From assembly GCF_030445035.2 (NCBI RefSeq), contig NC_080699.1, forward strand, positions 8,866,001-8,930,000: DNA of 64,000 nucleotides, in the 5' to 3' direction. Below the pieces are notes generated by a model. The model did no database searches and had not been told where the DNA came from. It saw only the letters and a program-made list of their open reading frames with translations. Below, in pieces: positions 1 to 64,000 of the stretch. The translations under genes were made by a program, and so were the position numbers. The stretch's first letter is position 1; every line of letters begins with the position of its first letter. Source of the DNA: Dasypus novemcinctus (lineage: Eukaryota > Chordata > Mammalia > Cingulata > Dasypodidae).

Positions 1-1270
1 ATGTAACATTTTATGTGATCTTTATATCTTTTAAAAATAAATTAAAAATATATATATTTTTAAAAGTAGCATGCAGTGGCCTGGGCAGCACGATGGCATA
101 GGGGAAAGAGCATGCACTGTGCTCACTGGCGGAAATCACCATACTGCTGTGGACAACGTCACCTGCCACCGTGGTGGCACATGAAGAGCTTGGATTCTGA
201 AGCCTCCCCAGAGGAGGCCGCTCCTGGCTGGCAGATGGCCTAAGAGGAGACGCCCCCTCGGGGGAGCTTGAAGGAGGGCAGGTCGGTCACTCAGCAGGTG
301 CTCTGGCGGAACCTGAGCCAGCACACGTGAGAAGTGCCCGAGGCGGGCGTGGGCATGGGTGCGTGATTCAAGTCTCCAGTGGTGATCCGGGAGGCTCTGG
401 CCAGCTTGAGAACCAGTGGCTTGGAGGACAGGTTTCCATTCGCTCTTCTTTTCCCGTCGCTGGTGAACAAGGTCATCTCACCGAAGGAAGTGGACCTGCC
501 GAGCCTGGGTGGGGGCTGGTCAGCTGGCACCCTAGGGTGCAAAGTTGACCCCCCCTTTTCCGACTCAGGATTTCCAGGTGGTTCCAGCAGCTCCGCCAAC
601 CACACGCCCCCACCAGAGAGGAGCCAGGGGCGAAGGCTCGTGTCTCCACGGACTGCCCCTGCTCGGGATCCGGAGCGGAGGGCTGGAAACACACTGTCCA
701 CGCGTGCCCTCGGCCACGCTCGGCCTGCGGTACCCGTCTCTTCCCTCAACGTGTTGTTCAACAGACCGGGTAGCAAACGGTCCACGAGCTTGCTCACGGT
801 GCCCGGGGGAAAAGGTCCCCACACTCCACGTTTGTCACGCACGACACACTCTGCAGTGTGGGCACCCTGCTCGCCCGGCTCTGTGGGTGGCGCTGGCCCT
901 GGGCCTGCAACACTTCAGCCCTTCTCTCATCCTCGCATCCTCAGGGTCTCTCCTGGGAACTAGAAGAATTCAAACTCAAAACAGCCGATCTTCAGAGGAG
1001 ACAGAGCCCTTCCCCTCTTACCTCCCCTTCGTTTAGACGAATGAGGCTTTCCTTGTCCTGCCAGAAGAGAAAACAGGCTATTATAAAACAAAGGTAGGGG
1101 TCACGCCCCCAACTCAGGTTTGGGGTCCGGAAAGGTTCTCTGAGGAAGTGGTATTTAAAATGAGATTGAAGGTCAAAGAAGGCGTTAGTGGGGGTGTGGT
1201 GTGTGTGTGTGTGGGGGGGGTGAGCAGAGTGGGGGGTTGCATGTTACTAAGGCCAGAAAAGAGAAACAGC
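1..1270. other. Intergenic DNA, no gene recognised
   Basis: Open frames up to about 190 codons occur on both strands at 290-1040. They overlap each other in several frames, sit in GC-rich sequence and show no domain I recognise. A (GT)n/G-rich run lies at 1195-1222. Confidence 0.5.
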
Positions 1271-1622
1271 ATGGGGAAGTGGATGTGGCTGGAGTGGTTG
1301 AGCTCCCACCTACCACAGGGCAGGTCCAGGCTCAGTCTGGTTCCTTCTAAAGAAGATGAGCAAGACAGGGAGCTGACACACGATGGCCTGGTGAGGCGAG
1401 CTGAGCAAAGAGATGACGCAACAAGAGGACATGGAGGAAAACATAATGAAAGACACAACAGAAGCAAGGAGCAGAGACAACTTAAGAAAATAGATTCGTC
1501 CCTCCCACGAGGGAGGTCCCAGGTTCAGTTCCCGGTGCCTCCTAAAAAAAACAAACAAACGAAGACCAGCACACAATGAGAGGGTGGGAAGAAATAAATA
1601 AGTAAAATAAATCGTTAAAAAA
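1271..1622 (+). repeat. DAS-SINE, dimeric old type
   Basis: Begins GGGGAAGTGGATGTGGCTGG with an A-box-like head. It contains GGCTCAGTCTGGTTCC, then a second partial head ending GGTCCCAGGTTCAGTTCCCG, and finishes in GAAATAAATAAGTAAAATAA. The two head-like parts match the two-part structure of the copies at 3.3 and 32.2 kb. The flanks are similar (AGAAACAGCATGG versus AGCAAAGCGGCATGG), a degraded target duplication. Confidence 0.85.
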
Positions 1623-1799
1623 GAGAGAGCAAAGCGGCATGGTATCTTTGAGGAACTGAGAGAATTATGACTGAGGTGGAGAGGGCGATGGCATGGGCGG
1701 GGCAGGGGGCGGCCACCATGGGGCACGTGGGCAGAGCAGGTGGAGAGTTACAAGCCACACTGAGGAGTCTGCACTGTATCCCAAGAACCAACTGGAACC

Positions 1800-2180
1800 A
1801 CTGATTTTTTTTTAACTTTTTATTTTGAAATCATTTCAGGACAGTTGCAAAAAGAACACAAACCCCTTACACACAACCCCAACCTACCCTCACCCAGACA
1901 CCCAGATAGGTCAATTTTTGACATTTGCCACATTTGCAGTAACTTTCTCTCTAGCCATCTAGCCATCTACTTTTGATTTTTTTACTAGAGAAGTTGTAGG
2001 TTTACCAAAAAGATCATGCAGAGAATGAGAAGTTCCCATATCCTCCCCCAATTAACACCTTGCATTAGTGATACACATGCTACAGTTGATGAACGAGTGT
2101 TATTACAGGTGTAACCCAGATTAGGGTTGTACAGTCTTGGTTTTTTTAATTCTAGTTCACATATTCGACTTAGAATTTCC
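1800..2180 (-). repeat. Ancient L1 3'-UTR fragments
   Basis: Plus-strand reading TTTTAACTTTTTATTTTGAA..., followed by AGAAGTTGTAGGTTTACCAA and AGTTCCCATATCCTCC, then a stretch on dates of TTGCATTAGTGATACACATG. These are the familiar reverse-complement phrases of old mammalian L1 3' ends. Two pieces appear joined near 1975. Assigned from family knowledge; subfamily not determined. Confidence 0.55.
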
Positions 2181-3332
2181 CTTTTTATCCATATTCAAAT
2201 ATATCATCTTGAGTGCTGTTAGCAGCAGTGAGGGTTTAATCACGGAGGGACACGTTAACAAGGAGGAAGTCACCCGGCCCGTAGCTCCCCTCCCTGCACG
2301 AACAGCTAAGACACCTAGGTGACTTTGGACTCCGCTGTATGTTTGCACTCTCATCAAATTTGAAATAACTTTGGTTTTCCGTGAATTGTTAATTCTAAAA
2401 AAAGCAATACCCTAAATATAAATGTAGGAAGCAACAGTTTGAGCTTTGTAGATATGTTCTAAATAAAATGAACTGATTAAAAATACCTGGAAATAAAAGA
2501 TTTACAATTCTATATTCTGTTTTTCAGTATGTTTTGTGTTACCTACCTAAACTTCTAGGGGGAAACCTTATGTGCTTTTTTTATCTGATTGGTTCTGGCA
2601 AGCTGGATGGGCATGGAGGAAGGGTTCTGGGATCTTTGGGTCCTTCAGCAACTCCCCTGCTAGGTATACCTTCAGGGGTGTCGGGGAAAGAAAGGTGCAT
2701 CTCCTGATCTGAGATGCTTTTCCAGGAATTAGGATCCAATCAGGAAGCAGAGAAGATACGAGCTCAAACCATTAACTAACAACGTTCAAGCAGGTGTGAA
2801 CTAACACCCAGCAGACCAAAAATGGGAATTAACATATCACAGTGTGCCATCCCCCAGAATAAGAATCTCTAGACGTGTGGCCTAAAATCTGCATTTTTAA
2901 AAAGGAACTCTTTCAAGACAAACACCAAAATTTAATAGCCACTAATAAGTGCTGCAAAGAACAAAAAGAAAGAAGTGAAGATGTCATTTTCCTATTGTTC
3001 AGAGAAGAGTCAGATGGCCAGGAGGCAGATTAGTCAGCATATGGCCTGGATGAGTCAGCGTGGAGGAAACCACTGACTTCCGCAGAGCTCACTCCCTTTT
3101 CTCAGGTTGCCATCATCCCGAAATGTGGGTGACCCTGCCACGAGAGCTGCCCTTGGCTCAGGGCTGGGCAGAGCACGAGATACGGTAAGGTCATCTTTCC
3201 TCACTGAGAAAGCCAGTGTGCAGGACATGGCCACCTGGGTCTCCAGAAGTATTGGGGTTCCATTTATTTCAGCCCATCGTGTCTTCTTACCCCTCTGCAG
3301 ATCTACATTCTAGGAACAAGGATGACTCACTT
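2181..3332. other. Intergenic DNA, nothing recognised
   Basis: AT-rich sequence with no credible coding frame (longest open frames 60-70 codons), RNA gene or clear repeat on reading both strands. Confidence 0.5.
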
Positions 3333-3343
3333 AAGATCTTCTT

Positions 3344-3699
3344 TTTTTTTTAAGATTTGTTTTATTTATTTATTTCTCTCCCCCCACCTCATCATTTACA
3401 TTTGCTGTGTCTGTTCATTGTGTGCTTGTCTTCCTTTTAGGAAGCACCGGGAACCAAACATGGGACCTTCCATGTGGGAGGGAGGTACCTAATCGTTTGA
3501 GCCACCTCAACTCCCTGTTTTCTTGTGTCTCTTACTATATTTTCCTCCTTGTGGCTCTAGTTGCATCAGCTCATTGCACCAGCCCATCATGTCAGTTTGC
3601 TCTCTTGCTTGTCTTCTTTAGGAGGTACTGGGAACCGAAGCCGGGACCTCCCATGTGGTAGGTGGGAGCTTAGTTGCTTGAGCCACATCTGCTTCTTTC
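3344..3699 (-). repeat. DAS-SINE, dimeric old type
   Basis: The reverse complement carries two tRNA-like heads (plus strand GGAAGCACCGGGAACCAAAC near 3440 and AGGAGGTACTGGGAACCGAA near 3620) and an A-rich tail seen as the T-run at 3344. Perfect 11-bp target duplication AAGATCTTCTT at 3333-3343 and 3700-3710. Confidence 0.92.
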
Positions 3700-3710
3700 A
3701 AGATCTTCTT

Positions 3711-4257
3711 GAAGCAAATTTTGTCCCTAAAGTAGACATTCTCAAAAGTAGCTTAAGAAGCCTGGCAGTTCCCCTTCTCTGGGGACAAATCACATTCTCA
3801 GAACATAAGGATTGTCAAAGGCAGGCTAGCTCAAATTCCTCCAGCCCGATTGAGACAGGAGGGTTCAGGGTGGTGGAAAGTTCCACCTACTTGAACCTGC
3901 AAGAGTTGGGGGTGGCCGCAGAACGCCCTAACCTCCACGTCAACGACTTTCTTCAAGACTTGTTGGTTCTACACACATTTCCATCTGTTCTGTGAGCTAG
4001 GGTAAAAATAACCAAGTCTTCTCTTTGCACGGCACTTTTCAATCTAGGAAAGTCCTTGTAGGCAGCGTCTCATTGATGTTCCTCAACCGGGGTTGTCACT
4101 TAGTCCATGGACACTGAGGCTGGTCTGACCATTCCCTTTGGAGTTTCGCACACTGAGGGTCACAATTTTTTTTCAGGCTTTCTTTCTTTTGCCTTTTCTC
4201 TACTACCTTTTTCCTCTCAATAACTTTTCTCTATGCCCTCTCCAGCTCATTGTATAT
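3711..4257. other. Intergenic DNA, nothing recognised
   Basis: No credible coding frame or repeat identified; a 144-codon open frame spans the neighbouring SINE and has no recognisable domain. Confidence 0.45.
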
Positions 4258-4261
4258 GGAC

Positions 4262-4855
4262 TGATGTGGGCTATGGGTGGGAAGCTGTTTATCTCTTCGT
4301 AGATAACCTGAGCTGTGTGTGGGGGACAGTGAGAAGCTGTCCTTGGTAACCACGGCAACAACTCCAGTCCCAGGAAACAATTTAGCAACGCAAACTCTAT
4401 ATACATACCAGTCAGTCCAGAGGGACTCTGATAATAGTGATGCTGAAACTTAAATAAACTTAAACTTGACCTCAAAAGGGAAATATAATATAGCCTGTGC
4501 ATGAATTTAAAATTATCAAATTCTGTGTTCAAGTGTGCCTAGAAATCCAATTGAGTAATATAGGCCTTTTAGACTTTTAATGTTCAGAAAGGATGTGTAT
4601 TCAAGGTTGCATCCAGAACAATGTGGGCGATATGCTAATTCAAACCCTATCTTGTACTCAGACACTACACTTAACAGGAAGGTCGTTTTCTTTGATAAAA
4701 GCACCATTTGACTCCCCACCCTGTATAAAAGGATTTTGAACAGAACGCTCCCGAGTCTGGCTGGCTGTAAATAAATCTTTTTCCTTCCCAAAATTATTTC
4801 TGAGTCCTGGCCTTTCTATACACAAATAATTGAACCTCTCTCGACTTCCACAACA
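4262..4855 (+). repeat. Solo LTR of the 34-49 kb ERV family, with GGAC target duplication
   Basis: 594 bp beginning TGATGTGGGCTATGGGTGGG and ending TCGACTTCCACAACA. It shares its first ~150 bp (including ATCTCTTCGTAGATAACCTG) and its last ~120 bp (TGTATAAAAGG TATA region, GTAAATAAATC polyadenylation signal, TTCCTGAGTCCTGGCC-like end) with the 479-bp LTRs at 34.1, 40.4, 42.0 and 49.0 kb. The middle of U3 differs. Exact 4-bp target duplication GGAC at 4258-4261 and 4856-4859. No interior remains, so it is a product of LTR-LTR recombination. Confidence 0.93.
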
Positions 4856-5154
4856 GGACAACAATATTAACCTTTGATGATAATACCATGATTATTAAAA
4901 AATCTACGAGGAGTAATGAATGAATCCTATCCTCAAGAGGACAATGTTTTAGTTGCCTCTCTTCCAGTGGAGATAAAGGAAACTGCAAATAATCATGAAA
5001 TAGGGTAAGGCATGTACTGAACATCCATTTTTGTTTAGTTTTGTTTGTTCGTCTGATTCCCCTACTTACTTAAAGAAACTTTTAGTCCAGTTCATGATGA
5101 GTGCCTCCCTCTTAAGCTGAGAGAAATAGATTCTTTCTAGAGCTTGCATTTTTA

Positions 5155-5242
5155 AAATGTTTTTATCTAATAACATACACACTTTAAAATTTCCCCTTTT
5201 AACCACATTAAAACATATCATTCAGTGCTGTTAATTATGTTC
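5155..5242 (-). repeat. Ancient L1 3'-end fragment
   Basis: AAATTTCCCCTTTTAACCAC followed by TTCAGTGCTGTTAATTATGT matches the old L1 3'-UTR phrase also present at 29966-30060 and 53250-53310 in this window. Confidence 0.5.
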
Positions 5243-6695
5243 TAGAATTTGATTCTGGAGTAAAATAATATAAAACAGTGGCAGTTGGACAGAATCACTC
5301 CGATGACAGTGTGCAGAGAAAGCCCCAATTCCTGCTCCTGAGCTACCATGATGCTGCTGGAGATTGTCCTTCCTACTCTTAGGGAATTTAGCTGTTCCTT
5401 CAATTTTGTGAACCACCCAGAATCCTTAGCCAGTGTTGGGTTCTGGTCTTGGCACTGAAGGACCCCTGAATGATACAAAGTGGATTAGAAGCCGAGAGGC
5501 ACTGGGTGCTGTGTTTGTCCGGTGTGATGAGAGGCTTCGTGGAGAAGTTGGGTATCCAACAGACATCCTTCCAGGGGGCCACCCTCTCTGTCTCCGCTTC
5601 TGCTTCTACCACGAAAGGAGTCCCTCTGCTCTCCTCTGGGTAAGGCTTGGGCCACTCAGGGGTTCTTCTTCCTCACGATTTCTGCCCATCACCTCTTCTC
5701 TGTTTCTCTCCACTCCTCTCTACCCTGGTGCCTGTGGGTTCCCTGGTCTTGCATTCAAACTTCCCAGGGGAAAGTAAGGGATCAGAATAAGCTGTCATCC
5801 AATATAGAATACTTGTTAGACAAAGTCCTCCTGTCCAATCGACTTAGAGGCCACTGTCCAGGCTCTAGATGCCTGGCCAGAAGCTTTGGACAGGACAGCA
5901 GGAGTCTGTCACAGGGCATGGTGACCTCTGACCATGGACCTGTGGGAGGACTGTGGACAGGACAGATGTGAAGGACGCTGTGTCTGGGACAGGCTCCGGG
6001 GTGATCTGGATTTACCCTAGAGGCAACTGAGAAGGCACGGCAGGTTTCAAACAAAGACTGACTGCTAGAATATGGTTTAGGAAGATCAGTTATAATCGTT
6101 TGGGGAAAGGATTGCCAGGGCAGGGTGCAGGACAGTTGAGGCTATTGTAAGAGATTATCGGAAAAAAGAAAAAAAAAAAAATGAGGTTCTCAGGTCCTCC
6201 CTGAACTAGGAAGAGGCAGCGGGAGTAGAAATAGGGGGTAGAGAAGGAAGTCATTTAGAATAATCGGGCAACTGACTGGACGGAGGAGGGGAGGAAGAAG
6301 GAACTGTCAAAAATAACTCTGAAGTTCTGAATTTGTGTGACAATACCAAAAATAGTAATAAGGAAATTCAAACCGGCTTTTGGAAAGACAGGGAGGATGA
6401 ATTGCACTTGAGACATAGTCACGTGAAGGTGTAAGATGCCTTACAGTGATCAGAATCAATGACTTTAAAACAAAAAATACATATATATATATATATTTAA
6501 AATTTTAATATGGAAGCCTTTCTTTAAATGAAATCTTAAGAGAAAGTCCAGTATATGTAGAAAGATAAAAGTATTCTTGAGGTGGTGATGTGTCCCAAGA
6601 GGGTATACCAGAGCCTTCCCCCTTGGGCTTCACTCATTACTTCTCACCCTAAACCAACCCCTCAGAGGCCTCTTTGATGGTTCGTGGAATGTGGT
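5243..6695. other. Intergenic DNA, no gene
   Basis: Open frames to 114 codons at 5433-5777 have no recognisable domain. A (TA)n run lies at 6479-6498 and an A-run at 6160-6182. Nothing else identified. Confidence 0.45.
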
Positions 6696-6699
6696 TTGA

Positions 6700-6885
6700 A
6701 AACCAGCGCTCTGACTTCTACAGATGAGGGAACTGCGGTCCTCTTATCACTAGGCACCAGCTTTAGGGAGATAAGAGAAGAATCATCAACCATAAGAGAC
6801 AAAGCAAATTCCCCAAGGTCACACAGCTGGTCAGTAATAGACCGAGAACTAACTCGCAGGCTCTCTGATTCACAGTTCATTAATG
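6700..6885 (-). repeat. MIR interrupted by a foreign ~60-bp segment
   Basis: ACAGATGAGGGAACTGCGG (6720-6738) and AAATTCCCCAAGGTCACACA GCTGGTCAG (6805-6833) are the two neighbouring parts of a MIR core in reverse orientation. Between them lie about 60 bp not belonging to MIR, including a 44-bp stretch also found at 31011-31054. Confidence 0.65.
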
Positions 6886-7059
6886 AAGTATGGACTACTG
6901 GAAGGATAAAAACAAATCAAGAAAAAAAAAACAATAAAAATAAGTTTCCCTGGTCCAAAACGGGAGAGAATTCCTGCCTATTTCTTTTTCAGCATTTACT
7001 TCAGATAATTTGTAAGTTATTTCTCTGTCCTTTTGAAATGTAAATTTTTCTTAAAAGGT

Positions 7060-7740
7060 TCATGAAGCCCCTTGCAAAATTCACAGCTCAAGAATGTTTC
7101 CTCTGAAGTTAGATCATGGCTTAGCTCTGACAGCAACCAACCCTGCTAACTTGTCTCTAGGGAACTGTTTCAGAAAGGATTCCTTGTAAATGTTTCATAA
7201 TGTATCTCTCTGAAATACTCATAAAATAGCAAACTAAAGATCCCTATGAGCTATCAGTGTTCTAGTATTGCATGTTACTAAGTATTTGAAATAAAGATGT
7301 TTGCATAAAACCAAATTGAATCATTATTATGACAAGTGTGTTTAATTTTGACAGTAATTATATGTTGTAAGAGGTTTGCTTGGAGACAGTTTCCAAAACC
7401 ATTTCGGTAACTTAAGTATGTAAAGTATATACAATGTGTTTTTTATTAAGGAAAAAGAAAGTAATTTTGTCCTAGGATAAAATGACTGATTAAGAAAGAG
7501 GAAAATGTGGGACAAAACCTGAATGAATACAGAAAGTACAGAAGGGTCACAGAAAAGGAATTTTTGTAGTCAAAGTTGTACAAGATTTGACGGGTCTATC
7601 CATAGAATTTTAAAAGTCTTAGTATCAGCTTGTATAGTGATGCAAAACTAAAATTAGTTTCTTCTCTGTTAAAGTGACAAAGTTTCTTAAATCATTAGTG
7701 TGTCTTAGTAAAAGGTTTTCTCAAGTACCTGGACCACTTC
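7060..7740 (+). repeat. Fragment resembling the ERV noncoding interior
   Basis: Shares blocks with the interior of the betaretroviral element: CAGCAACCAA...CCTGC..ACTTG then TATTGCATGTTACTAAGTAT (7133-7290 versus 17716-17785) and TTTTGTCCTAGGATAAAATG ACT (7466-7488 versus TTTTGTCCTAAAGTAAGATGGCT at 17470-17492). Block order differs between the two sites. No coding frame. It looks like an old, LTR-less piece of noncoding ERV interior. Confidence 0.55.
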
Positions 7741-7756
7741 TTAGAAAAGTAATCAC

Positions 7757-9766
7757 AAAAGATGGTGTCTGAGTGAGTGCATCTTATTATAGTCTCCCCT
7801 GCAAAGAAGCGGCTGGGCAGCATTGGAAATTCTTCAGAACCAGGCTGTTTCGGGATTTTGCAGGGCAGGAGGTGTCTGGACATCGATTTGGCGGGACTGT
7901 GACAGAGAAGATTCCTGTAAAAGGTAGAATTGAGGCTCTCTTACACAGAGATAGGGGTTGTGCGCAGGATGCTCCCCGCTGTGGAGGGTGGCGTGGCAGT
8001 GGTGATTCCTGGAGGCTCTGTGATGCTGGGGAATTCATAAGCCCTGAGCCGGCTATTCAGGGGCTTGCAGGGCAGGAGGTCTTTGGAAACCGATTTGGTG
8101 AGACAGAGATGGAGTTTTTGTGAGGCGTGGAATTTTGGGTTTCTGACATGGATATCAGCGCTTCTGGCTAGAGCCCCGCCCCCTAGGCCTGGCTGCCGAT
8201 CTGCAGCAGTCCTTAAATCGGTCGCAATAAAAGGGCATCACCAGTAGGCTGTTTCGGGGGCTTGCAGAGACGGAGGTGGCTGGAAGCCGATTATGTGAAA
8301 CAGACGGAGGAGTCTTTTGCGAGGTGGGGAATTTTGGATTTCTGACACGGAGTTCAGCGCTTCCGGCTAGAGCCCCACCCCCTAGGCCTGGCTGCTAATC
8401 TGCAGTGGTCCTTAAATCAGTTGCAATAAAGAGGCGCCCCCAGCAGGCTGTTTCGGGGGCTTGCAGGGCGGGAGGTGTCCTGAAGTCGAATTGGTGACAC
8501 AGTGACAGAAGAGACTCTTGTGAGAGGGGGAATTTTGGGTTTCTGACACAGAGGTCAGAGTTTGCATATGTGACCCCCCTCATAGGGCTGGCACCCAGCT
8601 GCAGGGATCCCTGAAGGCTGTGTTGCACTGCGGTGCTCCCAGGCTTCCAGGCTCTGGATTACAGGTTGCCAGGTCTGTGTCCCCTAAACCCTGGTGGCCC
8701 ACACCGCAGAGACTCACACCTCTTGAGTCTGCAATATCACAGATTCCCATCCCTGAATCCACCACGCCCTGAGGTCCATCTGAGGTCCTTCATTGTCCTA
8801 GCCCTTGAGGTTTGCGGTTTGTTTTGTTTGTTTGTTTGTTTTTTGTTTTCTCTTTCCTTTTTCTCTTTTTTCTTTTTTTCTTTTCTTTTTTATTATCCTG
8901 GTTGCTAATATTGCATTATCTCCTAGTCTTTTCTTCCATTGTATCCCCCAAGGTCTTTTTTCATTTATTTAGCTTTTTTTTGTTTTGTTTTGTTTTTGTT
9001 TTTTCTTTCAATTTCTTATTTTCATTTTCTTGCTTGTTTCCCTCCCTTCTCTTTGCACACCCCCCGTTTTTTCTTCTTTTTTTTTTTCTTTTCCCTTTTT
9101 TTCTTCTTGTTTTATTTTATCTTAATTTTACAATAGGTGCTGCTGGGAACACCTCACATTTGCTGGGTTTCTCATCCTCCATTGCCTCATTTCTATGTGA
9201 ATTGATTTTGGCCACCTACACTATCCCTTTTCTCCCACATCTTGATATCCTCCATCATCTACTGTCTCTCCTACATACCACCTCCCTTTCTTTGGTCCCC
9301 AAATTGTCTAACATTTAATTTCTAATACCTTTGTTTTGTTTTCTGTCTTTTATCCACTCTTGATACTATTGTCTTTCTTTTCTCTTTCCCTCCCCCATGA
9401 AAACACTGGCTTTTTAATTCATATTATATTCCTCCCATATTCAGTCGACTACCCCATTATAGGTACTCTACTTACTGCTATAACTCTACACAACTTACAT
9501 GAGTCTAATACCCATCCTCCCAGATCTCATATTTTTGCTCTGGTAACATTTATTACCAATACTACTTTACACATTTTCCTGTTTTACACAATTGCCTATC
9601 CCTGGCCCTAACATTTTCCTTCAAAGTGAACTCAGCCAGCAACAAGAAATTAGAATAAGAACAAAGTGACAAAGAGAAGATATAACACTTACGCAAAAAC
9701 AACTGCTAATTAATCCCCAAGCCTAGACAAAGAAACTAAGGAACTGATTAAACCCATCAAGATAAA
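7757..9766 (+). promoter_or_regulatory. L1 5' region with ~200-bp monomers and a pyrimidine tract
   Basis: The phrase GGCTGTTTCGGGGGCTTGCAG (variants) recurs at about 7843, 8051, 8247 and 8446, a spacing of 196-208 bp, each followed by GGGAGGTGTC and GAAATTTTGGGTTTCTGACA-like text. This looks like tandem promoter monomers, as known for mouse L1. A 300-bp T-rich tract (8805-9130) follows, then an AT-rich leader up to ORF1. Promoter role is inferred from position. Confidence 0.6.
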
Positions 9767-10737
9767 ATGATGACCAGACAGCAACAAAAAGCTACAAACC
9801 AAACCAGTAATCAGGAAAACATGGCTGAATCCAATGAACAAACTAAAAACCAGGAAGGGGAGCAGAACTTTGGACAAGTAATTAAAGATCTCAGAACATA
9901 TATCAGAGACAAATTTAATGAAGTAAAGGAAGAGTTTAACAATATGAAGAAAACACTTGGAGAGGAAATTGCAGACATATGTAAAAGGATAACAGATATG
10001 ATGGGAATGAACACCACAGTTCAAGAAATCAAAAATACACTCACAGCAAATAGCAGCAGATTAGAAGAGGCAGAGAAAGAATTAGCAATGTGGAAGACAG
10101 TACATTGGAAATCAAACAGATAGTAGAATTGATCGATAAAAAGATAGAAAAAATCCAGCTAGGACTTAGGAACCTGAATGACAATGCAAAACACACAAAC
10201 ATATGTATTATAGGCATCCCAGAAGGAGAAGAGAAGGGAAAGGGGTCAGAAGGGGTGTTGCAGGAAATAATGGCTGAAAACTTCCCAAATCTACTGAGAG
10301 AGACAAATGTACACATCCAAGAAGCACAACGCACCCCAAACATCATAAACCCCAACAGGCCCACCCCAAGACATATACTTGTCAAATTATCCAATGTTCA
10401 AGACAAAGAAAAAATTCTAAAAGTAGCAAGAGAAAAGAAAACCATCACTTACAAGGGAGGCTCCATAAGATTAAGAGCTGATTTCTCATCTGAAACCATG
10501 GAGGCAAGAAGGCAGTGGTATGATATAGTCAAGGTACTAAAAGAAAAAAATTTCCAAATGAGAATACTCTACCCAGCTAAACTAACATTCAAAAATGATG
10601 GAGAGTTCAAAATATTCACAGATAAACAGAAATTGAAAGAGTATGCCAACAAGAAATGTCCACTTCAAGAAATACTGAAGGCAGTTCTGCAGGAAGAAAG
10701 GAAAAAACAGGACAGGCAGAGTTGGAGGAGAGTGTAA
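9767..10737 (+). pseudogene. L1 ORF1 (RNA-binding chaperone), frameshifted
   Basis: Encodes the L1 nucleic-acid-binding protein that coats L1 RNA. The first frame (118 codons from ATG 9767) has a Gln/Asn/Glu-rich start and a heptad-like coiled coil (about residues 40-110), and stops at 10121-10123. The second frame (from about 10090 to stop 10737) carries the RRM-like part (CIIGIPEGEE) and the C-terminal domain signature RPTPRHILVKLSN, ending in a basic tail. A single frameshift near 10085-10120 separates the coiled coil from the rest. Length is normal for L1 ORF1 (~320 residues). Identified by these conserved L1 ORF1 signatures. Confidence 0.93.
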
Positions 10738-10829
10738 GAACAATAAAAAAGAAAAAAGAGAAGAAAAAAAATAAAATATGACAAACACAAGTCCAATCAA
10801 AGTATGGCTAACATAAATAATTCCTTGAA

Positions 10830-11200
10830 ATGGACTTTGGCCCAGTGGTTAGGGCATCCGTCTACCATATGGGAGGTCCGCGGTTCAAACCCCGGGCCTC
10901 CTTGACCCGTGTGGAGCTGGCCATGCGCAGCGCTGATGCGCGCAAGGAGTGCCGTGCCATGCAAGGGTGTCCCCTGCGTGGGGGAGCCCCATGCACAAGG
11001 AGTGCGCCCGTCAGGAAAGCCGCCCAGTGTGAAAAGAAAGAGCAGCCTGCCCAGGAATGGCGCCGCCCACACTTCCCGTGCCGCTGACGACAACAGAAGC
11101 GGGCAAAGAAACAAGACGCAGCAAACAGACACCAAGAACAGACAACCAGGGGAGGGGGGGGGAATTAAATAAATAAATAAATCTTTAAAAAAATAATAAT
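10830..11200 (+). repeat. DAS-SINE between L1 ORF1 and ORF2
   Basis: The tRNA-like head has an A box (TGGCCCAGTGGTTAGGGC) and B box (CGCGGTTCAAACCCCGGGCC), a GC-rich body, then AATAAATAAATAAATC and an A/T tail. Target duplication AATAATTCCTTGAA at 10816-10829 and 11201-11214. Young-type single-headed copy. Confidence 0.95.
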
Positions 11201-11206
11201 AATAAT

Positions 11207-14200
11207 TCCTTGAATGTAATAACACTGAATGTCAACGGATTAAACTCACCTATCAAAAGATTCAGACTGGGACATTGGATAAGGAAATATGATCCATCTA
11301 TATGCTGTCTACAAGAGACACATCTTAGACCCAGAGATTCATGGAGGCTGAAAGTGAATGGTTGGAAAACAATCTTACAAGCAAACAATAACCAAAAAAA
11401 GGCAGGAGTAGCTATATTAATATCAGACAAAATAAACTTTAAATGTGGAACAATTGTGAGAGACAAAGAAGGATAATACATATTAGTGAAAGGGAAAATC
11501 TCTCAAGAAGAACGAACAATCATAAATATTTATGCTCCTAACAAGGGCGCCTCTAAATACATGAGGCAAACACTGGAAAAACTAAGTGAAAGAATAGATG
11601 CATCTACAATTATAGTGGGAGATTTTAATACACCACTATCAACTCTGGACAGAACATCTCAAAGAGAATCATTAAAGAAACAAAATATTTGAACAGTGTA
11701 TTAGAGGAGCTGGATCTAATAGACATATACATATCGTTACACCCGAATACAGCAGGATATACATTTTTCTCAAGCGCACATGGATCATTCTCCAAGATAG
11801 ACCATATGCTAGGCCACAAAGAAAGGCTTAATGAATTCAGAAAAATTGAAATCATACAAAACAATATCTCTGACCACAGTGGAGTGAAGCTGGAAATCTG
11901 CAAGGGCCAGAGGCACAGATTTCACACCAAGATATGGAAATTAAACAGCACACTCTTAGAAAAACATTGGGTCAAAGAGGAAATCTCAAAAGAAATCAAT
12001 AACTACCTTGAAACAAGTGATAATGATAACACAACATACCAAAACTTATGGGATGCAGCAAAAACAGTACTGAGAGGGAAATTTATAGCCATAAATTCAT
12101 ACATCAAAAAAGAGAAAAGAGCAAAAATTGAAGAACTAACTGCACATTTGGAGGAATTAGTAAAAAAACAGCAAAGTAATTCCACAGAAGGAAAGAAAGA
12201 AATAACAAAGATAAGAGCAGAACTAAATGAAATAGAAAATAAGAAAGCACTTGAAAAGATAAACAAGACCAAGAGCTGGTTTTTTGAGAAGATCAATAAA
12301 ATTTACAAACCCTTAGCGAGACTAACAAAGAAAAAAAGAGAGAAGATGCAATACACAAAATAAGAAATGAGAAAGGAGATATCACCACTGACCCCACAGA
12401 AATAAAGACTATCATAAGAGGATACTTTGAAAAACTATATTCCAACAAAAACAACAATTCAGAGGAAATGGACAACTTCCTGGAAACACATAAGCATCCT
12501 ATATTGATGAAAGAAGAAATTGATGATTTCAACAAACCAATCACAAGTAAAGAGATAGAATCAGTCATTAAAAACCTCCCAACTAAGAAGAGCCCAGGGC
12601 CAGATGGCTTCACAGGTGAATTCTACAAAACATTCCGGAAAGAACTAACACCAATCCTGTTGAAACTCTTCCAAAAAATCAAAACAGAAGGAACATTGCC
12701 TAACTCATTCTATGATGCCAACATTACACTAGTACCAAAGCCAAACAAAGACACCACAAGAAAGGAAACTTACAGACCAATTTCTCTAATGAACCTAGAT
12801 GCAAAAATACTTAACAAAATACTTGCTAATCGTATTCAACAACATATTAAATGAATTATACACCACGACCAAGTGGGATTCATTCCAGGTATGCAAGGAT
12901 GGTTCAACATAAGAAAATCAATCAATGCAATACACCATATAAATAGATTGAAGGGATAAAATCACATGATTATATCTATAGATGCAGAAAAAGCATTTGA
13001 CAAAATACAGCACTCTTTCTTGATAAAAACACTCCAAAAGATCAGAATACAAGGAAATTTTTTTGAACATGATAAAGAGTATATATGAAAAACCCACAGC
13101 CAACATCATTTACAATGGAGAAATCCTAAAATCCTTCCCTCTAAAGTCAGGAACAAGACAAGGATGCCCACTCTCTCCCCTTCTATTTAACATTGTCTTA
13201 GAAGTACTTGCTCGAGCACTGAGGCAAGAACCAGATATAAAAGGCATTCACATTGGAAAGGAAGAAGTCAAAATTTCATTATTTGCAGATGACATGATCC
13301 TATACATAGAAAACTCTGAGAAGTCTACAACAAAGCTTCTAGAACTCATAAATGAGTTTAGTAAAGTCACAGGTTATAAGATCAATGCGCAAAAATCAGT
13401 AGCATTTCTGTACACCAGTAATGAGCAAGATCAGGAGGAAATCAAGAAAGAAATACCATGTACAATAGTAAATAAGAAAATCAAATATTTAGGAATAAAT
13501 TTAACTAAAGATGCAAAAAACTTATACGCAGAGAACTACACAAGACTATTCAAGGAAATCAAAGAAGACCTCAATAAATGGAAGAATATTCCCTGTTCAT
13601 GAATAGGAAGACTAAATATTATTAAGATGTCTATCCTACCAAAGCTGATCTACACATTCAATGCAATCCCAACAAAAATAAACACAGCCTTTTTTAAGGA
13701 ACTAGAAAAACTAACTATGAAATTTATTTGGAAAGGAAAGAGGCCCCAAATAGCCAAAGACATATTGAAAAAGAAAAACAAAATTGGAGGAATCACACTA
13801 CCTGACTTAAAAACATACTACAAAGCTACAGTAGTGAAAACAGCATGGTATTGGCATAAGGAGAGACACACAGACCAATGGAATAAAATTGAAAGTTCTG
13901 ATATAGAACCTCATATATATAGCCATATAATATTTGATGAAGCCACCAAACCCTCTCAACTTGCAGAGAATGGCCTATTCAACAAATGGTGCCTGGAGAA
14001 CTGGATATCCATATGTAGAAGAATGAAAGAGGATTACCATCTCACACCTTATACAAGGTGAATCAAAGACCTAAATATAAGAGCAAAGACCATAGAGACT
14101 TTGGAAAGCAGTGTAGGGAAGCATCTACAAGACCTTGTAATAGGAAATGGCTTCATGAACATCACACCAAAAGCACAAGCAGCAAAAGAACAAATAGATA

Positions 14201-14989
14201 AATGGGACTTCCTCAAAATTAAAGACTTCTGCACCTCAAAGGAGTTTATCAAGGAAGTGAAAAGGGAGCCTACACAATGGGAGAAAATACTTGGCAAACA
14301 TATCCAATAAGAGACTTATAACTTGCATATATAAAGAACTCATATATCTTGAAAATAAAAAGATAAACAACCCATTTAAAAAATGGGAAAAAGATTTAAA
14401 CAGACACTTCTCCAAAGAAGAAAAACAAATGGCTAAAAAGCACATGAAGAAATGCTCCAAATCTTTAGCTATCAGGGAAATACAAATCAAAACTACAATG
14501 AGATACCATCTTACTCCCATAAGATTGGCAGCTATGAAAAAAACAGAAGACTACAAATGCTGGAGAGGATGTGAAGAAAGGGGAACACTCATCCACTGCT
14601 GGTGGGAATGCAGAAGGATCCAACCATACTGGAGGACAGTTTGGAGGTTTATCAAAAAACTAACCATAGACTTGCCATATGACCCAACAATTCCACTGCT
14701 GGGTATATACCCAGCAGAACTGAAAACAAGGACACAAACCGATATATGCACACCAATGTTCATAGCAGCATTGTTCACTCTCGCCAAAAGTTGTAATCAG
14801 CCCAAATGCCCATCAACAGATGAGTGGATCAATAAAATGTGGTATATACATACAATGGAATACTACTTGGCTTTAAGAACAAATACACTACAAACACGAA
14901 TGATAACATGGGTGAATTTTGAGAACCTTATGTTGAGTGAAGCAACCCAGGTATTGAAGGACAAATACTATATGACCTCAATGATATGA
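11207..14989 (+). pseudogene. L1 ORF2 (endonuclease-reverse transcriptase), broken
   Basis: Encodes the L1 endonuclease and reverse transcriptase that perform target-primed reverse transcription. Fragments follow ORF2 order: endonuclease start NVNGLNSPIKRFRLGHWIRK with CLQETH (11225-11330), IINIYAPN and GDFNTPLSTLDR (11517-11655), SDHSG (11870); RT part [14 protein letters not shown] (12590-12630), [14 protein letters not shown] (13150-13190) and the catalytic FADDMILY (13273-13296); C-terminal zinc-knuckle region ending [12 protein letters not shown]. In-frame stops or shifts lie near 11474, 11690, 12361, 12853-13062, 13600 and 14060-14300. Not functional. Confidence 0.95.
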
Positions 14990-15193
14990 AATAAGTAAAC
15001 CAAGCTGCCTCAGAGAGCTAATGACTAGAAGATAGGCTTACAGGAAATTGGGGGGTAGAGGAAGGATGTAAGCTGACATCTACATGGGTGAAATCTATGA
15101 TAAGCTGGAGGTAAGTATATGTACAAAGAAGGGATAAAATGGGGGCATAGGGTTACCTTTGGGTGGGGCTTTGTGGGATTGAGGGGGGCTAGG

Positions 15194-16130
15194 TGCGGTC
15201 ACCCCTCGGGCTGAAGTGTGGTTTGCTGGCCTGGCAGGGGAGCGGCCGCGGTAGGCCTAATTCCGCTGCCCCCATAATAGGGTGGCTGGTCGAACTCACC
15301 GCCACCCCTGAAGGAAGCTCGGCATGGGCGCAGAGTGCCCTCGGGTCTCCCCTTCTCGGCAGCCATGCTTCCGCGGCCGCCCCTCCTCCCGGATGGCGCC
15401 ACATGATGCCTTCTTTCTCCCTGCGCAGGGCAGAAAATTCCAGTCTGCCCTTTTCCCCTCCCCCGACAGCAGCAACAGCCAGGTGTGGGCGGAAAAATCC
15501 AGCCCGCCCTTTTCCCTTCCCCCGACAGCAGCAACAGCCAGGCGTGGGCGGGAAACTCAAGTCTGCCCTCCACCCCAGCAACAGCAGCCACCAATCCCTA
15601 AACCCTGACCCTTCCCCCAGCAACAGCGACAGCCAATCCCTAACCACCACCCCTCCCCCGTCCAGTACCGCCCACTGACCTTTTGCCGGCAACCAATCAG
15701 AACAGGGCGTGGCTTTGACCAATCAGCCTTCCCCAGCCCCTATAAAACTGTTGCCTCTCCCTCAGTAAAGTGGACTTGCGTGTTTACCTTGTCTCCGCGG
15801 TAGTTCTTCTGCCGTGCGCCCTCCAGTCCTGAGAGCCCCCGACAAGGGCCTGGCCTCCCTTGTCCCCAGTTCGTCGCCTGCTTCTCCGGGCGACCCCTTC
15901 GTCGCCTGCTTCTCCGGGCGACCCCTTCGTCGCCGGCTTCGCCGGGCGACCCCGTCAGCCGAACCGCGCCACCCCTTGTGAGACCGATCCCTCGTCTGCT
16001 GCCGGACCGACCCCTCGTCCCAAGTGGGACCGACCCCTCGTCTCAAGCGGGACCGACCCCTCGTCCAGAGCTGGACCGACCCCTCGTCCGCAGCCAGACC
16101 CCACCTCTACCGACCGAGCAAGCCGCAGCA
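15194..16130 (+). repeat. 5' LTR of the class II provirus
   Basis: 937 bp, GC-rich. U3 carries direct repeats of CGACAGCAGCAACAGCCAGG, several CCAAT-type boxes (CAACCAATCAGAAC, GACCAATCAGCC) and the TATA box CCCTATAAAACTG at 15738-15750. A possible AGTAAA polyadenylation signal follows at 15765. The U5-like part contains 27-bp repeats (TTCGTCGCCTGCTTCTCCGG, 15881-15950) and ~26-bp repeats (GGACCGACCCCTCGTC, 16010-16090). Confidence 0.93.
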
Positions 16131-16132
16131 GT

Positions 16133-16150
16133 TGGCGCCCAACGTGGGGC
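16133..16150 (+). promoter_or_regulatory. Primer-binding site, tRNA-Lys(1,2) type, copy 1
   Basis: TGGCGCCCAACGTGGGGC, two bases (GT) after the LTR end, the canonical place for minus-strand primer annealing. Confidence 0.92.
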
Positions 16151-16191
16151 AGAGCACCCCCACCGCCACCGACTGAGCAAGCCGCTGCAGT

Positions 16192-16209
16192 TGGCGCCCA
16201 ACGTGGGGC
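16192..16209 (+). promoter_or_regulatory. Second, identical primer-binding site
   Basis: The same 18 bases repeat 59 bp downstream, again preceded by GAGCAAGCCGC.GCAGT, i.e. by LTR-end-like sequence. A third partial copy (CAACGTGGGGC) lies at 16230-16240. Confidence 0.9.
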
Positions 16210-16293
16210 AAGGCAATCCCACTACAGCACAACGTGGGGCAAGGCAACTCCACCACAGCCTCACTCCATAACCTGACGCCCCCCCCCCTCCTC

Positions 16294-16657
16294 TCTTCTC
16301 ACCGTGGGACTTCTCTCGTGCAACATTGCTGCTACCTGAGCCTTGGCTACCTCATACGATCCACGGCGGTCTGGGAGAATCGCTGGATGGCTTTCTCCTT
16401 CCATGTCGGGGGCTTATACCGACCCGCTATGATTAAGAGGAGCCTTGGATTTCTCGGGAGCGTGCGCTTGCACGTCTGAAGTAATCCTACCACAGCCCTA
16501 CGCCCTCCCCTCTTCTCACCTTGGGACTTCTCTCGTGCAACATTGCTGCTACCTGAGCCTTGGCTACCTCATACGATCCACGGCGGTCTGGGAGAATCGC
16601 TGGATGGCTTTCTCCTTCCATGTCGGGGGCTTATACCGACCCGCTATGATTAAGAGG
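16294..16657 (+). repeat. Tandem duplication in the proviral leader, period 217 bp
   Basis: 16294-16440 and 16511-16657 are nearly identical 147-bp blocks, each from TCTTCTCACC to ATGATTAAGAGG, with related sequence continuing for ~20 bp. They lie between the primer site and gag, where betaretroviral splice donor and packaging signals reside. A role is inference. Confidence 0.9.
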
Positions 16658-16922
16658 CGCCAATAAAACTCTCAGGAGCGCGTGCCTGAGCACCTCCACC
16701 CCTGCCTTCACCTCTGCCTCCTCCCCTCTGTGCTTGCTCCCCTTTGCCTTGCTCCACTGCTCGTCGTCCTGCCCTCCCCTCGTCGGGGCCTTCTCTTGGC
16801 CCGCGACCACCGTCGGAGCCCCACCGGCTCCGACCCCTCGTCTCACCGCGCACCTCGGCTCCCATCGCCGCGTTCTCAAGGTAAGGGCCCCTTTTCTTAT
16901 CGGCTCCAAAAGGCCATTAGCA

Positions 16923-17069
16923 ATGGGTAACATCCTATCTGCTAAGCAAGCCCCACAAGTTCGGGCCCTCGCCGGTCTCCTAGACACTCACCGGTGTAAG
17001 ATCTCTTTCAAACAGCTTCAAGTATATCGGGACCTTCTTCTCCCCTTTAATATTATATATTTCTGTTAA
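16923..17069 (+). pseudogene. gag: gag, N-terminal fragment (matrix)
   Basis: ATG at 16923 opens MGNILSAKQAPQVRALAGLL, with a Gly2/Ser6-like myristoylation start as in retroviral matrix proteins, and continues about 40 codons before the sequence turns AT-rich at roughly 17047 and stops at 17067-17069. The rest of gag, pro and pol is gone. The start is supported by position after the leader and by the myristoylation motif. Confidence 0.75.
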
Positions 17070-17825
17070 TGTGTTGTAATTGTTCTGTGTTTGTCTGTCT
17101 GTTCGCTCAATGTCAACATATATTGTGATACCTCCGGATGGTAAATATAAATTACTAGAAATCTTTAAAAGAGCTCTATTCAAATGGCCAAAAATTAAAT
17201 AAGCGCTTATATTAATACTTAAGTTTATTATATTAATACATAAGTTTAAATGTTAATAAGATATCTACAATTAAAAAAAATTGTAAGTCTTAATTAACAA
17301 AATTAACTGTACGTCTTCATAAAAAGTTGTTCTTGCCTAGATTAAAATGAATAACTTATTTTTCTTCACAGGATAATATAAAGAATGTAAAACTTATATG
17401 AATATTAAAAAGGTTAAAAGTTTGTAAAAATGCTAACGGAAATGTAATAAGTTTTGCAAAAAGACGTATTTTGTCCTAAAGTAAGATGGCTAATTTTTCA
17501 TAAACTCTTGAAATTTAATTTGCATGCGGCAAGTGTAAAAGGTATTGTGATAACTTTACGTAAGGGAATGTGTTCTGTAAAGATAAAATTTATCTTCAAT
17601 AGTTTACATTAAGGTATTAAATGGCTAATTCCAAAAGGTCATTCCTAAATATATATATATAAAACTAAATTGATGATAATAATAATAAAAGGTAATTTTG
17701 TAACAGGAAAGATTAACAGCAACCAAGCTCCCCTGCCAACTTGCTTTTAGGAAACGGTTTCTAATATTGCATGCTACTAAGTATTTAAAGAAAAGTTATT
17801 TTTGAGGAAACAGAAGATGATTTTG
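17048..17825 (+). other. AT-rich noncoding insert inside the class II provirus
   Basis: Strong base-composition change against the GC-rich flanks, no coding frame. It shares AAAAGAGCTCTATTCAAAT at 17167-17185 with 46169-46187 of the ERV copy at 42-49 kb, and the CAGCAACCAA / TTGCATGCTACTAAGTATTT blocks with 7130-7290. See findings. Confidence 0.7.
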
Positions 17826-17980
17826 TCTTTGCAGCCATTGTCTATTTAGCAACACCCCTCGCTATCGGCCTAGCCACTGTTGCGCCAGACGATTGGAACC
17901 TTAAACAAAGACTCCTCCTCACTGTCATCTTCCTATCTATCGTTACTATATTTACTGCCCTCATTCTCCTTCGTTTATAA
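17826..17980 (+). pseudogene. Short open frame, retroviral remnant of unknown identity
   Basis: About 50 codons ending TAA at 17978-17980, with a hydrophobic stretch (LLLTVIFLSIVTIFTALILL) near the C-terminus and a preceding VYLATPLAIGLATVAPDDWN. It begins where the noncoding insert ends. It could be an env leader or membrane segment, or a chance frame. I do not recognise it. Confidence 0.35.
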
Positions 17981-18044
17981 AGCAGTCTCCTACAAACCAC
18001 AAAGTTTCTGTCTTAAACATACCATTCTCAACCCTATCCTCTAA

Positions 18045-18875
18045 ATGATCTTCTCACTTCCCCCACAGCCTTTAATACTCTATTTCTTCCTCATAACCTT
18101 TGCTTTCTTGATAATATTTTCCGCCATCTGTCTAGCCGCTACCACCCCAGAAGATTGTAACCACGGCCCCCCATGCCGCCATCGCTCTCAAGCAGCTCCA
18201 GCCCTGCTAAACGGCCCGCAACCCACTTTCCCCGGCCCGCGGCCTGCTTTCTAGCATCCAATAACGCTTCTGCTCTTGCCTCCCCATACTTCTGCGGAGC
18301 TTCCTCCTGTCTCGACCTCACTCCTCTTCTCAGCCATCCAAAGCGTCCTTTCTCGTCCCCCGCCCCCCTCCTTTTTTTTTGCCTGAACCCCTACTGCGTT
18401 GCAGATTGGGCCGCCCCATGTCGGCCCGCCCCATTAACATCGGCCTCTCTCGCGCCCGTGAAGACTTTGGCCTTCTTATTGTCCTCGCCTACGTCTCCAC
18501 CACTCCCGACGCTGCCGCCACCACCGTTGCTGGTGCCCTGACGCGACTTGTCCTCACCGCTGCGATCCTCCAGACCATCACACAGTCTGCCTCTACCGCT
18601 CTTCGCCGCCAAGAAGAGATCAACTACCTGTAACGCGCTGTCATCCTGGACTTTTAACAAGCAGATGGACCTTATAGCCACCGAGATCAACAAGAATTGG
18701 ACATTGGCCACCCTTGCTTGCAACAGCAAGATACTGCCCCCCAAATTGTACATTTGTATCCCCGTCATACTCACCTCCCTCTTCAGCCCCGCTTCCCTCA
18801 TTGCTTACTGCCTCTTGGGCCTCAGCTACTTGTTGCTGCTGCCATCCTGGCCCTTATTTGAAAAGAAGGGGGAAA
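18045..18875 (+). pseudogene. env: env remnant: leader and transmembrane subunit, broken
   Basis: From ATG 18045 a long hydrophobic leader (LILYFFLITFAFLIIFSAIC) resembles an envelope signal peptide, followed by only ~40 codons before a stop. After a gap with frame changes, 18420-18630 carries an Ala/Thr-rich, fusion-peptide-like segment and a Gln/Ser-rich helix ending RRQEEINYL. A 1-bp shift near 18650 continues it in another frame through a Cys-containing loop to a C-terminal membrane segment (LIAYCLLGLSYLLLLPSW) and runs to the purine tract. Most of the surface subunit is missing. Non-functional; assignment rests on order, hydrophobicity and place before the 3' LTR. Confidence 0.6.
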
Positions 18876-19812
18876 TGCGGTCACCCCTCGGGCTGAAGTG
18901 TGGTTTGCTGGCCTGGCAGGGGAGCGGCCGCGGTAGGCCTAATTCCGCTGCCCCCATAATAGGGTGGCTGGTCGAACTCACCGCCACCCCTGAAGGAAGC
19001 TCGGCATGGGCGCAGAGTGCCCTCGGGTCTCCCCTTCTCGGCAGCCATGCTTCCGCGGCCGCCCCTCCTCCCGGATGGCGCCACATGATGCCTTCTTTCT
19101 CCCTGCGCAGGGCAGAAAATTCCAGTCTGCCCTTTTCCCCTCCCCCGACAGCAGCAACAGCCAGGTGTGGGCGGAAAAATCCAGCCCGCCCTTTTCCCTT
19201 CCCCCGACAGCAGCAACAGCCAGGCGTGGGCGGGAAACTCAAGTCTGCCCTCCACCCCAGCAACAGCAGCCACCAATCCCTAAACCCTGACCCTTCCCCC
19301 AGCAACAGCGACAGCCAATCCCTAACCACCACCCCTCCCCCGTCCAGTACCGCCCACTGACCTTTTGCCGGCAACCAATCAGAACAGGGCGTGGCTTTGA
19401 CCAATCAGCCTTCCCCAGCCCCTATAAAACTGTTGCCTCTCCCTCAGTAAAGTGGACTTGCGTGTTTACCTTGTCTCCGCGGTAGTTCTTCTGCCGTGCG
19501 CCCTCCAGTCCTGAGAGCCCCCGACAAGGGCCTGGCCTCCCTTGTCCCCAGTTCGTCGCCTGCTTCTCCGGGCGACCCCTTCGTCGCCTGCTTCTCCGGG
19601 CGACCCCTTCGTCGCCGGCTTCGCCGGGCGACCCCGTCAGCCGAACCGCGCCACCCCTTGTGAGACCGATCCCTCGTCTGCTGCCGGACCGACCCCTCGT
19701 CCCAAGTGGGACCGACCCCTCGTCTCAAGCGGGACCGACCCCTCGTCCAGAGCTGGACCGACCCCTCGTCCGCAGCCAGACCCCACCTCTACCGACCGAG
19801 CAAGCCGCAGCA
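18876..19812 (+). repeat. 3' LTR of the class II provirus
   Basis: Same length and, by eye, same sequence as the 5' LTR; begins directly after the purine tract and ends ...CCGCAGCA before GCTAGG. Confidence 0.93.
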
Positions 19813-22458
19813 GCTAGGGATGGGCAGATGGGTAATAATGCCCAAGAAATTGGGAGGAGAGTGGGGCAACATACGTACATAGGATTTGTCAGGTGTTGGT
19901 TGAGAGTATAATGCTGAGAAAACCTTTTCAAGATATAATTAGGAAAGTTACCTGTTTAAGATACTTAAAGGGGATAATCTGATGTAGGACAGACTCCTAG
20001 GGAATGTGTGAATGCTCATTTGCCAGACTGGGTTATACCATTAGGTAGAGACCCATATAATGAGAGTGAAGGTATACCCACATCCTGGGGAGGACTAATG
20101 CCATCAAATAGAGGGAACTGTATCTCTCAAGAGAAATGGTGGCTCCCAGGGCATTAGGGCAGTTGAGCAAGTCAAGTCCTCAACACTGTTGCAAGTATCT
20201 TTGAACATGGCTCCTCAAGAAATGAAGATTGACTGTCACTGTGGGCCCTAAAGGGAGGGGGAAATAGATATTGAATAGATGGAACCAATGTAACTGTGAG
20301 GGCAATAGAAGTGTTTCACAAGAGTACACAAGGATGGATATAAAACATGTAATATTACACCAAAAATATAGGGGCAGAACAGACTAATAATGTAAACCAT
20401 AATGTAAAACATAGGATAACTAAAAATTTAGAAAATTGTATAGCCTAAATTATAAACCACAATGTAAACACAAATGTTACCTTGTTTGAAAGCTATTGTC
20501 TCAATATCTGTATATCAGTTTCAGTAAATATGGTATGAATAAGTTAAAAGATTATTGCTGTGGAAGGGAAAAGGTTTTATATTGGATATGTGGGAGTACT
20601 GTATATTGTATATATGAATTACTGTGATCTATGGCTCTTGTGAAGAGAAGTTCAACACCTAGGAAAAAAGAAAAGAAAAAGATAGGATGTAGTATTTTTC
20701 CAAATCAATATGTATTCTATATCTAACCTTTAAACTTATCGCTATATTCCACTTTACTATTAAGGGATCCTGGCATTATATTGGGCTTCACTTTTCAGGA
20801 AGTTTTGGATCACAGGGTAGTTCAACAATGGCAGTGGAGGAATGCTGGTATGGGATGTTATTGACAGGGGACATTTGGTTGACAGGGAGTTATACAGGGC
20901 ATGTGTCTGGGGTGCATAGAAATGTTTGGATATACTCATAGTGGAAACAATTAAAAACAACAGCTGGGGTGGTGTTGGGTTCCTGGCCGGGGGGGTGGGG
21001 CTTTGTCGTGGTCCCTAGGGGAGCAGCGGCAGTCCCCCAGGAACAACGGCAAGGACCAGGAAGGAATGAGGGTCCAACAGTGAGCCCCTGATACTAATGA
21101 CTATGCTTGTGAGCCTATACACCTGAAATAAGAACAAGGCCTAGAGCAGCACTGTGCCTAGGAGTTCCCTCCTGACAGCCTCCATGTTACTCAAACGTGG
21201 CCAGTCTCGAAGCCAAACTCAGCATGTAAATGCACTGCCTTCCCCCCAGCATGGGACATGACACCCAGAGATGAGCCTCCCTGGCACCGAGGGATCACTA
21301 CCAAGTACCAGCTGATGACATAACTAGAAAATGACCTTGAATTAAAGGTTCAACACAGACCAGCAGAATATCCCTGTCTACATATAATAACAGGAGTTAA
21401 AAATGCTTTTTGACCTAAATTAAGGGGGAAATGGAAAGGACAAATGAGTTTATATGGCTATGAGTCTCTGAAAAAGAGTCTGGAGGTTGTCAGAAGGATT
21501 GCCCTTATGCACACCTGAGCAGAGTCTCAGAGACAGATAAAGTAGATAAAACCCCAGGTATTGGTTCTTTTGAGGGCTAAAGAGACCCACAGGTTTTATG
21601 GTCATGGCAGATGGAGTTCACTGCCATGTCAGTTGGCCCTTCTTTGGAGTTGGTGTTTCTGCATGATGGAGCTGGACTCAGATGTGATCTCTTTTCACAA
21701 GCCTTTCCTGTTACTTTACTGGAATTGTAGTTGGTGCTGGGATTTAAGATATATCTAGGGGATCTGAATCTCTGGACTGACAATAGGATAGCCAGGCCCT
21801 GAGCCTCAACAGACTTCAGCTCCTACACTCTGGTTTATTGGACTTACCCCACTCAGCAAACATGGAGTTGAAGAATGTCAACCACCACACCATGGAGCCT
21901 AGAGTGCCACAGGAGGATTGCATCCAGTATCCATGTGGAATCTAAACCCCCTCTTGACATAGATGTGGAATGGACACAACCAATCCAAGGTGCACAGGAA
22001 GGAGGAATACAGTAAGGATTAGAGTGGACTTACTGATATTCTATTCATGAACTATTGTGGCTAACAATCGAGAAAATGTGGCATTGGTGTGGAAAAAGTG
22101 GCCATGGTGGCTGCTGGGTGCGGGGAATGGGAGAAGGAGATGAGATGTGGAGGCATTTTCGGGACTTGGTGTTGTCCTGGGTAGTGCTGCAGGGACAATT
22201 ACCAGACATTGTAGATCTTCCCATGGCCCACTGGATGGAACGTGGGAGAGTATGGGCTATGATGTAGACCATTGACCATGAGGTGCAGTGATGCCCAGAG
22301 ATGTACTCACCAAATGCAATGAATGTGTCATGATGATGGGAGAGAGTGTTGCTGTGGGGAGAGTGGTGGGGTGGGGGCGGTGGGGGTGAATGGGGACCTC
22401 ATATTTTTTTAATGTAATATTTTTTAAAAATGAATAAAAAAAAAAAGAAAAGTATCAC

Positions 22459-23172
22459 GAGGGAAGCTAGGCCCTTTATCACCCAGTTTCCTGAGAGGAG
22501 ATGAGCATAACTTTAGGTGACCCTTGTGTCCAAACTGCAAACCTACCTCTAGTCATAAGGATCTTAAAAATATGTATGCAATGGGTTGCATCCACTTGTC
22601 TTTCTGTCTTTGAAATCTCTTTAGCCTATAGAGAAGGAGGCATCATATTCTGGTTTAAAGCTGATTCAATAGTAAAATTGATATTTTCTTTCTCTTCTAC
22701 CTTCATGGAGAGGTTTTCTGGGTTGGGATAGGATTTTGTTTTTAATTATATTTCCCCAATAGTGCTTAGTCCTCTGCTAGGTGCTAAGGCATGGGAATGG
22801 GAAAGATTTACAGAACCTACATTCTAAACAAACAAACGGATGAGATAAATTCATCAAGTGATAAATACTATGGAGGAAATTGAACAGGGTGCTGTGAGTG
22901 AGGGTAGGTGGAGTTGCACTGGGTGGATAAGAGTAAGCCAGCTGTGTGAGCAACCAGAAGAAGTGGGTTGGGGGCAGATAACCATTTCAAAGTCCTTGAG
23001 GAAAGGATGAGCTTGAAGTTTGGTGTTAGTGTGGCTGAAGGACAATGAAAAAAATGAAAAAATGAGATAAGTTCTAAGAGGTGAGTGCCGTCAGAGAGCA
23101 AACTGAGGCCAAATCATGCTCCCTGCTGTGAAGTTTGATGTGCCAGCATGACATTTCCTTTTTACTGCAGTA
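22459..23172. other. Intergenic DNA with an ancient repeat-like piece
   Basis: No gene. About 22760-22880 contains CTCTGCTAGGTGCTAAGGCA and ACATTCTAAACAAACAAACG followed by AAGTGATAAATACTATGGAG, phrases common in ancient mammalian interspersed repeats; family not determined. Confidence 0.45.
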
Positions 23173-23176
23173 ACAT

Positions 23177-24184
23177 TGTTGTGGAGAGAGAAGAGTCGGG
23201 TGTACATGGTATTGAAGGCCAGGATACGAGAAGCTGAGAAGTGAGGTAACAAGCATGCTACCATCGTTGGGCAGGCCCAGCACGTTGAGATGAGGCCTCG
23301 TCTCCTGCTGGGTGAGTGCTTGGCGTGGGTAGATTGTCGCCCCCTGCTACTCTTGCCCGTAACGGCTGCCTCCTCTATCTCCACCCAGCATCCGGTCTCC
23401 ATAGGGGCCGCTCTAGGGTAATTGGCCTGCCTCTCCCACGCCTCACCAGAACCCAACCCACAACTTCCCCTTATCTTCTGCCCCAGCCCCCATATACCCC
23501 CCACCAGAATGATAACCTCACCTCTGCCCCTTTACCTAGCAACAGCCTCCAACAACCAATCGGAGGTCGCCTTCAGCTTAAGCCAATCCGCACCCCACAC
23601 GTCGCCCCTTACCCTCGTACTTCACCCCCAACCGTCCCCCAGCCAATTAGCGGCCTCCCCTCACATATATTGTCTTATTTGGCTTAGTCTTGCTACCGCC
23701 AGCGCCCTAGCCTATATAAACGCTTGTCTTCCTCAATAAAGCAGACGTGTTGCCACGACTCTCCGTCTCTGCAGCATTCTTCGCGCCGCTGTGCGTCCAC
23801 CCTTGACACCGCCCGCTGTCCGCCGTGCGCCCTCAGAGAAGGAAGATTTATTATGACCGGCTGGACTCAGTGGACTCCTATCCTAATAAAAACTGAGCCC
23901 TGAAAATGATTTTTGGGTTCCTTTTATACAAAGGATGTAGGCGTGTGGAGTCAAATGGTGCTTATATATAAAAGGACTTTTTGTTAGTTTCTTAGAGTTT
24001 CAAGTGTTTTATCTGAGTATTAGATAGGTTTTGAATTAACACATACTCTCCAGGTAAGCTTGAATTAACACATATCCTCCACATTCCAGGTAAGTTTGAA
24101 TTAACACATTTAGCTTACATACACAGACCGGGTTATTTATGAAGAAAAACACAGCCTCCCCCCCCACACACACACCTCATATCA
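23177..24184 (-). repeat. 3' LTR of the minus-strand ERV, interrupted by another LTR
   Basis: Pieces 23177-23241 and 23842-24184 together match 29594-29961, with an extra partly duplicated stretch near 24050-24105 (TTGAATTAACACATA repeated). The gap is the 594-bp solo LTR below. Confidence 0.87.
23242..23835 (+). repeat. Class II solo LTR nested in the ERV LTR
   Basis: 594 bp, begins TGAGGTAACAAGCATGCTAC and ends TGCGCCCTCA. Exact 6-bp target duplication GAGAAG at 23236-23241 and 23836-23841; the sister LTR at 29.6 kb shows the empty site GCTGAGAAGGAAAATTTA. It has several CCAAT-type boxes (CAACCAATCGGAGG, AGCCAATCC, AGCCAATTAG), the TATA box CCTATATAAACGC at 23709-23721 and CTCAATAAAGC polyadenylation signal at 23732. 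Related in layout to the 15.2-kb LTR but a different family. Confidence 0.93.
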
Positions 24185-27100
24185 TTCCCCCCTTTGATGC
24201 AAGCTTAACTTGTTAAGCTTTGACATCACTGTTGTTGGAGTTGTGAGGGGTGGCTGTTTGTTGTTTTGATTACTCCACCTATTTCCCAGTGAGGGCCTAA
24301 AGATAAAGTTTTTGGGTAATATCTGGGGCTTTGTCTTGTTCTCAGAAGAAGTTTTTGTTCCGGATAGCAGAATCTTGGGGGTGGGGGTTTTCCAGGAGCC
24401 ATCTTGGGGGTTACTGATGTTCATGTGGACTTCCTGCTGGGTTCCAGATCCATCTATTAATTTCTTATTTTATAAACTTGCTTTATTTTCCCTTTAGAGA
24501 GCTTACACCTTTAATCTTAAAGGGGTGCTGAAGGGAGATGATCTTTTTTTCTGTAGCTATTTCCTGCTGCCATGGGCTGTAGTCCCTACCTGACAAGGTG
24601 CAAAATCTTCACTATTTTATTTAACCTGGAGGAAGTTGGATCTGGCATTCTGTATGAAGCTGAATGAAGTTTTCACATGGCTAACAAGATGCCCATTCTG
24701 AAAGAAACAAACTTAATTAGAATATTAGAAATACATGGTTTCTTTAAGGGAACACTGGATTACGGAAGTAGAAAAGGTTAGGTGTCTGCAAAGATGGCAC
24801 CTTTCTAAAGTTGGTGGGGAACAGTATATATATAAAAATTACCTTTTATGTTGTTGGTTAACACCAGAGAGAAATTGTAATAGACAACGGGATGAGTCAT
24901 AAATCGTTAATACTAGTTTTTATGGTAGAGGAGAGAAATGAGAAGAAGTATTTCTCTTTTCAGTTAAACTAAAGGAGATGAAAAGAGGCAAGGTTTTTAA
25001 AGGGAAGTCTGGCTTGTTTGGGTTTTTTTCTTCTAGTAATATACATTTGGGCTATAGTTAAAGGAAACAGTTGATTTTGACTTAAACATTACCTAGCTTT
25101 GTTTTTTGAAGACACAGTCCAGGCTGTCCAATGACTAGCACTCATGTGTTTTGTCAGGAGCTTCTGGTGAACTTGTACTCTTGGGTAGCTGACTTTATTC
25201 GGGATTAGTACATGAAGCTGAACATTTCTTTAGCTTTAATAGCTATGGGAGTAATTAGAGCTAAAGTTTTTATTTTTTAATTTTAATTGAGTAACTCCTG
25301 ATAAATTTTTTGACTGTTTTTACCAGGCTTTGTTTTTTTGAAAATCAGTTTGTTTAAGTTTTCCCCAGATGAGTGCCTTGGTGAAGGTCAGGAAGGACTT
25401 CTTATTGTTCTGCTCCTGGAAAGTAAGTTTGAGCATTTTTAAGAAGCTACCCCATCAGTTTTTAGGGTGAATTCAAGCTGGCTGCCCTGGTTTGTTTACC
25501 CTGGGTACACTGTGGAACTTTAGGTACTAGTACAGGTGCTGGAATAAGGGGTAGGAGGGAAACCTGGGTTGAGAGTTTGAGATACACCCTTATTTGCACC
25601 TTGGGGGTTTTTAGTAATTGAGCCTGGTATTAATTAACCAATTACCTGTAAGCCACTGGTGGCCCTGGGTTCAAGCACATCCTTCACCTAGAGTGGGGAG
25701 AAGGATGTGAGAGGTTGTCCCTAAGTTAATTTGGTGACTTTTTAATTAATCAAAAGGGTTGCTGGCCCCATTGCTCTCATGTTTATTAACTATTTAGAAA
25801 ATGAAGTTGATCAGGACCTTTAACATGTTCAATGTTTTTCTGTATGTGATTTACTAGAAGCATTACCATAGTTATCAGACATATATCTAGGATAGGATAA
25901 AGGTACAGTGCTTAATACTAATTAATGTATTACTTCATGTATAAGTTTTTCTTTAGCTGCAATTAATAACTTTAAGCTTCAGGTTAACTGGTTATTTTTC
26001 CATGGGAGCAAGCTATAGTGCCAACTGTGTTCAAGTTCTACTCACAGTATTCTGGTATTTACTGCTTCACTTCATATGTTCTTCATAGAAGCTGCAGCAT
26101 CACTGACCCTAGAGAGAAACTAGGGATTAGATCTTACCGGCCTGGTGCATAATCCTCTCTGGCACCATGAAACAGTGCCAGTTTGGAGACGATATCTATT
26201 GTACATTTGGCTATACTGAGCCACTGTTGGCTGCTACAGGAGTTCAAAACTGCAGAGTAGTTCCCATTCACTTCAGGAGCATGACCAGAGATGTAATAGA
26301 TACTTTTATTGTTTTAGGGGTCAGTGACCAACTTAGCCAATAACTCACATGGAGAAGTAACCTGCAGTATATTGGATGCCTGGTCTGAGTGCACACGAGG
26401 CTTTGACAATGCTGAAGTCTATGCTTTGATTTTTATACATCATTTAAACATTTTTAATGCAATGTCTCATATATTAAATGAACTTTTAGTACTTTGTTTT
26501 TTATTTTTACATTTTTACTATGAAGACGATAATTACACAGGAATTTTATTTTACCAATACAGGAAAAAAAATCATTTTTTTTCCTATTTTTAAAATGAAA
26601 ACTGAAGACTTTTAATGGAATCAAGGTTACTTTTTACTGCCACCACTTGAATATGCACTTTGAGGTGGCTTTTAGACAGATTTTATTGTTACCAAGTTAT
26701 TTTTTGCTATTAATACTAATTTAGATTTTTAATTAATAATAGCTTTTTAGAATTTGCCCTTTAAATGCTTTAATTTGGAAGATGCTTTTACAAATTTTTT
26801 ATACTAAACACAATTATATAAACTGGTTAATTTGCCTTAGATTATAATTGGCAACCGATGGATTTTATTGTATGCATTTAAGAGAGGGCAGATTTACTTT
26901 TTTTTAAAGTCAATTTTATTAAACATAAATTTACACTTTTTTATTATTTTAAAGATCTAATACATATAATGTTAACTTAATAACCTGGTATTTTACAAAC
27001 CAAAGAGATAGCACTCAGGCTAAATAAGTTGAAACTATTATTGTTTAAACAAACAATGTTATTGTTGTTTTTTCTCTATAAAACAAATTTAACTGTAAAA

Positions 27101-29573
27101 CAATATTTGAAAGATTTTCCTGAAGGTTTTTTTTTTTGTTGGCTTTTCAGATTATGGGTTCGTGGTTTTCCCCCTTTGTGGCTTTTTAATTAATGACTTA
27201 TAACCAAAATGTTTCCAATGCTATGATACAATTTTTTTGTTTTAGACTTGCGGTAACTGTAAGTAAAGGCAAACCCAGTTCATAATTACTTTCACAATAG
27301 TTGAAGTCTAGGGGTAGGTGAAATTAGTTATAAAATAATTATAATTAAAAGTAAATTTAAGTTATAATTACTATTACTATTGTAAGCATTAAATAAACTT
27401 AAAGTAGTCATAAATAAAAGTAACTTAAAGATTACTATTACAATAGCTGAAATTTAAGTTACATTTGCTCTGCTGTAATAACTCCAGTTATTAGTTTTCT
27501 CTATATATATAAAGGTCCTTATACAATGATTTTAACTCTTAGTTTCTAGAAAGTTTTTACTTAAAATTAATTTGGTTACCTTTATTTATTAATTATACAA
27601 TTAAAATAATTTTATTAGTAACAATTCTGTGCAGTTTTTCTGCCTTTTTCAGCAATTAAATAAATTTCACTTGTGAGTTATATATTAAATTTACTAGCAA
27701 GACAGTATTGGCATTTAAAGATTCATTTCCAGGTTACCTTTTACTGTCATCCAACTTGTAACAGGTGAACTCTAAATTTGATTTTCTAGGCATAAGCAAA
27801 CTGACAGAGTTAAATCGATTTTAAAGTTGAACACAAAATTAAGCACAGATTAAAACAAAAGCATTTTATTCCTTTGCATTTCTGGGGCAGTTTTAGACTT
27901 GGGAGACAGGCCGACTAAATTCTAATGTGATGTTGCCAAGCCGAATTGTGTTTTTTTTCTTCGTGGTTTTAGTTTTATGACTTTATTGTCTAATAGTTTC
28001 CCAGTTAAATCAGCCATTAAAGTACCCTTAAGTGATTAGAGGTTAATTGTTCTAGCTAACAGGCCTTGGGGCCTGAGGCAATAGTGTCTTTGTTAGACAA
28101 AGGCATTTTATTTTCACAGTTTTAAAAACATTTTAAAGTGTTCTGACACAAACCTGCAAAGAGAAATTTAGTAGCAAGAAGTAGGAAGGTAAAACATGGG
28201 TAAAGGTAAATTCCTTGTTCTTTTTTTGCCTTCCTTCTTCATTTTCCCAGGAAGCTGGGTGTGGTCAGATAGGAATGTGGCTAGCAAAGGCATGAATCCG
28301 CTGGGAGGGGCAAGCCCTCAGCTCTACGCCATTGCCATGCACCCCCCTAGGAGAGGGTGGGAGAAGGCAATGGCAGGCAAGCCCAATGAATGGCTGCTAA
28401 AATGGCTTGAAGAAGCTCTGCAGGGCCCGGCGCTCTCCCAGGGGACTACTGTCTTGGCAGGGCCATGATTTTAGCCAGTGTTCTATGATGCAGCCATCCT
28501 GACTGGGGCCAGATTCCACAAGCCTGGGCACATGGCGCAGATGTGGAGAATTCCCGAGCCCCCGCAAATGGCGAGAGCAGTGTACAAAGGGCGGGTATGG
28601 GTTTAGACAAGAGAGCAGAGCATGCACACGTTCAGGCTTCACTGTTTGCTTTATAAACTATTAATTATTCCACTACTTTGCCAATGGCAAGGGAGGGGCT
28701 CCAGCCTAACCAAAGTTCACTATTTCACACAATTTAATGCCACTATCTAGAGTTATGAAAATATTCACTGGCATCCAATAAACACAGACAGAAACACAAA
28801 GCTCATCAATTTGACTCATAATTTTCATTTTTCCAGTATGGCCATTTTTGAGGTAGAGCTTGTTAAGTATTGCAGCTTTAGCGAGGGGAGACTTTTAACA
28901 CTAAAGTTTTAACAGGACTTTTTGCCTACCCTTGCTATTTACAAAACAAGTTCATTTGCAATCCAGCAACAACACAAAGACTTATTTCTGGCTAAACCTT
29001 TCCACTGTTTAACTCATATTCAGACTGAGCTTTATTACAAAACCAATTCATTTTCTGTAGCCAAGATTTTCCAAATTCAGACCAATTTTTCAGAATGCAT
29101 TAGGATTTAAACTCATCAATATCCTTTTTCACTATAATCAAACCTTTGCTATCTTAGGGAAGGCAGAACCGAACCAGATGCTAACCCATAGTTAGCTAAA
29201 CTTAAATATCAGGCTTTTTAAATTTTCTTTCAGACCTGGAGAAGATGGCTTTCCCCTGAGTTTTTGGAGGTACTGGGGTCTTCTTTGGGAACTGACCAGG
29301 CTCCTTTTCTAATGTTTAAAGTTAGGTTTTCCAGACACTGTCGCCCCCAGAGAGTCCTACCTGTTTGGTGAGCAGTTTTTTTGCTTCATTCCCAAGGTCT
29401 CATTTGAACCCGCCAGTGCCTCCAGTTTCTCTGGGAGGGTTCCAGCAGAGTCCACGACCTCTTTCTGGACTGAGGGAGTGCAGGGGTGCCCAGGGCTGGG
29501 GTTTTCCCCGAGCCCTTCTGGGAGATGTCCGGGAGGGGCAAACAACTGTTGCTGTCTCTGGTTTTCTCAGCAT

Positions 29574-29591
29574 ATCCTCGATGAGCCCCCA
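29574..29591 (-). promoter_or_regulatory. Primer-binding site of the minus-strand ERV
   Basis: TGGGGGCTCATCGAGGAT on the minus strand, 2 bp inside the 5' LTR; 15 of 18 positions agree with the tRNA-Pro primer site. Confidence 0.7.
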
Positions 29592-29593
29592 GA

Positions 29594-29961
29594 TGTTGTG
29601 GAGAGAGAGAAGTCAGTTGTATGTGATATTGAAGGCCAGGACACAAGAAGCTGAGAAGGAAAATTTATTATGACCAGCCGGACTCGGTGGACTCCTGTCC
29701 TAATAAAAACTGAGCCCCAAATAGGATTTTTAGGTTCCTTTTACATAGAGGACATAGGAGTGAGGAGTCAAATGGTGCTTATATGCAAAAGGACTTTTTG
29801 TTAGTTTCTTAGAGTTTCAGGTGTTTTATCTGAGTATTAGATAGGTTTTGAATTAACACATACTCTCCAGGTAGGCTTGAATTAACACATTTAGCTTACA
29901 CACACAGCCCAGATTATTTATGAAGAAATACACAGCCCCCTCCCACACACAGCCCATAGCA
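29594..29961 (-). repeat. 5' LTR of the minus-strand ERV
   Basis: 368 bp; plus-strand start TGTTGTGGAGAGAGAGAAGT, end ...AGCCCATAGCA. The minus strand carries a polyadenylation signal (CATAATAAATTTTCC). It is the uninterrupted sister of 23177-24184. Confidence 0.88.
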
Positions 29962-29965
29962 ACAT

Positions 29966-30540
29966 CTACAACATGAACTTCCCCATTTTAACCACTTTAA
30001 AACTTACAATTCAGTGGCATTAATTGTCTGCAATTTTGTGGCACCACCAGCAACATCCATTAGCAAAACGTTTCCATCACCCCAGACCGAAGCTCTGTAT
30101 ACATTAAGCGGTAACTCCCTAGTCTCAGTCCCCACTCCCACCCTTCGTAACCAGGAACCTGCTTTCCATCTCTATGAATTTGCATATGATGGTTATTTGA
30201 TATCAGTGAGATTACAATATCTGTCCTTTTCTGTCTTGCTTATTTCACTCAACAGGATGTCATCAAGTTTTATTCATGTAGTTGCATGTATCCGAACTTC
30301 ATTCATCTTTAACCCGAATAATAGTCCACTGTACGTATACACCACAGTTTGTTTATCCATCCATTCTTTGGAAGACACTTGGGATGCTTCTGCCTTTCAA
30401 CTGCTATGAATAATGGTGTTGTGAACACTGGTGTAGAAACGAGTCCCTGCTTTCAATTCTTTGAGTGTGTACCTAGAAGCGGGATTGGCGTGTCATATGG
30501 TGATTTTGGTTAACTTTTCCAAAGCGTTTCCTCATCAGCT
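29966..30540 (-). repeat. Ancient L1 3' end
   Basis: Plus-strand phrases CCCCATTTTAACCACTTTAA, TACAATTCAGTGGCATTAAT, GCACCACCAGCAACATCCA, and further on CTTATTTCACTCAACAGGAT and ACCACAGTTTGTTTATCCAT are those of the reversed 3' end of old mammalian L1s. The minus-strand ERV inserted at its left edge (ACAT duplication). Confidence 0.7.
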
Positions 30541-32197
30541 ATACCCACAGCAAGACATTTGAATGGAGAGGTGCAAAAGGCACAGGAAGTTCAGATCCTG
30601 ATCAGGCTAGATGTACAGGTTTAAGAGCGAGAGTGGAAGGAGAAGAAAAAGGGGCAGAAGAGAGAACCTTAGGAACAATTTAGGTGAAAGAAGAAAAGAA
30701 AGATCAGAGCAGAACTAAAGAAGCACCAGGGAAGTGCAGCCTCCCAGAAGCCATGGAGGCTTGACCTTCAAAATGCAGAGGAAGCGAGCATCAAGGGAGT
30801 CGAGAACCCACCCTAAAACAACAACAGTCAAAAATAAGAGAAGTAAAGTCTTGTGCCTGAAATAAAAGAATACAAACAAGCACAACTGTCCAAGAGGACT
30901 TGAAACTACCCTCTCCATAGGGTAATAATGATTTGAGGGGTGAATCATGAATCCGAAAGTGCAGATGAGAAATAATACTCTGAGCCCTCACATGTGCTGT
31001 GGCCACACTGGGTACCGGCATTAGAGAAATAAGAGAAGAATCATCAACCATAAGAAGTGAAAGAGGGATGCCCTGCCCTCAAGGAGTTTAATGTTTAGTA
31101 GAAGAAATGAGGAGTGGAATAATGGGGACAGCGGGAGGGAGCCTGAGAATCGGATGCACTCACTGTGGATCATGCCAGAAGTGTTGGTCATGTGGCAGTC
31201 GTGCCAAATGTGGCAATAATAAAAGGATGCCATTTCTGTCCCAGGAGGCACTCATTCAGAAACCTTGGTGCAATCATGAATCATGGCGCTTGAATGTGAT
31301 GCCGGCCCCTGTGGTTCCACATCTGTGCTAGCCTTCAATTCAATTTGGCTAGTATTTATTCAGAAACTTCCGCGAAAAGGGCACAGCCCTGAGCCCAGGG
31401 CATGACCTCGATGCTCAACCCGGCTATGAGCTAGTGAGGACACAAACGCCACAAGAAACATACAAGCAAGGTGCTGGGCGAGTTCAGAAGAGGGAGAGCC
31501 CCGTTCTAGCTGAAGAGGAGTTCACGGAGCCCTGGCGTCTCCTCTGCACTTAGAAAGTCGGGGGCCTTAGCTAAGCCTCTTGTTCAGTCATTGAAACCAA
31601 CATGGCCTGCCTTCACAGTTGGGAGCAGGCTGGAGAGCTGCCCGCCCTCACGATTCACTTACATAGTTAAGTAAGCTTAGGGAAGAACTAGGGGACACTC
31701 AATAAATGTTTCTCCACCGGAATAGCACAGTCTAGTGATACTAGACTAGGGTATATATGCCTCATTAGCATCTTCCTCTGAATCTTCTGGATCCTATTAA
31801 GATGACATTGACTGGAACTTGAACTTAACGGCAAAACAGATGTTCCAGGGTAATGAATAAATAAAACACCCCACCAGAAAAAGGAAAAAAATAAAATGTG
31901 TGAGTGGAGCAATAATGTCTGGTTACTAATAAAGCTGTGTGTTTTAAAGCTCTTCTCCTTAATAAACTGTATTTATAATATAATCAGCAGTCCTTTTCCC
32001 ATAAATCAGTCATTTTTAAAAAAACAAATAAAATAAAGGATACAGCTTGTTCCAAGGTGTGGTTTTTCTGTGAAGTTTGTTCCGGCTTAGCCGTTACATA
32101 ATGACAGAACTTTTTGTCTAAAAACCACTGCACCTAGAAGATCCCAATTCAAAAGTCAATAATAGGAAAAAGGTTTTAAAGGACTACTGGGGACTAA
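30541..32197. other. Intergenic DNA, no gene
   Basis: No credible coding frame. 31011-31054 repeats a 44-bp stretch of 6753-6796. 31066-31110 (CTGCCCTCAAGGAGTTTAAT) resembles an ancient interspersed repeat of undetermined family. Confidence 0.45.
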
Positions 32198-32209
32198 AGA
32201 CTGTACAGG

Positions 32210-32581
32210 GAAGCAGATATGGCTCAAGCAGTTGGGTGCCTGCCTGCTACATGGGAGGTCCTGGGTTCAGTTCCCGGTGACTCCTAAAGATGAGCAAGAC
32301 AGTGAGCTGATGGGATGTGCTTGCGCAGCGAGCTGACACAAGATAATGCAGTGAGGAGCCACAATGAGAAAACACAATGAGAGATACAAGCAGAGAGCGG
32401 ATATGGCTCAAACAACTGGGCACCTCCCTCCCACATGGGATGTCCCGGGTTTGGTTCCCGGTGCTGCCTAAAAAAAAAAAGACGAGCAGACCAGAGAGTA
32501 CACAGCGAGCAGACAGAGTCCAAACAATGGGCGGGGGGTGGGGTGGAGTATAAATAAATAATAAATCTTTAAACATAAATA
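32210..32581 (+). repeat. DAS-SINE, dimeric old type
   Basis: Head 1 AAGCAGATATGGCTCAAGCA...GGTTCAGTTCCCGG, head 2 at about 32397 (GCGGATATGGCTCAAACAAC...GGTTTGGTTCCCGG), tail AATAAATAATAAATC. Flanks AAGACTGTACAGGG and AAGGCTGTGCAAAA form a degraded target duplication. Confidence 0.93.
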
Positions 32582-32593
32582 AAGGCTGTGCAA

Positions 32594-34103
32594 AATATTT
32601 CTGAGTCTGGAAAATATGAAAGGCAGCTTTCTATTTACAATACATCAGTCTAAATTCAATATGTGAACCTGTACTTCCATTCCTTTCTATCTATTAGTAT
32701 GCATTATTTGATGAACTCTTGGTTTTAAGTGTGGGAAAGTATACGTTAATTCATTCAGAGCAAAATGATTTAAGCAGTCATTTCCAGTGAAGGGTACCAA
32801 ACTTGTCTTAGAGGCTTGCAAGGAATGTTGGAAGGAAGGAAGGGAGGGCAAATGGAAGGGGGGGTGAAGGGATGGAGGGGACTTGGCCCATGCCTTGTAT
32901 TTATACATCAGTTTATCATTTACCTACATTAAGGATAAATGACTTTACTTACACATCCTATTTCAAGGCTGCTGTTTCACGTGATCCTTACAGCAACCCT
33001 GTGAGGCAGGCGAGGCAGATTTTACCATCTTCATTTTATTGCAAAGGAACGTGAAACACGGAGTTTCTAGCCCACCTTCAACATGAGGGAGTGCGAGTTC
33101 ACAGCCTGGTCTTTCGTTGTTGCTAAGTCTGTCAATACTACGTGGTTAATGGCACCTTGAGGATCCTGCACTGCTGCGCTGCAGTGACTAAAAGACAGAG
33201 AAATCTGGGCATCTCCAAAGAGGGGGTTTCAGCGCAGACCTGTGGGGCCGCAGAGGCTCTGAACCACCGTGGCTTGGCTGTGTCCTCAGCCGTGTGCCCA
33301 GCGGGGGCCACGCCGCGGGCCAGTACAACAGGGGTTACAGCACCCCCAGCCCACACATGCACCGACACCCTGCTGATGGCTATTCCACTTCTCTACATTT
33401 AATTTATGCCCTAATTTGGGTGGGCAAGTTACCCAAATGCCCTTTGGCAGTAGATTTTGTAGGAGGCTAACAGCGGCCTAGGATAGTCTTCTATACTCTT
33501 GCTCCATCCAAGGCCCCTCATTCCCTCCCAAAGCCCCTTCCCTTTCTCCCTGACCGTTATAGCTCCCAGCTCATGCTGGGCAAACTCTCCAGACCACTGC
33601 GTAGCTTTTCCTACAAGGGTTTTTTTTTTCTGAGTCAGATTAAGATCGTGAATCTGGGAAGGCTTGCAGCCAGCGTGACTAACGCTGGAGCAGAGTGACT
33701 ACAAGATTCATTCAAGGTCATCCAACTGGCTCTTGCCTGTGAGTGATGTGATCACAGTCCCCTTCTCACCACCCATGGGGACCACCACCCATGGGACGGC
33801 TTACTGAGGTCCGCTATCCTGTGCCCCGGGCAAAGATTGAAACTTTCCTTCCCTTGACTCAGTGATTATCTGGGAATTATAGTAGAACTGTACTCTTCCA
33901 GAGAGCAGCACCCAGGAAATCACTGGAATATTTGCACATTCATTGAGGGTTGGAGAGAGGGTGCACCTAGATCGAGGATCTGTAATTCCTTCGCCACCCA
34001 CTCCCACCAAGCAATTATTTTCCCAGTGGTCAGGAGCTGTGAGCCTTTACCTTCTCTGCTATGGGAAAGGTGTTTAACCCTGATTTGTAAAACTGCACAG
34101 TCC
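32594..34103. other. Intergenic DNA with a MIR fragment
   Basis: 32985-33065 (CCTTACAGCAACCCTGTGAG GCAGGCGAGG...TTCATTTTATTGCAAAGGAA) is a reversed MIR. Otherwise nothing recognised; open frames to 86 codons only. Confidence 0.5.
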
Positions 34104-34107
34104 ATAC

Positions 34108-34585
34108 TGATGTAGGTTATGGGTGGGTGGGGGGTTGTTCATCTCTTCGTAGATAACCTGAGCTGTATGTGCCCTGAGCTGTGCGTTTGGGACAGTGAGA
34201 ACGGCAGTCCTGCCCTTGGTAACCACGACAACATCTCCAGTCCTGCAGAACAGTTTAGCAATGCAAACTCTATGAACTTTAAATACTCAGGAAAAATGCA
34301 AACCAAATGTGCTAAAAGCTTATCTAGAATGTATGAAGTCCATGCTAAAAGCTTACCTAGGATGTGGAAGATATATCTTAATTCAAGCTTATTGAGCACT
34401 GAACCAAAGAACCATTTGGTCCTTCCTCCATATAAAAAGAGCTCAAAAATCTTGTACAGGGCTCAGATTTTGAATGAGAAGCTCCAAGCCCAGCCGATTG
34501 TAAATAAATCCATTTTCCTTTCCAAAATATTCCTGAGTCCTGGCCTTTCTATGTGCAAATAATTGAACCTCTTCTGACTTGTACA
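34108..34585 (+). repeat. 5' LTR of ERV copy A
   Basis: Begins TGATGTAGGTTATGGGTGGG; TATA region CATATAAAAAGAGC at 34429; polyadenylation signal GTAAATAAATCC at 34500; ends GACTTGTACA. Confidence 0.9.
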
Positions 34586-35494
34586 TTTTTGGGGGCTCTC
34601 CCGGGATTTGCAAATGAAGGCCAGAGAAGGTAGCAGTTTGCTAACCCTTCTGGATCCCCGAGGAAGCCAGGAGGACTCAGGTGAATCCCAATCTGGGTGC
34701 CCCTGGGTTACATTTAATCCAGAAAAGATGTGGGCTCCACCAGAATCTTCCCGATGAAAATCAAGGGCAATGGAAGGTATGAAAAAAAATTCTGGGAACG
34801 AAAAAGACTCCAAACATGGAAGAAGGTGACTCCCCAGGGAGCACAGTCAGGAAAACCCTAGCTTTAATTGCTAGGGAGGGAGCCTGATCACCTCCCAGGA
34901 GACCCCATTACCTCCAGAAATTTGGGGGGAAGCTGTCTCCTCCAGGTCTGAAAGGAAAGAAAAAAAAAGGGAAAAAGTCTAGTCTTTTGGGTTTGTCTAA
35001 CTGCATGTTAGTTTCTGGTTTCTGGTCTTGCCTCCACTAAAATAGTGAAGGCTTGATTATAATAATAAAGGATGTTTATAGGTTCAAGTCCTAACATCCT
35101 GGAAATTGGTCTGAAATTTGAAAAACTTGGTTACAGGAAAATGAATCAACTTTTCTAATGAAGCTTGGTCTGAGTATAAAGGTAAACAGTGAAAAGGTCT
35201 AGCCGAAATCTTTTGTTATGGTGCTGAATTGCAAATTAATTCACTTTATATCAGATGTTAATATTAAGTGTTCTCTCTTTCTAAGGTTTGTAATGGCTGC
35301 AGAGGCAGCCATGCCGAAGAAAAGATATATAGAACTTGTAAGTCAGATTAATAACTTTTGTGCTTCTGTCTGTGTCAGCTCAATGCTCGTGTTAGAATTG
35401 TGTAGTAACATAAAGTAGTAAAATGTGGTTCAGCTGGAACCCTTCCTTGCCACTGGTGAAGAAGTGAGTTGATTGTAGTTTATAAAACAAAACC

Positions 35495-35835
35495 GCAGAG
35501 TGAGTGTGTGTGCGCATGCTCTGCTATCTTGCCTCTCTGGGCCGGCCCGTTTGCGGGAACTCAGGGATTGTCTGTGTCTGTGTCAGCGTCATGCCCCTGA
35601 GTTTGTTGGAGCTGGCCCAGTCAGGGTGGCTGGTGGAGCCAGTGACTTGAATCATAGCCCTGCCAGAATAGGGGGTCCCCAGGAAAAGCGCCGAATTTGG
35701 AGGGTTCTTGCGGGCTAATTTTAGCAGCCTGGACCTCACCGCCATTCTCTTCTCTCCCCTCCTCCCTTTAGGAGGATGCATGATAAAATCAGAAAGCTGG
35801 GAAGGGGGAGCAGCTTGCCCTTTTCCAATGAGTCC
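35495..35835 (+). other. Highly conserved leader-proximal block of the ERV family (copy A)
   Basis: GC-rich island about 0.9 kb after the primer site. It is almost the same as 43942-44282 of copy B (few substitutions over ~340 bp), and 28640-28250 of the minus copy is recognisably homologous. A 72-codon frame here differs at only two residues between A and B, but the frame is open in a GC-rich context and matches no family. A packaging or RNA-structure role is a guess from position. Confidence 0.5.
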
Positions 35836-36558
35836 ACGCCTTCTATTCATAAGCCACATTCCTACTTAATCGCTATGCACCTGACTGCCTGGAAGGGGGG
35901 AGGTGAAGGTGATGCAGAGCAGGATCAAAATAAATGCAGTAAAGTTTCCTCCCTAAGGTGTCAAAGGTCAAAATAAATTTACATTCTGCTCAGGTTCTGC
36001 TTTTCCGAATCTCTCTCTCTGTGAGTCTATGTAGAAATGCTTTGAGATGTTTTAAAGTTATAAACTTGTCTAAAGGAAGGAGGCTATTGCTGGAAAACAA
36101 TAAACCTCTAATCACTTGATAGCCCTTTTAATGGTTTGTCTGGGAGCAATCAGCAGTAAGGGTGCTGAGATACTGCAGGAAAAAAAAATAAAAACAAAAA
36201 ACAGGGAAGCTTCCCAGGGTTGTTGCTGATAAGATTATTGTAACTTGATTGATGTGGGTACCCAATTCATCTTAAAGTAAAACTTACTAGAAACTGTAAC
36301 TAAGAGTTAGGATCAATTATAGATGCATTTATATTATAAAACAGCAGAAGGATAATAACTGAAATTATAACTGGGTGGATTTAGCCTGAACCTATTATTT
36401 TAAGTGTAAATTCTAAACTAACCTTTTCTTTGTTTATGGTCACTTCAAGCCTAGCCTCACCCCTTGCCTTTGCTTATGGTTATTTCATAACATCTTCTGC
36501 CCCTATAGCCCAGGGAAAAGCATATGTGAGACATCCCTGTCTCCTGTCCTACTGGTAC

Positions 36559-37008
36559 TGTTGTAGAATTTGAGAGAAGTTCAATTACTTGAGTATGGAG
36601 AGGCCAGGACTCAGGAATGATTTTGAGAAGGAAAAATGGTTTATTGACGGCCGGCCGGACTCAGGAACTTTCTGTTTGAATCCCGAGCCCCAAACAAGAT
36701 TTTTTAGCCCCTTTTATACAGAGAGGAAAGGCCAAATGGTCCTTTTGTTTCAGTTCTCAATAGACTTGAATTAGCATATATTTCCACATCTTAGTAAGCT
36801 TTTAGCATGGACCTCAGGCATTCGATAAGCTTTTAGCATATTTTCTTTGCATTTCCCCTGAATACTTAAAGTTTATAGACCTTGCATTGTTAAACTGTCT
36901 CCTGCTCACCAAGGGCAGGACTGCAACCTTTCATCATCCCACACCCACAAGTCACAGTTTAGGTTATCTCTGAAGAGACAAAGAGCCTGCCACCCATAGC
37001 CCACATCA
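36559..37008 (-). repeat. Antisense solo LTR inside ERV copy A
   Basis: 450 bp, plus-strand start TGTTGTAGAATTTGAGAGAA and end GCCCACATCA; it is the same LTR family in reverse. Exact 4-bp duplication GTAC at 36555-36558 and 37009-37012. Copy B at 45449 shows the uninterrupted site CTACTGGTACTAGTGACCCT. Confidence 0.94.
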
Positions 37009-40000
37009 GTACTAGTGGCCCTGCTTTCTCTCATGATTCCAAGTGTGGACTGAATTGCTGCCTGGTGGAATTCTTAACCCTTGGGGTTGAACATCCACTG
37101 GAGTTTTATTATCTCCAAGGACTGGAAAATAAACGAGATCTCCTGCCCTGACTGTCAGGGTTCCTAAGAGTGGCAATGCATGAGAGAAACCAGTCTCCCT
37201 GAGGCTTCAATAGCCTTGGTAAATATACATAGAATTAGTCTTGCTCATCCAAAGTCTGCTAAGGTCAAAGTAACATATAAAGTTCTGAAGCAAAAGAAAT
37301 TTGTATTAAAGAATTGGGAACATTTTGGTTACAAGCCATTAGTTAAGAAACAAAATTCTTGTGCAAAACCGCATGCTCATAGCACAGATTAAGGGGGGGG
37401 AAATCCAAAAAAACTTTAAGAAGATCTTTCAAATGTTTTGTAGTCACACTTATTTTGTAAAAAAATTAAAGTTTTAAGTAACTAAGTTGTGTTTCTGTGT
37501 CAAATTATTCATGTCTGCCTGTTTGCTAAAATTGTTGGGGTTAAATATGCAGTTACATATGTGACTAAATATTCCTGGAGCCCAAATTAGACTAAGCAGG
37601 ATGGAAAGGTCATATAGAAATCTGATTATGGGAACTATTGGGAAAAGGCCTTCTCTTTGCAAGAGCTTTGAGGGAGAGGCTAGGTGTGGCAAATTAAAAC
37701 TATCTTCTAGGCTGGGAAATTAAGAATCAGTTTGCCCTGTAATCCCCCAGTTTAAACCTCTTAACAGCTTTAAAATAAAGGTGTTTAATAATTCTATTAC
37801 CAAATTTCAGTAAGTAAAAGAAAGTCCATAAAGTTATGAAAAGATCTTTCCTAAATTATGATTAAACAAATTATACAACTATAATATATTTTGGAACCTA
37901 GTAGTCAGTATGCTTTTAAAATTATTCACAGTTTCAGAACTTAAACAAAGAAAGAGGTTTTAGCCTCCTGTAAAAAAAGGAAAGAGAACATTTCTTGCAT
38001 AAACTATAATGGTTTCAATTTTATTTAGCTTGGGTGTAATCTCCCTTGGTTTATAAAATACCCATTAAATAAATTAACATTTTATGTACAAAATCTTTGG
38101 AGTAATAGAAATTAAAAGTTCATGTTAATGAAATTAAGCTAAAGAAAAAATTATAGATATGCTCTCTTAAATGAATAAAGTAAACTTCTTTGGTTGGTAA
38201 TTGTAATTTAATAAGTTTATTTAAATGTAAGGTAACTAGTCTATGTGGTTGTGGTCAATGATAAAGAGTTTGTAAAAGCATCTTCCAAACTGAAACATTT
38301 AAACAGTTCTAGTTCTAGAAGCCATTGTTAACTAAAAACCTGGATTGGTATTGATGGCAAAGAATAAGTTTGTGATAATAAAACCTGTCTGAAGTTCACC
38401 TGAAGGTGCATATTTAAGTAAATGGTAATGGAAAGTTATCTTGATTCCAATAGGAATCTTCCATTCATTTTAACAAAACAGTTTTCTTCTACTACAAAGG
38501 TAAAATGCCTGCTAGTATCTTCATGGTAAAAGTGTAAAAAAAAACCAGTCATTTGATACATAATGTGTTGCATTAAAAATGTTTAAAAATACATAAAAAC
38601 AAGGGATAAACTTTAACATTGTCGAACTCTCTTGTGCATTCAAACCAGGCCTTGACTACATTGCATGCCTCTCCTTGTGAGTTATTGTCTAGGCTGGTCA
38701 CAGGCCCCTCAATCAGAAATATTTCCTATATCACACTCCTGGTTGTGCTCCTGAAGTTGACGGAAACCACATTGCAGATTCAAGCTCCTGCAGCAGCCAA
38801 TGATGGCTTGGTACAGCCAAGTGTACAATGGATATTGCCTCCAGACTGGCACTGTTCCATAGTGCCAGAGAGCACTGTGCACCAGGCCAGTAAAATACTG
38901 GAAACTCTCTAGGATCAGCAATGCTATGACTTGCTCACTGTGTGAAGAACATGCAAAGTGGAGCCATGATTACCAGGATACTGTAAGTAAAACTTAAACA
39001 CAATTGGCATTATGGCCTGCTCCCATGGAGAGATAACATGTAAATTATTACAAACCTGAAACTTAAAACTATTAATTGCAACTCAGAATCCTTATGCATT
39101 AAGGAATACAATAATTAATATTAAGTGCTCTACTTTCATCCTGTTTTAAATATATGCCTAATAATTATAATGTTATCTTTTCTATTCTGGATCAGGTACA
39201 AAAGTACATTAGACATGTTACATTCCTGGTAACTTCATTTCCTAAATAGTTAATAAGCATGTCTATGAAATAAGATGACGGTCTTAGCTAAACACAATGG
39301 AGCCACCAGTGGCTTGCAGGTAGCTGGTTAACTGGTGCCAGGCTCAGCCACCCTGCTACTCGACTGTACTCTTCTGTGTAGCAGAAACGAGGCTTGCTTG
39401 CTAGTGATAGGTCAGCTATCGAACAGTCAAAATTACCATAACTATTCAATTAAAACCAAAATGTAAAAAAATTTTATTCTGTAGTTCTGAGCACTCCCAC
39501 AGCTAAAACTAAGGAAATTTCCAACCTGGTGCACTAATCCTGAATGAAACCAACTGCCCAAAAGGTGCCAATTCACCAGAAGCACCTGATGGAGCACATG
39601 AGTGCCAACCATTAAACGGCCTGAAATGCATTTTCAAAACAAAGCTAAGTGCCTAATACTGTTATCTATTACAATTTCTCTTTGACAATAAATAACTTAA
39701 AAATATACATATAAATATATATATAGATATATACTGTTCCCCACCAACTTTTACAAAAGAGTGCCATCTTTATAGACACCCAACCTTGTCTACCTCTGTA
39801 ATCCAACATCCTCTTTCAGAAAACAGGTATTTCAAAATTTTAATTAAGTTTGTTTCTTTCAGAACGAACATCTTATTAACCATATGAAAACTTCATCCAG
39901 CTTCATACAGAATGCCAGATCCATCTTCCTCCAGTCAAAATTAAAAAAACAAAGTTTTTGTTAGGTAAGGACTATAACCCATGGCCAGCAGGAAGTAGTT

Positions 40001-40357
40001 ACAGAAGAGAGATCATCTCCCTTCAGCACCCCTTTAAGATTAAAGGCGTAAACTCTCTAAGGGTAAAATAAAAGTAATAAATGGATCTGGAGCTTAACAA
40101 GAAATCCACATGAGCACCAATAAGCCCCAGGATGACTGCTGGGGGGCCCCACCCCCAGGATTCTACTGTCCAGGACGAGAACAACTTCTGAAAACAGGAT
40201 AAACCCCAAATGTTACCCAGGAACCTTCTCTTTGGGCCCTCACTGGGAAATTGATAAGAGGGATAATCAATGAAAACAAAGAACAGCCACCCACCTCATA
40301 ACTCCGACAATAATTCTGCCAAAGCTTAGCAGGATAAGCTGGCATAAAGGGGGGAAA

Positions 40358-40836
40358 TGATGTCAGTCATGGGTGGGGGGCTGTTCATCTCTTCGTAGAT
40401 AACCTGAACTGTCTGTGTCCTGACCTGTGCGTTTGGGACAGTGAGAACTGCAGCCCTGCCCTTGGTAACCATGACAACAACTGCAGTCCCAGAGAAACAG
40501 TTTAGCAATGCAAACTCTATGGACTTTAAATATTCAGGGAAAATGCAAACCAAATGTGCTAAAAGCTTATCTAGAATGTATGAAGTCCATGCTAAAAGCT
40601 TACCTAGGAAGTGGAAGACATATGTTAATTCAAGCCTATTGAGCATGGAAACAAAGAACCATTTGGCCCTTCCTCTGTATCAAAAGAGCTCAAAAATCTT
40701 GTTCAGGGCTTGGATTTTGAATGAGAAGCTCCGAGCACGGCTGGGGATAAATAAATCCATTTTCCTTCCCCAAATTATTCCTGAGTTCTGGCCTTTCTAT
40801 ACACAAATAATTGAACCTCTCTGGATTTCTACAACA
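40358..40836 (+). repeat. 3' LTR of ERV copy A
   Basis: Begins TGATGTCAGTCATGGGTGGG straight after the purine tract and ends GGATTTCTACAACA. Closely similar to the 5' LTR with scattered substitutions, so older than the class II provirus at 15.2 kb. Confidence 0.9.
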
Positions 40837-40840
40837 ATAT

Positions 40841-41950
40841 CACCTGCCATTTTGTAACGCTAACCTGCAAATCAGTTCACATGATGGCCAAATTTGAACT
40901 GGCACTTTTTACCTAAACTTTTGGCTTAGGTGGGCTTGGACCCTTTTTGAACTACACCTGATTTTGCTTCCTTAATGAGAGCTGCATGAACAACTCTGGT
41001 AAGCAGAATTAGTCTCTTATGTACTCAGTGTTCCTACAGTGAATGGTGACGTGATGAACTGAAGCCCAGAGTTCAGTTTTAGTCTAAGACATCTGGAAGA
41101 CAATTTTACCCACGGTAGGTTGTCAGCCTGTTTGAGGCTCCAGCTCTGAGAACTATTCCTGGGGGCATATGCTCAGAGCCTTCTCAGGCGTGACTCAGTT
41201 CTGATGACCAGGATTTCACGTTCAGTAGCAGGCACTCACTGGCATAATACTATGCTTCTGCAGGGTGTGTTTTTACCCTCTGAGTCTAGAGCCTTAACTC
41301 ACCTTCACAAAGGAAAGAATCATCGATAATTATATGACCAAAGGGAACACCTTAAATTGTGTTCTTCCTTCTCCCAAGGAGGGTGAATAGGAAACTGATA
41401 GCATCAACCATCAGCTGGTGTTGGACTCCTGATAGTCTCCAGGTAGGGTGAGCTGAGCTCGTGCTGTACCCTCAGGTGTGGCCATGTGGAAGGACATCTA
41501 TGAATGACTCTATCTCCTCCAGATGGTTTTGAAACAATGGGCTAAGATCGGGAGGATTTGGTGTTTTCAGCTACGCTGTGCATCCCAGAGTTGATTCAAT
41601 GCAGAAATAAAGTCAGCAACTTGGTTGGGAAAAAATGATTCCCTTGTGCTTCAGCTGCCTGTATCAGACAAGGCAGTCAAGTTGCATTAAGTCGGGAAAG
41701 AAATAGATGTGAAAGGACTGCACTGACAGTTTCTTTCCATGGCTTTCCTGAGGATCCAGCAGGATTTTAATCTCAGAGGGGCCATACTCCAGAGCATGGA
41801 GCCTGGTCATCCCATCTGGCTCTTACCTTTCCTCGGGAGGAGTCCTTGGGGACTGGCTACTCTTCTTTGCAACTTGGAAGTTGCCGGGCAGTTCCCCTTG
41901 GCTTCCTATGTGCTCAGGATATACGCAGAAACTTAAAAACCCACCCACAT
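40841..41950. other. Host spacer between the two plus ERV copies
   Basis: No gene, SINE or LTR recognised. It does not repeat the sequence 5' of copy A, so copies A and B are separate insertions and not a segmental duplication. Confidence 0.55.
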
Positions 41951-42028
41951 AAGACATTCAGTAAAGAAAATCTGTTTTCTCCAACAGCCCTTAGAATGTA
42001 TTCCAAGGACAAATAATTTATCATTGAT
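41951..42028 (+). repeat. 78-bp direct repeat, left of ERV copy B
   Basis: AAGACATTCAGTAAAGAAAA ... AATAATTTATCATTGAT, directly abutting the 5' LTR. Its partner is 49451-49527, two bases after the 3' LTR, with one indel and a few substitutions. Confidence 0.93.
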
Positions 42029-42936
42029 TGATATAGGCAGTGGGTGGGTGGGCTGTTCGTCTCTTCATAGGTAACCTGACTGAGTTGTGCATCTGGGACA
42101 GTGAGAACTGCAGCCCTGCCCTTGGTAACCATGACAACAACTCCAGTCCTGGAGAAACAGTTTAGCAATGCAAATTCCATGGACTTTACGTATTCAGGGA
42201 AAATGCAAACCAAAGTTGCTAAAAGCTTATCTAGAATGTATGCAGTCCATGCTAAAAACTTACCTAGGATGTGGAAGACATATGTTAATTCAAGCCTATT
42301 GAGCATGGAAACAAAGAACCATTTGGCCCTTCCTCTGTATAAAAAGAACTAAAAAATCTTGTTCAGGGGAAGCTGACTTGGCCCAATGGGTAGGGAGTCC
42401 GTCTACCACATGGGAGGTCCGCGGTTCAAACCCCGGGCCTCCTTGACCCGTGTGGAGCTGGCCCACGCGCAGTACTGATGCGCGCAAGGAGTGCTGTGCC
42501 ACACAGGGGTGTCCCCGCATAGGGGAGCCCCACGCACAAGGAGTGCACCCCATAAGGAGAGCCACCCAGCGCGAAAGAAAGTGAAGCCTGCCCAGGAGTG
42601 GCGCCACACACATGGAGAGCTGACACAACAAGATGATGCAACAAAAAGAAACACAGATTTCCAGTGCCACTGATAAGGATAGACGTGGTCACAGAAGAAC
42701 ACACAGCCAAAAGCAAATGGACACAGAGAGCAGACAACTGGGGGGGGGGGGGCGGGGAAGAGAGAAATATATAAAAAATAAATCTTTTTAAAAAAAAATC
42801 TTGTTCAGGGTTCAGATTTTGAATGAGAAGCTCCGAGCTGAGCCGGTCATAAATAAACCCATTTTCCTTCCCCAAATTATTCCTGAGTCCTGGCCTTTCT
42901 ATATGCAAATAATTGAACCTTTCAACTTCTACAACA
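42029..42936 (+). repeat. 5' LTR of ERV copy B, split by a DAS-SINE
   Basis: Begins TGATATAGGCAGTGGGTGGG, ends TTCAACTTCTACAACA. Without 42369-42810 it is 478 bp, like the other family LTRs. Confidence 0.92.
42369..42792 (+). repeat. DAS-SINE in the 5' LTR of ERV copy B
   Basis: A box TTGGCCCAATGGGTAGGGAG, B box GCGGTTCAAACCCCGGGCC, long GC-rich body, G-run and AAAAAATAAATC tail. Perfect 18-bp duplication AAAAAATCTTGTTCAGGG at 42351-42368 and 42793-42810; the other family LTRs give the empty site. Confidence 0.97.
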
Positions 42937-43445
42937 TTTTGGGGGCTCTCCCAGGATTTGTAGGTGAAGGCCAGAGATGGTAGCATTTTGCTGCCCCTTC
43001 CAGATCCCTGAGGAAGCCAGGAGGACTCAGGCGAACCCCAACCTGGGTGCCCCAGGATTACATTTAATCCAGAAAAGATGTGGGCTCCACCAGAAGGTTC
43101 CCGGAGAAAATTGAGGGCAATGGAAGTTCTGAAGAAAAATTCTGGGAAAGAAAAGAACTCCAAACATGGAAGCAGGTAAGACTGCCTGGGGGAGCAGAGT
43201 CTGGAAAGCCCTAGCTTTAATTGCTAGGGGAGAGGCCGATCACCTCCCAAGAGAACCCCAGTACCTCCAGAAATTTGGGGGGAAGCCATTCTCTCTAGGT
43301 CTGAAAAAAAGGAGAAAAAAAAAGGGAAAAAGCCTGGTGTTTGGGGTTTGTCTAACTGCATGTTAGAGTTTGGTACTGGTCTTGTCGCCACTGAGATTAT
43401 AAAGGCTTAATTACAATAGGAAGGGATGTTTATAGGTTTGAGTCC

Positions 43446-43607
43446 TAACGTCCTGGAAATTGGTCCGGATTTTGAAAAACTTGGTTACAGGAAAATGAAT
43501 CGGCTTTTCTAGTGAAGCTTGGTCCCTAACGTCCTGGAAATTGGTCCGGATTTTGAAAAACTTGGTCACAGGAAAATGAATCGGCTTTTCTAGTGAAGCT
43601 TGGTCCG
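43446..43607 (+). repeat. 81-bp tandem duplication in ERV copy B
   Basis: CTAACGTCCTGGAAATTGGT starts both units at 43446 and 43527. Units differ at one visible base (GGTTACAGG versus GGTCACAGG). Copy A has a single unit at about 35088-35168. Confidence 0.93.
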
Positions 43608-44783
43608 GGTATAAAGTTAAACAGGGAAAAAGGTCTAGCTGGAATTTTTTGTTATGGCGCTGAATTGCGAATGCAATTGCGAACGCATTCGCTTCATATC
43701 AGTTGTTAATGTTAAGTGTTCTCTCTTTCTAAAGTTTGTAATGGCTGTGGGGGCAGCCGTGCTGAAGAAGATATGCATAAAACTTGTAGGTCAGATTAAT
43801 GAGTTTTGTGCTTCTGTCTGTGTCAGTTCAATGCTATGTTGGAGTTGTGTGGTTATGTAAAGTGGTAGAATTTGGTTCAGCTGGAACCCTTCCTTGCCAC
43901 TGGTGAAGAAGTGAGTTGATTGTAGTCTATAAAACAAAACCGCAGAGTGAGTGTGTGTGCGCATGCTCTGCTATCTTGCCTCTCTGGGCCGGCCGGTTTG
44001 CGGGAACTCAGGGATTGTCTGTGTCTGTGTCAGCGTCATGCCCCTGAGTTTGTTGGAGCTGGCCCAGTCAGGGTGGCTGGTGGAGCCAGTGACTTGAATC
44101 ATAGCCCTGCCAGGATAGGGGGTCCCCAGGAAAAGCGCCAAATTTGGAGGGTTCTTGCGGGCTAATTTTAGCAGCCTGGACCTCGCCACCATTATCTTCC
44201 TCCCCTCCTCCCTTTAGGAGGATGCGTGATAAAAGCAGAAAGCTGGGAAGGGGGAGCGGCTTGCCCCTTCCCAGTCAGTCCACACCTTCTATTCTTAAGC
44301 AACATTCCTATCAAATCACTGATCCTGGAAGAGGGGCGGTAAGGGAAACCTCTCTCTTTATAAGTCAACGCTTTGAAAAGTTTAAAGCTGTAAATTGGTA
44401 AAATACCTTGGTCTAAGGAAAGAGGCTATTGCTTGAAAACAATAGACCTCTAATCACTTGAGAGCCCTTTTAATTGTCTGGCTGGAGACCTCACCAGTAA
44501 GGGTCGTAAAACTGCAGGAAAAAGGGGGGGATAAACCTCAATTTTAAAATCTGTGTTTGGCTTTGTCAGTCACTTGTGCCTAAGAATTCAGAGTAAAGGG
44601 TAGTTTAAAAATGAATCTTTAGAGGCCAATACTCTCTTGCTGGTGAATTAAATGCACAACTCGCCTTTGAGAATTTGTTCCCTTACTAGGAAAAGGCAGA
44701 ACTTCACAGAATTGTTACTAATAAAAGTCTTGTAACTTAATTAATAAAGGTATCCAATTCACCTTAAGGTTAAAACTTAACGA

Positions 44784-45178
44784 GGGAAGCAGACTTGGCC
44801 CAATGGAGGTCCGCAGTTCAAACCCTGGGCCTCCTTGACCCGTGTAGAGCTGGCCCATGCGCAGTGCTGATGCACGCAAGAAGTGCCCTGCCACGCAGGG
44901 GTGTCCCCCGCATAGGGGAGCCCCACGCGCAAGGAGTGTGCCCCATAAGGAGAGCCACCCAGTGCGAAAGAAAGTTCAGCCTGCCCAGGAGTGGTGGCTG
45001 CACACACGGAGAGCTGACACAAGATGACGCAACGAGAATAGACACAGGTTCCAGGTGCCGCTGACAACAATACAACAATAGAAGCAGACACAGAAGAACA
45101 CACAGCGAATGGAGACAGAGAGCAGACAACTGGGTTGGGGGGAAAGGGGAGAGAAATAAAAAAATAAGTCTTTAAAAA
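44784..45178 (+). repeat. DAS-SINE in the interior of ERV copy B
   Basis: GGGAAGCAGACTTGGCCCAA head lacking ~20 bp before the B box (CGCAGTTCAAACCCTGGGCC), standard body, tail AAATAAAAAAATAAGTC. Target duplication AAAACTTAACGA / AAAACTTAATGA at 44772-44783 and 45179-45190; copy A at 36275-36300 gives the empty site. Confidence 0.95.
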
Positions 45179-48100
45179 AAAACTTAATGAAAATTGTAAC
45201 TAAGTTAAGATAATTTATAGATGCATTTACATTATAAAATAGCAGAAAGATAATAACTGAAATTATAACAGGGTGGATCTAACCTGAACCTATTATTGTC
45301 AGTACAAATTCTAAACTAACCTTACCTTTATTTATGGTCACTTCAAGCCTAACCTCACCCCTGCCTTTGCTTATGGTTATTTCGTAAGTTTCTGCCCCGA
45401 TAGCCAGGGAAAAGCACATGTGAGACATCCCTGTCTCCTGTCCTACTGGTACTAGTGACCCTGCTTTCTCTCATGATTCCGAGTGTGGACTGAATTGCTG
45501 CCTGGTGGAATTCTTAACCCTCGGGGTTGAACGTCCCCTGGAGTTTTATTATCTCCAAGGACTGGAAAATAAAGGAGATCACCTGCCCTGACTGTCAGGG
45601 TTCCTAAGAGTGGCAATGCATGAGAGAAACCAGTCTCCCTGAGGCTTCAATAGCCTTGGTAAATAAACATAGAATTAGTCTTGCTCATCCAAAGTCTGCT
45701 AAAGTTAAAGTAAAATATAAAGTTCTGAAACAAAAGAAAATTGTATTGAAGCATTGGGAACATTTTGGTTACAAGCCATTAGTTAAGAAACAAAATTCTT
45801 GTGCAAAACTGCATGGTCATAGTGCAAATTAAGAAAAAACCTTTCAGGAGTCTTTGAATTGTTTTGTAATCACACTTATTTTGTAAAAAAAAAATGAAAA
45901 TTTTAAGTAACTAAGTTATGTTTCTGTGTCAAACTATTCATGTCTGCCTATTTGCTCAAATTGTTGGAGTTAAATATGCAGTTATATAAGTAATATATAT
46001 ATTTCTTAAACCCAAATTAAACTAAACGGTATATAAAATAATGCAAATTATAAGTAACATCAATGAGTTGTGTTTCTCTGTCTAACTCTATTTGTGCCTG
46101 CCTATTTGCTCAGTGTATGTTTTCATGCACCAGGATAATAATATCAAATTAACAAATGAAAATTCTTAAAAGAGCTCTATTCAAATTGTCAAAAATTAAA
46201 TATGCAGTTATATATGTGAATAAATATTCCTGGAGCCCAAATTAGACTAAGCAGGATGGAAAGGTCATATAGAAATCTGATTATAGGAACTATTGCAAGA
46301 GTTTTGAGGGCGGGACTAGGTGTGGCGGATTAAACCTGTCTACTAGGCTGGGAATTAAGAAGCAGTTTGCCCTGTAATTCCCCAGTTTAAACCTTTTGTC
46401 AGCCTTAAAATAAGGGTGGTTAGTGGTTCTGTTGCCAAATTTCAGTAAATAAAAGAAGGTCCATAAAAGCTTTCCTGGATTATGATTTTAAAAATTATGC
46501 ATTTGTAATGTGTTTTGGAACCTGGTAGTCAGTATGTTTTTAAAATTATTCACAGTTTCAGAACTTAAACAAAGAAAAGAGGTTTTGGCTTCCTGCAGGG
46601 AAAGGGGGGAGGGCGTTCCTTGCATAGACTACAATGGTTTCAGTTTTATTTAGCTTGGGTGTAATCTCCCTTAGTTTATAAATTGCCTATTAAATAAATT
46701 AACATTGTATGTACAAAATCTTTGGAGTAATGAAAATTCTAAGTTCATTTTAATGAAATTAAGCTAAAGAAAAAATTGCAGATATCCTCTCTTAAATGAA
46801 TAATGTAAATTTCTTTGGTTGGTAATTGTAATTTAATAAGTTTATTTAAATGTAAGGGAGCTAGTGTATGTGGTTGTGGTCAATTATAAAGAGTGTGTAA
46901 AAGCATCTTCCAAACTGAAACATTTATACAGTTCTAGAAGCCATTGTTAACTAAAAACCTGGATTGGTACTGATGGCGAAGAATAACTTCGTGATAATAA
47001 AACCTGTCTGAAGGTCACTGAAAGGAGCATATTTAAGTAAATGGCAATGAAAAGTTAACTTAATTCTACGGGAATCTTCCATTTTCATTTTAACAATGAA
47101 AAATAGTTTTTCCTTCTACTACTAAGGTAAAACTCATGGCAAAGTATAAAAAATACATATAAACAAAGTCATTTGATATATAATGTGTTGCACTAAAAAT
47201 GTTTAAAAATATATAAAATCAAGGGGTAAACTTTAACATTGTTAAACTGTCTTGTCAAACCAGGCCTTGAATACATTGCAGGGTGCCTCTCCATGTGAGT
47301 AATTGGCTAGGCTGGTCACGGACCCTTCAAATAAAAATGTTTACTATATCAACCTGTGGGTATGCTCCTGAAGTTGAGGGAAACTACGGTGCAGTTTCAA
47401 GCTCCTGCAAGTAGCCAATGATGGCTCAGTACAGCCAATGTACAATAGATATCACCTCCAGACTGGCACTGTTCCATAGTGCCAGAGAGCACTATGCTCC
47501 AGGCCGGTAAAATGCTGCAAACTGCCTTCTTGGCTTCTCTCTAGGATCAGTGATGCTGTGACTTGCTCACAGTGCGAAGAACATGCTAAGTGGAGCCATG
47601 TAAGTAAAACTTAAACACAATTGGCCTTACAGCCTGCTCCCATGGAGAGAGAACATGTAAAGTATTACAAACCTGAAACTTAAAACTATTAATTGCAACT
47701 CAGAATCCTTATGCGTTAAGTAATACATTAACATTAAGTGCCATACTTTTATCCTGGTCTAAATATATGCCTAATAATTATAATGTTATCTTTTCTATTC
47801 TGGATCAGGTACAAAAGTACATTAGACATGTTAAATTCCTGGTAACTTCATTTACTAAATAGTTAAACATGTCTATAAAATAAGGTGGCGGTCTTAGCTG
47901 GAAACAATGGGGCCACCAGTGGCTTGCAGGTAGCTGGCTAATTGGTGCCAGGCTCAGCCACCCTACTACTCCACTGTACTCTACTGTGTAGCAGAAACGA
48001 GGCTTGCTTGCTAGTGATGGGTCACCTATTGAACAGTCAAAATTACCAAAAACTATTCAATTAAAACCAAAATGAAAAAAACAACAACTTTATTCTGTAG

Positions 48101-48969
48101 CTCTGAGCACTCCCACAGCTAAAAAAACCTAAGGAAATTTCCAACTTGGTGCACTAATCCTGAACGAAACCAACTGCCCAAAAGATGCCAATTCACCAGA
48201 AGCACCTGATAGAGCACATGAGTGCCAACCATTAAACGGCCTGAAATGCATTTTCAAAACAAAGCTAAGTGCCTAATACTGTTATCTATTACAATTTCCC
48301 TCTGAAAATAAATATCTTAAAATATATATATATATATATATACTATTCTCCACTAACTTTTAAAAGGGGTGCCATCTTTATAGGTACCTAAACTTGTCTA
48401 CCTCTGGAATCCAATGACCGCTTTTAAAAACAGGTGTTCCAAATTTTTAATTAAGTTTGTTTCTTTAGGAATGAACATCTTATTAAACATATGAAAACTT
48501 CATCCAGCTTCATACAGAATGCCAGATCCATCTTCCTCCAGTCAAAATAAAGTTAACAGTTTTTACACCTTGTTAGGGAAGAACTACAACCCATGACCAG
48601 CAGGAAGTAGCTACAGAAAAGAGATCATCTCCCTTCAGCACCCCTTTAAGATTAAAGGTGTAAACTCTCTAAGGGTAAAATAAAATTAATAAATGGATCT
48701 GGAGATTAACAAGAAATCCACATGAGCACCAATAAGCCCCAGGATGACTGCTGGGGGGCCCCACCCCCAGGATTCTACTGTCCAGGATGAGAACTTCTTC
48801 TGAAAACAGGATAAACCCCAAATGTTACCCAGGAACCTTCTCTTTGGGCCCTCACTGGGAAACTGATAAGAGGGATAAGCAATGAAAATAACGAACAGCC
48901 ACCCACCTCATAACTCCGACAATAATTCTGCCAAAGCTTAGCAGCATAAGCTGGCATAAAGGGGGGAAA

Positions 48970-49448
48970 TGATGTCGGTTATGGGTGGGGGGCTGTTCAT
49001 CTCTTCGTAGATAACCTGAGCTGTATGTGTCCTGAGCTGTGCGTTTGGGACAGTGAGAACTGCAGCCCTGCCCTTGGTAACCATGACAACAACTCCAGTC
49101 CTGGAGAAACAGTTTAGCAATGCAAACTCTATAAACTTTAAATATTCAGGGAAAATGCAAACCAAATGTGCTAAAAGCTTATCTAGAATGTATGAAGTCC
49201 ATGCTAAAAGCTTACCTAGGATGTGGAAGATATATGCTAATTCAAGCCTATTGAGCACAGAAACAAAGAACCACTTGGCCCTTCCTCTGTATAAAAAGAG
49301 CTCAAAAATCTTGTTTGGGGCTCAGATTTTGAATGAGAAGCTCTGAGCTGAGCCGGTCATAAATAAACCCATTTTCCTTCCCCAAATTATTCCTGAGTCC
49401 TGGCCTTTCTATACACAAATGATTGAACCTCTCTTGACATCTATAACA
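48970..49448 (+). repeat. 3' LTR of ERV copy B
   Basis: Begins TGATGTCGGTTATGGGTGGG after the purine tract and ends TTGACATCTATAACA. Confidence 0.92.
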
Positions 49449-49450
49449 GC

Positions 49451-49527
49451 AAGACATTTAGTAAAGAAAATCAATTCCCTCAACAGCCCTTAGAATGTAT
49501 TCCAAGGACAAATAATTTATCATTGAT
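49451..49527 (+). repeat. 77-bp direct repeat, right of ERV copy B
   Basis: Partner of 41951-42028. It runs on into GAGGTACGC, the sequence expected to follow the left copy if no provirus were there. Confidence 0.93.
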
Positions 49528-49539
49528 GAGGTACGCTTT

Positions 49540-49760
49540 ATTTTCTGAGCTATCACATTCCTCTTTACTAGCCTAGGTAGTTCAATACCTGACTCGGTGG
49601 TCTTCACAGATGTCACCACCCATGGAAGAAGAATCCTCTATTTGCCCAGAACCAGAGGGACACAGGACTTACTAGGTGCAAAGAAACGGATGGTCAATGT
49701 TTTGTTGTAGCTGCCGCTGTTCTTTTAATTCCAGAAAGCTTCTTCCTGGGCTATTAAAAA
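49540..49760 (+). pseudogene. Possible decayed retroviral RNase H fragment
   Basis: Around 49588-49710 one frame reads IPDSVVFTDVTTHGRRILYL then a GAKKRMVNV-like piece; after a shift another frame reads VVAAAVLLIPESF. VVFTD resembles the catalytic-Asp strand that begins retroviral RNase H, with the later helix in the right order. Stops and shifts are frequent. It precedes nothing else recognisable as pol. A chance resemblance is possible. Confidence 0.3.
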
Positions 49761-51880
49761 TAGAATTCCAGAGCCTCAGGAAGCAAAGAAGATAAACAGC
49801 CATTTTACACAAACTGAAGAGAAGCGACTCTGTTTTGTGGACAGAAGAAGTGCTTGATGCCCACAGCTATAACCTGAAAGAATAATTTCACAGCTTGGGT
49901 GGAAGGCATGCTCCTTGTCTCTGACTTAGACCTATCACCCCATTGCCTCTTCCACCCATGACCTCTATCGCCATCTTCAGGATGGTTGAAGTAGCACCTA
50001 TTATTGATTGAGCACTTATGTGACAGGCTGATTTAAGTGCTTTACTTGAATTATTTCCATTCATTCCTTCTACTTCTATTTTCTTAAATCTTCAGTGAAC
50101 AAAGGACATAGACTATTGCCATAACTTCATCCTCAAATCTACTATACTGAAAGATTTCAGGAAACATGTTGAATTTATATGTAAAAATCATGCAAAAGCA
50201 TATTACATATGCAGGATGTATAATGCAGTTCTAGTAAAATAAGTCTGATTTCTTACCTCATATCCTGGTTAATCCCATATAATCCCTGCATGGTTTTACT
50301 GTCCAATCATTCTACTTCCAATACTGCAAAATATACCCTAATATTGTCCATTATTTCACTTCCACATTACCCTGCTACTTTGGCCTTTATTTTTTCTTTC
50401 CATTACTCAAACCATAAATCAGCTTAAATGTTCCCTATGAAATTGTAAATACAACTATTTAGGAGGTATCTTGCTTTTTAAGGGAAAAGACCTGGCAAGT
50501 GGACTTGGAAAAGTGGGCATGGAGGGAAGTATGGCTGTAGCTCAGACCCGCTGCTCAGCTCAAAATGCTGCAACCCAGTGTTTACCGGAAATGGAGCCAG
50601 AACAAGCATAGCACATACCCCATGTTCTCAGAGTCGCTCACTGCTCACCGAACTCCTTTTTCTTTGTGTTGTTTGGAAGCAAAGCCAAGAGGCCCCGGGC
50701 ACCCACTAAGCCAAGGCACAGGCCGGTTAAAGTGTACGACCCAGAGAAGCCATGCCTTTACCCACCAGGAGCACTGCTTTTCAGAGAGTGAGAAGGACCT
50801 TGAACTGATTTGCTCGTGACCTGTTCTAGACTCCCTTTAGTGCCCAGTCGGTTAAAGAAAAGGGAATGTTGTCAAGAAAAAGAAAGTGAAAGCACAAACA
50901 AACAAAAGAACACCTCTAGTTACTGATTTTAAACCTCTGGTGCAGCAGGCATGGGCCATGGCTAAAGGTGCTTGGATGGCGTCCTTTACTTCAGCTTAAA
51001 GCTATGGCAAAGGGATATCTTCACTGGTAAAGATTTTGAATAATGTGCGTTGTAACCAAGACTACGAGACTTTCAGAAATCATGGGATAGCAAGTATTTT
51101 TGATAGTTTCTTGCCCAATTCCAGCTGATGTGTGGCAACGTTCTTGAATGATTGATTCTAGAGTTAAATTATAAAGAATTTTGAATACATATATTATACA
51201 CATACACACACATAAATATATGTACACACACATACATATATATAATTGAAATAGCATAGCATTAATACGATAAAATTTGAACTGTTCAGGCTCATCTGTG
51301 AAGGAGGAAGTTCCCTTCTCTTACCACATAATTTTAGGGTATGATTTTGATATCATGTAAGCCACCACGATGAACTCTTATAGATATGGTCTTGTTGCAA
51401 ACTTAGCACATTTAAAAATTTTTTCAAATGTCATTTCTAGCTGCAGTTCAATTTGAGTGCTCTGTAAGAGGTGAGGTAGGACAAAACCAAGAAACCCTAA
51501 ATCAACATTTTACACATTCTAGAATATCTGGTAACCACAGAAGTCCAAAAATTAGAAAAACTGAACCATGTGAGAAAGGGACTTTGACTGTCTTAAGCAT
51601 CCTCTCCCTCTAAACTTGACGTTGTCCCAGGTAAGGGGTAATTACCCATTTTTTAAATTTGGAAAACACGATTTTCCAAGCCCCATGGCTTGGGGTTTCC
51701 TTCTGTCTTGCTTCCTGAACTGTGCCAACTGGGGTCCCCTCTGGAAGGCTGCTGTGGTTTGCTGTTCGTAGTGAGCATTCCGTGAGTCACACGGGGGGCT
51801 GTCACCCAGAGACCTGTGGTGACTCAGTCCCAGCTCCACGGTGGCGTGGCGGCCACCACACCGCGGACGCGCACCTCTGG
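49760..51880. other. Intergenic DNA, no gene
   Basis: No credible coding frame (longest 84 codons). A CA/TA-rich microsatellite lies at 51186-51243. Confidence 0.5.
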
Positions 51881-51884
51881 AACG

Positions 51885-52548
51885 GAAGTTCACGGCCGAG
51901 GAGGCGGGTTCACGGCCGAGGAGGCGGGTTCACGGCCGGCCGAGGAGGGGGGTTCACAGCCAAGGAGGCGGATTCACGGCCGAGGAGGCGGATTCACGGC
52001 CGAGGAGGGGGGTTCACGGCCGAGGAGGCGGGTTCACGGCCGAGGAGGGGGGTTCACGGCCGAGGAGGCGGGTTCACGGCGGAGGAAGTGGGCTTCAAGC
52101 TGAGGAGGTGAGTTCACGGCCGAGGAGGCGGGTTCACAGCTGAGGAGGTGAGTCACGGCCGAGGAGGTGGGTTCACAGCTGAGGAGGTGAGTCACGGCCG
52201 AGGAGGTGGGTTCAAGCTGAGGAGGGGGGTTCAAGCTGAGGAGGTGAGTCACGGCCGAGGAGGTGGGTTCACGGCCGAGGAGGGGGTTCACGGCTGAGGA
52301 GGTGGGTTCAAGCTGAGGAGGCGGGTTCACGGCCGAGGAGGTGGGTTCAAGCTGAGGAGGGGGGTTCAAGCTGAGGAGGTGAGTCACGGCCGAGGAGGGG
52401 GGTTCACGGCCGAGGAGGGGGGTTCACGGCCGAGGAGGTGCGTTCACAGCTGAGGAGGTGAGTTCACGGCCGAGGAAGTGGGCTTCAAGCTGAGGAGGTG
52501 AGTCACGGCCGAGGAGGCGGGTTCACGGCCGAGGAGGCGGGTTCATAG
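51885..52548 (+). repeat. GC-rich minisatellite, unit ~20 bp
   Basis: About 33 units of TTCACGGCCGAGGAGGCGGG and variants (AGCTGAGGAGG; GTGAGTCACGGCCGAGG; 19-20 bp). Variants alternate in blocks, for example TTCACAGCTGAGGAGGTGAG next to TCACGGCCGAGGAGGTGGG, giving a higher-order pattern near 52120-52380. All three plus frames stay open over much of it because the unit lacks stops. Confidence 0.97.
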
Positions 52549-53096
52549 TGAAGAGGAGAGTGAGGGACACACACGTGCCTCCGGGGCCCAGCAGGCTGCT
52601 TGAGCTCCTCCTCTGGAAGGCGTAAAGTCAGGAGTCAACCCATCAGCGATTCAGCCAAGTTCCTCATCTGTACGTTAAAGAGCAAAGCCCTAGTTTTGTG
52701 ATTTATTCGAATTATCGGAACGTTTTGAACATTTAAAAAGGGGCATTGCTGGCGCCACCTAGTGGGGCTCTTGTAAATCTCAAGCCTCATGCTGAGTCTT
52801 TCAAATCAAGGTGTTTTCTGCGGTAAAGGTCTTAATTTTGTGAGGTAGGGATGGCCGCTGTCTTCCTGTGAGGCCTAGTACGATGTGTAATATGTGAGTT
52901 TTCCTGGCTCCAGATGTACTGCTCTCTCCACGTCCTTGTCAAAATCCTCTCAGCAGGGAAGGGTCTGAGAGAGGGGGCTGCTCTGCAGAGGCAGGCCGGC
53001 GAAGGAGGGGTCGTCGTTACGAGCTGACCAAACTCCACCCACGCTGTCGCTAATATAATAATCATAATAACAATAATAGACTAATAATACTAAATT
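52549..53096. other. Intergenic DNA, no gene
   Basis: No coding frame or repeat recognised. Confidence 0.5.
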
Positions 53097-53108
53097 TTTC
53101 CATGGATT

Positions 53109-53212
53109 AAAAAAATTTTTTTTGTTTGTTTTTTGTGGTTATTTTTTTGAGGTCCCGTGCCAGGGATTGAACCCTGGGCCGGCGCTCAACCACCGAGCTA
53201 CACCCGCTCCCC
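53109..53212 (-). repeat. DAS-SINE monomer
   Basis: A/T-rich tail at left, then GTGCCAGGGATTGAACCCTG (reversed B box) and ACCACCGAGCTACACCCGCT (reversed A box). Perfect 12-bp duplication TTTCCATGGATT at 53097-53108 and 53213-53224. Confidence 0.92.
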
Positions 53213-53229
53213 TTTCCATGGATTTTCAA

Positions 53230-53389
53230 AAAAGTTTATTCTATTGCTATACACACTACCTAACACTTCCCCTTTTAACCACGTTCAGATATGTGCGTCA
53301 GTGCTGTTATGTGTGTTCGCAATGTTGTGCTGCCATCACCACCACCCATTACCAAAGCATTTCCATCATTCCAAATAGGAACCCTGTAT
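53230..53389 (-). repeat. Ancient L1 3' end, left part
   Basis: CTTCCCCTTTTAACCACGTT and AATGTTGTGCTGCCATCACC are old-L1 3' phrases. It continues at 55882-55915 (TATTTTAACCCTAACTTCCC) after the younger L1 that split it. Confidence 0.6.
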
Positions 53390-55869
53390 TTTTTTTTTCT
53401 TTTTTTTTTTATTGACTTTGTAATAATATTACATTAAAAATATATATGTGAGGTCCCATTCAACCCCACCCCCCCACCCCCCCCTCTCCCCCCCCAACAA
53501 CACTCGTTCCCATCATCATGACACATCCATTGGATTTGGTAAGTACATCTTTGGGCACCTCTGCACCTCATAGACAATGGTCCACATCATGGCCCATACT
53601 CTCCTCCATTCCATCCAGTGGGCCCTGTGAGGATCCACGATGTCCGGTGATCACACCCGAGGCGCCATTCAGGGCAGCTCCACGTCCCAAATACGCCCCC
53701 ACCTCTCATCTCTTCCTGCCCTTCCCCATACCCATCGTCCACCATGTCCACTTTTCCCAATCCAATGCCACCTCTTCTCTGTGGACATTGGATTGGTTGT
53801 GTCCATTGCACCTCTATGTCAAGAGGAGGCTCAGATTCCACATGGATGCTGGCTGCCATCCTCCCATTTTCAGTTGTAATCACTCTAGGCTCCATGGTGT
53901 GGTGATTGTCCTTCTTCAACTCCATCTTAGCTGAGTGTGGTAAGTCCAATAAATCATATTGTAGGTGCTGGAGTCTGTTGAGGCTCAGGACCTGGCTATC
54001 ACATTATCAGTCCAGAGATTCAAATCCCCTAACTATATCTTAAACCCCAACGTTAACTGCACCTCCAGCAGATTAGTATGAAAGTCTTATGAAGGGAGAT
54101 CCCATCTGAGTCCAGATTCATCACACATAAACACCATTTCCAGAGATGGGCCATCTGCCCTGGTAGTAAACCCCATCGGCCATGACCATAACTCTCATGG
54201 GTCTCTTTAGCCTTCATAGGAACCAATATCTGGGGGTTGTATCTGCTTTATCTGTCTCTCTGACTCTGCTCAGTTGTGCATGAGGGCAATCCTTCGGCCA
54301 GCCTCCAGACTCTTTTTTAGAAACTCGTAGCCATATAAACTCATTTCTCCTTTCCATTTCCCCCTTACTTTAGGTCAAACAGCATTTTAAAGTCATGTTG
54401 TTTTATGTAGACATGGATATTCTGCTGATCCGCATTGAACCTTCCATATAAGGTCCTTTTCCAGTTGCATCATCAGTTGGTATTTGATAGTGGTCCCTCG
54501 TTGCCGGGAGGCTCATCCCCGGGTGTCATGTCCCACGCTGGAGGGAAGGCATTGCATTTACATGCTGAGTTTGGCTTCGAGACTGGCCACATTTGAGTAA
54601 CATGAAGGCTGACAGGAGGAAATTCCCAGGCACAATGTTGCTCTAGGCCTTGTTCTTATTTTAGTTTTATCAGCTCACAAGCATAGTTTAAAGGATAGAT
54701 AAAGAACTTGGATAAAGTTAGATAAAGAACTTAGATAAAGAATGTTGACTTGAAAAAATTCCATATCCTATCCTTTTTTTCCCCCCCCCCCCCCTAATTA
54801 TTCAACGTTTCTTCGTAGGAGTCCTAGACCACAGCATTGCATATATATAATATACAGCACTCCCATACATTCACCACAACACCTTTTTCCTTCCACAGCG
54901 ATACTCTTACACCCTATTCACATCATATTTACTTAAGGTGATGTACAGAGTCTGAGATATTAGCTTTCTAACATGGTAATATCTGTGCTTACATTATGGT
55001 GCATACTTTAGGATACACAGTTCTTTACATTTTTAGTTCTCCTATGTTTTACATTATGGTTTACATTATCAGTCTGTCGTCTCCTATATGTTATGGTGTA
55101 ATATTACATGTTTTATATCCATCCTTGTGTACTCTCAAGAAACTCCTCCCTTGCCCCCCATTTACTTTGGTTCCACACATTTAACGTCCATTTTCCCTTC
55201 CACCTTGGTGCCCACAGTGACAGTCAACCTCCGTTTCCTGAGGAGCCACTTCCAGAGATAGATGGAATAGTGTTTAGGGCCTAACTTGCTCATCTGCCCC
55301 AATGCCCTGGGAGCCACCCTTTCTCTCGAGGGATAGAGTTCCCTCTATTTGGTGGCATTAGTCCTCCCCAGGATGTGGGTCCACCCCCACTCTCACTACT
55401 TGGGATTCTACCCCATGGTGTCACCCACTCTGGCAGAATGAGCATTTAGACATTCCCCAGGAGCCCGTCCTGCATCAGACCCTCCCCTCCGAGCATTCTA
55501 AACAGGTAACCCTCTTTATTATATTTTGATATTATTTTCTCGGCATTTTACTCTCCACCACCTCCTAACCCTCTCCTGTGTTCGTATACTACCCCTCCCT
55601 CCCCCCACTTTTGGGCAACATTACCCAACCGTCCCTCCCCAGCCACCCTCAAACCCGTAAAGCCCCAACCAAAGGCAACCCCTTGCCCCCATTTTATCTC
55701 TTCTTTGTGTTCATACTTACCACCATCTCGTCTTAAGTTCCACCCCTGCAGACATCGGCTCATATCCTTCCTCCACCCTCCGATTTCCTGTAAGCCTATC
55801 GTTCAGTCTCTTGCTATCTAGGGCAGCTTGTTTATTTCATATCATTGAGGTCATGTAGTATTTGTCCTT
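53390..55869 (-). mobile_element. 5'-truncated L1 (3' UTR only), minus strand
   Basis: Its reverse complement matches the 3' UTR of the 7.8-22.4 kb L1 (e.g. 53518-53650 against 22340-22200; 54520-54680 against 21310-21120; 55140-55480 against 20330-20000). The A-tail is seen as T at 53390-53410, followed by the C-rich complement of the G-rich tract at 53464-53496 and a second C-run at 54779-54795. Target duplication GGAACCCTGTAT at 53378-53389 and 55870-55881. Contains no ORF2 sequence. Confidence 0.93.
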
Positions 55870-56044
55870 GGAACCCTGTATATTTTAACCCTAACTTCCC
55901 ATTCCCTATTTTTGATTTAGTATTCTTACAAAAAGAAAAACATTCACCAAGAAGTATTGGCAATGAAAAGGAAAAATTTGAATGAACTTTGTCGAAAAAG
56001 CTTAAAATTACACCTCAAGATAAAATACACGTTATAACAATGTC

Positions 56045-57283
56045 TTTTGAAAATATCTTTTTATTATAAACAATATAAACACTTGGTACTACGTTTTGCA
56101 AATATTATATGCTGTGAAACGTGCATAAAAAATCAGAGAGAAAAAAACGCGCACAACCATAACCCCTCGAGGAAATCACAGTCCGGTAAACTGTTCTCTT
56201 TATTTTGGATGTCTCTGTTTTAACACACATACTTCCAATTTAAAGATACATTTTATTCAAAAAATACTTTATGTATCCAGGATAAGCTGGACTATTAAAA
56301 TAATTATCTAGATAAAATAGGATTAAAATATTATTTACTCTTACATAACCAAATGATTTCTTTAAAAAAGGGGGGGCATACTTGTGACCTTGGATTATTT
56401 TGATAACAACTTTAATTCTTTCCATCATGTCTATCAAAAGGTCTGAAATATATTAATAAGAGATATCTTGCTTTATCTTCTATAAATACGCAAAGAGCTA
56501 CTTGTCTTATTTAAGAGTAGCCCTTGAGTCACTCTCAAAAGTGAAAATTAAACAGAATCCAATGGCTAAGTCCACTCTCCTCACCAATAGTCTTTCTTTT
56601 ATTCCTAGTGCCTTTGCTATTTCCTTGCGTATCTGTGTGGAGAGGGACATGAACATCCAACTATTCTCTTTTTTTTTTTTCTGGAAGGTTCTGGGGATTA
56701 AACCCAGGATCTCGAACATGGGAAGCAGGAGCTCAGCCGCTTGAGCTACACCCACTCCCTGTCCAACTATTCTTGGTGCAAGATACAAATAATTTATTTC
56801 TTTGGAAAGATATTTGCAATGCTTGGTTTATCTTCTTTCATGTATGACTACCATATGTTCCAAAACATTTCTATTTTCATACTATTCTAGTCTTTTAAGT
56901 CTAGATGATTTGTTAATTATATAAATATGATTTACTTTTCTGCCTTGAAAAGTTTCCCTATAAATATATTTAAAATTATCTTAACTCATTTTGACAGGCC
57001 ACAGGTTCCATTTTTGGTGTGGGAAACATCGTCAACTGTCACTTCTGTACAGTACACAAGAATCAGGTGATCCTTAGAGAGACTGAGTTTCATGACTTTA
57101 AAATTCTTCAGTGTGGTTCCAGCCACGCATAACCATTTAGGTACTACGTATTCAAAGATAACTTACTGACGCTTGTTCACAGAACTAAGCTTATCCCTGA
57201 TCCCTGCCCCCCGCCCCCCATGCCCCTGCAAGTATTTTCCCAAATGCTCTCCAGGATTTAAATAAAATTTAAAGGACACTGAC
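56045..57283 (-). other. MMP13: MMP13 probable 3' UTR with polyadenylation signal
   Basis: This is the region downstream of the MMP13 stop codon. An AATAAA on the minus strand lies at 56065-56060, inside an A-rich stretch about 1.2 kb after the stop, a plausible end given the roughly 1-kb 3' UTR of MMP13 in other mammals. Other minus-strand AATAAA hexamers exist nearer the stop (for example around 56790), so the end chosen is an inference. A DAS-SINE is inserted at 56668-56761. Confidence 0.5.
56668..56761 (-). repeat. DAS-SINE monomer in the MMP13 3' UTR region
   Basis: A short tRNA-derived SINE lies in minus orientation relative to the window, i.e. in the same sense as MMP13. The T-run at the left is its A-tail. 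The tRNA-like head shows a B-box-like stretch (CTGGGGATTAAACCCAGG read on plus). It is bounded by a perfect 12-bp target duplication TCCAACTATTCT at 56656-56667 and 56762-56773. Confidence 0.85.
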
Positions 57284-63999
<6,716 letters not shown>

Positions 64000-64000
64000 T

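What the first reader, a model, noticed from the sequence alone, without database searches (positions are those of the whole stretch)
23177..49448. A family of coding-free LTR retroelements: three near-complete copies in 26 kb
The copies at 23.2-30.0 (minus), 34.1-40.8 and 42.0-49.4 kb (plus), plus solo LTRs at 4.3 and 36.6 kb, share LTRs, tRNA-Pro-like primer sites, a purine tract and a collinear 5-6-kb interior with no recognisable gag, pol or env. Because A, B and the minus copy keep the same noncoding interior, the family spread in this form, mobilised by another virus, and did not arise by separate decay of coding proviruses. A large, conserved, noncoding cargo is unusual and may hold packaging or transport RNA elements.
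Basis: partly seen in the sequence, partly recalled or inferred. Interest (0 to 1): 0.8.

Follow-up and report, generated by a model that had tools for sequence, protein, structure and literature searches.

The report
Noncoding retrovirus-like repeat family in mammal
Three old retrovirus-like insertions without recognisable protein genes share an ancestor that already looked noncoding in the parts they have in common, so they were probably copied by another virus's enzymes, as mouse VL30 and ETn are; it is a good example of a known kind of genome parasite.

Summary
Three LTR elements, A 34108-40836 (+), B 42029-49448 (+) and C 23177-29970 (-), and two solo LTRs (4262-4855; 36559-37008, nested in A) share LTRs; A, B and C also share a tRNA-Pro-like primer site, a purine tract and collinear interiors: A-B over 5086 of 5315 bases of A's interior, A-C over 3206.

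No gag, pol or env family was found in 118 sense and 142 antisense pieces. Stop triplets are inherited: 265 of 320 shared by A and B, 139 of 198 by A and C, like control triplets. A-B divergence is what the LTR pairs predict from decay after insertion. So the source was already noncoding and must have been copied in trans.

Limits: C shares only blocks; parts of A and B look gene-converted; an older dead gag-pol origin (VL30-like) is not excluded; no conserved RNA element was found. The host genome, Dfam and Repbase could not be searched. It works like VL30/ETn: a new member of a known kind. One oddity: B lies between 77-78-bp direct repeats, not a 4-bp duplication.

The parts
34108..34585 (+). 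copy A, 5' LTR
   Evidence: target duplication ATAC (left) / ATAT (right)
34590..34607 (+). copy A, tRNA-Pro-like primer binding site
   Evidence: read; tRNA identity recalled
34586..36558 (+). copy A interior, first part (up to the nested solo LTR and its 4-bp duplication)
   Evidence: blocks 78-90% identical to B
35770..35771 (+). copy A, splice-acceptor-like AG after a long pyrimidine tract, also in B and C
   Evidence: function inferred
36559..37008 (-). solo LTR of a related subfamily nested in copy A, target duplication GTAC
37009..40345 (+). copy A interior, second part, including AT-rich core 37974-39261 (GC 0.33)
40346..40357 (+). copy A polypurine tract
40358..40836 (+). copy A, 3' LTR
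   Evidence: differs from the 5' LTR at 46 of 471 sites
41951..42028 (+). left copy of the long direct repeat flanking B (78 bp)
   Evidence: 72 of 78 columns identical to the right copy
42029..42936 (+). copy B, 5' LTR, interrupted by a SINE-like insert at about 42369-42793
42940..42957 (+). copy B, tRNA-Pro-like primer binding site
   Evidence: tRNA identity recalled
43176..43177 (+). copy B, splice-donor-like GT (CAG/GTAAGA); C has CAG/GTAGGA, A differs
   Evidence: function inferred
42937..48957 (+). copy B interior (holds a SINE-like insert at about 44786-45180 and an 82-bp tandem duplication at 43444-43606)
48958..48969 (+). copy B polypurine tract
48970..49448 (+). copy B, 3' LTR
49451..49527 (+). 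right copy of the long direct repeat flanking B (77 bp)
29594..29970 (-). copy C, 5' LTR, target duplication ACAT
29574..29591 (-). copy C, tRNA-Pro-like primer binding site
   Evidence: tRNA identity recalled
24185..29593 (-). copy C interior, collinear with A/B in blocks; polypurine tract at 24185-24195
23177..24184 (-). copy C, 3' LTR, interrupted at 23242-23835 by a foreign solo LTR with 6-bp duplication GAGAAG
4262..4855 (+). solo LTR of a related subfamily, target duplication GGAC

Best explanation
This is a family of non-autonomous class I (gammaretrovirus-like) LTR retroelements. Each copy came from an RNA with cis signals only: LTR promoter and poly(A) site, primer site, leader with a splice donor, purine tract. 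The interior was already noncoding in the source. The RNA was packaged, reverse-transcribed and integrated by proteins of a coding retrovirus in the same host. Shown: anatomy, collinearity, shared stop triplets, 4-bp duplications at four of five insertions (one of them with a mismatch). Inferred: helper virus, packaging, splicing, LTR activity.
For: TG..CA LTRs, 4-bp target duplications at C and both solo LTRs and, with one mismatch, at A; primer site and purine tract. Collinear interiors. No gag, pol or env family in 118 sense and 142 antisense stop-to-stop pieces of 33 aa or more; best E 0.021 and 0.023, to unrelated families. The same method on an L1 decayed in silico finds reverse transcriptase in 4 of 32 pieces at 6% substitution, about A's and B's distance from their source (LTR K2P 0.105 for A, 0.088-0.093 for B). 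Stop triplets shared in homologous places: A-B 265 of 320 (0.83; controls 0.82 and 0.79), A-C 139 of 198 (0.70; controls 0.67 and 0.63), B-C 136 of 208 (0.65; controls 0.61 and 0.67), in all three frames. No 3-base periodicity of substitutions: A-C 57, B-C 106 and A-B 71 of 200 shuffles reach the observed maximum. A-B interior mismatch 0.093 is about the sum of half of each LTR-pair divergence, so both came from nearly the same sequence.
Against: The helper virus was not seen. The Pfam scan found no reverse transcriptase in the L1 control at 15% decay with denser indels (0 of 35 pieces), so it cannot exclude an older coding origin. One of the 118 sense pieces matched PF17495, a Vpr-like retroviral accessory family, at E 0.29; I take it as chance. 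Stretches not aligned between A and C (mostly 35.8-38.0 kb) cannot be judged by shared stops; gaps between shared A-C stops reach 1725 bp there. Low-divergence tracts between A and B (4 mismatches in 300 columns, 0 of 2000 shuffles) suggest gene conversion, so A-B similarity is partly secondary. B lacks a 4-bp duplication. Only three copies could be read; the own-genome search did not complete.
Confidence: 0.85

Rival explanations
1. A sub-case of the best explanation, VL30 mode: the interior is old gag-pol that had already died in the source lineage before A, B and C were inserted. The element is non-autonomous but its interior is retroviral by descent.
For: VL30 is described this way: gag- and pol-related regions with many stops. 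The Pfam scan loses L1 reverse transcriptase at 15% decay (0 of 35 pieces), so it cannot see such remains. Leader, donor-like site and acceptor-like site about 1.2 kb in follow retroviral order.
Against: No gag, pol or env hit in 260 pieces; no codon periodicity; the middle is AT-rich (GC 0.31-0.35, against 0.40-0.42 in the LTRs and 0.45-0.48 in the leader part).
Confidence: 0.4
2. The other sub-case, ETn-like mode: the AT-rich core of roughly 3 kb is non-retroviral sequence, for example a captured host transcript, that replaced the genes.
For: Change of composition between leader part and core in all three copies; no retroviral similarity.
Against: No host source was found, and no collection with mammalian genomes could be searched. 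Composition alone is weak evidence.
Confidence: 0.45
3. Separate decay of coding proviruses: A, B and C were inserted with genes, and each lost them afterwards.
For: The copies are old (LTR K2P about 0.09-0.12; one search gave 0.120 for A and 0.152 for C with looser boundaries).
Against: Stops are shared in homologous places in all frames. The 5-6% decay of each copy leaves reverse transcriptase detectable in the L1 control.
Confidence: 0.03
4. A and B are not two insertions but copies made by local duplication.
For: Same orientation, 1.2 kb apart, tracts of 95-99% identity; 3' LTRs of A and B are closer to each other (K2P 0.077) than A's own LTRs (0.105).
Against: The flanks show no match, each copy has its own boundaries, and over the whole interior A and B differ about as much as each LTR pair does. 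Gene conversion explains the tracts.
Confidence: 0.04

Closest known systems
VL30 (mouse; PMC4859993, passages read)
   Same: Non-autonomous LTR element; full-length copies of 4075-6321 bp, LTRs 436-681 bp, 4-bp target duplications in 76 of 86, primer sites for Gly, Pro and other tRNAs, no intact ORFs, retrotransposition thought to be mediated in trans by a murine leukaemia virus reverse transcriptase.
   Different: VL30 has recognisable gag- and pol-related regions; none was found here. Sequence relation not tested.
ETn/MusD (mouse; PMC6466679, passages read)
   Same: LTR element with no coding capacity, spread by a coding relative.
   Different: ETn is class II and its helper MusD is known. 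Here the 4-bp duplications and Pro-like primer site point to class I, and no helper is known.
LARD elements of plants (recalled)
   Same: Large conserved noncoding interior between LTRs.
   Different: Of plant LTR retrotransposons; not retroviral.
MER4-group and other class I families of human Repbase (PMC5753468 and PMC4724089, passages read)
   Same: Old class I elements with several LTR subfamilies.
   Different: Not compared by sequence; Repbase and Dfam are not available here.

Membership tests
LTR retroelement | Paired TG..CA LTRs, primer site after the 5' LTR, purine tract before the 3' LTR | tested here: met
   A, B and C:
Class I (gamma-like) ERV | 4-bp target duplication (recalled as typical of gammaretroviruses) | tested here: met
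   C, solo 4.3 and solo 36.6 exact, A with one mismatch; B is an exception
Class I (gamma-like) ERV | Pol of the gammaretroviral branch | not testable with these tools
   no pol found
Non-autonomous LTR family | Interior noncoding in the source and shared by separate insertions | tested here: met
   A-C only for the aligned 3206 bases
Non-autonomous LTR family | A coding relative shares LTR, primer site and leader | not testable with these tools
   The genome search 'own' unanswered
VL30 | gag- and pol-related remnants | tested here: inconclusive
   no hit in 118 sense pieces, but 15% decay hides even L1 reverse transcriptase
VL30 | Sequence homology to VL30 LTR and interior | not tested
   no VL30 sequence was fetched
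ETn | Class II origin (6-bp duplications recalled) | tested here: not met
   4-bp duplications

The most novel reading that the evidence does not exclude
The AT-rich core is a captured non-retroviral sequence kept through at least two subfamily lineages (A/B and C) because the RNA needed it, and copy B, bounded by 77-78-bp repeats instead of 4 bp, was inserted by a route other than ordinary integrase joining.
Probability: 0.08. Interest if true: 0.55.

Novelty: new member of a known kind. Interest (0 to 1): 0.3.

Why it matters
It is a clear case, probably outside rodents, of a large noncoding class I retroelement that kept spreading through at least two subfamilies. If a coding partner with the same LTR and leader were found, the pair could show what a retroviral RNA minimally needs in order to be copied in trans. 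It does not by itself change any view of retroelements.

Tried and rejected
Codon periodicity was negative in all three comparisons. Rfam at the gathering threshold gave one tRNA-like hit for the whole window, outside the elements; at E up to 5 it gave 3 and 2 sub-threshold hits to unrelated families in the element regions, one a tRNA-like hit inside the insert of B's 5' LTR.

Local folding: windows with z below -2 are 5 of 68 in A, 4 of 79 in B, 4 of 71 in C and 3 of 78 in control flanks. Homologous windows checked: the tract at 35486 is low in A (-2.90) and B (-3.91), not in C (-0.33); the window at 38887 is low in A (-3.66), not in B (+0.64) or C (-1.48). Two low B windows (47737 and 47812, z -3.5) are not among A's six lowest; I did not test their homologues directly. 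Rejected as evidence for a conserved element, though three copies are few.

The GC-rich tract 35426-35725 was considered as a constrained element; rejected, because C is only 68-73% identical in the blocks there, which fits A-B conversion better.

Patterns in IMG/VR found nothing. Extra Pfam scans of flank pieces matched 0 of 10 and 1 of 10. Literature searches listed no paper that I could see to describe this family; I saw listings and, for five papers, passages. Repbase or Dfam may hold it.

Dropped before counts: reading-frame pieces under 33 aa (at 30 aa there would have been 138 sense pieces); A-B blocks under 200 columns in the sliding table. The natural control was a chosen 100 pieces, its L1 pieces 55 aa or longer, so it is easier than the test; the decayed L1 used 33 aa as the test did.

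The host is probably a xenarthran: the tRNA-derived SINEs resemble DAS-SINEs. This is recalled and untested.
Full report
What is there. Self-comparison of the window and reading of the junctions show three long LTR elements: A, 34108-40836 on the plus strand; B, 42029-49448 on the plus strand; C, 23177-29970 on the minus strand. Two solo LTRs of related subfamilies lie at 4262-4855 (plus) and 36559-37008 (minus, inside A). The LTRs are about 480 bp in A and B (without inserts) and about 375-410 bp in C, with TG..CA ends. Target duplications are GTAC for the nested solo LTR, GGAC for the other, ACAT for C and ATAC/ATAT for A. A, B and C have a primer site starting TGGGGGCTC just behind the 5' LTR and a purine tract AAAGGGGGGAA(A) just before the 3' LTR. 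That the primer site is for tRNA-Pro is recalled; 2-3 of 18 positions differ.

Inserts. A holds the nested solo LTR. B holds a SINE-like insert in its 5' LTR and another in its interior, plus an 82-bp tandem duplication. C's 3' LTR holds a 594-bp foreign solo LTR (23242-23835) with the 6-bp duplication GAGAAG, which suggests class II.

How alike the interiors are. A and B align over 5086 of A's 5315 bases of interior; the mismatch rate over 4963 ungapped columns is 0.093. A and C align in nine collinear blocks covering 3206 bases of A, mismatch rate 0.221 over 3087 columns; B and C in eleven blocks covering 3467 of 6033 bases of B, rate 0.224 over 3338 columns. So the shared interior is nearly complete for A/B and partial for C, which lacks similarity mainly between about 35.8 and 37.9 kb of A.

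Is it noncoding? No gag, pol or env family was found in 118 sense stop-to-stop pieces of 33 aa or more or in 142 antisense pieces. The best matches are to unrelated families at E 0.021 and 0.023; one sense piece matched a Vpr-like accessory family at E 0.29, which I take as chance. On 100 chosen pieces from elsewhere in the window the method finds L1 reverse transcriptase in 2 (best E 1.9e-22) and other L1 domains; these L1 pieces were 55 aa or longer. With the L1 decayed in silico and cut at 33 aa, 4 of 32 pieces still match reverse transcriptase at 6% substitution (best E 3.8e-6), but 0 of 35 do at 15% with denser indels. The scan therefore has power for the state at insertion (LTR pairs K2P 0.105 in A, 0.088-0.093 in B, so about 5% per copy), not for a much older coding state. 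One search, with looser LTR boundaries, gave 0.120 for A and 0.152 for C; its value for B (0.237) is spoilt by the insert.

Inherited stops. Stop triplets of A are kept in B in 265 of 320 homologous places, like control triplets (0.83 against 0.82 and 0.79). In A-C it is 139 of 198 (0.70 against 0.67 and 0.63), in B-C 136 of 208 (0.65 against 0.61 and 0.67). Shared stops lie in all three frames. Where A and C align without a long break, the longest stretches without a shared stop are 375, 243 and 204 bp in the three frames; across unaligned stretches the gaps reach 1725 bp and say nothing. Substitutions show no 3-base periodicity (57, 106 and 71 of 200 shuffles reach the observed maximum for A-C, B-C and A-B). 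So the common ancestor of A, B and C already lacked long ORFs in the parts that they share.

Order of events. A-B divergence (0.093) is what half of each LTR-pair divergence adds up to (about 0.05 + 0.046), so A and B came from nearly the same source sequence. A-C divergence (about 0.26 after Jukes-Cantor correction by hand) exceeds the same sum (about 0.11) by roughly 0.15, so the noncoding form had been copied long enough to form distinct subfamilies. With a recalled mammalian rate of 2.2e-9 per site and year, the insertions would be some 20-27 million years old; this is rough.

Caveat on A and B. Their mismatches are uneven: 4 in the 300 columns 35426-35725, where 0 of 2000 shuffles go as low (mean minimum 16.3). 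The 3' LTRs of A and B (K2P 0.077) are closer to each other than A's own two LTRs (0.105). Because C is only 68-73% identical in this tract, gene conversion between neighbouring copies is likelier than constraint.

How it most likely works. The elements carry the cis signals of a retrovirus and nothing else that could be recognised. A donor-like site lies in the leader of B and C (A differs there), and an acceptor-like AG behind a pyrimidine tract, about 1.2 kb into A, is kept in all three. An RNA with these signals must have been reverse-transcribed and integrated by proteins of another retrovirus. That virus, the packaging step and the splicing are inferred. The middle of the interior is AT-rich (GC 0.31-0.35, against 0.45-0.48 in the leader part and 0.40-0.42 in the LTRs). 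This could mean a foreign insert, as I suppose for an ETn-like origin, or old dead genes, as in VL30; I cannot decide between them.

No sign of an RNA device. Rfam gives nothing credible.

Comparison with what is known. VL30 (PMC4859993, passages read) is the nearest functional parallel: non-autonomous, 4075-6321 bp, LTRs 436-681 bp, 4-bp duplications in 76 of 86, several tRNA primers including Pro, no intact ORFs, thought to be mobilised in trans by a murine leukaemia virus enzyme; but it keeps gag and pol remnants. ETn (PMC6466679, passages read) has no coding capacity and is mobilised by MusD. Repbase lists many class I families in human (PMC5753468, passages); HERV mosaics are described in PMC4724089 (passages); PMC3183009 (passages) lists young sloth families named ERV2N1 and no young families for the armadillo. 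My searches listed no paper that I could see to describe this family, but Repbase and Dfam were not searchable, so it may well be catalogued.

Verdict. The kind is known; the interest is modest.

Noticed in passing
41951-42028 and 49451-49527: Copy B lies between 78- and 77-bp direct repeats (72 of 78 columns identical) that end at its 5' LTR edge and start 2 bases after its 3' LTR; there is no 4-bp duplication. Their divergence is similar to that of B's LTRs, so the repeat probably arose at insertion. A target duplication this long is unexpected for a retroviral integrase.
   Followed up: partly
15194-19812: A young class II-like LTR element: LTRs identical over 938 columns, 6-bp duplication GCTAGG, Lys-like primer site (recalled), only about 2.7 kb of interior with a 167-bp tandem repeat and no long gag-pol ORF. 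Probably a recent internally deleted or non-autonomous element.
   Followed up: partly
35426-35725: A and B differ at only 4 of 300 columns here, against 9.3% overall; likely gene conversion between neighbouring copies.
   Followed up: yes
23242-23835: A 594-bp solo LTR of another family with 6-bp duplication GAGAAG sits in the 3' LTR of copy C.
   Followed up: partly
14957-22451 and 53395-55869: A diverged inverted duplication of about 2.5 kb (78-84% identity); the young class II-like element is inserted in one copy. Nature unknown.
   Followed up: no
59786-60058: Minus-strand open piece matching the hemopexin domain (E 3.3e-13); 3 of 100 pieces matched it. Probably exons of a host gene.
   Followed up: no
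9752-14990: L1 on the plus strand with ORF1 and ORF2 domains in long open pieces.
   Followed up: no
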